Assembly (NCBI RefSeq): GCF_025753855.1
Contig: NZ_JAOWPT010000002.1
Location: 682,001-746,000, forward strand
Direction of reading: 5' to 3'
Source of the DNA: Mesorhizobium sp. ZC-5
GTDB lineage: Bacteria; Pseudomonadota; Alphaproteobacteria; Rhizobiales; Rhizobiaceae
Length of the DNA: 64,000 bases
Shown: positions 1-64,000 of the stretch, piece by piece
Layout of the letters: each line of letters opens with the position of its first letter
Position numbering within the stretch: the stretch's first letter is position 1
Position numbers and translations under genes: made by a program
The notes under the pieces: model-generated
What the model saw: only the letters and a program-made list of their open reading frames with translations
The model's database searches: none
Told to the model about the DNA's origin: nothing

Positions 1-45
1 CGGGTGCCGCGGATTTTGGCCGGCGGCGCACCGAGGGAGGTTTCG

Positions 46-810
46 ATGAAATTCACGCGACGCGACACGATGCAACTGGCTCTCGGCGGCATGGCCGGGC
101 TTGGCCTCACCACCATCGTGCCGTTTGCCGCCCGCGCGCAAGGCAAGGGCGACAGCTACAAGACGGACGGCGGCGAAATCCTGGTCAGCCCGATTTCACA
201 TGCGAGCTTCGTCATGAGCGTGCCCGGCCTCGTCATCTACAACGATCCGGTCGGCGGCAAGGCGCTGTATGAAGGCCAGCCGGCGCCCGGCCTGGTGCTG
301 ATCACGCATGAGCATGGCGACCATTTCGAGCCTGAGACGCTTGCGGCGATCGTCGGCACCGATACGAAGCTGGTGGTCAACCCGGCGGTGATGGAAAAAC
401 TGCCCGAGAACCTGAAGGCGAAGGCCACCGCCATCGCCAATGGCGAGAAGGCCACCGTGGGCCCGGTCGAGATCGAGGCGATCCCCGCCTACAACACCAC
501 CGAGGACCGCAAGAAATACCATCCGCAGGGCCGCGACAACGGCTATGTGCTGACCGTCGACGGCCGCCGCGTCTACATCGCCGGCGACACCGAGGACATC
601 CCCGAGATGCGCGCGCTGAAGGATATTTTCGTCGCCTTCGTGCCGATGAACCTGCCCTATACGATGGACGAGACCCAAGCGGGCTCGGCGGTGGCGGAAT
701 TCAAGCCGGCCTTCGTTTATCCCTACCACTACAAGGGCAGCGACCCGCAGCTGTTTGCCGGCAAGTTGGGGGGAGAGACGAAGGTGGTGATGGGGAAGTG
801 GTACGGGTAA
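46..810 (+). CDS. Tat-exported MBL-fold metallo-hydrolase (UlaG-like)
   Basis: A 254-residue protein. The N-terminus has a twin-arginine motif (TRRD, residues 4-7), then a hydrophobic stretch ending in AARAQ, so export to the periplasm by the Tat system is likely. The zinc-binding signature THEHGDH lies at 87-93, followed by a GDT at 181-183 and a late His in the YHY motif near 229, as expected for the metallo-beta-lactamase fold. I chose the ATG at 46 because it follows GAGGGAGG and begins the Tat signal; an in-frame upstream start gives an implausible leader. The substrate cannot be told: the UlaG-like branch includes lactonases and many uncharacterised hydrolases. Confidence 0.85.
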   Translation: MKFTRRDTMQLALGGMAGLGLTTIVPFAARAQGKGDSYKTDGGEILVSPISHASFVMSVPGLVIYNDPVGGKALYEGQPAPGLVLITHEHGDHFEPETLAAIVGTDTKLVVNPAVMEKLPENLKAKATAIANGEKATVGPVEIEAIPAYNTTEDRKKYHPQGRDNGYVLTVDGRRVYIAGDTEDIPEMRALKDIFVAFVPMNLPYTMDETQAGSAVAEFKPAFVYPYHYKGSDPQLFAGKLGGETKVVMGKWYG

Positions 811-860
811 GGAAGATTACTGCTCAGTTCCCGTAAAGGCCGGCATTCGCGTGGGCAGAT

Positions 861-1283
861 CTAGCTAGGTCGAGACTTAAGCAGAAACGCTCGCAACTTG
901 TTGGCTAGTTCCTGGCGGCGGCGTGGGATCGTCTCGCATTCCCATACGACCAGTAAATCCCAGCCGAGTTCGTGTAGCGCTGCGCTATTTGCCGCGTCGC
1001 GGGAGACGTTGCGCTCCAGCTTCGGGATCCAGAACTCCCGCCTCGTTTTCGGCAGTCTGGCGCGCCAGCAGGAAGTATCGGGATGCTGGTGCCAGAAGCA
1101 CCCGCGAACCTCGATCGCCTTCCTCCTCCGCGGCAACACGATGTCGGGCTTCCCAGGCAGGTCCCCGCGGTGCAGGCGAAAGCGGTAGCCAAGGGAATGG
1201 ACGAGACGACGGACGACTAACTCAGGTTTCGTGTCCTTGCCCTTCACAAGCGCCATCTGAGCGCTCCGGGCCTTGTCCGTCAC
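861..1283 (-). CDS. vsr: Very short patch repair (Vsr) DNA mismatch endonuclease
   Basis: A 140-residue protein of normal Vsr length. Vsr enzymes nick 5' to the T of T:G mismatches that arise when 5-methylcytosine deaminates, protecting the sites modified by a linked methyltransferase. The expected motifs are present: KPDIVL with the metal-binding Asp near 47, FWHQHPDT with the catalytic His pair at 65 and 67, and a terminal VVWECE. It is the last gene of a three-gene cassette; its start overlaps the stop of the endonuclease gene by 4 bp, so translation is probably coupled. Local GC is clearly below that of maeB and mutS, consistent with acquisition of the whole cassette. Confidence 0.93.
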   Translation of the reverse strand: MTDKARSAQMALVKGKDTKPELVVRRLVHSLGYRFRLHRGDLPGKPDIVLPRRRKAIEVRGCFWHQHPDTSCWRARLPKTRREFWIPKLERNVSRDAANSAALHELGWDLLVVWECETIPRRRQELANKLRAFLLKSRPS

Positions 1284-2053
1284 GCGCTCTTCGAGAGCGC
1301 TTCCACCTGGCCAGGGTAGGACACGCCCTCTTTCTCCGGGTAGAGGATGACCCTGTTCGGAAGGACCGTAGCCCGCCAGCCCCCCGGCAGGGCATCAAGG
1401 AAGAGCCTCAGCGCCTTCCTGGTGGTCATCGGGCCATCGGGAACGACGATGGTCAAGTCCCGCATCAGTTCGTGTCCCTTCGACCAATGGGCTCCGTTCG
1501 TATCGTAGCGAAAGATGTAAGGCAGATTGTTCTTGAGGATGAGCACCGCCGACAGCAGCTTATGCTCACCGGGATCTAGGAAGGGAATCTCCTCGTCGAT
1601 CTCAACAGGGTACTCGAGATCGTAGACTGCCGGGTCTTGCCCTTCGCGTCGACGCCCAGGATCGTTCGAGCCAAAGCCAGAGTAGTTCCACACCGGGCGA
1701 ACTTCCCGCTTTTTGGTATACTCCTCGATCAACATGGCTTCGAGATCGAAGTTGGAGAACACGAAGATGCGGACGGCCTTGAAGGTGACGTCGGCGGGAT
1801 CGATATTGCGACGGTGGCGCACAAAGTTCAGGTGCCTGACCAGCCTGTTGCGGAAGCCAGCTTTCGAGTCCGTCTTCCCGATGTAGACCAGCGCGCCCTT
1901 CAGGAAGAGAAGGTATGCTCCTTGGGCACCGTCCGGAATGGCACTGCGGACGTTTGCTTCTGTAAGTGGCGTCTCTTGCAAGGAGTCGAAGTATTTGGGC
2001 AGTTCAGATCGCATCACCGCCGGGATGTCGAGTTCGAACTCCGCGTAACTCAT
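1280..2053 (-). CDS. GIY-YIG type II restriction endonuclease, Eco29kI family
   Basis: A 257-residue protein with a GIY-YIG nuclease core: GAY...VYIGK at about 45-60, an Arg-rich catalytic helix (RNRLVRHL, 68-75), a Glu in EAMLIEEY (105-112), Asn in VWN (123) and the GFGSNDPG loop (126-133). This set and order match R.Eco29kI, a GIY-YIG enzyme that cuts CCGCGG. The gene lies directly after a C5-methyltransferase and before vsr on the same strand, which is the expected context. The C-terminal third (about 160-257) is not recognised in detail. The specificity is inferred from the family, not shown; CCGCGG occurs in this window (e.g. near 1128 and 1167), so such sites must be methylated if the inference is right. 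Confidence 0.85.
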   Translation of the reverse strand: MSYAEFELDIPAVMRSELPKYFDSLQETPLTEANVRSAIPDGAQGAYLLFLKGALVYIGKTDSKAGFRNRLVRHLNFVRHRRNIDPADVTFKAVRIFVFSNFDLEAMLIEEYTKKREVRPVWNYSGFGSNDPGRRREGQDPAVYDLEYPVEIDEEIPFLDPGEHKLLSAVLILKNNLPYIFRYDTNGAHWSKGHELMRDLTIVVPDGPMTTRKALRLFLDALPGGWRATVLPNRVILYPEKEGVSYPGQVEALSKSA

Positions 2054-2056
2054 TTT

Positions 2057-3226
2057 CTACGCTGCCTTGCGGGATGGCCTATGAGCCTTACAAAGGATAC
2101 CCCGGATGTGACGGCCAAAAGAAGCGGCAAGCTGCACGGGCGCGGCGTTGCCAAGCTGGCGCATGTTCTCTGTCCAACTGCCGACGAATTCATAGTCGTC
2201 AGGCAACCCCTGCAGGCGGGCGGCTTCGCGCACCGTGAAATATCGGACGCTGCCGTCCGCGAAAGCAATCATGTTTTCCCCGCCGGGCACACCGTGCACT
2301 CCTGCTTTGAGCGCCTTGGCTGGCTCGTCAATCGGGCTGCCCGTATGGCCAGGATATGCTCGCGCGCCCAGCTGTAGAACATGGTTTGCAATCTTGACCT
2401 GTGAGCCAGGCTCGCCGAGGTCGGCGATGGCGTCGCGAACTGTCACCCACGGTAGCTCCTCAGGCTCACGGCCTTCTATGCGGAGCGATTCTACGGTCAA
2501 GCAGTCCATCGCATTGTTCGGCGAAATAGGCGGCTTACGCACGCAGTGCCTCCGCCAGTACTCTCCAGTCACATACTGATCCCAAAGGAGCCGTTCGCGT
2601 GAATGGGTCGGCCGGGGAGCCTCGATGGAAGAGGCAGCACTTTTGTGAACACCCAAAAAGAGCACACGATGGCGCTTCTGGGGCGCACCATAGTCAGCTG
2701 CATTCACCTTGATCACCATCACCTTGTAGGCGCCTTCGGTCTCGCGATTGCGCAGACGTCTAAGATGGCTTCCGCGATCCTCATTGTCGCGTTGGGCGAG
2801 ATAGGGCTCCGTCAATGAGAGTTTTATCCAGTCAAGGTGATCTGCAAATTTCAGACGAAGAAGTCCCCGCACGTTTTCGAACAGAAATCCTTTCGGGGTA
2901 ATTTCGCGTATTGCACGGACGGCCTCAGGCCACATGTCTCGGGCATCTTCTTCGCCTCGGTGCAGCCCACCTATGGAAAACGGCTGACAGGGCGGACCGC
3001 CAGCTACGAACTCCACAAGATCCTTAAATATTCTCCAGTTGACCGCGCGGACGTCCTTGGAATGGACCTCCCAATGGCCAACATGTTCTATGCCGCGACC
3101 GATATTGTGCTGGACATTCTCGACCGAGTGTCTGTCTCGTTCGACAAGCAACAAGTGCTCAAATCCCGCCTGGGCAAGCCCCAAGGCAAGACCTCCGCAT
3201 CCACTAAACAGCTCGACACTACGCAC
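2057..3226 (-). CDS. DNA (cytosine-5)-methyltransferase of the Eco29kI-like R-M system
   Basis: A C5-cytosine methyltransferase of 389 residues from the chosen start. Motif I ELFSGCGGLALG is at 5-16, motif IV GGPPCQPFS contains the catalytic Cys near 80, motif VI ENV is near 117-119, and a motif VIII-like QKRHR follows; the C-terminal QLGNA motif is also present. I chose the GTG at 3226 because AGGGGAAG stands just upstream and motif I normally begins within a few residues. A longer frame starts with TTG at 3334 but has no ribosome binding site. The stop is 3 bp before the endonuclease start, so the order is methyltransferase, nuclease, Vsr. It should protect host DNA against the partner nuclease. 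Confidence 0.93.
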   Translation of the reverse strand: MRSVELFSGCGGLALGLAQAGFEHLLLVERDRHSVENVQHNIGRGIEHVGHWEVHSKDVRAVNWRIFKDLVEFVAGGPPCQPFSIGGLHRGEEDARDMWPEAVRAIREITPKGFLFENVRGLLRLKFADHLDWIKLSLTEPYLAQRDNEDRGSHLRRLRNRETEGAYKVMVIKVNAADYGAPQKRHRVLFLGVHKSAASSIEAPRPTHSRERLLWDQYVTGEYWRRHCVRKPPISPNNAMDCLTVESLRIEGREPEELPWVTVRDAIADLGEPGSQVKIANHVLQLGARAYPGHTGSPIDEPAKALKAGVHGVPGGENMIAFADGSVRYFTVREAARLQGLPDDYEFVGSWTENMRQLGNAAPVQLAASFGRHIRGILCKAHRPSRKAA

Positions 3227-3372
3227 AGATTCTTCCCCTGAGCGCGCAGATTTCGGCGCGGACTCGCAATTGGCAACCACTATTGCTTCGTTTCCACAAC
3301 TTGAACGACATATTGGAGACAAAATCAAGAACAATTAGTGAACGCGGCGCACGCGGCAGCCACGAACGCCCC

Positions 3373-5658
<2,286 letters not shown>

Positions 5659-5775
5659 GATGCGCGCGGTTCCCTCCCGGATAGGCACTTCTTTTTGTGG
5701 AGCATTCGGGATTAAGGCTACACTTCGCCGCTGTAAACCGCCAAGCAGGACAAAACTCTTTTCGCGGAAGGGCTC

Positions 5776-8532
5776 GTGAACGACGTAACGCCAATGCGCA
5801 TCGAAGGCACGCCGACCACGCTGCCGGCCGGCGGCGCCACGCCGATGATGGAGCAGTTCATCGAGATCAAGGCGGCGAACCCGGATTCGCTGCTGTTTTA
5901 CCGCATGGGCGACTTCTACGAGATGTTCTTCGGCGACGCCGAAGTGGCGAGCCGGGCGCTCGGCATCACGCTGACCAAGCGCGGCAAGCACAATGGCTTA
6001 GACATCCCGATGTGCGGCGTGCCGGTGCATGCGGCGGACGACTATCTGCAGAAGCTGATCGGGCTCGGCCACCGCGTCGCCGTGTGCGAGCAGATCGAGG
6101 ACCCGGCCGAGGCGAAAAAGCGCGGCGGCAAGTCGGTGGTGAAGCGCGACGTCATCCGCCTGGTGACGCCCGGCACCATCACCGAGGAAAAGCTGCTGGC
6201 GCCGTCGGAATCGAATTTTTTGATGTCACTGGGGCGGGTGAAGGGCGCGGGCGACACAAGAGGCGGGGAGCGCGGCAGCGCGACCGGGAACCAGGGAAGC
6301 TATGCGCTCGCCTGGATCGACATCTCGACCGGCGCCTTCCGGGTTTCCGAAACCACCGCCGAGCGGCTGGCGGCCGACATATTCCGCGTCGACCCGAAGG
6401 AGCTGATCGTCGCCGAACCGGTGTTCCACGATGCCGAACTCAGGCCGGTGTTCGACCTGATCGGCCGCGTCGCCAGCCCGCAGCCGGCGAGCCTGTTCGA
6501 TTCGGCCTCGGCGACGATGCGCATCGCCCGCTTCTACGACGTCGCGACGCCGGACAGTTTTGGCACGTTCTCGAGGGCCGAACTGTCGGCGATCTCGGGC
6601 GCCATCGCCTATGTCGAGAAGACGCAGAAGGCGGAGCGGCCGCCGCTCGACCGGCCGGAGCGCGAGCAGGCCGGCTCGTCGCTGTTCATCGACCCGGCGA
6701 CGCGCGCCAACCTGGAACTGTTGCGCACCATGTCGGGCGGCCGCGACGGTTCTTTGTTCCGGGCGATCGACAGGACCGTAACCGGCGCCGGCGCCAGGCT
6801 GCTGGCCGACCGGCTGATGGCGCCGCTGACCGACCCGCAAGCGATCGGCGCGCGGCTCGATTCGGTGTCGTTCTTCCAGGCGGAGCCGCGGCTTTGCGAG
6901 GGCCTGCGCGCTGCATTGAAGGGCGTCGCCGACATGCCGCGGGCGCTGTCCAGGCTGGCGCTCAACCGCGGCGGCCCGCGCGACCTCGGCGGGCTCAAGG
7001 CCGGCTTCGAGGCGGCGACGGAGATCGGCCGGATTTTTGAAGGCGCGATCCTGCCTGCCGAATTGCAGGCCGCATTCGCAGCGATTGCCGCCCTGCCGGC
7101 GGATTTCGCCCGCCATATCGAAAGCGCGCTCGGCGACGAACTGCCCCTGTTGAAGCGCGACGGCGGTTTCGTGCGCGCGCTCTATGACGCCGAGCTCGAC
7201 GAGATGCGGGCGCTGCGCGACGAATCGCGAAAAGTCATCGCCGGGCTGGAGCGCAGCCTGATCGACGAGACCGGCATCCGCTCGCTGAAGATCCGGCACA
7301 ACAATGTGCTCGGCTATTACATCGAGGTGACCGCCAACCATCAGGACATCATGATGGGCTCGGATGAGGCGAAGGGACGCTTCATCCACCGCCAGACCAT
7401 GGCCAACGCCATGCGCTTCACCACCACCGAACTGGCCGGGCTGGAGACCAAAATCGCCAACGCTGCCGACCGCGCGCTGGCGATCGAACTCGGCGTATTC
7501 GACAGGCTGGTCGCCGAGGCGGTGAGCCATGCCGATGCGATCCGGGCGGGCGCTGCGGCGCTTGCCGTGCTCGACGTTTCTTCGGCGCTGGCGCTGCTCG
7601 CGGCTTCGGAAGACTACAACCGGCCGCTGGTCGACGGCAGCCTGGCGTTCAGGATCGAGGGCGGCCGCCATCCCGTTGTCGAGCAGGCGCTGCGCCGTTC
7701 CGCCGAAAGCCCGTTCGTGGCCAATGACAGCGACCTGTCGCCCGCCGAAAACGGCCGGCACGGCGCCATCTGGCTGCTCACCGGCCCCAATATGGGCGGC
7801 AAGTCGACCTTCCTGCGCCAGAACGCGCTGATCGCCATCCTGGCGCAGATGGGTTCTTTTGTTCCTGCCGCCAGTGCCCACATCGGCGTCGTGGACAGGC
7901 TGTTTTCCCGCGTCGGCGCCTCCGACGACCTGGCGCGGGGCCGCTCGACCTTCATGGTCGAGATGGTGGAGACGGCGGCGATCCTCAACCAGGCCGGCGA
8001 AAAGGCACTGGTCATCCTCGACGAGATCGGCCGCGGCACCGCCACCTTCGACGGCCTGTCGATCGCCTGGGCGGCGGTCGAATATCTGCACGAGAAGAAC
8101 CGCTGCCGGGCGATCTTCGCCACGCATTTCCATGAGATGACGGCGCTGTCGACCAAGCTGGAACGCCTCCACAACGTCACCATGCGGGTGAAGGAATGGG
8201 AGGGCGACGTGGTCTTCCTGCACGAGGTCGGCAAGGGCGCCGCCGACCGCAGCTACGGCGTGCAGGTGGCGCGGCTCGCCGGCCTCCCCGACGCCGTCGT
8301 CGCCCGTGCCAAGGACGTGCTGCATCAACTCGAACAGGGCGAGCAGTCGGGCAAGGTCGACCGCCTGGTCGACGACCTGCCGCTGTTCAGCGCCGTGATA
8401 AAAAAAGAGCCGCCGAAGCCGACCAAAAGCGATGTGCTTGGCGAGGCGCTGGCGGCACTCAGCCCTGACGAGATGACGCCGCGCGAGGCGCTCGACGCGC
8501 TCTACCGACTGAAGGGGTTGGTGGGGAAGTAG
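5776..8532 (+). CDS. mutS: DNA mismatch repair protein MutS
   Basis: A 918-residue protein that recognises mispairs and short loops and starts methyl-independent mismatch repair. The mismatch-wedging GDFYE motif is at 45-49, the Walker [11 protein letters not shown] at 669-678, followed by a Walker B ([10 protein letters not shown]) and the signature STFMVEM. The GTG at 5776 follows GGAAGGG; an ATG six codons on is an alternative. About 25 glycine/arginine-rich residues (encoded near 6225-6300) appear inserted before YALAWIDIS in domain II compared with the usual family pattern. That stretch is probably a surface loop. Confidence 0.96.
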
Positions 8533-8540
8533 ACGGCACC

Positions 8541-8657
8541 GTGAAGGTCGACTCCGACAAGATCCGCGAGTTCGAGGACACCGACAGTTTCTTCGCTCGG
8601 ACCGACCAGCGAGGCCAGCCCGGCGTCAGGTCTGGACGCCACCTGGGCGGTCTTTAG
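8541..8657 (+). pseudogene. Possible 5' remnant of a YdeI-like gene
   Basis: A GTG-initiated 38-codon frame just after mutS reads VDSDKIREFEDTDSFFA, which resembles the start of YdeI/OmpD-associated family proteins. After about 18 codons the resemblance stops and the frame ends, so it looks like a truncated remnant at the left edge of the accessory block. The similarity is from memory of the family and the frame is short, so it could also be chance. Confidence 0.3.
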
Positions 8658-9124
8658 GGGCTGATCTTGCGATAACCGTTCCCGTCATTGCGCCATCGCT
8701 CCGTCCCAGTCGCGTCCGTGATATCGGCCCATTGGCCGGATTGCCGGAACTCAGCCTTCACCTCTTTGCCCTTTATGCGAATGGCAGAGAGTGATGTACC
8801 GCCGCTTAATGGAAGCATGGCATAGGAAACTGCATCTCCGTCAGAAATACAGTTCTTGTCTGGTTTTTCGATGATCGTTCCGACAGTGAAGCCTGTGTTG
8901 GGGGTTCGTAAGTTGCGAAGGTTGCTCCAACGAACCGTTGCCTTTTTGCCAGCGACGGCGGTAATGCATCGGTATTCAGGGCTCTCGTAGATCACAGTGC
9001 CTGCAGCTTGACGGTTGAGAAAGGTGTTGACGCCTATCCACACCAACGCACCGAGCCACAGGAAGACAAAGATCACCGTAGCATAATGATTAGGCGCCGC
9101 CGGCGAGGAGGTCACAGCAGGCAT
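8654..9124 (-). CDS. Hypothetical single-pass membrane-anchored protein
   Basis: From the ATG at 9124 (preceded by GGAAGAAG) the product has about 156 residues. One hydrophobic helix, ATVIFVFLWLGALVWIGV, lies near 15-33, followed by a polar domain rich in Thr/Gly/Asn with two Cys (YRC and KNC) that might pair outside the membrane. A longer frame reaches a TTG at 9232 without a convincing ribosome binding site. No family is recognised. The GC content is well below that of mutS and glnD, suggesting it was acquired. Its tail overlaps the mutS-side remnant by a few bases, in convergent orientation. Confidence 0.55.
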   Translation of the reverse strand: MPAVTSSPAAPNHYATVIFVFLWLGALVWIGVNTFLNRQAAGTVIYESPEYRCITAVAGKKATVRWSNLRNLRTPNTGFTVGTIIEKPDKNCISDGDAVSYAMLPLSGGTSLSAIRIKGKEVKAEFRQSGQWADITDATGTERWRNDGNGYRKISP

Positions 9125-9570
9125 GTTGGCTTCTTCCATGTTACCATCGGTTGAGAGCGATCTGGCTACTTCATCATAACCAATAGCTGACAATGGTTGC
9201 GATGTGGACGGTAGCCAGGAAGTTTTGCGCAAGCCGGTTGTTTCAGTAGCGATTCGGCTGAAGTCCTAGCTACGGATTGTTTTTTCAACGGGGCATCATG
9301 CCCGCCGCCTCATGCCGGAATTGAAGCCCGGTATGTCTCGATTCGAACTTCGGTTTCAGCGGAGCCGAAAGTCATTGATGAGACGTTGTTATGAATCTCG
9401 GTCAGGCCGAAAGACTTCTGAGGTCATGAATTGATCCTTCACCTAAAATTCAAATAGAGCAGCACGACGATAAATTTCTTTATCATTAGATGGGAACGAC
9501 GTACGACTACCAAGTAAGAGCAAATGGGGCTCACCGATCGTGGCGGGGGAACTTCGCGGCGGGTGAATGC
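9125..9570. other. Low-GC gap without a recognised gene
   Basis: This is the longest stretch without a convincing gene in the window. It has a visibly lower GC content than its surroundings. A 9-bp hairpin with a 3-base loop (arms TTCGGTTTC and GGAGCCGAA, with G-U pairs) lies near 9349-9369, but no T-run follows it. TTGATC at about 9432 might be part of a promoter for the cyclase gene. Nothing else is supported. Confidence 0.5.
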
Positions 9571-10476
9571 ATGAGCAGTTCTCGGACGCAGACCATCCTG
9601 TTTGCCGATGTCAGCGGCAGCACTCGTCTGTTCGAAACCAGAGGCGACCTGGAGGCGCGGCGGCTTATCGCCGCCGTGCTCGATGTGCATGCGCTCATCT
9701 GCCGTGAGCATGGCGGTCGGGTCATCAAGACCATCGGCGACGAAATCATGTGCTCCCTGCCGGATGCGCGCGAAGGCGTGCTGGCGGCGTGCGAGATGCA
9801 GCGCAAGATGGCGTGCAACGCCGACTTCGCGCGCGACCGTCTCGCCGTGCACATCGGCCTTCACCATGGCGACGCACTGGAAGAAAACGACGATGTCTAT
9901 GGCGACGCAGTCAACACGGCCGCCCGCATGGTCGCCCTGGCCAAACGTGAGCAGATCATCGCTTCGGCGGGTAGCGTGCAGGGGCTGGATGGGGGCCGGG
10001 TGCCGGCGTTTCGCAGCCTTGGGCGCATCCATGTCGACGGCAAGCTGCAGCCGATCGAGATCGTCGACGTGATCTGGCATGAGGACATGTCGAGCATGAC
10101 GACGGTGCAAGGCGTCGGTGGCGGCGCGTGGCCAAAAGCAACGGAAATCGTCGGGCCGACACTCCAGCTTTCCCATCGCGGCAAGGTGGTGACGCTGGAC
10201 GGTGCCTCGGCCTCCTTCACGATCGGACGCAGCCCGATCAACGCGCTGCAGATAGAGGCTGACTGGGTCAGCCGCACTCATGCCCTGATCGAGTTCAAGC
10301 GCGGTCATTTCGTGGTTTACGACCGCTCGACCAACGGCACCTATGTAAAGTTCGGCCAGGACGACGAATTGCATCTGCACCGCGACGAACTGCACATGCG
10401 CAAGGCCGGCACGATCAGCCTCGGCCGGGTCTCGTCCGCCAATGCCGACGATGTGATCCGGTTCGACCTGGGCTAG
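9571..10476 (+). CDS. Class III nucleotide cyclase domain fused to an FHA domain
   Basis: A 301-residue soluble protein. The N-terminal half is an adenylate/guanylate cyclase homology domain: FADVSGSTRLFE (metal Asp near 13), GGRVIKTIGDEIM (second metal Asp near 57) and YGDAVNTAARM. The C-terminal half is a forkhead-associated domain with IGRS near 218-221, SRTHA at 234-238 and NGT at 255-257, the residues that contact phosphothreonine. The design suggests a cyclase recruited or controlled by a Ser/Thr-phosphorylated partner. I chose the ATG at 9571, directly before the cyclase core; a longer frame from 9490 lacks a ribosome binding site. No kinase gene is adjacent. Whether the product is cAMP or cGMP cannot be read here. 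Confidence 0.85.
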   Translation: MSSSRTQTILFADVSGSTRLFETRGDLEARRLIAAVLDVHALICREHGGRVIKTIGDEIMCSLPDAREGVLAACEMQRKMACNADFARDRLAVHIGLHHGDALEENDDVYGDAVNTAARMVALAKREQIIASAGSVQGLDGGRVPAFRSLGRIHVDGKLQPIEIVDVIWHEDMSSMTTVQGVGGGAWPKATEIVGPTLQLSHRGKVVTLDGASASFTIGRSPINALQIEADWVSRTHALIEFKRGHFVVYDRSTNGTYVKFGQDDELHLHRDELHMRKAGTISLGRVSSANADDVIRFDLG

Positions 10477-10707
10477 GCCGACGGCGGTTTGGCGGGATGG
10501 TTTCGCGAGGGACGCGACCTCCGCGGCGATAACGAGGCGGCCAGCGTCGCTGCAATGTCGCGCCAACTGTTGCCGGCCTGCCATGTTCGATCCCGATTCG
10601 TGTCCGGTGCGAATCCCCGACTTGCGCAAGGCAGGCGGCGCGGCTACCGAGCCTTTCGGCACCTGCCAACGCGCTTCGGCGCCTGATTCTCTGAGAAAGC
10701 CACGCGC

Positions 10708-11598
10708 GTGAATGGCGGTATCTTCCTGGCCCTCTGCGCCTATGCGGTCTACGCGTGGGGCGACGGCCTCATCAAGGCCATCGGCAGCCAGCTCTCGGTC
10801 TTCGAGATCGGCTTCTTCAACATCCTGTTTGCCAGCATCTTCCTGTTTTTCCTGAAGCCGGACGGCGAGCGATGGCACGGTTTCTGGCATATGCAGCGGC
10901 CCTGGGCCGTGCATGCGCGCGCGATCTCGGGTCTCGTCGCCGGCGTGCTCGGCATCTACGCCTTCACGACCATCCCGCTGGCCGAGGTCTACGCGCTGAT
11001 CTTCCTGGCGCCGCTTTTCGTCACGCTGCTGTCGATCGTCGTCCTCAAGGAGCAGGTCGGCCCATGGCGCTGGTTGGCCATATTCGCCGGCCTGGTCGGC
11101 ATCCTGCTCGTGGTGCGGCCGGGGTTCCGAGAACTGGAACTCGGCCACTTCGCGGCATTGATCGTCGCCTTCCTCGCCGCCGCCACCATCATCCTCATGC
11201 GCTCGCTGGCCGGGGAGAAGCAGACGACGATGCTCGGCGTGCTGGTCGGCTACGGCCTGCTCTTCAATGGCGCCGCCATGCTGGCGACGTCGTCCTTCGC
11301 CATCCCTGACTGGAAGCTGCTCCTGATGCTGGTGCTGACCGGAGCCTGCACGGCCGGCGGCCATCGCCTGCAACTTCTGGCCACGCGGCTCAGCCCGGCA
11401 AACCAGATCGCCCCGACCCACTATTCGCAGATCGTCTGGGCGGTGGTCATCGGCGCCGCGTTCTTCGCCGAATATCCGGATTTCATCGCCCTGATCGGCC
11501 TTGCCGTCGTCGTCGGCTCCGGCCTGCTGACGCTGGTGCGCGAAAGGATCCGGCTCGGCACCGTGCGCTGGAACCCGTTTTCCCGCAACCGGCTCTGA
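10708..11598 (+). CDS. EamA/DMT-superfamily transporter
   Basis: A 296-residue integral membrane protein with about ten hydrophobic helices arranged as two EamA repeats (roughly 5-140 and 150-285), the architecture of drug/metabolite exporters such as RhtA and RarD relatives. It starts with GTG at 10708. The second repeat contains the typical APTHYSQIVWAVV segment. It stands alone between the cyclase-FHA gene and the arsR-type operon, so the substrate cannot be inferred. Confidence 0.85.
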   Translation: MNGGIFLALCAYAVYAWGDGLIKAIGSQLSVFEIGFFNILFASIFLFFLKPDGERWHGFWHMQRPWAVHARAISGLVAGVLGIYAFTTIPLAEVYALIFLAPLFVTLLSIVVLKEQVGPWRWLAIFAGLVGILLVVRPGFRELELGHFAALIVAFLAAATIILMRSLAGEKQTTMLGVLVGYGLLFNGAAMLATSSFAIPDWKLLLMLVLTGACTAGGHRLQLLATRLSPANQIAPTHYSQIVWAVVIGAAFFAEYPDFIALIGLAVVVGSGLLTLVRERIRLGTVRWNPFSRNRL

Positions 11599-11644
11599 CC
11601 GACAATCAGGTTTTCCGGCGAGCAATCGAGAGCAGCGGGTCATA

Positions 11645-11678
11645 TCAAAACACTTAGCTGTTGCGCTAAGTGTTTTGA
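11645..11678. promoter_or_regulatory. Perfect 13-bp inverted repeat before the ArsR-family gene
   Basis: TCAAAACACTTAG and its exact reverse complement are separated by 8 bases. An ACTTAG half-site recurs just downstream at 11685-11690, and the ribosome binding site AGGTGA sits against the right arm. Position and symmetry suggest an autoregulatory operator for the downstream winged-helix repressor. No binding data are implied. Confidence 0.6.
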
Positions 11679-11694
11679 GGTGATACTTAGCCTT

Positions 11695-12033
11695 ATGGAA
11701 CAGTATCAGGAGCAGTTGAACGGCATTTTCCAGGCGCTTGCCGACCCGACGCGCCGCGCGGTGCTGGGGCGGCTGGGCAGCGGGCCGGCATCGATCAGCG
11801 ACCTCGCCAGGCCGTTCGACATGGCGCTGCCGTCATTCATGAAACACATCCATTTCCTCGAGGACAGCGGCCTGATCCGGACAGAAAAGCACGGCCGGGT
11901 GCGCACCTGCGCGATCGAGAAGAAGCAGTTCGCCAGGGTCGAAACATGGCTCGATGCGCAGCGCGCCATCTGGGAAGGCCGCACCGACAGGCTCGAAAAA
12001 TTCGTCATGCGAAACAAGGACAAGCCGGAATGA
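11695..12033 (+). CDS. ArsR-family winged-helix repressor
   Basis: A 112-residue protein of the ArsR/SmtB fold: ALADPTRRAVLGRL at about 13-26, then a helix-turn-helix around 33-60 (SISDLARPFDMALPSFMKHIHFLEDSGLI) and a beta wing (RTEKHGRVRTCAI). It lacks the usual metal-binding CxC, placing it in the branch that commonly precedes SRPBCC genes. The ATG at 11695 follows AGGTGA. Its stop overlaps the start of the next gene (ATGA), so the two are co-translated; it likely represses its own operon. Confidence 0.9.
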   Translation: MEQYQEQLNGIFQALADPTRRAVLGRLGSGPASISDLARPFDMALPSFMKHIHFLEDSGLIRTEKHGRVRTCAIEKKQFARVETWLDAQRAIWEGRTDRLEKFVMRNKDKPE

Positions 12034-12500
12034 CCCAATCACCCAATCCCGAACTCGACCTGACGATATCGCGGGTCATCAAGGCGCCGCGGCAGGTGGT
12101 GTGGAGCGCCTGGACCGACCCGGCGAGCTTCGAGCAATGGTGGGTCCCGGCGCCTGCCAGATGCAGGGTCGCGCAGATGGACCTGCGTCCCGGCGGTGCG
12201 TTCATCACCGAGATCAGCGAGGATGGCGGGGCTTTCGCGCCGCACCTCAACGCCTGCTTCCTCGCTGTCGACGAGGGCGAAAGGATCGTCTTCACCGATG
12301 CGCTTGCCGGCGGATGGCGGCCCACCGAGCAGGCCTTCATGACGGCGGTGATCACGCTGAAGGACCACCCGCAAGGCACCGACTATGTCGCCACCGCCAT
12401 GCACAAGAACCCGGCCGACCGGACCTCGCACGAGGAAATGGGCTTCCACGATGGCTGGGGCACCGTCATCGGGCAACTCGCAAAACTGGTCGAGACGTAG
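12030..12500 (+). CDS. SRPBCC (AHSA1-like) domain protein
   Basis: A 156-residue START/AHSA1-type small-ligand binding protein: the family pattern ISRVIKAPRQVVWSAWTDP near the N-terminus, FEQWW, a DLRPGGAF strand and the C-terminal helix GFHDGWGTVIGQLAKLV. Proteins of this kind are regularly encoded directly after an ArsR repressor and often with a DHFR-like reductase, as here. The ligand is unknown. Confidence 0.88.
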   Translation: MTQSPNPELDLTISRVIKAPRQVVWSAWTDPASFEQWWVPAPARCRVAQMDLRPGGAFITEISEDGGAFAPHLNACFLAVDEGERIVFTDALAGGWRPTEQAFMTAVITLKDHPQGTDYVATAMHKNPADRTSHEEMGFHDGWGTVIGQLAKLVET

Positions 12501-12511
12501 CGGAGAAGAAA

Positions 12512-13129
12512 ATGCGCAAAGTCGTGTTGCAGATGATGACCACGCTGAACGGCCGCCTCGACGATCCGATGGCCTGGCTCTATGGCGTCAGCGACGAGCA
12601 GTACCGGGCGATCGACAAGCTCTACGCCAGCTACGACACGGTTCTGGTCGGGCGGACCACCTATGAAGAGATGGCGGCGTATTGGCCCGGCGCGATTTCG
12701 GAAGGCACCGAGACCAATCGAACAATGGCGCGCCGCATGAGGGACTGCAGGAAGCTGGTCTTCTCGCGCTCGGGCGGCCATGCGCTGACCGCGTGGAACA
12801 ACACCGAACAGGTTGTCGCCGCTGACGACGGCGAACTGGCGAGTTTCATTTCAGGGCTGAAGGCGCAGCCCGGCGGCGACATTCATCTCTCCGGCGGCGC
12901 CAGCTTCGCCCAGTCGGTGATCGCTCTCGGGCTGGTCGACGAATTCCACTTCTTCGTCTATCCGGCCTTCTCGCCGGGGATGGCCTGGTTCGACCGGCTG
13001 CCCGGCAAGCTCGACCTGCAGTTGCTCGGCACCGAAAAATTCGAGAACGGCGTGATCGCGCTGCACTATGTGCCGCACAGGCTCGCCGAAAAGGCGCGGC
13101 CTGACAGTTTTACCGACATGCTGACGTAA
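12512..13129 (+). CDS. Dihydrofolate reductase-like (RibD C-terminal) protein
   Basis: A 205-residue protein with the DHFR/RibD-C fold: MRKVVLQMMTTLNG at the start, VLVGRTTYEEMAAYWP near 47-62, and a GGDIHLSGGASFAQSVIALGLVDEF dinucleotide/dimer region. Such YyaP/YwjB-like proteins are mostly uncharacterised NADPH reductases and are not the housekeeping folate enzyme. The ATG at 12512 follows CGGAGAAG, 11 bp after the SRPBCC gene, so it is the third gene of that operon. It is convergent with the next gene. Confidence 0.85.
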   Translation: MRKVVLQMMTTLNGRLDDPMAWLYGVSDEQYRAIDKLYASYDTVLVGRTTYEEMAAYWPGAISEGTETNRTMARRMRDCRKLVFSRSGGHALTAWNNTEQVVAADDGELASFISGLKAQPGGDIHLSGGASFAQSVIALGLVDEFHFFVYPAFSPGMAWFDRLPGKLDLQLLGTEKFENGVIALHYVPHRLAEKARPDSFTDMLT

Positions 13130-13139
13130 CGCGACCGGT

Positions 13140-14117
13140 CTAGCCGAGGTCGCGCCACACCGCGTCGCCCCAGTCGAGCCGCCGCGCGGTCTTGAACGCT
13201 GTGCCCTCGCGCTTGCTGACCAGACGCTCGGCGGCGGAGCCGTCGTGACGGCAGAGCTTCAGGCGGACGGTGCCGCTTGCCGATTGCGGCGGCGAAAGCA
13301 CGCGGGCGGCGGGACTTTCGCCGGGCGTGCGCGAGGCGGCGATGAAGATGTACTTCTCGTCTTCCCAGGGTACCTCGGCATTCTTGGCGAGGCGGTGCAG
13401 GCGCGAGCGGGCGACGCGGCGCGAGAAGTGGCACCAGTCGGGCGCGGCGATCGGGCATTCGGCCTGGTGCGGGCAGGGCGCGACGAGATGGGCGCCGGCT
13501 GCGATGAGGCGGCCGCGCACCTCCAGGATGCGCCGCCAGCCGGCCGGCGTTCCCGGCTCGACGACAACCAGCGTGTCGCAGGTCAACGCCCAGAGTTGGT
13601 CGGTGACCCGGCCGATCAGCACCGGCGGCAGTTCGTCGAGCACGTAGGCAAGCGTCACGACATCGGCTCTGGGCAGTTCGGGCAGGCCGGTCTCGATGTT
13701 GCCTGGCACCCAGGAGACGCGGGTCGGGGCGGCATGGGTGGCCAGATCGGCGCCGACCTTGCGGATGGCATCGCTGGTTTCGACCAGCGTGGCCTCTTCG
13801 AGGCTTTCCCAGCAATCGCGCGCCGCCCACAGCGCCGAACCCGGTCCGGCGCCGATGTCAAGCAGGGTCGCGGGCGCGAAATCCGGGCGGACGTCGGTGA
13901 TCGCCGCGAGGCTGGCGCGGATCGCCGCATAGGTGGCGGGCAGCCGGGTCGCCAGATAGGCCTGCGCGGCGAGCCTGTCGGAGAGATGCAGGCGCCCGTC
14001 GCGCACCTCGCCGCGGTAGCGGCGCGACAGGATGTCTGCGGCGCGCTTCAAGTCGGCGAGCGCGACGCCGTGCAGCGCCTGGTCGACAGCCTGCCGCAGC
14101 GCGGGCGGAAGTTCCAT
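13140..14117 (-). CDS. Rsm22-family small-ribosomal-subunit methyltransferase-like protein
   Basis: A 325-residue protein with an SAM-binding LLDIGAGPGSALWAA (85-99) and the Rsm22/METTL17 signature, including a late cysteine cluster: Cys215, Cys221, Cys229 and Cys289. The spacing C-x5-C-x7-C followed by a distant fourth Cys is the same as that of the four iron-sulfur-ligating cysteines described for human METTL17, so a 4Fe-4S cluster is likely. The family assists assembly of the small ribosomal subunit in mitochondria; the bacterial role is unsettled. It lies 29 bp downstream of the Hsp70-like gene on the same strand, so the two may be co-transcribed. Confidence 0.85.
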   Translation of the reverse strand: MELPPALRQAVDQALHGVALADLKRAADILSRRYRGEVRDGRLHLSDRLAAQAYLATRLPATYAAIRASLAAITDVRPDFAPATLLDIGAGPGSALWAARDCWESLEEATLVETSDAIRKVGADLATHAAPTRVSWVPGNIETGLPELPRADVVTLAYVLDELPPVLIGRVTDQLWALTCDTLVVVEPGTPAGWRRILEVRGRLIAAGAHLVAPCPHQAECPIAAPDWCHFSRRVARSRLHRLAKNAEVPWEDEKYIFIAASRTPGESPAARVLSPPQSASGTVRLKLCRHDGSAAERLVSKREGTAFKTARRLDWGDAVWRDLG

Positions 14118-14146
14118 CCGATGGCCCTTGTTAGGGGCGCCTGAAC

Positions 14147-15406
14147 TCAGGCGCCGAATTTTCGCCTTGCGTCGAGCGCCAGGCCGAGCCCGACGCTGCC
14201 AAACATGTCGCCTTCCACCACGATCGCCGAGGGGAACATCTCAAGCACACTCTGCTTCATCAACGGGATGGCTGTCGAGCCGCCGGTGAGGAACAGCGTG
14301 GTGATGCGCGACGGCGATAGCCCCGCATCGGCGAGCGTTTTCGCAATCACCGCGGTTACCCGGCCGACGGCGCTCTCGATGGCTTCGTCGAGGCCGGTGC
14401 GGGTCAGCGGCATGCTCAGGGTTTCATCGGTGAGCGCCAGTGCGATTTTCGTTTCGGCCATGTCGGTCAATTCGATCTTGGCGCCTTCGACCTTGGCCGC
14501 CAGCGCGTGACCCTGTCGATGCTGAACGAGGTCGATCATCCGCCCGACGAGGTCTGGCCGCGCTGCCTCGTAGCGGATCTGCTTGAGGTCGGTCATCGCC
14601 TTGTTGGTGTAGAGCATGTTGATGCGCTGCCAGGTGGCGAGGTCGATGAAATAGCCGGCCGGCAGGTTGCGCTTGCCGTCCTTGGTCGGCGTCAAATAGC
14701 CGAGTTCCGGCATAACGTGCGCGATCGACAGCAACCGGTCGAAATCGGTGCCGCCGATGTGGACTCCGCTCGAGGCGAGGATGTCGTCCTTGCGGTCTTC
14801 GGCGCGGGCGCGTTCCGGCGACACCCGCACGATCGAAAAATCCGAAGTACCGCCGCCGATGTCGATGATCAGCGCCAGTTCCTCCCGCGTCACGGTCTGC
14901 TCGTAATCGAGCGCGGCGGCGATCGGCTCGAACTGGAAGGCGATATTCCTGAAGCCGCGCTTGTGGGCGGCCTTTTCCAGTTCGTTCTGCGCGCGACGGT
15001 CGGCCTCCTCGTCGTCATCGACGAAATGCACCGGGCGGCCGAGCACGATGTTATCGACCGGCTGGCCGACTTCGGTTTCCAGCGATTCCTTGAGATAGAG
15101 CAGGAACGAGCCGATGATGTCGGAAAAGGCGATCGAGTGCGCCTTGATGCGCGTCTTTTCGCCGATCAGCGAGGTGCCGAGCACGCTCTTCAGCGCCCGC
15201 AGCAGGCGGCCCTCGACATTCTCTGTGTAGTCGGCAATCGCCCGGCGGCCAAACCAGGTGCGGTTGTCCTCGAAGTTGAAGAACACCGCGCTCGGCAGCG
15301 TCACCTGGCCGTCTTCGAGACGCACCAGCCGCGGCTTGCCGTTTTCGATGAACCCGACCGTCGAATTGGACGTGCCAAAGTCGATACCGCCGCTGACCGG
15401 TCGCAT
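14147..15406 (-). CDS. Hsp70-family protein (YegD-like)
   Basis: A 419-residue protein with the actin/Hsp70 ATPase fold: GIDFGTSNSTVG (7-18, phosphate 1), LALIIDIGGGTSDFSIV (phosphate 2) and LFLTGGSTAIPLM (adenosine motif). It lacks the substrate-binding domain and lid of DnaK, as is usual in YegD-type proteins, so it is not the general chaperone. Its stop is 29 bp before the Rsm22-like gene. Function beyond ATP binding is unknown. Confidence 0.88.
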   Translation of the reverse strand: MRPVSGGIDFGTSNSTVGFIENGKPRLVRLEDGQVTLPSAVFFNFEDNRTWFGRRAIADYTENVEGRLLRALKSVLGTSLIGEKTRIKAHSIAFSDIIGSFLLYLKESLETEVGQPVDNIVLGRPVHFVDDDEEADRRAQNELEKAAHKRGFRNIAFQFEPIAAALDYEQTVTREELALIIDIGGGTSDFSIVRVSPERARAEDRKDDILASSGVHIGGTDFDRLLSIAHVMPELGYLTPTKDGKRNLPAGYFIDLATWQRINMLYTNKAMTDLKQIRYEAARPDLVGRMIDLVQHRQGHALAAKVEGAKIELTDMAETKIALALTDETLSMPLTRTGLDEAIESAVGRVTAVIAKTLADAGLSPSRITTLFLTGGSTAIPLMKQSVLEMFPSAIVVEGDMFGSVGLGLALDARRKFGA

Positions 15407-15502
15407 GGTTCGTCCTCGAACTGGTTGATGGGGTTCCGCCTTGCGGGAGGGTGCGGGTACACAATCCCAGCGCCGATGTCGAGCCTGCGGCGGCGTTTTT
15501 GG

Positions 15503-16171
15503 CTAGGTTGTACCCTCGACCAGCGGCACGAACATCACCTTGCCGAGGTTTTCCTCGACGAAGTCCTCTTCGCCGGTGCGCTTCAGCTTGATCAGGTTCT
15601 GCACCCTGGTCATGCCGCCGCGCGGCATCACAAGGCGCCCGCCGGGCGCCAGTTGACGCTTCCATGCCACGGGAATGCCGGGACCGCTCGCCGCTGAAAG
15701 GATGGCGTCGAAGGGTGTGGCCTCCGGCCAGCCCTGCATGCCGTCGCCGCAGCGCACCTCGATGTTGCCGTAGCCGAGCGCGGCAAGACGTGCCTGCGCG
15801 GTTTGCGCAAGCAATGCGTGCCGTTCGATCGTATGGACTTGCCCGGCGATCCGGCCAAGCACCGCAGCCGCGTAACCGGAGCCGGTGCCGATTTCCAGCA
15901 CGCGGTCACCGGCCTTGAGCTCCGCCGCCTCGGCCATCAGCGCGACGATGTAGGGTTGCGATATTGTCTGCTCGGCCTCGATGGGCAGCGCGCAATCGTC
16001 ATAGGCGTGGCGCGCCAAATACGGCGGTACGAAGGCCTCGCGCGGCACTGAAAGCATTGCTTCAAGCACGCGCTCGTCGGCAATGCCGCGGCGAACAAGC
16101 TGGCGCTCGACCATGCGCCGACGCAGCTTTTCGGAATCGGGCAGGAGCAGCTGATCGGCGGGATCGTTCAT
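15503..16171 (-). CDS. pcm: Protein-L-isoaspartate O-methyltransferase
   Basis: A 222-residue protein that methylates isoaspartyl residues in damaged proteins so that they can revert. It has the PCMT pattern: [38 protein letters not shown], and the SAM loop [16 protein letters not shown] chose the ATG at 16171 (MNDPADQ); a longer frame adds 37 residues of unlikely sequence. It is divergent from glnD with about 155 bp between the starts, and marks the right end of the accessory block. Confidence 0.92.
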
Positions 16172-16326
16172 GCCGGACAACGGCTCGGCGGGAGGGCCGG
16201 TTCCATGATGGTCAGCTCCCGATATCGGTGCCGTCCCGGTGGTTGGCGCAAACTTCGACCGCACCATACCCACGCAAGACAAAACGCGCTATAGACGCCG
16301 CCCGGAAAGCGAGATTCTCTGAGCAT

Positions 16327-19125
16327 ATGGCGAAGATTCCCCTCAAGCTGGATGATTTGATCGACGGCGTCGCGTTGCGCCGCGAGCTTACCGCGCTGAC
16401 GGAAAAATCCGGCGGCGACGGCTCGTCCGCCGAGACGCGCGCCGCGGTGCTGCAGACCCTCAAGGACCGCATCGCCGCCGGGCGAACGATCGCCGAAAAG
16501 ATGCTGATGCAGGACGGCGGCGGCATCGCTTGCGCCGAACGCCTGTCGCATCTGATGGACGAGATCATCCGTGCGCTCTACGACTTCGCCGTCACCCACG
16601 TCTACCGGTCGAAAAATCCGTCCTCGGCCGAACGGATGGCGATCGTCGCGGTGGGCGGCTACGGGCGCGGCACGCTCGCGCCCGGCTCCGACATCGACCT
16701 GTTGTTCCTGCTGCCCTACAAGCAGACGCCGTGGGGCGAGCAGATCGTCGAATACATGCTCTACATGCTGTGGGACCTGGGGCTGAAGGTCGGCCATGCC
16801 ACCCGCAACATCGAGGAATGCCTGCGCCTGTCGCGCGCCGACATGACCATCCGCACGGCGGTGCTGGAGGCCCGCTACGTCTGGGGCGAGAAGAAGCTCT
16901 GCGACGAACTCATGACCCGCTTCGACAAGGAAGTGGTGAAAGGCACCGGTGCCGAATACGCGCAGGCCAAGCTCGCCGAGCGCGACGAACGTCATCGCAA
17001 GGTGGGCGAAAGCCGCTACCTCGTCGAACCCAACGTCAAGGACGGCAAGGGCGGCTTGCGCGACCTGCAGACCCTGTTCTGGATCGGCAAGTATTTCTAT
17101 CGTGAGCGCACCGTCGCCGAACTGGTGGAGCAGGGCGTGTTCACCCGCGCCGAATTTGCCGAATTCCTCAAGGCCGACGATTTCCTGTGGGCGGTGCGCT
17201 GCCACATGCATTTCCTCACCGGCAAGCCCGAGGAACGGCTGCATTTCGACATCCAGCGCGAGATCGCCGAACGGCTCGGCTACAAGAGCCATCCCGGCCT
17301 GTCGGCGGTCGAGCGTTTCATGAAGCACTATTTCCTGGTGGCCAAGGACGTCGGCGACCTTACCCGCATCTTCTGCGCGGCCCTCGAGGAGGAGCAGGCA
17401 AGTCACGTCTCAGGCTTCAACCGGCTTTTCCTGACCTTCTCGCGGCGGCGGCGCAAACTGGCAGGCACAAGCGACTTCATCGTCGACAACGACCGCATCA
17501 ACATTGCCGACGACCGCGTGTTCGAGCGCGACCCGGTCAACCTTTTGCGGCTGTTCTGGTTCGCCGACCGGCACGGGCTGGAATACCATCCCGATGCGCT
17601 GAAGCTGGTTACCCGCTCGCTGAAGCTGGTCGACCGCAATCTGCGGCGCAACAAGGAGGCCAACCGGCTGTTTCTCGATGTCCTGACGTCGGACCGCAAG
17701 CCTGAGCTGAACCTCAGGCGCATGAACGAGGCCGGCCTGCTCGGCAAGCTGATCCCTGATTTCGGCAAGATCGTCGCCATGATGCAGTTCAACATGTACC
17801 ACCACTACACGGTGGACGAGCATCTGCTGCGCTGCATCGACGTGTTGTCGGAGATCGAACGCGGCGACGGCGAGAAGATCCATCCGCTCTCGCACAAGCT
17901 GATCGCCGGACTGAAGAACCGCCGCGAGGTGCTTTACGTCGCCGTGCTGCTGCACGATATCGCCAAGGGGCGGCCCGACGATCATTCCGAGGCCGGCGCA
18001 AAGATCGCCCGCCGCATCTGCCCGCATATGGGCCTTTCGGCCTCCGACACCGAACTGGTCGCCTGGCTGGTCGAGAATCATCTGGTGATGTCGATGACGG
18101 CGCAGACCCGGGACCTCAACGACCGCAAGACGATCGAGGACTTTGCCGACATCGTGCAATCGGTCGAGCGGCTGAAGCTGCTGCTGATCCTGACGGTATG
18201 CGATATCCGCGGCGTCGGCCCCGGCGTCTGGAACGGCTGGAAGGGCCAGCTGCTGCGCACGCTTTATTACGAGACGGAGCTGCTTCTGACCGGCGGCTTC
18301 TCCGAAGTGTCGCGCGCCGAGCGCACCGCGGCGGCGCGCGAGCAGTTGTCCGAGGCGCTGGCGGATTGGCCGGTGAAGGAGCGCGAGCGCTATGTCGGCC
18401 TGCATTATGAAAATTACCTGCTGACGGTCGACCTGAAGGACCAGGTGCGCCATGCCGCTTTCGTCCGCGAGGCCGATGCCGCCGGCAAGCGCCTCGCCAC
18501 GATGGTCAAGACGCATGAATTCGAGGCGGTCACCGAGATCACCGTGCTCGCGCAGGATCACCCGCGCCTGCTGTCGGTGATCGCCGGCGCCTGCGCGGGG
18601 GCGGGCGGCAACATCGTCGACGCGCAGATTTTCACGACGTCTGACGGGCGGGCGCTGGATACGATCCTGATCAACCGCGAGTTCGACCGCGACGAGGATG
18701 AGCGCCGCCGCGCGGAGCGGGTCGGCAAATTGATCGAGGACGTGCTGTCGGGACGTTCATGGCTGCCCGAGATGATCGAGAAACGCACCAAGCCGAAGCG
18801 CGGTTCGAAGACGTTCCGCATCGTGCCACGGGCCGACATCCGCAACACGCTGTCGAACCGGTTCTCGGTGATCGAGGTATCGGGTCTCGACCGACCCGGC
18901 CTGCTGTCGGAGATCACCGGGGCGCTGTCCGACCTGTCGCTCGACATCGCCTCGGCGCACATCACCACGTTCGGCGAAAAGGTCATCGATACGTTTTACG
19001 TCACCGACCTGACCGGTGCGAAGATCGAGAGCCCGACGCGGCTCGACGGCATCCGGGCCAACCTGCTCGCGACGCTCGAAGGCGGGTCGCATCGCAACGG
19101 CAAGGCGAAGGCGGCAGCGGAATGA
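16327..19125 (+). CDS. glnD: Bifunctional PII uridylyltransferase/uridylyl-removing enzyme
   Basis: A 932-residue nitrogen sensor that adds UMP to PII proteins when glutamine is low and removes it when glutamine is high. Domains in order: nucleotidyltransferase ([16 protein letters not shown] at 110-125), the GlnE-like linker, an HD phosphohydrolase domain ([15 protein letters not shown] near 543) and two C-terminal ACT domains (about 735-810 and 850-925) that bind glutamine. The start at 16327 ([10 protein letters not shown]) begins the conserved sequence; a long upstream in-frame extension is spurious. Commonly next to mutS in rhizobia, but here separated from it by about 7.8 kb. Confidence 0.96.
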
Positions 19126-19162
19126 GGATGGCGTGGATATTCTCCCTTTCCTCAAGGAATGG

Positions 19163-19368
19163 ACAATCGCTTATGGAGTTACCCCCATCCCTAACCCCTC
19201 CCCTCAAGGGGGAGGGGGACTGCTTGGGCGGTGCTTCAGCCAACCCGTGGAAGGCTCGCGTCGAACGCATTGCGGTAAAGTCCCCCTCCCCCTTGAGGGG
19301 AGGGGTTAGGGGTGGGGGTATAAGTCGAGCAAGGGTTTCGAAAACTCCATATCCGATTGCCCTCGCCT
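19163..19368. repeat. Paired palindromic repeat, family A copy 1 (glnD-murJ)
   Basis: Two GC-rich arms (about 19181-19223 and 19280-19320), each containing CCTCCCCTCAAGGGGGAGG or its complement and CCCTAACCCC, face each other around 50-60 unlike bases. Outside the arms a second, weaker inverted match (GGACAATCG..ATGGAGTT against AACTCCAT..CGATTG) extends the symmetry to about 19163-19368. It lies between two co-directional genes. Confidence 0.85.
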
Positions 19369-19387
19369 CAAGGACGCGTTGTACCCC

Positions 19388-20989
19388 ATGAGCCTGGTCA
19401 AGAAGTTCGCCACGGTTGCGTCGGGAACGCTGATGAGCCGGATTCTCGGTTTCATGCGCGAGATGCTGATGGCGGCGGCACTCGGTACAGGCCCGATCGC
19501 CGACGCGTTCTATGCGGCCTTCCAGTTTCCCAACACGTTCCGGCGGCTGTTCGCGGAAGGCGCTTTCAACGCCGCTTTCGTGCCGCTGTTCGCCAAGGAG
19601 ATCGAGGCCGGTGGCGTCGATGGTGCCAGGAAATTCTCCGAAGAGGTGTTCGGCGTCCTCTTCACGGTGCTGCTCGGGCTCACCATCCTGATGGAGCTGT
19701 CGATGCCGCTGCTGGTGTCGACCATCGTCGCGCCGGGCTTCGGCGACGATCCGCAGAAATTCGACCTGACGGTGGCGCTGGCCACGATCATGTTCCCCTA
19801 TCTGATCTGCATGTCGCTGGCGGCGATGATGAGCGGCATGCTGAATTCGCTGCGCCGCTATTTCGCCGCGGCCATAGCCCCGGTCTTCCTCAATGTCATC
19901 CTGATCGGCGTGCTCGGCTATGCCTGGTACGAAGGCCATGACGGGCGCGCCGTGGGTTATGCGCTCGCCTGGGGCGTTCTGGCGGCGGGGCTGGTGCAAC
20001 TGGCTATCGTCTGGATCGCCGTGCGTCACGCCGGCATCTCGATCGGCTTCCGGCGGCCGCGCCTGACGCCGAACGTGAAGCGCCTGCTGTGGCTGGCGTT
20101 TCCGGCGGCGATCACCGGCGGCATCACCCAGATCAACACGCTGATCGGCACGGCCATCGCGTCCGGCCAGGATGGCGCGGTCTCGGCGCTGTCGCTGGCC
20201 GACCGCGTCTACCAGCTGCCGCTCGGCGTCGTCGGCATCGCGGTCGCCATCGTGCTTTTGCCGGAACTGGCGCGTGCGCTGAAGGCCGGGAACCTCGACG
20301 AGGCGGCGAACCTGCAGAACCGTTCGGTCGAGTTCACGCTGTTCCTGACCTTGCCGGCGGCGGCCGCCCTGCTGGTGATGTCGGAGCCGATCGTGCGCGT
20401 GCTCTATGAACGCGGCGCGTTTGCCGCCGGCAACAGCACGCCGACCGTCGCGGCGATCCTGGCGATCTTCGGCCTCGGACTGCCGGCTTTCGTTCTCATC
20501 AAGGCGTTCACGCCCGGCTATTTCGCCCGCGAGGACACGCGCACGCCGATGATCTTCGCGGCGATCTCGGTGGCGGTGAACATCTCCGTCGCGCTGACGC
20601 TGTTTCCCGGCATGGGCGCGCCCGGCATCGCCGTTGCATCGGCAATTGCCGGCTGGGTCAATGCGCTGCTGCTACTCGGCTTCCTGATCCGCCGCGGACA
20701 CTGGGGCACCGACGTGCCGCTTTTGACGCGCATCCCGCGCCTGGTGCTGGCAGCAGGGGTGATGGCGGGAGCGGCCTATTTCGCGGCGGACTGGCTGTCG
20801 CCCTATCTTGCAGCTGCCTCGCCGCTTCCCGTCCAGGCCGCGGCGCTGGCCGTGCTGATCGGCGGCGCGGCGATCGTCTATTTCGCGGTAGCTTTCGGCA
20901 CCGGCGGCGCCGATTTCGGCATGCTGAGGCGCAGCATCCGGCGCGGCGGCGCGAAAGCAGCAGGTGGCGATATCGATTCGAACGGCTAG
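19388..20989 (+). CDS. murJ: Lipid II flippase MurJ
   Basis: A 533-residue integral membrane protein of the MVF (MviN) family with about 14 hydrophobic helices, which moves lipid II across the inner membrane for peptidoglycan synthesis. The start reads SLVKKFATVASGTLMSRILGFMRE, the family signature, followed by NTFRRLFAEGAFNAAFVPLF. The ATG at 19388 is chosen over a TTG three codons upstream. Its stop overlaps the stop of the convergent higA gene in a shared CTAG. Confidence 0.96.
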   Translation: MSLVKKFATVASGTLMSRILGFMREMLMAAALGTGPIADAFYAAFQFPNTFRRLFAEGAFNAAFVPLFAKEIEAGGVDGARKFSEEVFGVLFTVLLGLTILMELSMPLLVSTIVAPGFGDDPQKFDLTVALATIMFPYLICMSLAAMMSGMLNSLRRYFAAAIAPVFLNVILIGVLGYAWYEGHDGRAVGYALAWGVLAAGLVQLAIVWIAVRHAGISIGFRRPRLTPNVKRLLWLAFPAAITGGITQINTLIGTAIASGQDGAVSALSLADRVYQLPLGVVGIAVAIVLLPELARALKAGNLDEAANLQNRSVEFTLFLTLPAAAALLVMSEPIVRVLYERGAFAAGNSTPTVAAILAIFGLGLPAFVLIKAFTPGYFAREDTRTPMIFAAISVAVNISVALTLFPGMGAPGIAVASAIAGWVNALLLLGFLIRRGHWGTDVPLLTRIPRLVLAAGVMAGAAYFAADWLSPYLAAASPLPVQAAALAVLIGGAAIVYFAVAFGTGGADFGMLRRSIRRGGAKAAGGDIDSNG

Positions 20990-21300
20990 GCAGCCCAGGG
21001 TTCGATCGAACTCAGCGTGTTTCCCAACTCGCGTTTGCGCTTCATGATCTCGAAATCGCCTTGAAGACCAAGAAAAAAGCCCTCCGAGACACCGAAATAG
21101 CGTGCAAGGCGCAGATCGGTATCGGCTGTTACGGCCCGCTTCCCGAGGACGATTTCGTTGATCCTGCGAGGCGAAACGCCGATAGCGCGCGCGAGGGCAT
21201 TCTGGCTCAAATCCATCGGCTGGAGGAATTCCTCCAGCAGGATTTCGCCCGCATGCGGATTATGCAGAAATTCTTCAGTGGTAGTCGGTGATTTCGACAT
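20986..21300 (-). CDS. higA: HigA-family antitoxin (XRE)
   Basis: A 104-residue helix-turn-helix protein: HAGEILLEEFLQPMDLSQNALARAIGVSPRRINEIVLGKRAVT is the VapI/HigA pattern. The gene overlaps the toxin gene by 26 bp with the ATG at 21300; longer frames reach into the toxin gene. HigA proteins neutralise the HigB nuclease and repress the operon. The toxin-first order is typical of higBA. Confidence 0.93.
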   Translation of the reverse strand: MSKSPTTTEEFLHNPHAGEILLEEFLQPMDLSQNALARAIGVSPRRINEIVLGKRAVTADTDLRLARYFGVSEGFFLGLQGDFEIMKRKRELGNTLSSIEPWAA

Positions 21301-21556
21301 CGGATGGGCCTCCTTCGGTCCATTGGAAGCAGACACGCCATTGATCATTGATCCTGATCGAATGTTGGCCTTTGCGGTTCCCCTTCAACGCTTCGAGTTT
21401 GTTTCCGGGCGGCACACGCAGGTCATCCAGCCGTCGCGCCTGATTGAGCATCCTCAGCTTGACCAATGCCTTGTCCTGCATGTCCGGCGGAAGTCTGCGG
21501 CTCCGCAGTCCGGACCAGATTTTCTCGGCCTCCCGGTCGGCGAAGCTTCGGATCAT
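21275..21556 (-). CDS. higB: HigB/RelE-family toxin (mRNA interferase-like)
   Basis: A 93-residue protein of the HigB/YgjN type: IRSFADREAEKIWSG at the start, then LNQARRLDDLRVPPGNKLEALKG and the C-terminal strand WRVCFQW..DVEITDYH with the terminal His typical of the family. HigB toxins cleave mRNA at the ribosome. It is the first gene of a two-gene operon with higA; a palindrome just upstream fits an autoregulated promoter. Confidence 0.92.
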   Translation of the reverse strand: MIRSFADREAEKIWSGLRSRRLPPDMQDKALVKLRMLNQARRLDDLRVPPGNKLEALKGNRKGQHSIRINDQWRVCFQWTEGGPSDVEITDYH

Positions 21557-21564
21557 GCAAGACC

Positions 21565-21582
21565 ATAACGCATAACGTTATA
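21565..21582. promoter_or_regulatory. Probable HigA operator with a direct repeat
   Basis: ATAACGTTAT (21572-21581) is a perfect 10-bp palindrome 15 bp upstream of the higB start. On its left the half ATAACG occurs once more (21565-21570), giving closely spaced half-sites. Autorepression by the antitoxin complex is the usual arrangement; this is inference from position. Confidence 0.5.
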
Positions 21583-21741
21583 CAGCTCAAGGCATCGTTA
21601 CTTGAACCGCCTGATGCCCGATTCACGGGATTCCAGACAAGATTCGTGTGCCGGCTTTCGGTTTCTTAACGAAACAGGCGCAGAACGGCAGGGCGACGGC
21701 GGTGACCGCTTCACCTGCCGCCTCGCGCATGGGCGGGTTCG

Positions 21742-22941
21742 ATGCAGTCGATGGGCAGGCTCTACTACGTTGATGCGCTCAGGGTAGCCGCCTTCGTCAT
21801 GCTCATCTTCTACCATTCTTCGGTGGCGTTTTTCCCCGACATGTCGTGGCTCATCGAGAGCGCCGAGGGCAGCGCGTTGCTGTCGGACGTGATGAAGTTC
21901 CCGCGCGCCTGGCGCCTGGCGCTCCTGTTTTTCGTATCCGGCATGGGCACCTGGTTCGCCTTCCGCTCGAATGCCGGCTTCACCTTCCTCAAGGACCGCT
22001 TCGTACGGCTGTTCGTGCCGCTCATCTTCGCCATGTGCGTCATCATCGTGCCGCAGGTCTGGTACGAGCGCATGTACGAGGACGGCTACCACGGCTCGCT
22101 GCTCACCTTCTGGGTCACCCGCTACTTCAGCGAAGGCAAGTACCCGGAAGGCAATTTCACCTGGGCGCATATGTGGTTCGTTGCCTATCTCCTCGTCATG
22201 ACGGTGCTGTGCTATCCGATCTTCCGGATGATCATCGACCCGAAGATGCGCTGGCTGACCAGCCGCTTCGAAGCGGTCGCGCGCTCCAACGCGATCTACC
22301 TGTTCTTTCTGCTGCCGCTTGTCCTGAACCTTGCGCTGACGCCGATCTTTCCGCGCCAGACCAACGCGCTCTACAATGACGGCGCCTGGTTTGCCGTGTG
22401 GGCGTGCTGGTTCGGCTTCGGCTTCCTCGTCGCCCGCCATCACAGCGCGCTTATCGGAACGATCGTCGCCCGCCGCTGGCTGAGCGCGTCGTTCGCGCTG
22501 CTGCTGACGGTGCTGCTCTACGTCTATTCATGGAGTGCAGCCGCAGATGCATCGATCGGCAGCTATGACGACATGACGCCGCTCTACAAGGCGGCGATCT
22601 TTGCGCTGGCCTGGAGCATGATCCTCACGCTGACCGGATTCGCGGCGCTGCATCTCAACCGCAAGAGCGAGGTCCTGAGCTGGCTCAACCGCAAGATCTT
22701 CCCGCTCTACATCGTCCATCAGACGGTCATTCTCGCCGCATTGTTCTACGTCCTGCCGCTGCAGCTCAGCGTCGCGGCCAAGTACATGCTTGTGCTGTCG
22801 CTCACGCTCGGGGTTTCGCTGGTGTTCTGTGTTCTGGCGGAACGGCTGCCATGGCCACTGCGCGCGCTGGTCGGCCTGCCAGAACAGCCGATGGGCGCAC
22901 GCGACCTCGCCAAGGCACCGACACAACCGGTCCGGTTCTGA
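21742..22941 (+). CDS. Acyltransferase 3 family membrane protein (MdoC/OpgC-like)
   Basis: A 399-residue multi-span protein. The start RLYYVDALRVAAFVMLIFYHSSVAF carries the conserved Arg and His of acyltransferase-3 proteins, and about ten hydrophobic helices follow, with WAHMWFVAYLLV in the middle and YIVHQTVI near the end. Family members transfer acyl or succinyl groups onto glucans and other surface sugars. An ATG three codons on (21751) is an alternative start. The acceptor is unknown. Confidence 0.87.
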   Translation: MQSMGRLYYVDALRVAAFVMLIFYHSSVAFFPDMSWLIESAEGSALLSDVMKFPRAWRLALLFFVSGMGTWFAFRSNAGFTFLKDRFVRLFVPLIFAMCVIIVPQVWYERMYEDGYHGSLLTFWVTRYFSEGKYPEGNFTWAHMWFVAYLLVMTVLCYPIFRMIIDPKMRWLTSRFEAVARSNAIYLFFLLPLVLNLALTPIFPRQTNALYNDGAWFAVWACWFGFGFLVARHHSALIGTIVARRWLSASFALLLTVLLYVYSWSAAADASIGSYDDMTPLYKAAIFALAWSMILTLTGFAALHLNRKSEVLSWLNRKIFPLYIVHQTVILAALFYVLPLQLSVAAKYMLVLSLTLGVSLVFCVLAERLPWPLRALVGLPEQPMGARDLAKAPTQPVRF

Positions 22942-23027
22942 CACATCGTCCGCGGGCGGCTTGATCATCGTCTCGTCCTCGTCTATCAGCGCGCATCGAT
23001 TTTCGCCGCGCGGGATTCCCTTAGCCA

Positions 23028-23091
23028 CGTGATCTTGTCCGAAAAGTCTGCAACTTTTTGCTGCGCTGACCTTCGGTTCGGGATCACGCTC
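23028..23091. repeat. Degenerate copy of a rhizobial GTGATC..GATCAC repeat
   Basis: CGTGATCTTGTCCGAAAAGT opens and GGGATCACGCTCT closes an imperfect inverted element just before trpS. It matches from memory the very common rhizobial intergenic motif with GATC-containing ends around a CGAAAA..CTTTT core. It lies in the trpS leader region. Confidence 0.5.
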
Positions 23092-23122
23092 TGACGGCCC
23101 TCCACAAGCCACGAGGAACACA

Positions 23123-24190
23123 ATGTCCAGCTTCAAGCAGCTCGTCTTTTCCGGCGTCCAGCCGACCGGCAATCTCCATCTCGGCAACTATCTCGGCGCG
23201 ATCAAGAAGTTCGTCGCCCTGCAGGACAGCTACGATTGCATCTATTGCGTCGTCGACCTGCACTCGCTGACGGCCCAGCTCGTCCATGACGACCTGGAAG
23301 ACCAGACGCGGCAGATCACCGCTGCGTTCCTCGCTTCCGGCATCGACCCGAACAAGCACATCGTCTTCAACCAGAGCCGAGTGAAACAGCACGCCGAGCT
23401 TGCCTGGATCTTCAACTGCGTGGCGCGCATCGGCTGGATGAACCGCATGACGCAGTTCAAGGACAAGGCCGGCAAGGACCGCGAGAACGCCTCGCTCGGC
23501 TTGCTCGCCTATCCGAGCCTGATGGCGGCCGACATCCTGGTCTACCGGGCAACGCACGTGCCGGTCGGCGAGGACCAGAAGCAGCACCTCGAACTGACGC
23601 GCGACATCGCCCAGAAATTCAACAACGACTTCTCCGCGCGCATCGCGGCGCGTAGCCTCGGCGTCGAGATGAAGGTCGGTGACGAGACGGTCAACGGCTA
23701 TTTCCCGATCACCGAGCCGGTGATCGGGGGTCCGGCCGCGCGCATCATGTCGCTGCGCGACGGCTCGAAGAAGATGTCGAAATCCGACCCGTCCGACCTG
23801 TCGCGCATCAACCTCACGGACGACGCCGACACCATCTCGAAGAAGATCAGGAAAGCGAAGACCGACCCGGATGCCCTGCCGAGCGAGCCCGACGGCCTGG
23901 CCGGGCGGCCGGAAGCGGAAAACCTGGTCGGCATCTATGCCGGGCTTGCCGAAATCTCCAAGGAGGCCGTGTTGCAACAGTATGGCGGCCAGCAGTTTTC
24001 GGTGTTCAAGCCGGCGCTGGCCGACCTTGCCGTCGAAAAGATGGCGCCGGTTGCCGGCGAAATGCGTCGCATTTCGGCCGATACGGCCTATGTCGACGGC
24101 GTGCTGCGTAATGGCGGCGAACGCGCCGGCGTGCTCGCCGAGGCGACCATGAAGGACGTGCGCGACATCATCGGACTGCTGCAGGGCTGA
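23123..24190 (+). CDS. trpS: Tryptophanyl-tRNA synthetase
   Basis: A 355-residue class I synthetase that charges tRNA-Trp. The HIGH-like motif is [11 protein letters not shown] (14-24) and the KMSKS motif is intact ([10 protein letters not shown] near 214-223). [15 protein letters not shown] is the family's tRNA/ATP-site signature. Start ATG at 23123 follows GAGGAA. Its place after murJ is conserved in rhizobia, apart from the toxin-antitoxin and acyltransferase genes in between. Confidence 0.97.
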
Positions 24191-24272
24191 CCTGGCCCAA
24201 GGGCGGCGGCTTGCCCGCCGCCGCGGCTGGTGGCAGATTGCCGGCGAATCCTTACTCCCTCAGGGGCACTGA

Positions 24273-24764
24273 ATGGTCTCGAAACGACTGAGCCGGGAAG
24301 CCGGGCACCGGCGCAAATTCCTAGCGATCATCGACGATACGCCGGAATGCGAGCGCGCCGTCGCCTACGCCTCGCGCCGCTCCAAGTCGACCGGCGGCGT
24401 GCTGGTGCTGCTCTACGTGATCGAACCGGGCGACTTCCAGCATTGGCTGGGCGTCGAGAAGATCATGCGCGAGGAAGCCACCGCCACCGCCAATTCGGCG
24501 CTCGACAGCTATGCCGTGGCGGTGCGCGAGCAGCTCGGCATCGAGCCGGAACTGGTGGTGCGCGAGGGGCATCCGACCGAGGAAATTCACAAGCTGATCG
24601 AAGAGGACCAGGATATCGCGATCCTGGTGCTGGCCGCCGGCGCCGGCAAGGAGGGGCCGGGTCCCCTGGTTGCCTCGATCGCCGGAAAGGCGGCGGCGTT
24701 CCCCGTTCCGGTCACGGTGGTGCCGCAGAATCTGTCGGACGAGGACATCGAGAGCCTAGCGTAA
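24273..24764 (+). CDS. Universal stress protein (UspA family)
   Basis: A 163-residue single-domain Usp: FLAIIDDTPECERAVAYAS at the first strand, and ILVLAAGAGKEGPGPLVASIAGKAAAFPVPVTVVP at the nucleotide-binding loop region, which fits the ATP-binding Gx2Gx9G pattern only loosely. The family responds to starvation and oxidative stress. It lies 82 bp after trpS and before nfu, as in related genomes. Confidence 0.92.
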   Translation: MVSKRLSREAGHRRKFLAIIDDTPECERAVAYASRRSKSTGGVLVLLYVIEPGDFQHWLGVEKIMREEATATANSALDSYAVAVREQLGIEPELVVREGHPTEEIHKLIEEDQDIAILVLAAGAGKEGPGPLVASIAGKAAAFPVPVTVVPQNLSDEDIESLA

Positions 24765-24918
24765 CGACGGCTCCGGCTGGAAAGCGAGGCTTTTCGCTCC
24801 GGCCGCGGCGGATTCGATCTTGGAAACAGTGGCCGCTATTCCCACATCTGTCGCCAGACGTTAGACAGCATCACCGAACCGGCCAGCAAAGGGTTGCGCC
24901 AGCACAGGTTCAGGTCTA

Positions 24919-24935
24919 ATTAGAACTATTCTAAA
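24919..24935. promoter_or_regulatory. Putative Irr box (iron control element) before nfu
   Basis: TTAGAA-CTA-TTCTAA is a perfect 6-bp inverted repeat with a 3-base spacer, 30 bp upstream of the nfu ATG. It agrees with the rhizobial iron control element recognised by Irr (TTTAGAA..TTCTAAA type), except for one outer base on the left. Irr control would fit a gene for Fe-S cluster delivery. Confidence 0.6.
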
Positions 24936-24964
24936 GTTGGCCTCGCGAGAGGCAGGAGACGACA

Positions 24965-25540
24965 ATGTTCATCCAGACCGAGGCAACACCCAATCCCGCG
25001 ACTCTCAAGTTCCTGCCTGGCAAGGAAGTGCTGGCCGCCGGCACCGCCGACTTCCGCGATGCCGATTCAGCGCGCGAGGCTTCGCCGCTGGCCGGACGGC
25101 TGTTCGACATTCCCGGCGTGACCGGCGTGTTCTTCGGCTATGATTTCGTGACGGTGTCCAAGGACGGCCCGGACTGGCAGCACCTGAAGCCGGCGATCCT
25201 CGGCGCCATCATGGAGCATTTCATGTCCGGCGCGCCGGTGATGGGCACGGGAGCCCAGGCCGCGGCCGACGACGGCGAGACCGCCGCGGAATTCTACGCC
25301 AAGGCCGACGAAGAGATCGTGGTGACGATCAAGGAACTGCTCGACACCCGGGTTCGCCCGGCGGTGGCGCAGGACGGCGGCGACATCACCTTCCGCGGCT
25401 ACGAGAACGGTACCGTCTTCCTGCACATGAAGGGCGCCTGCGCAGGCTGTCCGTCGTCGACCGCCACGCTGAAGCACGGCATCCAGAACCTGCTTCGCCA
25501 TTTCGTGCCGGAAGTACAGCAGGTCGAACAGGTCGGCTGA
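24965..25540 (+). CDS. NifU-like Fe-S cluster carrier protein (Nfu)
   Basis: A 191-residue protein with an N-terminal Nfu_N domain (FIQTEATPNPATLKFLPG, about 1-90) and a C-terminal NifU domain (about 110-185) that contains the cluster-binding CAGCPSS. Nfu proteins hold a 4Fe-4S cluster between two subunits and deliver it to apo-enzymes. The ATG at 24965 follows GCAGGAGAC. It is convergent with the L,D-transpeptidase gene, and a strong bidirectional terminator lies between them. Confidence 0.94.
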   Translation: MFIQTEATPNPATLKFLPGKEVLAAGTADFRDADSAREASPLAGRLFDIPGVTGVFFGYDFVTVSKDGPDWQHLKPAILGAIMEHFMSGAPVMGTGAQAAADDGETAAEFYAKADEEIVVTIKELLDTRVRPAVAQDGGDITFRGYENGTVFLHMKGACAGCPSSTATLKHGIQNLLRHFVPEVQQVEQVG

Positions 25541-25550
25541 GAGGCCTCTT

Positions 25551-25723
25551 TCCTTCTCCCCTTGTGGGAGAAGGTGCCTGAGCGCAGCGAAGGCGGATGA
25601 GGGGTGCGGGCAGGATCGCTACGTCGCCCGTCCACAACACCTCAGCGCCTCTTTTCTCCCATTTACCCCTCATCCGTCTCGGCGCTGTGCGCCGATCCAC
25701 CTTCTCCCACAAGGGGAGAAGGA
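25551..25723. repeat. Paired palindromic repeat, family C copy 1
   Basis: Arms CCTTCTCCCCTTGTGGGAGA (25552-25571) and its near-complement at 25701-25722 flank about 130 bases that include a second inverted match (GCGGATGAGGGGT against ACCCCTCATCCG). It sits between convergent genes, before a separate terminator. Confidence 0.85.
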
Positions 25724-25736
25724 ACGACTCCACAAC

Positions 25737-25770
25737 AAAAAACCGGGCCTTGGAGCCCGGTTTTTTGTTT
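25737..25770. terminator. Bidirectional rho-independent terminator
   Basis: AACCGGGC, a 6-base loop and GCCCGGTT form an 8-bp stem with an A-run on the left and TTTTGTTT on the right, so it can stop transcripts from nfu (+) and from the L,D-transpeptidase gene (-). Confidence 0.88.
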
Positions 25771-25807
25771 GCGACGTCCTTGTTGCCGAGACGGCTCGCC
25801 AAAAAAG

Positions 25808-26428
25808 CTATCTGACGATCACCTTGGCGCCGATCTCGGCGCGGCTGTAGAGATCGATGATGTCCTGGTTCATCAGGCGGATGCAGCCGGACGACATCGC
25901 CTTGCCGATCGAAGCCCATTCCGGGGTGCCGTGCAGGCGGTATCCGGTGTCGCCGCCCTTGTTGTAGAGGTAGAGCGCGCGTGCGCCGAGCGCGTTGCCG
26001 AGACCCGGATCCATGCCGTTGCGATATTTGGCGAGTTCGGGCTGGCGCTTGATCATTTCCGCCGGCGGCGTCCAGACCGGCCATTCGCGCTTCGCTGCGA
26101 CGCGGGCGGTGCCCTTCCACTCGAAGCCTTCACGGCCGACACCGATGCCGTAGCGCATCGCCTTGCCGTCTTCCATGATCAGATAAAGATGCTTTTCGCC
26201 GGTGTCGACGATGATGGTGCCGGGCTTTTCGTCGCTCGGGTAGCGGACGACCTGGCGGTGGTACTTGCGGTCGACCTTGTAAATCGGGATGGCTGGAAGA
26301 CTATAACCGGCGTCGCTCCTGGCGCCGTAGTCGTTGGAGAAAAGCCGTACCGCGCCGTCGGTGCTGCAACCTGCCAGTGCAGTCGCCAGAGCCAATGCCG
26401 CCGAAATTGTCAGTGTTTTCATTCGCAT
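25808..26428 (-). CDS. L,D-transpeptidase (YkuD domain) lipoprotein
   Basis: About 206 residues. A lipoprotein signal peptide ends in the lipobox LAGCS (Cys near 21), so the protein is likely anchored in a membrane facing the periplasm. The catalytic domain has the YkuD signature: HGT near 168, and SSGCIRL with the active Cys near 184. Such enzymes make 3-3 peptidoglycan cross-links or attach proteins to peptidoglycan. ATGs at 26428 and 26422 are both possible starts. Confidence 0.92.
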   Translation of the reverse strand: MRMKTLTISAALALATALAGCSTDGAVRLFSNDYGARSDAGYSLPAIPIYKVDRKYHRQVVRYPSDEKPGTIIVDTGEKHLYLIMEDGKAMRYGIGVGREGFEWKGTARVAAKREWPVWTPPAEMIKRQPELAKYRNGMDPGLGNALGARALYLYNKGGDTGYRLHGTPEWASIGKAMSSGCIRLMNQDIIDLYSRAEIGAKVIVR

Positions 26429-26663
26429 CAAAGGATCGATCCGCCCCGCCAGTAAGGTATTCGCCCGATTCGAGCCACAATTTCATCACTATTTCTTAAG
26501 GCTTATTTCTTTTGCTTGCCAAGCGCTTCGGCCGGCATCCAGATGCGCCCGATGTGCGTAATCCCCTAGATATGGTATTTCGGCAACAGCTTCCCGCCTT
26601 CATCGCACCGATTGTTTCGGCGGCGTTTGATGACTACCTGTCCTGCAAACAGGAGATTCCGTC

Positions 26664-27092
26664 ATGAATGTCGGTGATGCGGCACGCCGCTCCGGCCTGC
26701 CGTCGAAGACCATCCGCTACTACGAGGACATCGGGCTGATCGCGCCGGCCCGCGCCGCCAACGGCTACCGCGACTATTGCGAGGACGATGTCCACCGGCT
26801 GGCATTCCTGCGCCGGGCGCGCGGGCTGGGCTTTTCCATCGACGACTGCCGCCAGTTGATGGCGCTTTACCGCGACCGCGAGCGCGCCAGCCACGACGTG
26901 CGCGAGATCGCCTCGGCCCATGTCGACGCCATCACCGACAAGATCGCCGAACTGGAATCGATGCGGGCGACGCTGCAGAAACTGATCCACGCCTGCCATG
27001 GCGACGAGCGGCCGGACTGCCCGATCCTCGAGGACATCGCGGGGAGCGCCGCGTCATCCGCGAAGCGAAACCGCGGCGTTGTCGCGAATTGA
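26664..27092 (+). CDS. cueR: CueR/HmrR-type Cu(I)-responsive MerR regulator
   Basis: A 142-residue MerR-family protein: winged-helix DNA-binding part at 1-70 (SGLPSKTIRYYEDIGLI), long dimer helix, and metal loop CHGDERPDC with Cys111 and Cys119, the same two positions as C112 and C120 of CueR. This predicts Cu(I)/Ag(I) sensing. No copper ATPase or oxidase gene is adjacent, so its target is elsewhere. ATG at 26664 follows CAGGAGA. Confidence 0.92.
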   Translation: MNVGDAARRSGLPSKTIRYYEDIGLIAPARAANGYRDYCEDDVHRLAFLRRARGLGFSIDDCRQLMALYRDRERASHDVREIASAHVDAITDKIAELESMRATLQKLIHACHGDERPDCPILEDIAGSAASSAKRNRGVVAN

Positions 27093-27134
27093 CGGAACAT
27101 TGATAGAACATCGAAATGATGGCATGGTTCGACC

Positions 27135-27635
27135 ATGCCGATCATTTCACCGATTCTCTCCAACCCTTTGGTTGACGGCAGGCAATCCGAGCGCGCCATG
27201 GTCATCCGCCGCGGCGTGCAGCGCCTGCTGCGCGAAATGGGCGCGCATGTGCTTCCCGAACTGTCGCTGGCGACCGGCCGGCGCGCCGATCTCGTCGCGC
27301 TGACCCGGCAGGGCGACATCTGGATCATCGAGATCAAGTCGTCGATCGAGGATTTTCGTGTCGACCGCAAATGGCCTGACTACCGGCTGCATTCCGACCG
27401 CTTCTTCTTCGCCACCCATCCGGAGGTGCCGGCCGGCATCTTTCCGGAAGAATGCGGCTTCATCCTGTCCGACGGCTACGGCGCCGAAATCCTGCGCGAC
27501 GCGCCTGAACACCGGATGCCGCCGGCGACCCGCAAGTCGCTGATGCTGAGGATCGCGCGGGCCGGCGCCGCCCGGCTGCTTGCCGCCGAACTGGCCGGCG
27601 TTTCGGTGCCGGCACTGGAAGGCGAGAGCGAGTAG
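27135..27635 (+). CDS. MmcB-family DNA repair protein
   Basis: A 166-residue protein. The core GRRADLVALTRQGDIWIIEIKSSIEDFRVDRKWPDY has the D-x(n)-E-x-K pattern of PD-(D/E)XK nucleases and matches MmcB, a SOS-linked protein of Caulobacter and relatives involved with the ImuABC damage-tolerance route. The gene stands alone here. Confidence 0.87.
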   Translation: MPIISPILSNPLVDGRQSERAMVIRRGVQRLLREMGAHVLPELSLATGRRADLVALTRQGDIWIIEIKSSIEDFRVDRKWPDYRLHSDRFFFATHPEVPAGIFPEECGFILSDGYGAEILRDAPEHRMPPATRKSLMLRIARAGAARLLAAELAGVSVPALEGESE

Positions 27636-27656
27636 GCGGCTGCCGCTCGCTGGCGG

Positions 27657-28477
27657 TCAACGTTTCGGGTGCTGGCGAAAGAATTCCCAGATCAGTTCGC
27701 TGGCGTTGATTTGCGCAGCCGGGTAGGAGAGCTGGCCGTTTCCGGCGCCGCCAGGCCAAGCGTGCCCCATATCTGGCAGCGTGTACACCGCGGCGGCACT
27801 GCCGTTGGCGCAATCGGCGAGCGCCAGTTCAATATCGGTGTTTTCGACAGGCGACAGCGATGCCTTGCAATCGCCCATGCTCAGCCAGTAATCCGAGCTG
27901 GTCCGGAACAGCTCATAGTATTTGTCTTTTTTGCCATGGAAGGTAATCAGCGAAACTGGATGCTGCGGCAGGCTCCGGATGGCTGGTCCATCCATTCTTC
28001 CGTCATGCCGCCGCTCACCGGGGCGATCGCAGCCAGAACACCGGGCAGCTCGGCGGCAAGCCGGTAGCTCATGTCGCCACCGTTCGAGATGCCGGTCGCG
28101 TAAATCCTGGACGGGTCGACCTTGTGCTCGGCGCTGACCTTTTCGATCAGCGACTTGATGAAGCCGACATCATCCTCCGCGCCGCAGCACATGATCGCAT
28201 TGTAGCCGCCATTGATGCCGTCGGGGTAGGCGACAATGAAACCTTCGCGTTCGCCGATCGCGGAAAATCCGCTGAGTTCCGCGATTCCGCGGCCGCTGCC
28301 CGGATAGGGATGCATGACGATGACCAGCGGCAACGGATCGCCGGAGGTTTGTTCGGGGAGGGCAAGCAGGAACGTGCGCTCCTTGCCGGCATGCATCAAG
28401 GTGCCGGCGACCTCCGCGGCTGTCGTCGATTGCGGCCAAAGCACCATACCCAGCAGGACAGCTGCGATACGGACCAT
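27657..28477 (-). pseudogene. Frameshifted PHB-depolymerase/feruloyl-esterase family hydrolase
   Basis: Two adjacent frames together make one secreted esterase. The 5' part (28477 to about 27985) has a signal peptide (VRIAAVLLGMVLW...TTAAE), PLPLVIVMHPYPGSGRG and the nucleophile motif GISNGG. The 3' part (about 27990 to 27657) has AIRSLPQHPVSLITFHGKKD and the catalytic His in MGHAWPGG. Adding a single C in the GACCAGCC run near 27984-27990 restores the full frame, so a one-base deletion (or a sequencing error) has split it. The start is 6 bp after actR, suggesting it was the tail of that operon. Confidence 0.8.
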
Positions 28478-28483
28478 CGTGGG

Positions 28484-29047
28484 CTACCTCGGCGCGCGTT
28501 TCGCCAAAATCCGCTGCAAGGTGCGGCGGTGCATGTTGAGGCGGCGCGCCGTCTCGGAAACATTGCGGTCGCACATTTCGTAGACGCGCTGAATGTGCTC
28601 CCAGCGCACGCGGTCGGCCGACATCGGGTTTTCCGGCGGCGCCATCCGTTCGCCGCCGGTCCGGGTCAGCGCGGCGTAGATGTCGTCGGCGTCGGCCGGC
28701 TTCGACAGGTAGTCGATGGCGCCGAGCTTCACCGCCGTCACCGCCGTCGCGATGTTGCCGTAGCCGGTGAGAATGACGGTGCGCGAATCCTCGCGCTTTT
28801 CGCGGATCGCCTTGACCACGTCGAGGCCGTTGCCGTCGCCGAGCCGCATGTCGACCACGGCGTAGGCCGGCGGGTTGTCGCGTGCCTTGCCGACCGCCTC
28901 TTCGACGCTTTCCGCCGTGTCGACCTGGAAGCCGCGGCCTTCCATCGCTCGCGCCAGCCGGGTGAGGAACGGCTTGTCGTCATCGACGATCAACAGCGTC
29001 GTGTCGTCGCCAAGGTCGCTGGCGGGAGTGTCGTTCTCGGCGGTCAT
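28484..29047 (-). CDS. actR: Response regulator ActR (RegA/PrrA family)
   Basis: A 187-residue regulator: receiver domain with VDDD at 21-24, phospho-acceptor Asp66 (VVDMRLGDGNGL) and Lys in LSKPADADD, then a short linker and a Fis-like helix-turn-helix at the C-terminus (VSETARRLNMHRRTLQRIL), the compact layout of RegA/PrrA/ActR. In rhizobia it controls acid tolerance, redox and nitrogen- and carbon-fixation genes. It follows actS by 64 bp. Confidence 0.94.
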   Translation of the reverse strand: MTAENDTPASDLGDDTTLLIVDDDKPFLTRLARAMEGRGFQVDTAESVEEAVGKARDNPPAYAVVDMRLGDGNGLDVVKAIREKREDSRTVILTGYGNIATAVTAVKLGAIDYLSKPADADDIYAALTRTGGERMAPPENPMSADRVRWEHIQRVYEMCDRNVSETARRLNMHRRTLQRILAKRAPR

Positions 29048-29111
29048 CGCGTATTCCGTTCCTGCTTAATTTCTGAGCATCATATAAGCCGATTAAAGCA
29101 ATAAAACCAAC

Positions 29112-30434
29112 CTACACCCTGTCGAACATGAGGTCCGGGACGGTTCCCGGATCGACGAACATCTCGCGCGGCCAGGTTACCTGCACCATGGCGCCCTTGC
29201 CGGGTTCCATCGCATTGCGGAACGACAGCGAAGCACCCGAGCGTTCGAGCAGCGTCTTGGCGATGAACAGGCCGAGGCCAAGCCCGCCGCCCGGCTCCGC
29301 GCCCTGCCGGGTCGACATGTAAGGCTCGCCGATGCGGTCGATGATTTCCGGCGGAAAACCGCGGCCGTCGTCGACCACGTCGAGCATGACGCTGGCTTCG
29401 TTCCATCGCCAGCGCACGGTGACGCTTTCGCGGGCGAAGTCGACCGCGTTTTCGACGAGGTTGCCGAGCCCGTAGATGACACCCGGGTTGCGGCGGCCGA
29501 CCGGCTCCGGGCCGGTGCGCTCCCCCGGCTCTAGCCTGATCGAGATGCCGAAATCGCGATGCGGCGCGATCACCTCCTCGATCAGCGAGGTGAGAGGCAA
29601 TTGCGCCAGGTGCACCTCGCTCTCGGTCGACAGGCTGGTCAGACGCTTCAGGATCTCGCGGCAGCGTTCGCTCTGCGTGCGCAATAACGTCACGTCCTCG
29701 TGCCAGCGCGGATCGTCGGCGAGTTCGCGCTCCATCTCCTTGGCGACCAGCGCGATGGTTGCGAGCGGCGTGCCGAGTTCGTGCGCCGCGGCGGCGGCCA
29801 GCCCGTCGAGCGCGGAGAGGTGCTGCTCGCGCTGCAGCACCAGTTCGGTGGCGGCGAGCGCGTTGGCGAGCATGCGCGCCTCTTCCGCCACCCGCCAGGC
29901 ATAGATGCCGGTGAAGGCGATGCTCGACACGACTGCCACCCACATGCCGGAGACATAAACGAAGGGCATCGGCAGTTCGGTGCCGGAAAACCACGGCAGC
30001 GGCAAATGGTAGAGGACCAGCAGCGTCGCCATGGCAATGACCAGCGTGCCGAGGAAGATGGTCATGCGCAGCGGCAGCGACGTCGCCGAGACGACGACCG
30101 GCACGATCATCAGCAGGGAGAAAGGGTTGGTCAGGCCGCCGGTCAGGAACAAAAGCCCGGCGAGCTGGATGGCGTCGAACACCATGATGCCAAGCGCCGC
30201 GAACGGCCGCAGCCGGTGCGTGGCCGGGTAGCGGAAGGCGAGGAACAGGTTGAGCCAGGCCGAAAGCGCGATCAGCGCGAAGCAGATCGACACCGGCAGC
30301 GGAAAGTCGAAGCCGTAGGCGACGATGAGCACCGCCGCGCTCTGGCCGATGATCGCCAGCCACCGCAGCTTGATCAGCGTGTTGAGGCGCAGCCGGTGGC
30401 TCTGTTGCGGGTCGGACGTTCGGAGTTCGAGCAT
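29112..30434 (-). CDS. actS: Sensor histidine kinase ActS (RegB/PrrB family)
   Basis: About 440 residues from the ATG at 30434. Six hydrophobic helices occupy about 23-180 and contain the quinone-site motif GGLTNPF (99-105). The kinase core follows with the H-box AAAAHELGTPLATI (His219), the redox-box Cys in SERCREILKRL (Cys258), and N/G boxes ending in GGGLGLGLFIAKTLLERSG. These are the RegB hallmarks, so the kinase probably senses redox state. It is the partner of the downstream actR. Confidence 0.94.
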   Translation of the reverse strand: MLELRTSDPQQSHRLRLNTLIKLRWLAIIGQSAAVLIVAYGFDFPLPVSICFALIALSAWLNLFLAFRYPATHRLRPFAALGIMVFDAIQLAGLLFLTGGLTNPFSLLMIVPVVVSATSLPLRMTIFLGTLVIAMATLLVLYHLPLPWFSGTELPMPFVYVSGMWVAVVSSIAFTGIYAWRVAEEARMLANALAATELVLQREQHLSALDGLAAAAAHELGTPLATIALVAKEMERELADDPRWHEDVTLLRTQSERCREILKRLTSLSTESEVHLAQLPLTSLIEEVIAPHRDFGISIRLEPGERTGPEPVGRRNPGVIYGLGNLVENAVDFARESVTVRWRWNEASVMLDVVDDGRGFPPEIIDRIGEPYMSTRQGAEPGGGLGLGLFIAKTLLERSGASLSFRNAMEPGKGAMVQVTWPREMFVDPGTVPDLMFDRV

Positions 30435-30473
30435 GATCGATTTATGCGCCGACGTTGCGCCTTGCGCCAAGCG

Positions 30474-33017
30474 CTATTTGACGCGCGGTTTTGCCCGGCT
30501 GGTCGCCTCGGCCAAGGCAGGGTCTTCGGGCCAGACATGTTTCGGGTAGCGCCCGCGCATGTCGGACCGCACGTCGGCCCACGAGCCGCGCCAGAACCCG
30601 GGCAGGTCGCGCGTCGTCTGGATCGGCCGATGCGCCGGCGACAAAAGTTCGAGCGTCAGCGGCACGGTGCCGTTGACGATCGCGGGATGGCTGGTCAGTC
30701 CGAACAGTTCCTGCACGCGGATCGCCAGCACCGGCCATTCGCCGTCGTAGCGGATCGGCACGTGGCTGCCCGACGGCGCGTCGAAATGGGTGGGCGCCAG
30801 CTGGCCGATCCGGCGCTGCAGGTCATGCGGCACAAGCGACATCAGCGCGGCGTGCAGGGCGCCGGCATCGATCCGTGCGAAGCTGGCTTCACCGGAGAGG
30901 AACGGCAGCAGCCAGTTGTCCAGGCTGGCGACCAGCGCATCGTCGGAGACATCCGGCCATGGCGCGCCGAGGCCGCGATGCAGCCAGGACAGGCGCCGGC
31001 GCAGCGTTTCCGTGTCCTTGCTCCAGGGCAGCAGGGAAAGGCCGTGCTGGCGAAGGGCGTCGAGAATGGCGCGGTCCACCTCCGGACCTTTCGGTGCCGG
31101 CAGCATGCGCTCGGACAGGACGATGGTGCCGAGCCGCACGGTTTCGCGCACGCGCACGGCACGCTTCTCCGCGTCGAAGGCGGTTTCGGTGCGGCGTTCG
31201 AGATGGGCCGCGAGCGCGGTGCGGATTTCCTCCTCGCCGACCATGGCGGCGGAAGCGATGCGCGCGTTCTGCGCCTTGCCTTGCAGGTCGGCGACGACGA
31301 GGAACGCAGCGCCCGCCAGCGGATCGGCGGCGTCGACCGTCGCGCCGCGACCATTGGCGAGAACGAAGCGCCCGCGCTCGCCGCGCGCCTTGGCGACGCG
31401 GTCGGGGAAGGCGTGGAGGAGGAGGGCGCCGGCACCTTCACCCTCCCCCTTGAGGGGAGGGTCGATCCGCGCAGCGGAGCGGGGTGGGGGTTCTAGATTA
31501 CCCCCACCCGCGCCTTCGGCACGACCTCCCCTCAAGGGGGAGGTGGCCTGACGCGCCAATCTCTCCGCCAACTGCCGCGCCGCCACCGCACGCGGAGCCC
31601 TTTCGGCGCGAAACCGCATCAGCCGTCGCTCGAGGTCGGCGCTGTCGCCGCCCAGACCGCGCTCGGTCAGAAGCACCGCCAGCATCGCGGCGTCGGCGGC
31701 GTGGCCGGATTTGGCCGCCTCGGCGACCATGTGGGCAAGGCGAACGGGCAAAGCGAGCTTGCGCATCGCCGCGCCCGTTTCGGTCAGCCGTCCGTCCGCG
31801 CCGACGGCGCCGAGTTCGATGAGGAGCGATCTTGCCTCGGCAAGCGCGGCGGCCGGCGGCGGGTCGAGGAAGGCGAGCGCGGACGGATCGGCGACGCCGA
31901 AGGCGGCGCAATCGAGCACGAGGCCGGAAAGGTCGGCCTCCAGGATTTCCGGCGGGGTGAAGGCGGGTAGTGCGGCGGTCTGTTCCGCGCGCCACAACCT
32001 TATCGCAACGCCCGGCTGCGTGCGCCCGGCGCGGCCGGCGCGCTGTTCGGCGGAGGCGCGCGACACGCGCACGGTTTCGAGGCGGGTGAGGCCCGTCGCC
32101 GGCTCGTATTTCGGCAGCCGCGACAGGCCGGAATCGATGACGACGCGCACGCCGTCGATGGTGATCGAGGTCTCGGCGATCGAGGTGGCCAGCACCACCT
32201 TGCGTCGCCCGGCCGGCGCCGGCCTGATCGCCGCATCCTGTGCCTTGCCGTCCAGCATGCCGTAGAGCCGCACGACATCGGTGTCCGCGCCGATCCGACC
32301 CTCGAGCCGCTCGGCGGTGCGCTCGATCTCGCGCTGGCCGGGCAGGAAGGCGAGCACGCTGCCGGTTTCATCGGCCAGCACATCGCGGATAGCTTTTGCC
32401 ATGGCGTCTTCGATCGGCGTGCCGGCGGCGCGCTCGGCATAACGCAGCTCGACCGGGAAGCTGCGGCCCTCGCTTTCGATGACGGGTGCCGCACCAAGCA
32501 GCCTTGCCACGCGGGCGCCGTCGAGCGTCGCCGACATCACGAGCAAGCGGAGATCGGGCCGCAGCGCGCTTTGCACGTCGAGCGCCAACGCCAGCCCGAA
32601 ATCGCCGTCGAGCGACCGTTCGTGGAACTCGTCGAAAATGACCGCCGAGACGCCGGCGAGTTCGGGATCGTCGAGGATCATGCGGGCCAGGACGCCTTCG
32701 GTGACGACCATGATGCGGGTCTTGGCCGAGACGCGGTTTTCCATGCGCATGGCGTAGCCGACGGTGCCGCCCGGCTCCTCGCCGAGCAGCGAAGCCATGC
32801 GGCGGGCGGCGGCACGGGCCGCCAGGCGGCGCGGCTCCAGAAGGACGATGCGGCCGCTGCCGAGCCATGCCGCGTCGAGCAGCGCCAGCGGCACCAGCGT
32901 CGTCTTGCCGGCGCCGGGCGGCGCCACCAGCACGGCGCTGCTGTTGCTTTCCAACGCGCTGGCGAGCGCCGGCAGGACGGCAGTGACCGGGAGTTCGGGC
33001 AGGTCGGCCATTGTCAT
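30474..33017 (-). CDS. hrpB: ATP-dependent helicase HrpB with a repeat-derived insert
   Basis: An 847-residue DEAH-box-like helicase: Walker A APPGAGKTT (32-40), DEFH (129-132), SAT motif, and QRAGRAGR. Native HrpB is a little over 800 residues; here about 38 residues (489-527) come from a palindromic repeat at 31438-31553 read in frame (TSPLRGGRAEGAGGGN...). They lie in the linker just before the C-terminal HrpB domain (LLLHAFPDRVAKARGERGRF). The frame stays open, so the gene is probably functional. The start overlaps the end of the ABC ATPase gene by 4 bp. Confidence 0.92.
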   Translation of the reverse strand: MTMADLPELPVTAVLPALASALESNSSAVLVAPPGAGKTTLVPLALLDAAWLGSGRIVLLEPRRLAARAAARRMASLLGEEPGGTVGYAMRMENRVSAKTRIMVVTEGVLARMILDDPELAGVSAVIFDEFHERSLDGDFGLALALDVQSALRPDLRLLVMSATLDGARVARLLGAAPVIESEGRSFPVELRYAERAAGTPIEDAMAKAIRDVLADETGSVLAFLPGQREIERTAERLEGRIGADTDVVRLYGMLDGKAQDAAIRPAPAGRRKVVLATSIAETSITIDGVRVVIDSGLSRLPKYEPATGLTRLETVRVSRASAEQRAGRAGRTQPGVAIRLWRAEQTAALPAFTPPEILEADLSGLVLDCAAFGVADPSALAFLDPPPAAALAEARSLLIELGAVGADGRLTETGAAMRKLALPVRLAHMVAEAAKSGHAADAAMLAVLLTERGLGGDSADLERRLMRFRAERAPRAVAARQLAERLARQATSPLRGGRAEGAGGGNLEPPPRSAARIDPPLKGEGEGAGALLLHAFPDRVAKARGERGRFVLANGRGATVDAADPLAGAAFLVVADLQGKAQNARIASAAMVGEEEIRTALAAHLERRTETAFDAEKRAVRVRETVRLGTIVLSERMLPAPKGPEVDRAILDALRQHGLSLLPWSKDTETLRRRLSWLHRGLGAPWPDVSDDALVASLDNWLLPFLSGEASFARIDAGALHAALMSLVPHDLQRRIGQLAPTHFDAPSGSHVPIRYDGEWPVLAIRVQELFGLTSHPAIVNGTVPLTLELLSPAHRPIQTTRDLPGFWRGSWADVRSDMRGRYPKHVWPEDPALAEATSRAKPRVK
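31438..31553. repeat. Paired palindromic repeat, family A copy 2, inside hrpB
   Basis: Arms CCTCCCCCTTGAGGGGAGG (31442-31460) and CCTCCCCTCAAGGGGGAGG (31526-31544), with the GGTGGGGG/CCCCCACC sub-arms between them, form a paired element wholly inside the hrpB frame. Its length keeps the frame open. Confidence 0.88.
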
Positions 33018-33655
33018 TCGCCGATCCGGATCACCGGCCCAAGCGCTGCCTCGGCGTCCGCCTCGTCATGGGTGACGAGGATGACCGGCAGGCCGGCCTC
33101 GCGCGCCCTAACGAAGACCAGTTCGCGCATCTGCCGGCGCAGATCCTGGTCGAGCTTCGAGAACGGTTCGTCGAGCAGCAGCGCGCGCGGCGCCGAGAGC
33201 AGCACGCGGGCCAGTGCGACGCGGGCCTTCTGGCCGCCCGACAGCGTATCCGGGTCGCGGTTGCCCATACCGTCGAGGCCGACGCCGGCGAGGGCTGCAT
33301 CGGCCCGCGCCAGACGGGCTGCCTTGCCTTTCACATGCGACGGGATCGCGAAGACGAGGTTGCCGGCTACCGACATGTGCGGAAAGAGCAGCGGGTCCTG
33401 GAACAGGATGCCGGCATGGCGCTCCTCGGCCGGCAGCACGGTGAGATCGACGCCGTCGGCCAGAACCCTGCCGCTTGCCTGGAATGCCGGGTCGAGGAAG
33501 CCGCCAATATAGGCGAGCAGGGTCGACTTGCCGGAGCCCGAAGGCCCCATGACGGTGAGCACGCCGCCGGGCAGGACATGATGCGTCAGCGCCAGCAGGA
33601 CGCGGCCGTTCAGCGCGATCGACACGGTGTCGAGGAAAAGGCCCTTGTCCGTCAT
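33014..33655 (-). CDS. ABC transporter ATP-binding protein (YnjD-like)
   Basis: A 213-residue ATPase: Walker A GPSGSGKST (37-45), signature LSGGQKARVALARVL, Walker B ALLLDEPFSKLD and switch His in VTHD. Short length and sequence style match YnjD of the YnjBCD importer. It is third in the ynjB-ynjC-ynjD order on this strand, 17 bp after the permease gene. Confidence 0.9.
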   Translation of the reverse strand: MTDKGLFLDTVSIALNGRVLLALTHHVLPGGVLTVMGPSGSGKSTLLAYIGGFLDPAFQASGRVLADGVDLTVLPAEERHAGILFQDPLLFPHMSVAGNLVFAIPSHVKGKAARLARADAALAGVGLDGMGNRDPDTLSGGQKARVALARVLLSAPRALLLDEPFSKLDQDLRRQMRELVFVRAREAGLPVILVTHDEADAEAALGPVIRIGE

Positions 33656-33671
33656 TCTTTCCGTTGGCTGC

Positions 33672-35351
33672 TCAGGCGTGCATGGCGCGGCGATGCCGGA
33701 ATATCAGCGCGGGCAAGAGCGTGGCAACCAGAAAGCCGAGGGCCGGCAGCAGCATCTGCAGGAAGGCGTAGACGCCGATGACCCGCCGGTTGCCGCCCGA
33801 AGCCAGCGCCACCGCGTCGGTGGTGATGGTGTCGAGCCGCCCGGCGCCGATCAGCACCGTCGGCAGGTACAGCCCGACCGAAACCGCGAAGCCGACGGCG
33901 GCGGCGGTGAGGACTGCCCGCATCAACATCGGCAGGCGGACGCCAAGGAGCGTTGTCCAGCGACGTTTACCAAGGCCCGCGGCGATCGCCTCATAACGCC
34001 GGTCGTAGGCGCGCCAGGGATCGGACAGCGACAGGAAGACATAGGGCATGACGAAGATCAGATGCACGAAGACCAGCGCCGGCAGGCTGGCGATGGTGCC
34101 GGTCAAGACGAAAAGCAGCTGCAGGCCGAACAGGAACGCGACCTGCGGCACGATCAGCGGCAGGTATATGAACAGCAGCGCCCAGCGCCTGCCCGTGCGG
34201 CCGGTCTCGTTCTCGCGCATCAAGCAAAGCGTCGAGAGCAGCACCGCGAGCAATGTTGCAATCCCGGCGACGATGAATGTCGTGACGAGCGGTTCGCCGA
34301 TGCGCGGCGCGGTTTTCATCCAGGTCTTCGCGCTCAGCGTTTCGGGCAAGACATCGGGAAACGGCCACAGGCCGGCGAACGACCACAGGCAGAGCGTCGC
34401 CAGGCCGGCGAAGATGATCGCGGCGGCGAGCAGCATCGCGGTGAGCCCGATACGGCGCAGCCATGCATCGCGGCGCCATCGCCAGCCGGCGCCGCAGGCA
34501 CGGTCCCGGATCGCGGCGCCGAGGCGCTCGAAGCCGATCCAGATCAGCAGGGCGGCGGCGGTGACGGCAAGCTGCAGGACCGCGCCGGCCGAGGCGAAGA
34601 AGCGCATCGACAGGTCCGGATCCTGCATCCATTGGGTCAGCCGCACCGCAAGCGGGGCGGGCGCGGTCGGCCCGAGGATCGCGGCGACGTCGACCACCGA
34701 TGTGGCAAAGGCGATGACGGCGAAGACCGCCAGCCGGATCTGCCGGTAGACCAGCGGCCACGAGCCGAACAGGAAGCCGGCTATTTTTCCGTAGCCCAGC
34801 GAGGTTGTCAGCGCGCGGGTGCGGGTCGCATCGACCTGAGGAAGGGCGGCGAGTGTGATCAGCAGCAGGAACGGGATTTCCTTGACGATCAGTCCGGCCA
34901 TCATCGAGAAGCCCATGGGATCGTTGACGATCAACAGGTCCGGCGGGCGCTGCCAGCCGGTGAGTCCGGGCGAGATCAGCCGCGCAATCATGCCCGACGG
35001 CGCGATCAGGAAGGCAAGGCCGAACGCCGCTGCCGCATGCGGCACCGAAAGCAGCGGCGAGATGAGGTGCTGGACGCGGGCGAATATGCGCGTGCCCGAC
35101 CAGCCGGCAACGAACAGGATGACGACAATGAGGGCCACGGCCGTCGTCACCAGCCCTGAAGCGAGGCTGATGATCGATGACATCCAGATGCCTGGTTCGG
35201 CGAAGAGTTGCCGCGTCGGCGCGAGCGTGAATTCGGCGCCGCCGAGCGCCGGCAGATAGCCGAAGGCGGGCAGCATGGTGCCCGCCAGGCCGAGCAGGAT
35301 GGGACCGGCTAGAAGCGCCATCGCCAGCGGCGGGCCGAGGCGGGTCAGCAT
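33672..35351 (-). CDS. ABC transporter permease, duplicated inner-membrane domain (YnjC-like)
   Basis: A 559-residue permease with about 12 hydrophobic helices, built as two fused binding-protein-dependent permease halves (about 1-270 and 290-559). Each half has an EAA-like loop, as in YnjC and in Fe(III) and thiamine permeases. It forms the channel for the adjacent ATPase and binding protein. A repeat element separates it from the binding-protein gene. Confidence 0.9.
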   Translation of the reverse strand: MLTRLGPPLAMALLAGPILLGLAGTMLPAFGYLPALGGAEFTLAPTRQLFAEPGIWMSSIISLASGLVTTAVALIVVILFVAGWSGTRIFARVQHLISPLLSVPHAAAAFGLAFLIAPSGMIARLISPGLTGWQRPPDLLIVNDPMGFSMMAGLIVKEIPFLLLITLAALPQVDATRTRALTTSLGYGKIAGFLFGSWPLVYRQIRLAVFAVIAFATSVVDVAAILGPTAPAPLAVRLTQWMQDPDLSMRFFASAGAVLQLAVTAAALLIWIGFERLGAAIRDRACGAGWRWRRDAWLRRIGLTAMLLAAAIIFAGLATLCLWSFAGLWPFPDVLPETLSAKTWMKTAPRIGEPLVTTFIVAGIATLLAVLLSTLCLMRENETGRTGRRWALLFIYLPLIVPQVAFLFGLQLLFVLTGTIASLPALVFVHLIFVMPYVFLSLSDPWRAYDRRYEAIAAGLGKRRWTTLLGVRLPMLMRAVLTAAAVGFAVSVGLYLPTVLIGAGRLDTITTDAVALASGGNRRVIGVYAFLQMLLPALGFLVATLLPALIFRHRRAMHA

Positions 35352-35382
35352 GGCGAACTTTGAGAGGCCTGCGCTCTATGTT

Positions 35383-35540
35383 GCCCCCCTCTGTCCTGCC
35401 GGACATCTCCCCCACAAGGGGGGAGATTGGCCTTCACGGAGAGTGGCGGCCAGTCGTCGACGCCGCAGGATAAGCGGCTGCGCTTGCGAAAGCTGATCTC
35501 CCCCCTTGTGGGGGAGATGTCCGGCAGGACAGAGGGGGGC
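35383..35540. repeat. Paired palindromic repeat, family D
   Basis: GCCCCCCTCTGTCCTGCCGG through ACATCTCCCCCACAAGG (35383-35427) is mirrored by the complementary sequence at about 35498-35540, with about 70 bases between. It is the longest and best-matched arm pair in the window and lies inside the ynjB-ynjC transcription unit. Confidence 0.88.
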
Positions 35541-35575
35541 GCGAAAGAGCTCATGCTTCCAAAGTTATGGGCAAT

Positions 35576-36796
35576 CTAGTTCGCCGCCCCATAGCGCCGT
35601 TTCCACTCTGTATCCAGCCGCTCCATCCAGCTTGGATGCGGCTCGTCGATGGCTGGGCCGAGTTCGTCGGGTTTCAACGTGGCGATGCCGAGGTCGAGTG
35701 CGTCGAAGCGCGCGCGGTCGGCCGCGTCGAGCCTGGAGACGGCAAGCACGGTCGGATCGCCCCAGACCTTGGGGTCCTGCTTGCGTGCCTGCGCTTCCGG
35801 CGAGAGCAGGAAGTCCGCGGCGACAAGCGCGCCTGCCTTGGCCGCTGCGTTGTAGGGAATGGCGACGAAATGCGTGTTGGCGAGCGTGCCCGCCGGGAAG
35901 GTGAACGAACGCACCGTGTCCGGCAGTTCGCCGTTCGCGATGGCGCTCGAAGCCTCCGACGGGTTGAAGGCGAAGATGATGTCGACCTCGCCGTCGGCGA
36001 GAAGCTGCTTCATCGCCGGATAGTTCTGCGGAAACGCCTTGCCGCCGCGCCACAGCAGCGGGTTGAGTTCATCAAGATAGGCGAACAGCGGCGCCGCGAC
36101 CTGTTCGAACGAGGCTTCGTCCACCGGTTTCTGCAGCACTGAACGATCGGCGACCAGTTCTGAAAGCACCTGCTTCAGGAAGGATGAGCCGACGAAGTCC
36201 GGCGGCTGCGGATAGGAAAAGCGGCCGGGGTTTTTCTTGGCCCATTCGAGCAGATCCCCAGCGGATTTCGGCAGGTCCGCGGCATTTGTCCTGGCCGAAT
36301 CGTGAAAAAAGACCAGCTTGGCCATGCCCCATGGGCTTTCGAGACCCTCGACCGGAACCGTGAAGTCGGTGCGGATTGTCGGCTTTTCGTCGGCGTCGAC
36401 AAACTTCCAGTTTGGCAGCTTTTCGGCCCAGCCCGGCGACAGCAGCAGGTTCTCCCGCTTCATGGAGGAGAAATTCTCGCCATTGATCCAGATCAGGTCG
36501 ACGGTGCCGCCGTCGTTCCGGCCGGCCGCCTTTTCGGCGACGACCTTGGCGACCGCGTTGGCGGTGTCGTCCAGCTTCACATGAACGAGCTTGACGCCGT
36601 AGCGCTTTTGCAGTTCGCCGCCGGCCCATTCGAGGTAGGAATTGATGTTCTCGGCGCCGCCCCAAGCGTTGAAATAGACGGTTTCGCCCCTGGCTTGCCT
36701 GAGCACTTCATCCCATTTCGCCGGATCGGGATCGGCAGCGAGTGCATGAAACGCAGATGCCACCAGCGCCACTGCGCCGAGTAAAAATTTCCGCAA
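35576..36796 (-). CDS. ABC transporter substrate-binding protein (YnjB-like)
   Basis: From the TTG at 36796 the product has 406 residues and begins with a classical signal peptide (RKFLLGAVALVASAFHALAADP). I chose this start because GGGAGG lies 5 bases upstream and the signal peptide begins there; an upstream frame adds 21 unlikely residues. The body has the YnjB pattern: TVYFNAWGG, INSYLEWAGGELQKRYGV, VDLIWINGENF, GLESPWGMAK. The substrate of YnjBCD systems is not established. Confidence 0.9.
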   Translation of the reverse strand: MRKFLLGAVALVASAFHALAADPDPAKWDEVLRQARGETVYFNAWGGAENINSYLEWAGGELQKRYGVKLVHVKLDDTANAVAKVVAEKAAGRNDGGTVDLIWINGENFSSMKRENLLLSPGWAEKLPNWKFVDADEKPTIRTDFTVPVEGLESPWGMAKLVFFHDSARTNAADLPKSAGDLLEWAKKNPGRFSYPQPPDFVGSSFLKQVLSELVADRSVLQKPVDEASFEQVAAPLFAYLDELNPLLWRGGKAFPQNYPAMKQLLADGEVDIIFAFNPSEASSAIANGELPDTVRSFTFPAGTLANTHFVAIPYNAAAKAGALVAADFLLSPEAQARKQDPKVWGDPTVLAVSRLDAADRARFDALDLGIATLKPDELGPAIDEPHPSWMERLDTEWKRRYGAAN

Positions 36797-36807
36797 TGAA
36801 GCCTCCC

Positions 36808-36832
36808 ATCCGGCTTTTGGTGAGAGCCGGAT
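36808..36832 (-). promoter_or_regulatory. Leader hairpin directly before the ynjB-like ribosome binding site
   Basis: ATCCGGCT and AGCCGGAT make a perfect 8-bp stem with a 9-base loop, ending next to the GGGAGG of the binding-protein gene. It could affect translation or protect the mRNA end. It does not resemble a known riboswitch. Confidence 0.4.
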
Positions 36833-36910
36833 TGAGCATGGCGGGCGAAAGCCGGTCAATGCACACTGCGGAGCCGGCGGTCACTTCGGTGTGACTTCGG
36901 GTCGGGGGGA

Positions 36911-38023
36911 TCAGCCGACTTCGACCCAGCGGCCTTCCTCGAACGAGCGCGCCATCGCGGCGACGGTGCGTTCGATCAGGATGCCGTCCTCGAAGGTGAC
37001 GGCGACGGCGTTTTCGCCGCGCATCTTACCGATCAACTGGCGGCATTCGATGATCTTCAAATCGTTGAAACCGAGCGAATGGCCGGCTGCCGGAACGAAG
37101 CGGTCGTAGGGCTTGTGGTGCGGCGCGGTCAGCACCGTGCGAAAACCCTGTTCGGTGGCGCGGTCCGAGGTGACGTAGAGTTGCAACTCGTTCATCCGCT
37201 CCTGGTCGTAGAGGATCGCGCCCTTCGAGCCGACGATCTGCACGGCGATGCGGCCCTTGCGGCCCCAGGCGGTGCGGCTGAGCGCGATATGGCCCGACGC
37301 GCCGTTTTCCAGCCGCATCAGGATGGTGGCGATGTCGTAGACCTCAACATCGCGTTCGCCGCCATCGCTCCGGCGGGTCGGGTAGGGTTTCGCCATGTCG
37401 CACATGACACGGGCAACGCCGCCGAACAAAGTGCGGATCAGCGACAGGGGGTGCACGCCGAAATCGTCGATGGCGCCCCAGCCGTTCACCGCCTCGTGGC
37501 GCTGCTGGAAGGGTGCACCCGGATCGGCCATGAAGTCCTCGTCCATCTCGATGCGGACGTGGTTGACGGCGCCGATGGCATCTTCGTCGAGCAGTTTCCT
37601 GATGTGGCGGATCGCCGGGTTCTGGATGTAGTTGTAGCCGAGCACCGCGACCTTGCCGGAGCGGCGCTGCGCGGCGAGCATCGCTTCGGCCTCGTCGAGC
37701 CTCGGCGCCATCGGCTTCTCGCACCAGACATGCTTGCCGGCGTCGAGCGCGGCGATCGCCATCTCGGCGTGAAACTTGTTGGGCGTGGTGATGGAGACGA
37801 CGTCGACCTGCGGGTCGGCGATCACCTTGCGCCAGTCGCCCGACGATCTGGCGAAACCGAACTCGACGGCCTTCAGGCTCGCGAGTTCGTCGTCGGTTTC
37901 GCCGAGATGGACCAGGCGGATCGCCGGCACGTCGCCGAAGACCGGTTTGACGGCGCTCCAGGCAATCGCATGCGCCTTGCCCATGAAGCCGGTGCCGATA
38001 AGCCCGACGCCGATCGTTTCCAT
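36911..38023 (-). CDS. Gfo/Idh/MocA-family oxidoreductase
   Basis: A 370-residue NAD(P)-dependent dehydrogenase: Rossmann start IGVGLIGTGFMGKAHA (4-19), the EKP motif in CEKPM near 99-103 with the catalytic Lys, and a DDFGVHPLSLIRTLFGG segment holding the active-site Asp/His. Such enzymes oxidise sugars or inositols. It lies downstream of the sugar ABC importer but beyond that operon's terminator, so it may have its own promoter. A role in inositol-isomer or sugar oxidation is only suggested by position. Confidence 0.88.
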   Translation of the reverse strand: METIGVGLIGTGFMGKAHAIAWSAVKPVFGDVPAIRLVHLGETDDELASLKAVEFGFARSSGDWRKVIADPQVDVVSITTPNKFHAEMAIAALDAGKHVWCEKPMAPRLDEAEAMLAAQRRSGKVAVLGYNYIQNPAIRHIRKLLDEDAIGAVNHVRIEMDEDFMADPGAPFQQRHEAVNGWGAIDDFGVHPLSLIRTLFGGVARVMCDMAKPYPTRRSDGGERDVEVYDIATILMRLENGASGHIALSRTAWGRKGRIAVQIVGSKGAILYDQERMNELQLYVTSDRATEQGFRTVLTAPHHKPYDRFVPAAGHSLGFNDLKIIECRQLIGKMRGENAVAVTFEDGILIERTVAAMARSFEEGRWVEVG

Positions 38024-38044
38024 GCCATGCGTCCTTCGCGAAGA

Positions 38045-38085
38045 GAAAAGGAACGGCCAGAGCCCGGCACGGCTCCGGCCGTTCC
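38045..38085 (-). terminator. Rho-independent terminator of the sugar ABC operon
   Basis: GGAACGGCC (38050-38058) pairs with GGCCGTTCC (38077-38085), with a further inner GAGCC/GGCTC pairing. On the minus strand it is followed by TTTTCTCTT. It lies 16 bp after the binding-protein stop. Confidence 0.85.
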
Positions 38086-38100
38086 TGGAAAGCTTACGCC

Positions 38101-39003
38101 TTATTTGTACTGTTCGGCGTTGCTCTTATCGACCAGCACGGTGCCGGTATCGATGACCGGTTCGATGGTCTTGCCGGCCTTCAGGTCGACCAGCGCCTGG
38201 ATACCGAAGCCGCCCATGTTCTTCGGCGCCTGCGCGACCGTTGCGGTCATCTCGCCGGCCAGGACCGAGGCTGCTGCGTCGGGGTTGGCGTCGAAGCCGA
38301 CGACCATGACGTCGGCCAGCTTGCCGGCCGACTTCAGGGCTTCGACCGCACCGAGCGCCATGTTGTCGTTGGAGGCGAACACGGCCTTGATGTTCGGGTT
38401 GCCGGTGATGATGTTTTCCATCGCCGCCTGGCCCTTGGCGCGGTCCCATTCGCCGGTCTGCTCGGCGACCACCTTCAGGCCGCAGGCTTCAAGCCCGGCC
38501 TTGGAGCCGGTGGCGCGGGCCTGGCCGGTCGACTGCGTGATGATGCCCTGCAGGATGGCGACTTCCGAGCCTTTCTCGATCTTGCCGCAGATGTAGTCGG
38601 CGGCAAGCTTGGCGCCGGCCGCGTTGTCGGTGCCGATGAAGGTGATGCCTTCATTAGTGCCCTTTGTGTCGACGAACACGACCGGGATGTTCTTGGCCTT
38701 GGCGGCGTCGACGACGGGCGCGAGCGCGTTCGGATCGGTCGGGGCGAGCGCGATGCCGTCGAGGCCCTGGGCGATCATGTCCTCGATCTGGGCGATCTGC
38801 GCGGCGACGTCGGATTCGGCCGGCGGCGACATCACCATCACCTCGACGCCGAGTTCCTTGCCCTTTTCCATGGCGCCGGCTTCCACCGCCGCCCAGAATG
38901 GGTTGCCGGCGCCCGGACCCTTCATGTCGACCAGGAACTTGTCGGCGAGCGCGCTGCCAGTCATCAGCGCGAGTGCGGTGCTGACCAAAATCAATCTTTT
39001 CAT
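38101..39003 (-). CDS. Sugar/inositol ABC transporter substrate-binding protein
   Basis: A 300-residue periplasmic protein of the RbsB (peripla_BP_4) type: signal peptide to about residue 20 (LALMTGSALA), then FLVDMKGPGAGNPFWAAVEAGAMEKGKELGVEV and the typical IAQIEDMIAQGLDGIALAPTDPNALAPVVDAA. The ATG at 39003 follows GGGAGGAA. It is the last gene of a three-gene ATPase-permease-binding protein operon divergent from the iolR-like regulator, so inositol is the likely ligand by context; ribose- or fructose-type sugars cannot be excluded. Confidence 0.9.
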   Translation of the reverse strand: MKRLILVSTALALMTGSALADKFLVDMKGPGAGNPFWAAVEAGAMEKGKELGVEVMVMSPPAESDVAAQIAQIEDMIAQGLDGIALAPTDPNALAPVVDAAKAKNIPVVFVDTKGTNEGITFIGTDNAAGAKLAADYICGKIEKGSEVAILQGIITQSTGQARATGSKAGLEACGLKVVAEQTGEWDRAKGQAAMENIITGNPNIKAVFASNDNMALGAVEALKSAGKLADVMVVGFDANPDAAASVLAGEMTATVAQAPKNMGGFGIQALVDLKAGKTIEPVIDTGTVLVDKSNAEQYK

Positions 39004-39087
39004 GGGTTCCTCCCGTGGAACTGTACTCGTCTCCGGTGAAGGGATCGTGCCCGGCGCGGAGACGGCGCCGGACACAACTTAAGCGAA

Positions 39088-40074
39088 CTAGCTCCGGACC
39101 GCCGCGCGGCGGCGGATGACGTCGATGTAGACAGCCAGGATGATGACCAGGCCGATCAGGATCTGCTGCCAGAACGGACTGATGTTGTTGAGGTTGAGGC
39201 CGTTGCGCATCAGCCCCATGATCAAGACGCCGGCCAGCACGCCGAGGATGGTGCCGCGGCCGCCGAAGAACGAGGCGCCGCCGATGATCACCGCCGCGAT
39301 GGCGTCGAGTTCGGCGTTCTGTCCGGCCAGCGGAAAGCCCGAATCGGTGCGGCCGGCGAGCAGCAGGCCGGCCAGCCCGGCGAAGAAGCCGCTGATCGCG
39401 TAGACGTAGACCAGCACGCGGTCGACATTGATGCCGGAGACGCGGGCGGCGTGCGGGTTGCCGCCGATGGCGAAGATGTGGCGGCCGAGCGAGGTACGGT
39501 TGAGGAAGAACCACAGGCCGATGGCGCAGACGACGACGACGAACAGGCTGGCCGGCAGGCCGGTCGGCGGCGGAAAGATGCCGAAATCGTAGTTGGCCTG
39601 GCCGAGATAGCGGACCTGCGGGCCGAGGCCGGAAACCGGCGCGCCGTTGGTGATCAGGCTGGACAGGCCGCGCGCGATGTTCAGCGTGCCGAGCGTCATG
39701 ATGAAGGGATGCGGCAGCCGAAGGATGGTGAGGCCGAAGCCGTTGACCAGTCCGCAGGCGATGCCGACCAGCGGTCCGATCAGGATGACGATCGGCCACG
39801 GCACGCCGGCCTTGGCGGCGACCGCCAGGCACATCATGGCAAGCGCCATCACCGAGCCGACGGAGAGGTCGATGCCAGCGGTCACGATGACCACGAACAT
39901 GCCGAGCGCCAGCAGCGCCAGCGAGGCGTTCTGCTTGATGATGTTGGTGAGGTTGGCGAGCGACAGGAATACGTCCGGCCGCGAAATGTACAGCAGCACC
40001 ATCATCACGACGACGATGATGACGATGCCGTAATGCTCGAGGAAACTGGCGAGCTTCGGGTTGTTGCGGATCAT
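39088..40074 (-). CDS. Sugar/inositol ABC transporter permease (RbsC type)
   Basis: A 328-residue membrane protein with about nine helices and the RbsC-family motifs VTAGIDLSVGSVMALAMM and AIGGNPHAARVSGINVDRVL, followed by IGGASFFGGRGTILGVLAGVLIMG. It starts 3 bp after the ATPase stop. It should form a homodimeric channel with the adjacent ATPase and binding protein. Confidence 0.92.
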   Translation of the reverse strand: MIRNNPKLASFLEHYGIVIIVVVMMVLLYISRPDVFLSLANLTNIIKQNASLALLALGMFVVIVTAGIDLSVGSVMALAMMCLAVAAKAGVPWPIVILIGPLVGIACGLVNGFGLTILRLPHPFIMTLGTLNIARGLSSLITNGAPVSGLGPQVRYLGQANYDFGIFPPPTGLPASLFVVVVCAIGLWFFLNRTSLGRHIFAIGGNPHAARVSGINVDRVLVYVYAISGFFAGLAGLLLAGRTDSGFPLAGQNAELDAIAAVIIGGASFFGGRGTILGVLAGVLIMGLMRNGLNLNNISPFWQQILIGLVIILAVYIDVIRRRAAVRS

Positions 40075-40077
40075 CGT

Positions 40078-40875
40078 TCAGTGAACCTTGTCGTGCGCCA
40101 GCGCTTCGGTGTGGCCCTTGGTGCCCATGATCCAGCCGATCACCTCGTTGCGGTGGGTCCGGTCGAGCGGCGCCTCGGCGAAATTCGTGCCCTGGTAGAG
40201 CGCCATCACGCGGTCGCAGGCATAGAAGATGTCGTCCATGCGGTGCGAGATGATGATCACGGCGACGCCATGCTCCTTCAGTGTCTTGATCAGGTCGAGC
40301 ACCTTGCCGACCTCCTTGATGGCAAGTGCCGCGGTCGGCTCGTCCATGATCACCACCTTGGCGTTGAAAGCGGTGGCGCGGGCGATCGCCACTGCCTGCC
40401 GCTGTCCGCCGGACAGTTCCTCGACGGGCTGGTCGATCGATTTCACATGGATCTTCAGCTGGTCGAGATGGTCCTTGGCCATCTGCCGTGCCTTTTCGCG
40501 GTCGACGATGGTGAGGCCGGCGAACTTGCGGCCCGGTTCGCGGCCGAGATAGATGTTCTCGTAGATCGCCATGTTCCCGGCCAGCGCGAAGTCCTGGTAG
40601 ACCATCTCGATGCCGACGCGGCGTGCGTCGCGCGGCGAATCGAACCTGACCTGTTCGCCCTGGTAGAACAGCGAGCCTTCGCTCGGTTTGTAGAGACCGG
40701 AGAGGATTTTCATCAGCGTCGACTTGCCGGCGCCATTGTCGCCGACGACGCCGAGCGCCTCGCCGGGCGAAACATGGAAGCTGACGCCGTCCAGCGCGGT
40801 GATGGCGCCAAAATATTTTTTGATGCCGCGTGCTTCGAGCAGCGCCTCGGTCGCTTGACCGGTCACTTCGGACAT
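40078..40875 (-). CDS. Sugar/inositol ABC transporter ATP-binding protein (single-domain)
   Basis: A 265-residue ATPase: Walker A GDNGAGKST, signature LSGGQRQAVAIARA, Walker B VVIMDEPTAAL and switch ISHRMDD. It has one nucleotide-binding domain, as in FrcA, not the fused pair of RbsA. It starts at the ATG at 40875 after GGGAGGAAA; a longer frame would run into the operator. First gene of the importer operon. Confidence 0.9.
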   Translation of the reverse strand: MSEVTGQATEALLEARGIKKYFGAITALDGVSFHVSPGEALGVVGDNGAGKSTLMKILSGLYKPSEGSLFYQGEQVRFDSPRDARRVGIEMVYQDFALAGNMAIYENIYLGREPGRKFAGLTIVDREKARQMAKDHLDQLKIHVKSIDQPVEELSGGQRQAVAIARATAFNAKVVIMDEPTAALAIKEVGKVLDLIKTLKEHGVAVIIISHRMDDIFYACDRVMALYQGTNFAEAPLDRTHRNEVIGWIMGTKGHTEALAHDKVH

Positions 40876-40946
40876 GGCTTTGGTTTCCTCCCGGCCACTT
40901 CCCCTGTTCCGGATTTGGAACAAATAGTGCATTAGAATTTTTATGT

Positions 40947-40960
40947 GGAATTTTTATTCC
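40947..40960. promoter_or_regulatory. IolR-type operator GGAA-N6-TTCC
   Basis: GGAATTTTTATTCC is an exact match to the GGAA-N6-TTCC motif reported for IolR in Sinorhizobium meliloti. It lies in the 137-bp AT-rich gap between the importer operon (-) and the RpiR-family regulator (+), so one site could control both. Half-sites GGAACAAATA and AGAATTTTTA flank it on the left. Confidence 0.7.
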
Positions 40961-41012
40961 ATTTCTGATTTTCTCCGTCAAGCCCTAATTAGCGATCGGC
41001 GGCAACAAGAAC

Positions 41013-41855
41013 GTGAACGGCATGGACGAACAGGGCCTGGCTCCGAAAGACTACCAGTCGCTGCGCGCCTTGATTGCGCAGAAGGCGGAGCAACTTCCCA
41101 AGCGGTTGACGCAGATCGCCGCCTATGCGCTGGAAAATCCCGACGAGGTCGCCTTCGGCACCGTCGCCTCGATCGCTGGTCATGCGGAGGTGCAGCCCTC
41201 CGCGCTGGTGCGCTTTTCGCGGGCGCTGGGCTATCAGGGCTTTTCCGAACTGCAGGAGGTGTTCCGTTCGCGGCTCAGGGAGCGCGTGCTGAACTATGAC
41301 GAGCGGCTGGCACAGATGCGCGAGCACGGCATCGCCAGCAGCAAGTCCGGCATCGTGCTGGATGGATTCCTGACGGCAGCGGAGCGCTCGGTTGCCGATC
41401 TGCGCGACAAGGTCGATCATGAGGCGATCGAGCGCGCCGTCGACATCCTGGCCGGCGCCGAGACGATCTACCTGATCGGGTTGCGGCGCTCGTTCCCGAT
41501 CACCTCCTATATGAGCTACGCGATGGGCAAGCTCGGCATCCGCAACATCCTGGTCGACGGTTTGGCCGGCCTCGGCGCCGAGCAGGCGCGTTTCATCACC
41601 GCGCGTGATGCGGTGCTGTCGACCAGCTTCACTCCCTATGCCAGCGAGACGGTGACGCTCACCAATGCCGCCAAGGCGCGCGACGCGAAGATCGTGTCGA
41701 TCACCGATTCCGTGTTCTCGCCGATCGCGCCGTCAGCCGACGTGCTGCTCGAAATCGTCGAGGCGAACTTCGAGGGTTTCCGTTCGATGGCGGCGACGCT
41801 GGCCCTGGCGATGACGCTGGCGGTTGCCGTGGCGGGAAGGCGGGGCGAGGGGTGA
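41013..41855 (+). CDS. iolR: RpiR-family regulator, probable IolR repressor of inositol genes
   Basis: A 280-residue protein with an N-terminal RpiR helix-turn-helix domain (about 10-85, LPKRLTQIAAYALENPDEVAFGTVASIAGHAEVQPSALVRFSRALGYQGFSELQEVFR) and a C-terminal SIS sugar-phosphate domain (about 130-260, AETIYLIGLRRSFPITSYMSYAMG). Its location among iol genes and beside a GGAA-N6-TTCC site point to IolR. GTG at 41013 or the ATG at 41022 may be the start. Confidence 0.88.
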   Translation: MNGMDEQGLAPKDYQSLRALIAQKAEQLPKRLTQIAAYALENPDEVAFGTVASIAGHAEVQPSALVRFSRALGYQGFSELQEVFRSRLRERVLNYDERLAQMREHGIASSKSGIVLDGFLTAAERSVADLRDKVDHEAIERAVDILAGAETIYLIGLRRSFPITSYMSYAMGKLGIRNILVDGLAGLGAEQARFITARDAVLSTSFTPYASETVTLTNAAKARDAKIVSITDSVFSPIAPSADVLLEIVEANFEGFRSMAATLALAMTLAVAVAGRRGEG

Positions 41856-41859
41856 GGGA

Positions 41860-42037
41860 CCTTCCTCTCCCCTTGTGGGAGAGGATAGATCGACCCTGCG
41901 AGCGCTTGCGCGAGTGGCTGGTCGATCTTGGTGAGGGGTATTTGCGCGGAACTCACCGCTCACCAAGCGCGGCCGGCGGCTCGCGCCAATGCGCTCGCCG
42001 GGCCTTGCTATCCTCTCCCACAAGGGGAGAGGAAGGG
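41860..42037. repeat. Paired palindromic repeat, family C copy 2
   Basis: CCTTCCTCTCCCCTTGTGGG opens and TCTCCCACAAGGGGAGAGGA closes an inverted pair around about 130 bases. It lies between the convergent iolR-like and SDR genes and could also act as a two-way transcription stop. Confidence 0.85.
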
Positions 42038-42041
42038 GCAT

Positions 42042-42872
42042 TTACCCAGCCGTCGGCGGTGTCGCCGGAGCGTCGCCCGCGCCCAGAACCTGCTGGTCGA
42101 AGTCGATGATCGAGCCGGTCATCAAGCCGCTCTCCGCGCTGGCCAGAAATGCCACCGATCGCGCCACCTCGTCGGCTTTGAGCAGCCGGCCGAACGGACG
42201 GTTCTTCTCCGCTTCCTTGAGCCAGCCATCCTCGGCGCCGTGATAGGTCTTCATGATGCGGTCTTCGCCCGGCGTGTCCATCCAGCCGATGGTCAGCCCG
42301 TTGACGCGGATGCGGTGGTTCATGACGCTGTAGGCGACGTTCTTCGTTAGCGTCACCAGCGCGCCCTTGGAGGCGCTGTAGGCGGTGATGAAGCTCTGGC
42401 CGCCATGGCCAGACATCGAGATGATGTTGACGATCGAACCCTCGATCTTCTCGCGTTTCATGATTTTCAGCGCATGCTGCATCAGGAAGAACGGCGCCCG
42501 CACATTGACCGCGAACATGGCGTCGAAGAGTTCCGGCTCGGTGTCCCAGATCGAACCGCGATCGGTGATGCCAGCCGCGTTGACCAGGATGTCGACGCGG
42601 CCGAATGCCTTGTTGGCGGCGGCGATGATCTTCTCCGCGTCCTCGACCCTGGCGAGATCGGCGGCGACGAAGATTGTCTTGATGCCCTTCGCTTCGAGGG
42701 CCGCCCTCACGCGCTCGCCGTTCTTTTCATTGCGGCCGGTGATGACAAGGCCGGCCACGCCGCGTTCGGCGAACAAAGTGGCAATGGCCTCACCCAGCCC
42801 TTGGGTCGAGCCGGTGACTACCGCGACCTTGCCTTCGAGCGAGAGGTTCTTCAGCGACGATGCATCGATCAT
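42042..42872 (-). CDS. Short-chain dehydrogenase/reductase
   Basis: A 276-residue classical [15 protein letters not shown] (cofactor loop), NAAG, catalytic Ser in NIISMSGHG and YSASK (Tyr-x3-Lys). The ATG at 42872 follows GAGGTAATGA. It lies between iolR and the inositol dehydrogenase gene, so a polyol or inositol-derived substrate is plausible, but this is inference; it is not one of the standard iol enzymes. Confidence 0.88.
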
Positions 42873-42903
42873 TTCATTACCTCGAGTTTGGCGCCTCATG
42901 CAT

Positions 42904-43044
42904 GCCCCTCACCCTTACCCTCTCCCCGTAAGGACGGGGAGAGGGGGGACACCGGCATTGCTGCTAATCGCCAGCGTCGGAGACTAGCATCCGCGATGAC
43001 GCCTCCTCTCCCCGTCCTTACGGGGAGAGGGAGGGTCAGGGGCG
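42904..43044. repeat. Paired palindromic repeat, family B copy 1
   Basis: GCCCCTCACCCTTACCCTCT followed by CCCCGTAAGGACGGGG faces its complement at about 43004-43044, with about 60 bases between. It lies in the gap between two minus-strand genes. Confidence 0.86.
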
Positions 43045-43063
43045 ATTTGTTTCGAACCCGAAA

Positions 43064-44053
43064 CTAACCCACTGCCACCGCCTGCCCTGTCTTCAGCGAT
43101 TCGGCGGCAGCCTCGGCAAGCTTCTGCGCCATCAGCCCGTCATGGCCGGATGCCGTCGGCGCCACGCCTTTTTCGATCGCGGTGAGGAAGGCGTTGATCT
43201 CGATGCGGTAGGCATCCGCGTAGCGTTCGATGAAGGAGAACGGGATCAGGTCGCTGGTGAAGCCGCCGCCGTCAGCCTTTTCGAGCGTGGTCAGGTGCAT
43301 ATTGCCGGCGCGCAGCATGCCCTTCGAGCCGTGCACCTCGATGCGCTGGTCGTGGCCGTAGGTGGCGCGGCGCGAATTGGTGATGACGCACATCTTGCCC
43401 GACGCCGTCTGCATGTGCACGGCGGCGGTGTCGATGTCGCCGGCCTTGCCGATCGCCGGATCGACCAGCGAGGCGCCGAGCGCGTGCACGGTGACCGGAT
43501 CTTCGCCGAGCAGGAAGCGCGCCATGTCGAAGTCGTGGATCATCATGTCCCGGTAAAGCCCGCCCGAGCGCTCGATATAGGACACCGGCGGCGGGGTCGG
43601 GTCGCGGCAGATGATGGTGACGATCTCGACATCGCCGATCTCGCCGGCCCTGAGCCGCTTTTCCAATACCGAATAATTGGGATCGTAGCGGCGGTGAAAA
43701 CCGATCATCAAGGGCACACCGGCCTTCTCGACGACCTTCAGGCACTGCTCGATGCGTTCAACGGAGAGGCTGACCGGCTTTTCGCAGAGAATCATTTTGC
43801 CGGCTTTCGCCGCCTGCTCGATCAGGTCGGCATGCGTATCGGTCGGCGTCGCGATCAGGATCGCGTCGACATCGTTCGAGGCGATGACGTCGTCGACGGA
43901 GCCCGTCTTCGCCCCGACCTCACCGGCGAGCGCCCTGGCCGCGTCGGGCATCGCATCGGCGACATAGGCGACCTGCGCGCGCCCTGAATCGCGCAGCGCC
44001 CTGGCATGCACATTGCCGATTCTCCCCGCACCCAGCACTCCGAAACGCAGCAT
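43064..44053 (-). CDS. idhA: Inositol 2-dehydrogenase
   Basis: A 329-residue Gfo/Idh family enzyme that oxidises myo-inositol to 2-keto-myo-inositol with NAD. FGVLGAGRIGNVHA (4-17) is the cofactor loop, EKPVSL carries the catalytic Lys near 93, and GGLYRDMMIHDFDMARFLLGE holds the active-site Asp and His. Close agreement with rhizobial IdhA and the divergent iolC make this the first pathway enzyme. The shared gap with iolC contains two operator-like sites. Confidence 0.92.
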   Translation of the reverse strand: MLRFGVLGAGRIGNVHARALRDSGRAQVAYVADAMPDAARALAGEVGAKTGSVDDVIASNDVDAILIATPTDTHADLIEQAAKAGKMILCEKPVSLSVERIEQCLKVVEKAGVPLMIGFHRRYDPNYSVLEKRLRAGEIGDVEIVTIICRDPTPPPVSYIERSGGLYRDMMIHDFDMARFLLGEDPVTVHALGASLVDPAIGKAGDIDTAAVHMQTASGKMCVITNSRRATYGHDQRIEVHGSKGMLRAGNMHLTTLEKADGGGFTSDLIPFSFIERYADAYRIEINAFLTAIEKGVAPTASGHDGLMAQKLAEAAAESLKTGQAVAVG

Positions 44054-44083
44054 TTCACTCCTCCATCGATGGAAATCAAAAAC

Positions 44084-44127
44084 AGAACAAATATTCCGAA
44101 TTGACTATTAAACGGAATTTCTGTTTC
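44084..44127. promoter_or_regulatory. Two degenerate IolR-type sites between idhA and iolC
   Basis: AGAACAAATATTCC (44084-44097) and GGAATTTCTGTTTC (44114-44127) each differ from GGAA-N6-TTCC at one position. They also form a larger symmetric pattern, ATTCCG-N14-CGGAAT. Control of both divergent units is likely. Confidence 0.6.
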
Positions 44128-44129
44128 AT
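44101..44129 (+). promoter_or_regulatory. Candidate iolC promoter
   Basis: TTGACT (44101-44106), 17 bases and TTTCAT (44124-44129) give a sigma70-like spacing with a good -35 and a weak -10. The second operator-like site overlaps the -10, as expected for repression. Confidence 0.45.
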
Positions 44130-44211
44130 ATCGGCATCTCATAGTCCGGTTGGCGGCCGCAGTCCACAGGAAACTAGGACATGGCCGCGTGTTTTTGGAA
44201 GGACCCGGCCC

Positions 44212-46137
44212 ATGCCGCGCGCGAATGCCGAGGCTCTCGATGTCATCACCATAGGCCGGGCTTCCGTCGATCTCTATGGTCAGCAGATCGGTTCGCGGCT
44301 GGAGGACATTGGCACCTTCGCCAAGTCGGTCGGCGGTTGCCCGGCCAACATCGCCATCGGCACCGGGCGGTTGGGGCTGAAGTCGGCGCTGATCACCCGG
44401 GTCGGCAACGAGCAGATGGGCCGTTTCATCCGCGAACAGCTGGCGCGCGAAGGCGTCGCGACCGCCGGCATCGCCACCGACCCGGAGCGGCTGACCGCAC
44501 TGGTGCTGCTGGCGGTCGAGGAGGAGGGCGTTTCGCCGATGATCTTCTACCGTTCCGATTGCGCCGACATGGCGCTTTCGGAGGAGGATATCGACGAGGC
44601 ATTCATCGCTTCGGCGCGGGCCGTGGTGGTCACCGGCACGCATTTTTCCCGAGCCAACAGCGATGCCGCGCAGCGCAAGGCGATCCGCATCGCCAAGGCC
44701 AATGGCGGCAAGGTCGTGTTCGACATCGACTATCGGCCGAACCTCTGGGGTCTCGCCGGCCATGCCGAGGGGTTCGAGCGCTACGTGAAATCCGACAAGG
44801 TTTCGGGAAAGCTGAAGACGGTGCTGCCGGATTGCGACCTGATCGTCGGCACCGAGGAAGAGATCATGATCGCCTCGGGCGCCGATGACGTTCTCGGCGC
44901 GCTGAAGACGATCCGCGGCCTTTCGCCGGCTACCATTGTGCTGAAGCGCGGCGCCATGGGCTGCATCGTCTATGACGGAGAAATCAGCGACGATCTCGAG
45001 GATGGCATCGTCGGAAAGGGTTTTCCGATCGAGGTGTTCAATGTGCTCGGCGCCGGTGACGCCTTCATGTCGGGCCTGCTGTGCGGCTGGCTCGGCGGCG
45101 AAAGCCTCGAGACGGCGGCGACCTGGGCCAATGCCTGCGGCGCCTTCGCCGTGTCGCGGCTGCTCTGCTCGCCGGAATATCCGACCTGGGAGGAATTGCA
45201 GTTCTTCCTCAAGCACGGCAGCCCGCACCATGCGCTGCGCAAGGACGCGGCGATCAATCATATCCACTGGGCGACGACGCGGCGCCGCGAGATACCGTCG
45301 CTGATGGCGCTGGCCATCGACCATCGCGCCCAGCTTGAAGATGCCGCGGCGCGCGCCGGCGCCGACGAGGCGCGTATCCGCGATTTCAAGGTGCTCGCCG
45401 TCAAGGCAGCGGCCAGGGTCGCGGCCGGTCGCGACGGCTACGGCATGCTGATCGACGAGAAACACGGCCGCGAGGCGATGTTCGAATTCGCGCGCCATCC
45501 CTTCGCCTGGATGGGGCGTCCCATCGAACTGCCGGGATCGCGGCCGCTGCGCTTCGAGTTTTCGCAGGATATCGGCTCGCAGCTAACAGAGTGGCCGGTC
45601 GGCCATTGCATCAAGTGCCTCTGCTTCTACCATCCCGACGATCCTCCGGCGCTGAAGCAGGAACAGCAGGAAAAGCTGCGCACGCTGTTCGAGGCCGCGC
45701 GGAAAGTGGGGCGGGAGCTTCTCATCGAGATCATCGCCGGCAAGCACGGAACGCTTGCCGAGGACACCATTCCGCGCGCGTTGCAGGAGCTTTACGACCT
45801 CGGCATCAAGCCGGACTGGTGGAAGCTCGAGCCGCAGGCTTCAGCGTCGGCCTGGAATGCGATCGGCAAGGTGATCGACAGGAACGATCCGTGGTGCCGC
45901 GGTGTCGTGCTGCTTGGACTCGAGGCGCCACAGGACGAACTGGAGGCAGCTTTCGCGGCTACCGCGAATGCGCCGATCGTCAAGGGTTTCGCCGTCGGTC
46001 GCACGATTTTCGCCGACGCCGCGGAAAAATGGCTGGCCGGCAGGATGACGGACGACGAGGCGGTCGCCGACATGGCCGACCGTTTCGAAAAACTCACCAA
46101 GGCGTGGCTTGCCGCGCGGGGCCGCAAGGCGGCATAA
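44212..46137 (+). CDS. iolC: 5-dehydro-2-deoxygluconokinase with DUF2090 domain
   Basis: A 641-residue fusion. Residues about 8-320 are a PfkB-type sugar kinase (GGCPANIAIGTGRLGL near the start, and the catalytic GAGDAFMSGLL near 282-292) that phosphorylates 2-deoxy-5-keto-gluconate. Residues about 330-635 are a DUF2090 TIM-barrel, possibly the aldolase (IolJ-like) step. The ATG at 44212 follows GGAAGGA; longer frames run into the promoter. First gene of the iolCDEB unit. The fused form is common in rhizobia. Confidence 0.94.
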   Translation: MPRANAEALDVITIGRASVDLYGQQIGSRLEDIGTFAKSVGGCPANIAIGTGRLGLKSALITRVGNEQMGRFIREQLAREGVATAGIATDPERLTALVLLAVEEEGVSPMIFYRSDCADMALSEEDIDEAFIASARAVVVTGTHFSRANSDAAQRKAIRIAKANGGKVVFDIDYRPNLWGLAGHAEGFERYVKSDKVSGKLKTVLPDCDLIVGTEEEIMIASGADDVLGALKTIRGLSPATIVLKRGAMGCIVYDGEISDDLEDGIVGKGFPIEVFNVLGAGDAFMSGLLCGWLGGESLETAATWANACGAFAVSRLLCSPEYPTWEELQFFLKHGSPHHALRKDAAINHIHWATTRRREIPSLMALAIDHRAQLEDAAARAGADEARIRDFKVLAVKAAARVAAGRDGYGMLIDEKHGREAMFEFARHPFAWMGRPIELPGSRPLRFEFSQDIGSQLTEWPVGHCIKCLCFYHPDDPPALKQEQQEKLRTLFEAARKVGRELLIEIIAGKHGTLAEDTIPRALQELYDLGIKPDWWKLEPQASASAWNAIGKVIDRNDPWCRGVVLLGLEAPQDELEAAFAATANAPIVKGFAVGRTIFADAAEKWLAGRMTDDEAVADMADRFEKLTKAWLAARGRKAA

Positions 46138-46157
46138 GGATCGCCGGGAGAGAGACG

Positions 46158-48005
<1,848 letters not shown>

Positions 48006-48008
48006 AAT

Positions 48009-48124
48009 TGCCCCTCACCCTTACCCTCTCCCCGTAAGGACGGGGAGAGGGGCGGCGACGTTGCACCCAGCTCTCCTCTCCCCGTTCTTACGGGGAGAGG
48101 ATGCCGGCAGGCAGGTGAGGGGCG
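48009..48124. repeat. Paired palindromic repeat, family B copy 2 (iolD-iolE)
   Basis: GCCCCTCACCCTTACCCTCT and CCCCGTAAGGACGGGG (48009-48051) face a complementary but more diverged arm at about 48075-48124. It lies inside the iol transcription unit, so it would be present in the mRNA as hairpins. Confidence 0.85.
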
Positions 48125-48160
48125 GCGTGCGGTGAATGCGAAAGAAACTGGAGCAAGGAC

Positions 48161-49078
48161 TTGAAAGCCAGACTGGGCATGTCCCCCATCGCATGGTGGA
48201 ACGACGATCTCTTGGAACTCAGCGACGACGTATCGCTGGAAGAATGCCTGGCGCAGTCGCGTTCGGCGGGGTTCACCGGCATGGAAAAAGGTCGCCGATT
48301 CCCGGACGATCCGGAGGTGATGTTGCCGATCCTGAAAAAAGCCGACGTCACGCTGTGCGGCGGCTGGTTCTCAGGGACGCTGGTGGACAATGACCTGTCG
48401 GTGAACAAGGATCGCATCCAGCCGATGATCGACCTGTTCAAGGCGGTGAACGCGCCCTGCATTGTCTATGGGGAGGTGGGTCGGTCGATCCAGGGCGATC
48501 GCTCGAAACCACTGGCCACCAAGGCGGTGCTTTCGGACGACGAGATGAAAACCTATGCGCGCAAGGTGACGGAATTCGGCGAATGGTGCGCCGATCAAGG
48601 CATGCCGCTCTCTTACCACCATCATATGGCGGCGGTTGTGCAGTTCGAACACGAGCTCGATGTCTTCGTGAGACAGTCCGGCGAAGGCATTCCGCTGCTG
48701 CTTGATGCCGGCCATCTCGCCTTTGCCGGCGGCGACGTGCTGCGTGCCATCGACAAGCACCACAAGCGTATCAACCACGTCCATGTGAAGGACGTGCGGA
48801 TGGATGTCATCGACAAGCTCGACCGTTCCCGGCAATCCTTCCTGGATGCTGTCGCGCTTGGCGCCTTCACGGTGCCGGGCGACGGTTCGCTGGATTTCGG
48901 CCAGATAGTGCGGAAATTCGCCGACTACGGATATGAGGGCTGGTTCGTGGTCGAGGCGGAACAGGATCCGAAGAAAAATCCGCCGCTCAGGATGGCGCAA
49001 GTCGGCCACAAGGAACTGATGCGAGTGATGTCGGCGGCCGGCTACACGGTCGAGACGAAGGGCTTTCCCAATGCCTGA
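48161..49078 (+). CDS. iolE: 2-keto-myo-inositol dehydratase
   Basis: A 305-residue TIM-barrel protein of the xylose isomerase-like family; it dehydrates 2-keto-myo-inositol. MSPIAWWNDDL at the start, YHHHMA (metal His), DAGHLAFAGGD and HVHVKDVR are the IolE motifs. It starts with TTG at 48161 behind GGAG; an ATG at 48179 is possible. Confidence 0.94.
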   Translation: MKARLGMSPIAWWNDDLLELSDDVSLEECLAQSRSAGFTGMEKGRRFPDDPEVMLPILKKADVTLCGGWFSGTLVDNDLSVNKDRIQPMIDLFKAVNAPCIVYGEVGRSIQGDRSKPLATKAVLSDDEMKTYARKVTEFGEWCADQGMPLSYHHHMAAVVQFEHELDVFVRQSGEGIPLLLDAGHLAFAGGDVLRAIDKHHKRINHVHVKDVRMDVIDKLDRSRQSFLDAVALGAFTVPGDGSLDFGQIVRKFADYGYEGWFVVEAEQDPKKNPPLRMAQVGHKELMRVMSAAGYTVETKGFPNA

Positions 49079-49120
49079 GCACAGCATTCCCGGCGATCCC
49101 GGTGTGACAGGTCCGGTCTG

Positions 49121-49312
49121 ATGGCGCAGGCTCCCTCACCGTTTCTCGATCCGCTCTGGCGGCGTATTGCGCTGGTCGCCTTCTGTGCCGGCTGGTCGGT
49201 TTTCGAACTGATCTGGGGCGATTCGTTCTGGGCCACGCTGGCGATCGGCATGACGGCGTACGGCGCCTGGCTGTTCCTGATCAACTACAAGCCAAGCACG
49301 CCGAAGGAGTAA
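49121..49312 (+). CDS. Small two-helix membrane protein in the iol operon
   Basis: A 63-residue protein with two hydrophobic helices (about 16-33 and 37-54) and short polar ends (MAQAPSPFLDPLWRR; KPSTPKE). It lies between iolE and iolB, 4 bp before iolB, so it is translated in the operon. No domain is recognised. Its place suggests a membrane role linked with inositol use, but no function is assigned. Confidence 0.75.
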   Translation: MAQAPSPFLDPLWRRIALVAFCAGWSVFELIWGDSFWATLAIGMTAYGAWLFLINYKPSTPKE

Positions 49313-49316
49313 GCCG

Positions 49317-50114
49317 ATGTCGAAACTGCTGGTGAAACCGCAAGGCCGCTCCGGCCGGGTCAGCCATGTGACGCCGGAAACCGCCGGATGGACCTATGTC
49401 GGCTTCGACCTGCACCGGCTGCAGGCAGGTCAGGCAGTTTCTGGCGAGACAGGCGGCAACGAGGTCTGCCTGGTCTTCGTCACCGGCAAGGGCAAGGCGA
49501 CAGCTGCCGGCGAGAATCTGGGCGTGCTCGGCGAGCGCATGTCGCCGTTCGAGGGAAAACCGTGGTCCGTCTACGTGCCGGATACCTCTAACTGGTCGGT
49601 GACCGCTGAAACCGATCTCGAGCTTGCGGTATGTTCGGCCCCCGGCCTCGGCGGCGGTCTGCCGGTCCGGGTGATCGCGCCCGACAGCCTCGGCCAGGAA
49701 GTGCGCGGCAAAGGCACCAACACACGTTATGTGACCAATATCCTGCCGGAAGGCGAGCCGGCTGACTCGCTGCTCGTCGTCGAGGTCATCACGCCCGGCG
49801 GCCACACATCGAGCTACCCGCCGCACAAGCACGACCAGGACAATCTGCCGGCCGAATCCTACCTGGAGGAAACCTACTACCACCGCCTCAACCCGCCGCA
49901 GGGCTTCGCCTTCCAGCGCGTCTATACGGATGACCGCTCGCTGGACGAAGCGATGGCAGTGGAGGATGGCGATGTGGTGCTGGTGCCGAAGGGGTACCAC
50001 CCCTGCGCGGCCTGCCACGGCTACGACCTTTATTATCTCAACGTCATGGCCGGGCCGAAGCGGACGTGGAAGTTCCACAATGCCACGGAGCATGAGTGGC
50101 TGATGAAGGCGTGA
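49317..50114 (+). CDS. iolB: 5-deoxy-glucuronate isomerase
   Basis: A 265-residue cupin that isomerises 5-deoxy-glucuronate to 2-deoxy-5-keto-gluconate. It has the family motifs TNILPEG, SYPPHKHDQDNLPAESYLEE (metal ligands His/His/Glu) and KGYHPCAACHGYDLYYLNVMAG. ATG at 49317 follows AAGGAGTAAG. Last gene of the iolCDEB unit and convergent with phnF. Confidence 0.95.
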   Translation: MSKLLVKPQGRSGRVSHVTPETAGWTYVGFDLHRLQAGQAVSGETGGNEVCLVFVTGKGKATAAGENLGVLGERMSPFEGKPWSVYVPDTSNWSVTAETDLELAVCSAPGLGGGLPVRVIAPDSLGQEVRGKGTNTRYVTNILPEGEPADSLLVVEVITPGGHTSSYPPHKHDQDNLPAESYLEETYYHRLNPPQGFAFQRVYTDDRSLDEAMAVEDGDVVLVPKGYHPCAACHGYDLYYLNVMAGPKRTWKFHNATEHEWLMKA

Positions 50115-50117
50115 GGT

Positions 50118-50888
50118 TCACGCCTCAGTCGACACCGTCAGTTCCACCCGGTCTGCTGCGAACCGCGTCTCGGCGAACTGGATCGGCTTGCCCTCTGGAT
50201 CGACGTTGATAGCGACCGCGACCAGCACGATGGCGCCGGGCGAGAGTTTCAGATCGGCGAGGTCGGCGGCGTCGGCATGGCGCGCCGACACCAGCGTCGA
50301 GTGGCGGAAATAGTCGTCAATGCCGAATTGCTTGAAGCTCGCGGTGATCGATGATGTCTTGGCATAGGCTTTTGCGAAGCCAGCAAATCTTTGCGCCTCG
50401 AACCAGCTTGTCGCGCGCGACACCGGCCGGCCGTCGGCCTCGCTCAGCGTTTCCAGGCGGATAACGTCGGCGCCGGCGGTGAGCTTCAACGCTTCGGCAA
50501 CGCGGCTGCTCGCCGGCTCGACCATATCCGCGAGCAGGGTACTGCGGCGGTCCCTGGTCTGGTCGCGCAGGCCGGTGGAAAACCGGGTGCGGGCGGAGAT
50601 GGGATAAGACAGCCGCTTGCGGCTCTCGACGAAGGTGCCGCGGCCCTGTTCGGCGCGCAGGACGCCTTCCTGCACGAGCGCGGCAATGGCACTGCGCACC
50701 GTGTGCCGGTTGACGCCGAAGCGCTCTGAGAGGGCGATTTCCGGCGGCAGCCGGCCGTCGGCGCCAAGTACGCCGGTGCCGATCGCCTGCCGCATCTGGT
50801 CGGCAATCTGCCGCCACAGCGCGACGCCGCTCTTTCGGGTGACGGGAGATTTCAGCCCAGCGTCGATCATTTCCAGCCCCCCTGTCAT
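50118..50888 (-). CDS. phnF: GntR-family phosphonate regulator PhnF
   Basis: A 256-residue GntR/HutC-type regulator: winged-helix N-terminus (about 25-95, LPPEIALSERFGVNRHTVRSAIAALVQEGVLRAEQGRGTFV) and a UTRA ligand domain (about 110-250, YPISARTRFSTGL...). It is divergent from phnG and the gap contains a palindromic site, so it most likely represses the C-P lyase operon and itself. ATG at 50888 or 50870. Confidence 0.92.
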   Translation of the reverse strand: MTGGLEMIDAGLKSPVTRKSGVALWRQIADQMRQAIGTGVLGADGRLPPEIALSERFGVNRHTVRSAIAALVQEGVLRAEQGRGTFVESRKRLSYPISARTRFSTGLRDQTRDRRSTLLADMVEPASSRVAEALKLTAGADVIRLETLSEADGRPVSRATSWFEAQRFAGFAKAYAKTSSITASFKQFGIDDYFRHSTLVSARHADAADLADLKLSPGAIVLVAVAINVDPEGKPIQFAETRFAADRVELTVSTEA

Positions 50889-50898
50889 CGACCCGTCA

Positions 50899-50926
50899 TG
50901 GACACGCGTTAGAAAGCGACTATAAT
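50899..50926 (+). promoter_or_regulatory. phnG operon promoter
   Basis: TGGACA (50899-50904), a 16-base spacer and TATAAT (50921-50926) form a near-consensus sigma70 promoter; transcription would start near 50933, immediately before the PhnF site and about 48 bp upstream of phnG. Confidence 0.65.
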
Positions 50927-50947
50927 TTGTTTAGTTGTATAGAGCAA
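50919..50947 (-). promoter_or_regulatory. phnF promoter on the opposite strand
   Basis: Read on the minus strand, TTGCTC (50947-50942), 17 bases and TATAGT (50924-50919) give a sigma70-like promoter that overlaps the phnG promoter and the PhnF site. Confidence 0.5.
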
Positions 50948-50954
50948 TAGACAA
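50935..50954. promoter_or_regulatory. Probable PhnF operator
   Basis: TTGTATAGAGCAATAGACAA is a 20-bp imperfect palindrome (TTGTxTAxxGCxxTAxACAA). It lies just downstream of the predicted phnG start site and over the -35 of phnF, a position that would block both promoters. Confidence 0.55.
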
Positions 50955-50980
50955 ATATTAGCGAATGCGCAGGTGCCCCG

Positions 50981-51451
50981 ATGAAAATGGATCGACGACA
51001 GGAAAAGGACGTTGAAGCGGCACGCAGATCGGCCATGGCTGCGCTGGCGGCGGCACCGGCTGACGCACTGAAGCGGCTTTGCGACGAAGCGGGTCTGCCG
51101 GGCGATGCACAGTTGTTGCGCGGGCCAGAGACGGGCCTGGTGACTGTGCGCGGCCGCATCGGCGGGGGCGGCGCCCCATTCAACTTCGGCGAAGCGACGG
51201 TGACGCGCGCCACTGTCCGGCTCACAACCGGCGAAGTCGGTCATTCCTATGCGCTCGGACGCGACCGCGAAAAGGCGCGGCTTTCGGCGATCGCCGACGC
51301 GCTCTGGCAGGATCCCGTCCGCCGCAGCGAGATCGAAGAAAAGATCATCGAGCCGCTGCGGGTTGCGCAACGCGAAGCCGACGCCAGGAAGCGCGCCGAG
51401 ACGGCGGCCACCAGGGTCGATTTCTTCACCCTGGTACGCGGAGAGGACTGA
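50981..51451 (+). CDS. phnG: C-P lyase subunit PhnG
   Basis: A 156-residue subunit of the carbon-phosphorus lyase core complex (PhnGHIJ). The family's GLVTVRGRIGGGGAPFNFGEATVTRATVRL and GHSYALGRDREKARLSAIADAL are present. ATG at 50981 follows CAGGTGCCC. First gene of the operon, overlapping phnH by one base. Confidence 0.94.
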   Translation: MKMDRRQEKDVEAARRSAMAALAAAPADALKRLCDEAGLPGDAQLLRGPETGLVTVRGRIGGGGAPFNFGEATVTRATVRLTTGEVGHSYALGRDREKARLSAIADALWQDPVRRSEIEEKIIEPLRVAQREADARKRAETAATRVDFFTLVRGED

Positions 51452-52059
51452 TGGTTGAGGCAGAAACGATCGACGGCAGTTTCGCCAATCCGGTGTTCGA
51501 CGCGCAGTCTGTGTTCCGCGCCATCATGGATGCGATGGCGCGACCCGGTACGATCCAACCCATCGACGGCCTCGCCCGCCCGCCGGCGCCGCTTTCGCCG
51601 GTGGCCGGCGCCGTCGCCCTGACGCTGTGCGATCATGACACGCCGCTGTGGCTCGATCCCGCGTTGCAGGCCTCGCCGGCGGCGAAATCCTGGCTTGGCT
51701 TCCACACCGGTTCGCCGTGGGCCGGTACACCAGCCGACGCACATTTTGCCCTCGTCTCGAAACCGGCGGAACTCATCGCGCTCGAAAATTTTGCACAGGG
51801 CACGCAGGAATATCCGGACCGCTCCACGACCTTGATACTGCAGCTCGACAGCCTGGTTTCCGGTTCCGACCTTTTGCTCGAAGGTCCCGGTATCGAGAAG
51901 ATGGCGATGGCGGCGCCGACGCCGCTGCCGCGTCATTTCGTCGAGCAGTGGAAGCAGAATCGCGGCCGTTTTCCGCGCGGCGTCGACGTCATCCTGGCGG
52001 CGCCCGAAGGCATCGCCTGCCTGCCGCGCACCACCCGCATCAAGACCATGGAGGCCTGA
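51451..52059 (+). CDS. phnH: C-P lyase subunit PhnH
   Basis: A 202-residue PhnH: GSFANPVFDAQSVFRAIMDAMARPGTI near the start and LEGPGIE in the middle. The ATG at 51451 shares a base with the phnG stop, so a longer upstream reading is rejected. It binds PhnI and PhnG in the core complex. Confidence 0.94.
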   Translation: MVEAETIDGSFANPVFDAQSVFRAIMDAMARPGTIQPIDGLARPPAPLSPVAGAVALTLCDHDTPLWLDPALQASPAAKSWLGFHTGSPWAGTPADAHFALVSKPAELIALENFAQGTQEYPDRSTTLILQLDSLVSGSDLLLEGPGIEKMAMAAPTPLPRHFVEQWKQNRGRFPRGVDVILAAPEGIACLPRTTRIKTMEA

Positions 52060-52060
52060 C

Positions 52061-53170
52061 ATGTATGTGGCCGTCAAAGGCGGCGAAGCCGCCATCGAAA
52101 ATGCCCACCGGCTGCTTGCCGACCGACGCCGTGGCGACCGCAGCGTGCCGGCCTTGCGCATCGACCAGATCGTCGAGCAACTGGCGCTCGGCGTCGACCG
52201 CGTCATGGCGGAAGGCTCGCTCTACGACAGGGAACTGGCGGCATTGGCCATCGTGCAGTCACGCGGCGACCTCATCGAAGCGATCTTCCTGGTCCGTGCC
52301 TATCGCACCACGCTGCCGCGTTTCGGCTACACCAAACCGATCGATACCGCCGCAATGCAGGTCGAGCGCCGCGTTTCGGCCACCTACAAGGACCTGCCCG
52401 GCGGGCAACTGCTTGGGCCAACCTTCGACTACACGCACCGCCTGCTCGACCCGGAACTCGCGAACGGCGGTGACGCCGACGAACCGGCGCAGCGGGAAGC
52501 GCCATCCGAACGTATGGCGCGCGTCTCCGAAATTCTCGCCCATGAAGGGCTGATCGAGGCCGATGGCGAACTGCCGGACGATCACGTCACCGGCGACATA
52601 ACCCGCGAGCCGCTGGAGTTTCCGCTTGCGCGCGACATCCGCCTGCAGGCGCTGTCGCGCGGCGACGAGGGGTTCCTGCTGGCGCTCGGCTATTCGACCC
52701 AGCGCGGCTACGGCCGCAGCCACCCTTTCGTCGGTGAGGTCAGGATCGGCGAGGTCGAGCTGGAACTCGACGTGCCGGAGCTGCCATTCGCGGTGCCGCT
52801 CGGCCGCATCCGCGTCACCGAATGCCAGATGGTCAACCAGTTCAAGGGCTCGGCCAAGGTGCCGCCGCAATTCACCCGCGGCTACGGGCTGGTGTTCGGC
52901 CAGTCGGAGCGCAAGGCGATGGCGATGTCGCTGTGCGACCGGGCGCTGCGCACCCGTGAAATGGGTGGGGACATCACCGCCGCCGCGCAGGACGAGGAGT
53001 TCGTCATCTCGCACGCCGACAACGTCCAGGCGACCGGTTTCGTCGAGCACCTGAAGCTGCCGCATTACGTCGACTTCCAGGCCGAATTGGACCTGGTGCG
53101 CCGCATGCGCGCCGAGCACGACGCGCGGGAGAATGCCGGCGCGGCGGAAACGCGGGAGGCTGCGGAATGA
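52061..53170 (+). CDS. phnI: C-P lyase subunit PhnI
   Basis: A 369-residue PhnI, the usual length. It starts with YVAVKGGEAAIENAHRLL and contains LQALSRGDEGFLLALGYSTQRGYGRSHPFVGEVR. PhnI displaces adenine from ATP with the phosphonate to form the ribose-triphosphate phosphonate. It starts 1 bp after phnH and overlaps phnJ by 4 bp. Confidence 0.95.
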   Translation: MYVAVKGGEAAIENAHRLLADRRRGDRSVPALRIDQIVEQLALGVDRVMAEGSLYDRELAALAIVQSRGDLIEAIFLVRAYRTTLPRFGYTKPIDTAAMQVERRVSATYKDLPGGQLLGPTFDYTHRLLDPELANGGDADEPAQREAPSERMARVSEILAHEGLIEADGELPDDHVTGDITREPLEFPLARDIRLQALSRGDEGFLLALGYSTQRGYGRSHPFVGEVRIGEVELELDVPELPFAVPLGRIRVTECQMVNQFKGSAKVPPQFTRGYGLVFGQSERKAMAMSLCDRALRTREMGGDITAAAQDEEFVISHADNVQATGFVEHLKLPHYVDFQAELDLVRRMRAEHDARENAGAAETREAAE

Positions 53171-54168
53171 ACATCCAGGCAAAAGACATCGCCACCTACA
53201 ACTTCGCCTATCTCGACGAGCAGACCAAGCGCATGATCCGCCGGGCGATCCTGAAGGGCATCGCCATACCCGGCTACCAGGTGCCGTTTGCGAGCCGCGA
53301 AATGCCGATGCCCTATGGCTGGGGGACGGGCGGCGTGCAGGTCACCGCATCGATCATCGGCCCGAACGACGTGCTGAAGGTCATCGACCAGGGCGCCGAC
53401 GACACCACCAACGCCGTCTCCATCCGAGCCTTCTTCAAAAAGGTCGCCGATGTCGCGGTGACGACCGAGACCGCCAAGGCAACGATCATCCAGACCCGCC
53501 ACCGCATTCCGGAGCATCCGCTGACCGAGGGCCAGACGCTGGTTTACCAGGTGCCGATCCCCGAGCCGCTGCGCTTCCTCGAGCCGCGCGAGACCGAAAC
53601 GCGCAAGATGCATGCGCTGGAGGAATACGGCCTGATGCATGTGAAGCTCTACGAGGACATTGCCAGGCACGGCCGCATCGCCACCACCTATGCCTATCCG
53701 GTGAAGGTCGAGGGGCGCTACGTGATGGACCCGTCGCCGACGCCGAAATTCGACAATCCGAAGATGCATATGTCGCCGGCCTTGCAATTGTTCGGGGCCG
53801 GCCGCGAAAAGCGCATCTACGCGGTGCCGCCGTTCACCGAGGTGGTCAGCCTCGATTTCGAGGATCATCCCTTCGAGGTGCAGACCTTCGACCAGCCCTG
53901 CGCGCTCTGCGGCGCCGAGCAGGTCTATCTCGACGAGGTCATCCTCGACGACCATGGCGGCCACATGTTCGTCTGCTCCGACACCGACCATTGCGAGAAA
54001 CGGCGGGAAGATGGGCATGTTGGGTATCTGGCGGCGGAAGCGCCCACCTCCCCCTTGAGGGGAGGTCGCGCCGAAGGCGCGGGTGGGGGTAACCCGCCCT
54101 CCGATTCACCCCCACCCCTAACCCCTCCCCTCAAGGAGGAGGGGAATTCTGGCAGCGAGGGAAAATGA
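53167..54168 (+). CDS. phnJ: C-P lyase PhnJ with a repeat-derived C-terminal tail
   Basis: A 333-residue radical-SAM enzyme that breaks the C-P bond. The four cysteines Cys245, 248, 270 and 276 (C-x2-C-x21-C-x5-C) match those of E. coli PhnJ exactly in spacing. E. coli PhnJ has 281 residues; here the native sequence ends near GYLAAEA (about 292) and the last 40 residues come from a palindromic repeat at 54044-54146 (TSPLRGGRAEGAGGGN...). The repeat keeps the ATGA overlap with phnK, so translation coupling is retained. Confidence 0.95.
   Translation: MNIQAKDIATYNFAYLDEQTKRMIRRAILKGIAIPGYQVPFASREMPMPYGWGTGGVQVTASIIGPNDVLKVIDQGADDTTNAVSIRAFFKKVADVAVTTETAKATIIQTRHRIPEHPLTEGQTLVYQVPIPEPLRFLEPRETETRKMHALEEYGLMHVKLYEDIARHGRIATTYAYPVKVEGRYVMDPSPTPKFDNPKMHMSPALQLFGAGREKRIYAVPPFTEVVSLDFEDHPFEVQTFDQPCALCGAEQVYLDEVILDDHGGHMFVCSDTDHCEKRREDGHVGYLAAEAPTSPLRGGRAEGAGGGNPPSDSPPPLTPPLKEEGNSGSEGK
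54044..54146. repeat. Paired palindromic repeat, family A copy 3, at the phnJ end
   Basis: CCACCTCCCCCTTGAGGGGA (54044-54063) with its GCGGGTGGGGG sub-arm faces CACCCCTAACCCCTCCCCTC with AAGGAGGAGG (about 54114-54145). The left arm is almost identical to the one inside hrpB. It lies within the phnJ reading frame. Confidence 0.88.
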
Positions 54169-54944
54169 TGAGCGACGAACCTCTCCTCCGCGTCTCCTCG
54201 CTGTCGAAATTCTACGGCTCCCGCGTCGGCTGCGAGGAGATCTCGTTCGATCTGTGGCCGGGCGAAGTGCTGGCGGTGGTGGGCGAATCCGGCTCCGGCA
54301 AGACGACGCTGCTCAACTGCCTGTCGACGCGGCTTTTGCCGACCTCCGGCACCGCTTCGTATCGCATGCGCGACGAAACCTGGCGCGACCTCTACCGCAT
54401 GAGCGAGGCCGAGCGCCGCTTCCTGATGCGCACCGACTGGGGTTTCGTCCACCAGAACCCTGCCGACGGCCTGCGCATGACGGTGTCGGCCGGCGCCAAT
54501 GTCGGCGAGCGGCTGATGGCCATCGGCGACCGTCACTACGGCAACATCCGCGCCTCGGCTGTCGATTGGCTCGGCCGCGTCGAGATCGACGAGGACCGGA
54601 TCGATGATGAGCCGCGCGCCTTTTCCGGCGGCATGCGCCAGCGCCTGCAGATCGCCCGCAACCTGGTTACCAGTCCGCGCCTCGTCTTCATGGACGAGCC
54701 GACCGGCGGCCTCGACGTTTCGGTGCAGGCGCGCCTGCTCGACCTGCTGCGCGGGCTGGTCACCGACCTCGGCCTAGCCGCGATCGTCGTCACCCACGAC
54801 CTCGCCGTGGCGCGGTTGCTGTCGCAGCGGATGATGGTGATGAAGGACGGCCGCGTCGTCGAGACCGGCCTTACCGACCGCGTGCTCGACGATCCGCGCG
54901 CGCCGTACACGCAGCTTCTCGTTTCTTCGATCTTGCAGGTGTGA
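54165..54944 (+). CDS. phnK: Phosphonate C-P lyase ATP-binding protein PhnK
   Basis: A 259-residue ABC-type ATPase without a partner permease: GESGSGKTT, SGGMRQRLQIARNLV, LVFMDEPTGGLDVS and VTHDLAV. PhnK docks on the PhnGHIJ core near PhnJ. ATG at 54165 overlaps the phnJ stop. Confidence 0.95.
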   Translation: MMSDEPLLRVSSLSKFYGSRVGCEEISFDLWPGEVLAVVGESGSGKTTLLNCLSTRLLPTSGTASYRMRDETWRDLYRMSEAERRFLMRTDWGFVHQNPADGLRMTVSAGANVGERLMAIGDRHYGNIRASAVDWLGRVEIDEDRIDDEPRAFSGGMRQRLQIARNLVTSPRLVFMDEPTGGLDVSVQARLLDLLRGLVTDLGLAAIVVTHDLAVARLLSQRMMVMKDGRVVETGLTDRVLDDPRAPYTQLLVSSILQV

Positions 54945-55654
54945 TGATGCCCACCCCCCTTGTCGTCTCGGAAGTCGAGAAAAGCTTCACCATGCATCTG
55001 CGCGACGGCATCCGGCTGCCGGTGGTCGCCGGCGTGTCATTCTCGGTCAAGGCTGGCGAATGCGCGGTGCTCGGCGGACCGTCGGGTGCCGGCAAGAGCT
55101 CGATCCTGAAGATGGTCTACGGCAATTATGCCGTCGACCAAGGCCAGATCATCGTCGAGCATGGCGAACAGCTCATCGACCTCGCCAGCGCCAGTCCGCG
55201 CACGGTGCTGCAGATCCGCCGCGACACCATCGGCTATGTCAGCCAGTTCCTGCGTACCGTGCCGCGAGTGTCCGCGCTCGATGTCGTCGCCGAACCGCTG
55301 GTGGCGCGGGGCGAGGCGCGCAATTCCGCACGCGACCGCGCCGGAGAATTGCTGAGCCGGCTCAATCTGCCTGAAAAGCTCTGGTCGCTGCCGCCGGCGA
55401 CCTTCTCCGGTGGCGAGCAGCAGCGCGTCAACATCGCGCGCGGCTTCATCACCGAGCACCCGGTCCTGCTGCTCGATGAGCCGACTGCCTCGCTCGACGC
55501 CAAGAACCGCGAGGTGGTGATCGGCCTGATCGCCGAGAAAAAACAGGCGGGCGTCGCGCTGCTCGGCATCTTCCACGATGCCGACGTGCGCGAAGCGGTC
55601 GCCGACCGCATCATCGACGTCACCGAATTCGCCGCCGGAAAGCTCGCCGCATGA
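54941..55654 (+). CDS. phnL: Phosphonate C-P lyase ATP-binding protein PhnL
   Basis: A 237-residue ATPase: [39 protein letters not shown], and the PhnL-typical [19 protein letters not shown]. It works with PhnK on the lyase core and is not a membrane importer. It overlaps phnK and the next gene by 4 bp each. Confidence 0.95.
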
Positions 55655-56268
55655 GCCGGCAACTTTCGGAACAGCCATTTATCCACTCGACCGCCGAAGT
55701 GAGCGGATCGACGCTCGGCCGTTATACCGAGATCGCCGACCGCTGCCGCGTGCACGAGACGGTGCTCGGCGACTATTCCTACATGATGCAGGATTGCGGC
55801 GTCTGGTGCGTCGACATCGGCAAGTTCGCCAATATCGCGGCAAGCGTCCGCATCAACGCCACCAACCACCCGACCTGGCGGCCGACGCTGCACCATTTCA
55901 CCTATCGCGCGTCGGACTACTGGGACGACGCCGAGCACGAGACCGAGTTCTTCGAGTGGCGTCGCGGCAACAAGGTGACCATCGGCCACGATACCTGGCT
56001 CGGCCACGGCTCCACGATCCTGCCCGGCGTCACCGTCGGCGATGGCGCGGCGGTCGGAGCGGGAGCGGTGGTGTCGAAGGATGTGGCGCCCTACACGATC
56101 GTCGGCGGCGTGCCGGCAAAACCGATCCGCGAGCGCTTCGACCGCCGCACGGCGGAGCGTTACCAGGCATTGGCCTGGTGGGACTGGGACCACGCCAGGC
56201 TGCGCGCCGCGCTTGAAGACTTCCGTGCTCTCGAGGCGGAAGCGTTCCTGGAAAAGCACGGCGGCTGA
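55651..56268 (+). CDS. Hexapeptide-repeat acetyltransferase of phosphonate operons
   Basis: A 205-residue left-handed beta-helix protein: repeated I/V-G hexads ([33 protein letters not shown]), [10 protein letters not shown] with the catalytic His near 72, and [33 protein letters not shown]. It fits the phosphonate-linked transferase family found with phn genes. An aminophosphonate acetylase role, similar to that of PhnO, is possible but not shown. Last gene of the phn unit; no phnM or phnN follows. Confidence 0.9.
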
Positions 56269-56344
56269 ACGTGAATGCAAAAGGCCGCCGAGCAAGGCGA
56301 GCAGGCAGCGCTTGGCAGCTGACTCCGTCTCCAGAACGAGCCAG

Positions 56345-57097
56345 TCAGATGGCCAGATATTGATTTCGCAGTTCGACGTCCTCCAGGACGGCGCTAGCAG
56401 GCCCGTCGAAGACGATATGACCCATGTCGAGGATCAGCGCGCGGTTCGCCAGTTGCAGTGCCGCCACCGCGTTCTGCTCGACGATGATCGTCGTGATGCC
56501 GAGTTGTTTGATCTCGCGCACGATGCGCTCGATTTCCTGCACGATCACCGGCGCCAGTCCCTCATAGGGTTCGTCGAGCAGCAGAAGCTTGATGTCGCGC
56601 GCCAGAGCACGCGCCACCGCAAGCATCTGCTGCTCGCCCCCTGACAGCGTCACGCCTTCCTGCTTGCGTCGTTCGGCAAGCCTGGGGAAATGCGCATAGA
56701 TCTGCTCCAGGCCCCAGCCCTTCGGCTCGGCGATCCGCGCCAGCTGGAGGTTTTCCTCGACCGTCAGCCCGGGTATGATGCGGCGGTCCTCCTGCACGAG
56801 CTGGATGCCTTTCTGCGCCGCCTGGAAATCCTTGAGCTTGTGGATCGGCTCGCCATTGAGCCAGATTTCGCCGCGCTTCAGTTCGGGATCGAGCGCGCGC
56901 GCCAGCGTGCGCAGCGTCGAGGTCTTGCCGGCGCCGTTGCGGCCCAGCAGCGCAACGACGTCACCCTCGGCGACGTCGAAAGAGACGCCCTGAACTATGT
57001 AGCTCTCGCCGTAGAAGGCATGGATGTCGCGCACGCTGAAATAGGCCGGAGCCGCCTCCGCGGCCTTCACGTCGGGCATGGCCATCGCGTTCATCAA
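56345..57097 (-). CDS. livF: Branched-chain amino acid-type ABC ATPase LivF
   Basis: A 250-residue ATPase: GRNGAGKTS, LSGGEQQMLAVARAL, LLLDEPYEGLAPV, VEQNAV; the Ala-Pro after the Walker B region and the Glu-Gln-Asn switch are LivF features. It overlaps livG by 4 bp and is the last gene of the five-gene importer unit. Confidence 0.93.
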   Translation of the reverse strand: MMNAMAMPDVKAAEAAPAYFSVRDIHAFYGESYIVQGVSFDVAEGDVVALLGRNGAGKTSTLRTLARALDPELKRGEIWLNGEPIHKLKDFQAAQKGIQLVQEDRRIIPGLTVEENLQLARIAEPKGWGLEQIYAHFPRLAERRKQEGVTLSGGEQQMLAVARALARDIKLLLLDEPYEGLAPVIVQEIERIVREIKQLGITTIIVEQNAVAALQLANRALILDMGHIVFDGPASAVLEDVELRNQYLAI

Positions 57098-57858
57098 TGC
57101 GCTCCCCCCAGATAGGCTTCCTGCACCTTCGGATTGCCCCTCACCTCGTCGGGAGGACCATCGGCAATGATGCGGCCTTGTGCAAGCACGGTGATGCGGT
57201 CGGCGAGCGAGAACACCACATGCATATCGTGCTCGATGATGACCTTGGTCATGCCGCGTCCCTTGAATTTCTTCAGGAGGTCGATGGTCGAATTGGTGTC
57301 GTGGCGCGACATGCCGGCTGTCGGCTCGTCGAGCAACAGCAGGCGCGGGTTCTGCACCAGACCCATGGCCAGCTCCAGCCGCCGCTTGTCGCCGCGCGAC
57401 AGGCTGGCGGCGATGGCGTCCTTCTGGCCGGCGAGGCCGACATCCTCGAGCCAGTGCAGCGCCATGTCGCGGATGTCGGTGCGCTTCTCGACCGACTGCA
57501 TGGCGTTCAGCCGGAATGCCCCGTCGCGCTTGGCGAAGGCCGGCACCATGACGTTCTGCAACAGCGTCAGGTCGGGAAATATCTCCGGCGTCTGGAAGAC
57601 GCGGACGACGCCCATCTGGTTGATCTCGTGCGGCTGCTTGCCGGTGATGACCTGGCCGTCGAAGACCACCGCGCCGGTGTCCGGCGCCAGCCGCCCGATG
57701 CAGACATTCAGGAGCGTCGACTTGCCGGCGCCATTCGGACCGATGATGGCGTGGATGGTGCCTTCCTCGACCTGCAGGTCGACGTCGGAGAGCGCGTGCA
57801 GCCCGCCGAAGCTCTTGTGCACGTCGGCAACGTGGAGGACGACGTTGCGTGTCGGCAT
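57094..57858 (-). CDS. livG: Branched-chain amino acid-type ABC ATPase LivG
   Basis: A 254-residue ATPase: [33 protein letters not shown] and EHDMHVVF, the LivG version of each motif. The usual LSGG signature is LSRG here, as in several urea- and amide-type systems. Pairs with LivF below the permeases. Confidence 0.93.
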   Translation of the reverse strand: MPTRNVVLHVADVHKSFGGLHALSDVDLQVEEGTIHAIIGPNGAGKSTLLNVCIGRLAPDTGAVVFDGQVITGKQPHEINQMGVVRVFQTPEIFPDLTLLQNVMVPAFAKRDGAFRLNAMQSVEKRTDIRDMALHWLEDVGLAGQKDAIAASLSRGDKRRLELAMGLVQNPRLLLLDEPTAGMSRHDTNSTIDLLKKFKGRGMTKVIIEHDMHVVFSLADRITVLAQGRIIADGPPDEVRGNPKVQEAYLGGAH

Positions 57859-57862
57859 GGCT

Positions 57863-59014
57863 CTACTCCGCCGGTTGGGTTTGCGCGACCGGCATCGCGT
57901 CGCGATTGCCGGGCCGGCGGTTAAACAGGTTCCAGATGCGGCGCAGGCCTTCCATGATGCCGCCTGGCAGGAAAATGACGATCAGCATGAAGACGACGCC
58001 GAGCGTCAGGTTCCAGCCGTCGCCGACGAAGAGTGACAGGAAGGATACGATGGGGTTCTCGATCGAATTCGGCAGGAAGCCCAGGACGCCGTGCAGCGCG
58101 TGATCGTCGAAGGACGAGAAGATGTTCTCGAAATATTTGATCACCGCAGCCCCGAGCACCGGCCCGACCAGCGTGCCGACGCCGCCGAGGATGGTCATCA
58201 ACACGACCTCGCCCGAGGCCGTCCACTGCATCCGCTCGGCGCCGACCAGCGGGTCGGTTGCCGCCATCAGGCCGCCTGCCAGGCCCGCATACATTCCGGA
58301 AATGACGAAGGCTGCAAGCAGGTAGGGTCGCGTGTTGAAGCCGGTATAGCGCATCCGGTTCTGGTTCGACTTGATCGCCCGCAGCATCATGCCGAAGGGC
58401 GAGCGGAAGATGCGCATGGCGATGTAGAAGCAGACGATCAGCGTTATTGCGCAGAGATAGAAGCCGGCATAGCCGCCGCCGCTGATGGGGAGGCCGAACA
58501 GATCGACGCGGGGCAGACCGGCGGACGGCTCGAAAAACAGTCCGTCGACGACGCGAGGGTCGTTGAGTGTGAGTTGCAGGCCGGTCTCGCCATTGGTCAG
58601 CGGCGTCAGTACCGAATAGGCGAGATTGTAGCACATCTGGGCGAAGGCGAGGGTCAGGATCGAGAAATAGATGCCCGAGCGCCTGAGGCAGACATAGCCG
58701 ACGACGACCGCGAAGGCGGCGGCGAAGAACACCGCCATGACGATCGCCGGAATGGCGTTCATGGTGAACAGCTTGAACGACCAGACCGCGGCGTAGGAGC
58801 CGACGCCGAGGAAGGCGGCGTGGCCGAACGACAGATAGCCTGTCAGACCGAACAGGATGTTGAAGCCGATGGCGAAGATGCCGAAGATGCAGAACTTCTG
58901 CATCAGCGCCGGATAGGCCGCGCCGATCGGCTCGAGCAGGATCGGCAGGCAGAGGATGACGGCCGAGAACCCGGCCAGGAGCATCCAGTCGTTGCGGGCG
59001 GGATTGTTGAACAC
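57863..59014 (-). CDS. livM: Branched-chain amino acid-type ABC permease LivM
   Basis: A 383-residue membrane protein with about ten helices and LivM signatures [27 protein letters not shown] and [24 protein letters not shown], then a GRGPLVGA-like [13 protein letters not shown]. The C-terminus is polar. It lies 3 bp after livH. Confidence 0.93.
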
Positions 59015-59017
59015 CGG

Positions 59018-60043
59018 TCAGTCCTCCATCACGCCCTTGCGGCCGAGCAGTCCGCGCGGCAGCGTCAGCAGGATCACCACCGCGACGAGGTAGATGATGA
59101 CGTGGTCGATGCCCGGCACCAGCGACTTGATCTCGTTCATCGAGGCGAACGACTGCAATATGCCGAGCAGGAAGCCCGCCGCCACCGCGCCGCCGAGCGA
59201 GCCCATGCCGCCGACGACAACCACGACGAAGGACAGCACCAGGAACTCCATGCCCATGTGGTAGTCGGGCGGCAGGATCGGCGTGTACATCACGCCGGCG
59301 ACGCCGGCGACCACCGCCGCCAGCCCGAACACCACCGTGAAGCGACGCTCGATGTCGATGCCGAGAAAGCCGACCGTCTGGCGATCATGCATGCCGGCGC
59401 GCACGACCATGCCGTAGGTGGTGAATTGCAGGAAGGCGAACACCGCGCCGATCACGCCAAGCGAGAACAGCAGATAGACGATGCGCCACCAGGGATAGGC
59501 GAGCGTCTGGCCCATGCCGAGGATCTGGCCGACATAGACCGTGCCGGCGAAGGCGTCGGGCGCCGGCTGCGGGATCGGATTGGCGCCGAAGAAGTGCTTG
59601 ATGATCTCCTGGATGACGATCGCCAGTCCGAACGTCACCAGGATCTGGTCGGCGTGCGGGCGCTTGTAGAAGTGGCGGATCAGCCCGCGTTCCATGGCGA
59701 TGCCGAGGAGAAGCATCACCGGAATGGCGAGCATGATCGACGCTGGAACCGAATAATCGTTGAGGAAGACGCCGAAGTCGCCGAGCCAGGCCTCGACATA
59801 GGGCGTACGGGTCTCGAGCGGGCTGCCCCAGGCGGTCGTCTTCTCCGGGTCGACGACGACGCTCTCGAGGTTGAGCAGCTTGTTGAAGGTGACGGCGCAG
59901 AAGGCACCCAGCATGAACAGTGCGCCATGCGCGAAATTCACCACGCCGAGCGTGCCGAAGACGAGCGTCAGCCCGAGCGCGATCAGCGCATAGGCGCCAC
60001 CCTTGTCGAGGCCGTTCAATATTTGCAGCAGAATCGCGTCCAT
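59018..60043 (-). CDS. livH: Branched-chain amino acid-type ABC permease LivH
   Basis: A 341-residue permease: LNGLDKGGAYALIALGLTLVFGTLGVVNFAHGALFMLGA is the LivH N-terminus, and GGMGSLGGAVAAGFLLG the late motif. Residues about 60-95 (between the first two helices) form a longer polar loop than in E. coli LivH. It should pair with LivM. Confidence 0.93.
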   Translation of the reverse strand: MDAILLQILNGLDKGGAYALIALGLTLVFGTLGVVNFAHGALFMLGAFCAVTFNKLLNLESVVVDPEKTTAWGSPLETRTPYVEAWLGDFGVFLNDYSVPASIMLAIPVMLLLGIAMERGLIRHFYKRPHADQILVTFGLAIVIQEIIKHFFGANPIPQPAPDAFAGTVYVGQILGMGQTLAYPWWRIVYLLFSLGVIGAVFAFLQFTTYGMVVRAGMHDRQTVGFLGIDIERRFTVVFGLAAVVAGVAGVMYTPILPPDYHMGMEFLVLSFVVVVVGGMGSLGGAVAAGFLLGILQSFASMNEIKSLVPGIDHVIIYLVAVVILLTLPRGLLGRKGVMED

Positions 60044-60082
60044 TTTCGCCTGCGGAATTTTCCTGATCTCAGAATGAAAGGA

Positions 60083-60106
60083 CCGGCCGCCGAGGAGGGC
60101 GGCCGG
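60083..60106 (-). terminator. Hairpin between the binding-protein gene and livH
   Basis: CCGGCCGCC, GAGGAG and GGCGGCCGG make a 9-bp stem; on the minus strand it is followed only by TCCTTTC. It may be a partial terminator or an mRNA end-protecting stem that makes the binding protein more abundant than the permease. Confidence 0.5.
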
Positions 60107-60123
60107 CCAAACAGGCCATCAGA

Positions 60124-61470
60124 TCAGCACTGCTTCGGATCCGAAGGCCCGAGTTCGCCGCCGAACATCGCCGCGTCGTAGGTGGTTTCCTCGCGCGGTA
60201 CGACCTTGACGACCTGCATCAGGTCGAACTTGTCCTTCGGGTCTTCCTTGCCCTGGACGACCAGGCAGGACTTCATGCACTGGTGGTCTTCGGCGCGGTA
60301 GAGCGTCTTGCCGTTGCCCATGCCGTCGAACTCGAAGCCCTCCAACGCCTTGATGACTTCCGGCGCGTAGAACGTACCGGCGCGCTCGCAGGCGTCGGCA
60401 TAGAGCAGCGCCTGGACGTAGCAGGTGTGCGCGGCCTGCGACGGCGGCGTGGAATATTCCGCGCCGAACGACTTGGTGAAGGCCTTGGTTGCGTCGTCTT
60501 CCAGCTTCCAGTCCCAGTTCGAGGTGCCGTAGATGCCCTTCACGGCATCGCCAGCGCCCTGCGCCATCAGTTCGGAGAACAGCGGAACGACGATCTCGAA
60601 GTTCTTGCCGTTGACCTGCTTATCGCGCAGGCCGAACTGCACCGACTGGGTCAGCGAGTTGACCATGTCCTTGCCGTAGTGGTTCAAGATGAGCACGTCA
60701 GCGCCGGAATTCAGCACCGGCGTGATGTATTGCGAGAAGTCGGCGGCGCCGAGCGGTGTGCGGACGGCCGCGACTGTCTGCCAGCCGAGCGCCTCCGTGG
60801 CGTTCTTGATCGACTCTTCCTGGGTCCAGCCCCAGGTGTAGTCGGCGGTGAGGTGATAGGCTCGGCGGTCCTTGCCGTAGGCCTCGCCGATCACTGGCGC
60901 CAGCGCGACGCCGGACTGGTAGGCGTTGAAGAAGTGGCGGAACCCGTAGCGCTTCTTGTCCTTGCCGGTGGTGTCGTTGGAGTGGGTCAGGCCGGCCATG
61001 AAGATGACGCCGAGTTCCTGGCACAGGCCCTGCACGGCCACCGCGACGCCCGAAGACGAGCCGCCCGAGATCATGATCGCGCCGTCGCGCTCGATCATGC
61101 GCTTGGCGCCGTCGCGCGCCGCGTCCGATTTGGTCTGCGAATCGCCGTGCACATAGGCGACCTTCTTGCCGAGGATGCCGTTGCCCTTGAGTGCGGTCGG
61201 CTTGAGCACCGAGATCAGGCCGCCGTCGCCTTCGCCGTTGAGGTGCTTGACGGCAAGCTGGAAGGCCTTGAGCTCGTCCTTGCCTTCGTCCGCATAGGCA
61301 CCCGTCAACGGCACGTTCCAGCCGAATGTCACGGTGTCACCCGTTGGCACGTTGCAGGACATGTCGTCGGCATAGGCGTTGCGGATGAAATGCATCGGCG
61401 CGGCGAGGCCGACGCCAGCGATTGCACTGGTTTTCAGGAACAAACGACGGTTCATTGGTTCGAATTTCAT
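60124..61470 (-). CDS. Tat-exported substrate-binding protein of the Liv-type importer
   Basis: A 448-residue periplasmic binding protein of the amide/urea/branched-chain amino acid class. A twin-arginine signal (NRRLFLKTSAIAGVGLAAP) precedes FGWNVPLTGAYADEGKDELKAFQLAVKHLNG and the peripla_BP_6 fold. ATG at 61470 follows GGGAGGAATT; the ATG at 61455 is possible. It is longer than LivJ (about 370) and Cys-rich at its C-terminus, so the ligand is probably not leucine, but it cannot be named. Confidence 0.9.
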   Translation of the reverse strand: MKFEPMNRRLFLKTSAIAGVGLAAPMHFIRNAYADDMSCNVPTGDTVTFGWNVPLTGAYADEGKDELKAFQLAVKHLNGEGDGGLISVLKPTALKGNGILGKKVAYVHGDSQTKSDAARDGAKRMIERDGAIMISGGSSSGVAVAVQGLCQELGVIFMAGLTHSNDTTGKDKKRYGFRHFFNAYQSGVALAPVIGEAYGKDRRAYHLTADYTWGWTQEESIKNATEALGWQTVAAVRTPLGAADFSQYITPVLNSGADVLILNHYGKDMVNSLTQSVQFGLRDKQVNGKNFEIVVPLFSELMAQGAGDAVKGIYGTSNWDWKLEDDATKAFTKSFGAEYSTPPSQAAHTCYVQALLYADACERAGTFYAPEVIKALEGFEFDGMGNGKTLYRAEDHQCMKSCLVVQGKEDPKDKFDLMQVVKVVPREETTYDAAMFGGELGPSDPKQC

Positions 61471-61492
61471 GTGAATTCCTCCCGTGGATGCC

Positions 61493-61513
61493 GCACCAGC
61501 CCCCGGCTGGTGC
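61493..61513 (-). promoter_or_regulatory. Leader hairpin of the binding-protein gene
   Basis: GCACCAGCC and GGCTGGTGC form a perfect 9-bp stem with a CCC loop, about 20-40 bp before the start codon. It may stabilise the mRNA 5' end; no riboswitch class is recognised. Confidence 0.4.
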
Positions 61514-61595
61514 GATCAAGGCGGTTGACGCCTGGAATTATTGTTCACCCATTTTGTCACTGTAGCAATAAGCCATTGGTTTAACACATATTTTT

Positions 61596-61642
61596 TGTAA
61601 ATTCTTGTCATTGAAACTGGAGGATTTTGTCAGTAATTTACA
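61596..61642. promoter_or_regulatory. Candidate regulator sites in the divergent gap
   Basis: TGTAAATT (61596-61603) and AATTTACA (61635-61642) are exact complements 31 bases apart in the AT-rich gap, just before the regulator gene. TTGTCA occurs at 61554, 61605 and 61627. The pattern would suit a regulator that controls the divergent importer. Confidence 0.35.
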
Positions 61643-61666
61643 TCTGGTCATGGAGGCGGAGCGAGC

Positions 61667-63148
61667 GTGAGCCAGAATTTGGCGGGACTGAAGATACGGG
61701 CATTGCGCCGCAAGTCTGGCCTGACGCAGGGTGAACTGGCCAGGCGTGCCGGAATCTCGCCGTCCTACCTCAACCTCATCGAGCTCAACAAACGAGCGGT
61801 CGGCGGCGCGCTGGTGGACCGCATCGCCGCTGGCCTGGTCGTCGACCGTTCCGAACTCGATGGCGAGGCCGAGCGCCGCGTCGTCGCCAACCTCGACGAG
61901 ATCGCCGCCGATCCGGAGATCGCCAGCCCGGCGGGACATCCAGGCTCGGCGGCGGAACTGGTCGGCCGCAATCCGGAATGGGCAGACCTGGTGCTGAGGC
62001 TTCACCGGGCCTGGCTCGACAAGAGCGAGGCCGTGCTCGCGCTCGCCGACCGACTGAACCGCGACCCATTCCTGGGCGACAGCGTCCACCGCATGCTGAC
62101 CAACGCCGCCTCGATCCGCGCCGCAGCCGAAATCCTGGTAGATGACAACGGGCTTGCGCCCGTCGACCGCCGGCGCTTCCTCTCGATCGTAGCCGGCGAC
62201 GCGCACAAACTATCAGCAGCGGCAACGTCGCTGCTCGACTTCTTCGACAGTGCCCACATGCGCGTACGCTCGGCCACACCGGCCGAGCATGTCGACGCTT
62301 TTGTCCTCGCCATCGACAACTATTTTCCGGTTCTTGAAGAACTGGCGGAAGGTTTCCTTGAATCCCGGCTCCCCGGCGAGACACCGGAAACCGCCGCTGA
62401 AAGGCTGCTTCGCGCGCGCGGCCGGCATCGGCCTGAACCGCCTTTTGCCCAGACCGCCGAGGCGCGGCGCTTCGGCCTGCTGCGCGAGGCCTTGCGCGAC
62501 GACGCCCGGGAAGCGACGAGAGAACTTGTCGAAACCCATCCTGCGCTCGTCTCCGAGGAATCCCGTGCGCTCGCCGCGTCCGCGCTCGACGCCTATGCCG
62601 CCGCCGCCGTGCTGATGCCTTACGAGGCGTTCCTCGAGGCTGCCGGTCGGCACCGCTACGATCTCGACGCGCTGTCGCGGCTGTTCGGCGTGTCCTACGA
62701 GCAGGCGGCGCACCGGCTGGCGACGCTGAGGCGTCCGGGCGCCGAGGGCGTGCGCTTCGCGTTCATGCGCTCCGATGCCTCGGGTTACGTCACCAAGCGG
62801 CTGCCGCTGCCGCGCCTGCCGTTGCCGCGCTACGGCAACGCCTGCCCGCTATGGGCAATCCATGCCGCCTTCCAGATGCCGGGCGTGACCGCGCGAGGGT
62901 TTGGCGAATTGCCGTCGGGCGAGCAGTTCCTGTTCTTTGCCCGCGCCGTCGAGAAGCGGCCGCCATCCGCCGCGTTGCCGCGACATCTCATGTCGGTGAT
63001 GCTCGTCTGCGCCGCCGCAGAGGCAGGACGGGTCGTCTATGGCGACGGCATCGACCGCACAACCGCCACGGTCCCTGTCGGCACGATCTGCCGGCTGTGC
63101 CCGCGCACCGGCTGCGGACACCGGCAGGAAGCGCCGCTGATCGCATAA
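61667..63148 (+). CDS. XRE/ScfR-like transcriptional regulator
   Basis: A 493-residue protein: N-terminal XRE helix-turn-helix (about 6-62, ALRRKSGLTQGELARRAGISPSYLNLIE), a central part with an IrrE-like (DUF955) region near 320-370 (VLMPYEAFLEAAGRHRYDLDALSRLFGVSYEQAAHRLATL) and a C-terminal DUF2083 part with ICRLCPRTGCGHRQE, the layout of short-chain fatty acyl-CoA regulators (ScfR/RamB type). The HExxH metal motif of IrrE is not seen. GTG at 61667 follows GGAGG. It is divergent from the importer and probably controls it. Confidence 0.85.
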   Translation: MSQNLAGLKIRALRRKSGLTQGELARRAGISPSYLNLIELNKRAVGGALVDRIAAGLVVDRSELDGEAERRVVANLDEIAADPEIASPAGHPGSAAELVGRNPEWADLVLRLHRAWLDKSEAVLALADRLNRDPFLGDSVHRMLTNAASIRAAAEILVDDNGLAPVDRRRFLSIVAGDAHKLSAAATSLLDFFDSAHMRVRSATPAEHVDAFVLAIDNYFPVLEELAEGFLESRLPGETPETAAERLLRARGRHRPEPPFAQTAEARRFGLLREALRDDAREATRELVETHPALVSEESRALAASALDAYAAAAVLMPYEAFLEAAGRHRYDLDALSRLFGVSYEQAAHRLATLRRPGAEGVRFAFMRSDASGYVTKRLPLPRLPLPRYGNACPLWAIHAAFQMPGVTARGFGELPSGEQFLFFARAVEKRPPSAALPRHLMSVMLVCAAAEAGRVVYGDGIDRTTATVPVGTICRLCPRTGCGHRQEAPLIA

Positions 63149-63230
63149 TTCAAAATGCCTATGGGTCATGCGGCGCGAGTTGTATAAGCTTGCGAAAAAG
63201 ACCAGAGACCGAGGGGGGGATCGGATCGAA

Positions 63231-63614
63231 ATGGCCAAGGCGCGCATACTCATTGTCGAGGATGAGCCCAATATCGTCGAATCGCTGAGTTTCATCCTCA
63301 GACGGGCTGGCTTCGAGGTCGACACGGTGACCGACGGCGCCGAGGCGCTCGACCGCGTCCGCCGGCAGGCCTTCGAAGTCCTCGTGCTCGACATCATGCT
63401 GCCCGGCATGAACGGGCTCGACGTGCTGAAGGCGATCCGCTCCGACCAGGCACTTTCATCCCTGCCGGTCATTGTTCTGACCGCCAAGGGTCAGGCCAAT
63501 GACCGGCGAACGGCAGAGGCGATCGGCGCCAACGCCTTCATCACCAAGCCTTTCTCGAACGCCGACGTGGTCGAGCGGGTTTCGCGGCTTGCGCAGGCCA
63601 ACGTCCCGCGATGA
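63231..63614 (+). CDS. Single-domain response regulator
   Basis: A 127-residue receiver: RILIVEDEPNIVESL, phospho-acceptor Asp in LVLDIMLPGMNGLDVLKAI near 53, VLTAKG and Lys in FITKPFSNADV. It has no output domain. ATG at 63231 follows GAGGGGGGA. It overlaps the next gene by 4 bp, so it belongs with the transporter-like protein at the window edge. Confidence 0.92.
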   Translation: MAKARILIVEDEPNIVESLSFILRRAGFEVDTVTDGAEALDRVRRQAFEVLVLDIMLPGMNGLDVLKAIRSDQALSSLPVIVLTAKGQANDRRTAEAIGANAFITKPFSNADVVERVSRLAQANVPR

Positions 63615-63877
63615 GGCGCCCGTCGGCCGACGCCCGCGCCGCGCATGATGCCGCCAAGATTCTACCCATAGCGGCAGCCGTTCTGCTCCTGCCGCCTTTC
63701 ATCCTGGTGTTCGCCACTCCGGCCACCATCGCGGGAGTGCCGCTCATCGTCGTCTACGTGTTCGCTGCCTGGGCGGTCATCGTCCTGGCGGCCTGGCTGG
63801 TGGCGCGCCGCGTCGAACTCGACAGTCCGGACGGCCCCCCGGATGTCGGGGAGCCGCCGCCGGCGGACGCGCGCTGA
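63611..63877 (+). CDS. Small two-helix membrane protein
   Basis: An 88-residue protein with two hydrophobic helices (about 18-36 and 41-65) and an acidic, proline-rich tail (SPDGPPDVGEPPPADAR). It lies between a receiver gene and the start of a transporter-like gene, overlapping both. Small proteins in this position often accompany sodium-solute symporters; the function is not known. Confidence 0.75.
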   Translation: MRRPSADARAAHDAAKILPIAAAVLLLPPFILVFATPATIAGVPLIVVYVFAAWAVIVLAAWLVARRVELDSPDGPPDVGEPPPADAR

Positions 63878-64000
63878 TGCTGCACGTCAATCTCGTCGTC
63901 CTCGTCTGCCTGGCCTATGTCGCCATATTGTTCGGCGTCGCCTTCGCCGGCGACCGCAGGGCACGCAGGGACCCGAGCGGCTGGCTTTCCTCGCCGCTCA
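63877..64000 (+). CDS. Start of a membrane protein, possibly an SSF-type sensor kinase (truncated by the window)
   Basis: From the ATG at 63877, overlapping the previous stop, 41 codons are visible: one hydrophobic helix (VNLVVLVCLAYVAILFGVAFA) and then GDRRARRDPSGWLSSPL. This looks like the first segment of sodium:solute symporter-type proteins, which in this gene context are often fused to a histidine kinase. Most of the gene lies beyond the window. Confidence 0.55.
   Translation, partial: MLHVNLVVLVCLAYVAILFGVAFAGDRRARRDPSGWLSSPL

Follow-up and report, generated by a model that had tools for sequence, protein, structure and literature searches.

The window, i.e. the whole stretch of 64,000 nucleotides that was analysed, contains two intact genes, hrpB and phnJ, in which a palindromic repeat is read in the same frame and encodes TSPLRGGRAEGAGGGN, as the initial annotation had recognised. 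The first gene (30474..33017, minus strand) codes for the ATP-dependent helicase HrpB of 847 aa, identified in a profile search by a TIGR01970 match of 1013.5 bits (cut-off 546). Its element of 105 nt (31440..31544, minus strand) corresponds to residues 492–526 and is read in frame as TSPLRGGRAEGAGGGNLEPPPRSAARIDPPLKGEG. In gene sense, the 5' arm (31524..31544) is the hairpin ACCTCCCC-CTTGA-GGGGAGGT, read T-S-P-L-R-G-G, and the 3' arm (31440..31462) is the hairpin ACCCTCCCC-TCAAG-GGGGAGGGT, read D-P-P-L-K-G-E-G. The second gene, phnJ (53167..54168, plus strand; 333 aa), gave a Pfam PhnJ match of 495 bits in a profile search, which ends at residue 281. Residues 294–326 of the remaining tail are encoded by an element of 99 nt near the 3' end of the gene (54046..54144, plus strand), read in frame as TSPLRGGRAEGAGGGNPPSDSPPPLTPPLKEEG. 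Its 5' arm (54046..54066), again a hairpin read T-S-P-L-R-G-G, is flanked as GCCC|ACCTCCCC CTTGA GGGGAGGT|CGC, and its imperfect 3' arm (54122..54144) is read P-P-L-K-E-E-G. Pro-rich residues follow the common peptide in both proteins, before PPLKGEG in HrpB and PPLKEEG in PhnJ. The half common to both elements comprises 49 nt with 98% identity and is inverted in window coordinates.

The element in HrpB had been described as adding about 38 residues to a linker before the C-terminal domain. It is indeed an in-frame linker insert, but the linker measures 49 aa here compared with the usual 22 aa in relatives. The net gain is only 27 residues, because the element stands in place of about ten other residues that occupy this position in relatives without it. 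Pfam HrpB_C covers residues 702–833, and the insert lies far upstream of it. When hrpB sites that carry the element are compared by eye with sites that lack it, about ten codons differ and no clear target-site duplication is seen. In an AlphaFold model that is poor as a whole (mean pLDDT 62.5, pTM 0.34), residues 491–527 have pLDDT values below 50.

For phnJ, the insert was thought to rebuild the ATGA overlap between the phnJ stop and the phnK start (54165..54168, plus strand). This overlap is also present in the relatives G001 and G002, whose PhnJ tails lack the element; hence it is ancestral, and that proposal is not supported. A survey of PhnJ matched 99 genomes, of which 30 loci were read, and among the ten C-termini recovered the element was present in three and absent in seven.

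Spread and class of the element

In its own genome the element gave 44 BLAST matches, some of which are both strands of one site. The arm pattern with one mismatch allowed was found at 45 sites, compared with none for a reversed control pattern. Since the element recurs through its genome, it is not a product of chance. Four full copies lie in genes, namely those for HrpB, PhnJ, UvrD and a xanthine dehydrogenase-like (XDH-like) protein, and the latter two are read in the same frame as the former. Related elements occur in the genes for XdhC, a DMGDH-like enzyme and a cisplatin-response DNA ligase. These seven genes hold 8 of the 48 arm clusters of the genome; not counted as genic were three clusters (L067, L069 and L073) lying at the 5' margin of gene-like ORFs and 11 in two ORF families that gave no Pfam match. 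A related paired element with its tails outward is located between called genes of the window (19176..19323). No Rfam RNA family was detected within the window at gathering thresholds. Searching plasmids with the 36-aa peptide yielded no match, for which the low-complexity filter may be the cause, and the DNA search yielded 16 records, none matching over 80% of the query. In two of these records, the best place lies under an annotated gene (nirB and an SDR oxidoreductase).

Within the family, at least 66 of 151 genomes have a DNA match to the element; all counts from this search are lower bounds, with at most five candidates scored per genome. Among the matches listed, 13 of the 19 full-length copies outside the own genome lie inside gene-like ORFs. 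Hosts in relatives are GlyS, IleS, PolA, ISP and MmeI methylases and an acetate-CoA ligase-like protein; in GlyS, the occurrences may reflect vertical inheritance as well as new insertion. Similar elements are also found in frame in UvrD and HrpB of relatives.

The architecture, two inverted hairpin units around a short interior, is that of a REP dimer. The elements likewise resemble MITEs in having terminal inverted repeats and, at about 100 nt, holding no gene, and they share with RPE-type repeats that they are dispersed, palindromic and also present in frame inside genes. The element is a dispersed, probably non-autonomous palindromic repeat of REP-dimer or MITE-like type. A Y1/RAYT transposase (Y1_Tnp, PF01797) was rejected as the mobiliser, since none was found in the own genome and only one of the 16 genomes tested, the own genome included, contains it.

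The likeness to Rickettsia that had been pointed out earlier is right in kind. The MITE review PMC10969869 describes RPEs as palindromic insertions of about 150 bp that lie in frame in genes unrelated to each other. The elements discussed here, likened to RPEs by description, are equally palindromic, in frame and in unrelated hosts; unlike RPEs, they are GC-rich, belong to another bacterial group and include one gene that has the element in either direction and one instance of in-place inversion. The initial annotation also knew of no description from rhizobia. The main text of Di Nocera et al. 2013 (PMC3733652) does not name Mesorhizobium, but in-frame intragenic REPs, including alphaproteobacterial ones, have been described. 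That text reports intragenic REPs of the GTAG and CGTC super-families. It places REP dimers within genes for DNA repair, tRNA synthetases and helicases, UvrD/Rep among them, and finds that two Xanthomonas carry different REPs at nearly the same position of recB. According to the same text, CGTC-type REPs are found mostly in alphaproteobacteria without transposase association and consist of CGTC, TGTC or CCTC, a stem of 8–9 bp whose first two pairs are A-T, and a CCA tail. Compared by eye with this description, the 5' arm in phnJ has neither such a tag before the stem nor a CCA tail, which sets this arm apart from CGTC REPs as that text defines them. A further difference from the published REPs is that recurrence was counted here over 82 HrpB and 81 UvrD sequences.

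Reading frame and orientation

The initial annotation suggested that only one frame of the element is tolerated or open. This applies to the four full gene copies of the own genome: each alternative frame holds a stop in 4/4 (TGA or TAG in one, TAA in the other, for the subfamily of the window), which accounts for their single frame. All gene copies of this genome, full and related, are free of stops in the frame of the gene and have a length divisible by three. Outside it, 12 of the 13 gene copies are read in the SP frame. As a rule, however, the use of one frame only was rejected, because gene copies of relatives use other frames, e.g. LPLEGR in PhnJ (G105), LPLVGR in GlyS (L317), LPPVGR in UvrD (L206) and LPLAGR in HrpB (L148); the 3' half of such elements is read in two or three frames. 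In the wider set, stops close both alternatives in just 10/32 long HrpB linkers and 22/47 long UvrD loops. Taken singly, the alternative frames are closed in 36/47 and 28/47 UvrD loops, at a rate similar to that of the flanks (77% and 48%). Consequently, stops do not force the frame over the wider set.

At each of the 13 distinct gene sites of the window's subfamily, the element has the same orientation (p = 0.00024). In all 13 gene copies from other genomes, an antisense frame crosses the element without a stop, and therefore stops do not explain this bias either.

Recurrent occupation of HrpB and UvrD, and inversion in hrpB

Judging from the sequences, the HrpB linker and the motif II–III loop of UvrD are repeat targets. 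Presence and absence of the hrpB insert require at least 19 changes on a quick tree of 82 genes, 15 of them forced by starred branches, with short linkers interspersed among long ones in close relatives. HrpB lacks the insert in 49 of the 82 rows, including G002. This set represents 82 of 83 rows that could be parsed; L131 was unparsed, though its insert is visible, L101 was dropped as a fragment of the G002 gene, and L178 (linker of 33 aa) and L156 (26 aa, possibly with a remnant) were counted as empty. The UvrD loops vary from 20 to 118 residues, and a hairpin of at least 8 bp is present in 33 of the 47 loops of 45 aa or longer, compared with 2 of 77 flank windows. By a loop length below 45 aa, 34 of 81 UvrD proteins are without insert; these counts, from 144 of 151 genomes matched, the best 90 by score read and 81 parsed, may mix vertical inheritance and new insertion. 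The same protein sites are occupied repeatedly, and by different palindromic families.

In Mesorhizobium, the hrpB element occurs in orientation A in 9 and in orientation B in 14 of 23 genes, with at least five switches. A and B are each other read backwards, and the idea of two families was therefore dropped. The hrpB genes of M. muleiense (L168) and M. prunaredense (L147) are 97.2% identical outside the element, whereas the element itself is 85.8% identical when inverted and 60.5% when compared directly. This is one in-place inversion, with the frame open both ways. Intragenic invertons are DNA inversions inside a coding sequence that change the protein. The hrpB case is similar in that inverted repeats flank a segment found both ways within a gene and the protein is changed, and different in that the flip is seen between species and both states are full-length. 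Coding palindromes are also described (PMC6649704) for Nematomorpha mitochondria, where inverted repeats lie in translated genes as well and both arms encode conserved residues; here, in contrast, the repeat is an added element.

Instead of flips in place, A and B could stem from independent insertions in opposite directions or from exchanged alleles. This reading has a modest chance of being correct: 21 of the 23 A or B elements best match another element of the same direction, and the alternation of short and long linkers in close relatives is what allele exchange would give. Against it, the inverted match of L168 (A) to L118 (B), which is next to it on the tree, has a score of 134, far above the 84 of its best direct match to an A element; for L139 the two directions score almost equally (91 inverted, 89.5 direct).

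The loci read did not support the idea that the hrpB element is often part of coding sequences in Mesorhizobium. Of 30 loci from a longer list, 11 belong to hrpB; among the remaining 19, assessed from GC at codon positions rather than by homology, no element sits within the body of a recognisable gene. Six of these 19 (L336, L341, L342, L349, L351 and L352) lie at the 5' margin of a gene-like ORF.

Origin and persistence of the inserts

We consider it likely, at roughly three chances in four, that a palindromic repeat entered protein genes, survives there in an open frame at tolerant sites and may flip. Such a repeat, inverted hairpin arms around a short interior, would persist in a gene only if no stop interrupts its frame, the net length is divisible by three and the site is tolerant, i.e. 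a linker, loop or tail that accepts a Pro/Gly-rich stretch. Closure of the other frames would leave survivors in the own genome that read TSPL(R/W)GGRAEGAGGGN. With arms that form inverted repeats, the interior could flip in place, and the gene would survive since both directions are open. Transposition, translation of the inserts, their neutral tolerance and the mechanism of flipping are what we infer from these patterns.

It appears improbable that the elements serve as functional modules of the protein or RNA, such as disordered regulatory stretches or RNA hairpins slowing translation, kept by selection in DNA/RNA-processing and translation enzymes. The hosts GlyS, IleS, PolA, UvrD, HrpB and a DNA ligase would fit this explanation, as would similar hosts listed in the main text of PMC3733652 and the single orientation at all 13 sites. 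Likewise, 17 of 23 full copies of the subfamily (19 from relatives and four here) lie in genes, though this sample was found via similarity to a gene copy. However, many relatives have HrpB, PhnJ or UvrD without insert, as counted above, the interior is not constant among relatives, being different or inverted, and PhnJ, the XDH-like and the DMGDH-like protein lie outside that functional class. Removal or bypass of the insert after transcription (splicing, cleavage or ribosome skipping), which would make the frame irrelevant, is hardly credible: hairpins of at least 8 bp flank or fill the insert, but removal needs neither the absence of stops nor the divisibility by three observed in the gene copies of the own genome.

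Insertion of the repeat at tolerant sites may be taken further, although this extension is speculative and rather unlikely to hold in full. The element could be a coding-compatible selfish repeat, readable both ways, for which linkers and loops are harbours that permit persistence, flipping and remodelling of the surface of essential enzymes; the one-orientation rule would then reflect strand-biased insertion, either single-stranded or transcription-coupled. If true, the HrpB linker, the UvrD motif II–III loop and the sites in GlyS, IleS and PolA would be such harbours. Independently of this extension, the analysis shows, outside Rickettsia, repeats that are found repeatedly at the same positions of core enzymes and can invert within a gene without breaking it. 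Whether flexible loops of core proteins are supplied by selfish DNA thereby becomes testable. Inserts present in rhizobial UvrD, HrpB or GlyS should be interpreted with caution, as they can be derived from repeats rather than represent conserved domains.

In-frame elements in hrpB and phnJ

The palindromic elements that the initial annotation placed in frame within hrpB and phnJ are real, and each is in frame with its host ORF. The hrpB element (31440-31544, minus strand) lies in the ORF at 30474-33017 (minus strand) and encodes TSPLRGGRAEGAGGGNLEPPPRSAARIDPPLKGEG, residues 492-526. The phnJ element (54046-54144, plus strand) encodes TSPLRGGRAEGAGGGNPPSDSPPPLTPPLKEEG, residues 294-326 of the product of the ORF at 53167-54168 (plus strand). 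In both copies, also by direct reading, a 5' hairpin arm is followed by a second small hairpin, GGTGGGGGTAA, a short centre and a 3' half that is inverted and has the other arm at its end. The conserved parts of HrpB and PhnJ are covered by matches to their own family models, and the closest named HrpB relatives (76-82%) come from Mesorhizobium, Aminobacter and their kin. Comparison with solved structures places the HrpB insert within the unaligned stretch between residues 458 and 492 of Escherichia coli HrpB (6eud), and the PhnJ insert past residue 277 of 281, where the alignment to 4xb6 ends. Related elements occur in the PhnJ tails of two relatives (G144 and G105), so that this tail is a reused site; counting the genome of the window (G000), three of ten tails read were positive. 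The proposal that the element rebuilds the ATGA coupling of phnJ to phnK has to be abandoned, since relatives G001 and G002 lack a tail element yet have the ATGA overlap.

Dispersal, host genes and reading frame

Searched against its own draft genome (6.34 Mb), the hrpB element gave 44 matches, some of which represent both strands of one site. A search with the arm pattern, one mismatch permitted, found 45 sites, and none with the reversed control pattern. Within the family, at least 66 of 151 genomes match the phnJ element at E 1e-5 or better; at most five candidates were scored per genome, and counts are therefore lower bounds. A Y1 (RAYT-type) transposase was sought in 16 genomes, G000 among them: none was found in G000, and one genome has it. 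The window, with genes called by GC at codon positions, contains six more palindromic sites, four outside called genes and two overlapping just short doubtful ORFs. One starts at 19176, and those at 25547-25727, 35364-35559, 41860-42036, 42903-43031 and 48006-48052 belong to other palindromic families between or near genes. In other genomes, counterparts of the arms of these families, e.g. CTCCCCTTGTGGGAGAAGG, ATCTCCCCCCTTGTGGGGGAGAT and CCCTCTCCCCGTAAGGACGGGGAGAGGG, lie in frame within HrpB or UvrD.

A peptide search revealed two additional full copies in G000 in the frame used in hrpB and phnJ. One sits in a UvrD/PcrA helicase between VDEYQDTN, which we take to be motif II, and GDDDQSIYGWRGA, the other in a xanthine dehydrogenase-like (XDH) protein between its 2Fe-2S and molybdopterin parts. 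An arm survey of G000 (48 arm clusters, read in 38 stretches and the window) added related elements in XdhC, a DMGDH-like oxidoreductase, a cisplatin-response DNA ligase and the C-terminal tail of UvrD. Only 8 of the 48 clusters lie inside Pfam-supported genes, far under an assumed coding share of 85%; 11 more, in two multi-copy ORF families, were left out of this count. One member of each family was scanned, and neither had a Pfam or NCBIfam match. Copies of these families (L062:7253-8350, L066, L070, L078 and L098; L071, L072, L087 and L097) carry in-frame palindromic elements and differ in the insert at the same point, after MAGL. The small palindromic insert in the UvrD C-tail, SSPRRGEGGSRSEP, is the second insert of that protein and lies at about 4619-4660 of L062.

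In the four full G000 copies the first alternative frame meets a TGA stop inside the arm, except in the XDH copy, where the arm has TGT and a later TAG closes the frame; the second alternative frame ends at a TAA in GGGGGTAA. Therefore, the shared frame is what can survive and is not evidence of a special peptide. The earlier suggestion that only one frame is tolerated or open thus stands for these four copies and fails elsewhere. LP-type frames are read in PhnJ of G105 (LPLEGR), GlyS of L317 (LPLVGR), UvrD of L206 (LPPVGR) and HrpB of L148 (LPLAGR), and for the 3' half the readings are PPLKGEG, SPQGGG and, once, LPSRGR. Stops close both alternative frames in no more than 10 of the 32 long linkers of HrpB and 22 of the 47 long loops of UvrD; taken singly, the alternative frames of the UvrD loops are closed at about the same rate as in the flanks. 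Many of these rows have common ancestry. These counts speak against stops as a general rule for frame choice.

Among the matches listed outside G000, 19 copies were full-length (at least 90 of 111 bases). Of these, 13 lie within gene-like ORFs and six outside (L309, three in L311, L313 and L318), in a sample that may be enriched for genic copies, since it was collected with a gene copy as query. The hosts are GlyS (three sites), IleS (two), PolA, a type ISP methylase, an MmeI-type methylase and an acetate-CoA ligase-like protein. The SP frame is used in 12 of the 13 and an LP frame in one. At one GlyS site two genomes (L315 and L317) carry the element in differing frames, so that sites are reused. 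Orientation relative to the gene is the same at each of the 13 distinct gene sites, of which four are in G000 and nine among L303-L319 (p=0.00024). Stop codons do not explain this bias: each of the 13 gene copies of other genomes has one or more antisense frames that run open across the element. In another genome (G113), the element's 5' half lies in the same frame within an ORF (L322:708-4049) whose flanking parts match models of the caprolactamase alpha and beta subunits.

Recurrent sites in HrpB and UvrD

The HrpB linker, parsed in 82 of 83 rows, carries an insert in 33 (linker of 33-82 residues) and none in 49 (linker of 21-28 residues, plus L178 at 33). On a tree built by a quick method from the remainder of the gene's DNA, presence and absence changed at least 19 times, 15 of these forced by starred branches, a count that does not tell gain, loss and allele exchange apart. 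Three genomes of the genus of G000 show three states: the element of G000, another palindrome at the same place and no insert.

Against the solved structure 3lfu the UvrD insert falls between residues 237 and 243. The UvrD loop was parsed in 81 of the best-scoring 90 of 144 genomes; it varies from 20 to 118 residues and contains many different palindromes. Of the 47 long loops, 33 contain a hairpin of at least 8 bp; by comparison, such hairpins occur in 2 of 77 flank windows, 1 of 34 short loops and 4% of shuffles. In some inserts (L186, the UvrD of G000, and L197, L198, L202, L203, L256, L257, L266 and L299), added codons (QQI) at the 3' end pair with native NICC codons in an 8-12 bp palindrome, and by eye synonymous codon differences on the two sides go together.

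Inversion within Mesorhizobium hrpB and the question of a coding role

The Mesorhizobium HrpB element is one element in two directions, A (n=9) and B (n=14), with clearly separated scores. The tree requires at least five switches, compared with a mean of 7.25 in shuffles, of which 13 of 300 are equally low. Outside the linker, the hrpB genes of M. muleiense (L168) and M. prunaredense (L147) share 97.2% identity. Compared directly, their two elements reach 60.5% identity, and with one of them inverted 85.8%. Against the element of its tree neighbour L118, that of L168 has a score of 134 when inverted, while direct comparison with A elements gives it 84 at most. These sequences are most simply read as an inversion in place between the arms that leaves the frame open either way. 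The older A/B differences may instead come from exchange, because a direct match was best in 21 of the remaining 22 elements, with a near tie in L139. An assembly error, possible for the L168 and L147 pair, is unlikely to explain the pattern as a whole, with two classes of 9 and 14 members.

The hrpB-type element was read at 30 loci of Mesorhizobium and Aminobacter. Eleven are hrpB itself; of the other 19, six are at the 5' edge of a gene and none lies internally in a recognisable one, which speaks against a special coding role. According to PMC3733652, REPs within genes are often found in DNA-repair and also tRNA-synthetase genes, including UvrD/Rep, and two Xanthomonas have REPs at roughly the same recB site. 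Rickettsia palindromic elements (RPEs) are summarised in PMC10969869 and mitochondrial coding palindromes treated in PMC6649704. In the titles and abstract beginnings searched, mostly outside subscription papers, no description of coding palindromes in Mesorhizobium or of their inversion was recognised. The element is thus a dispersed palindromic repeat that is tolerated in frame, and the new points are the repeated use of sites and the inversion within a gene.
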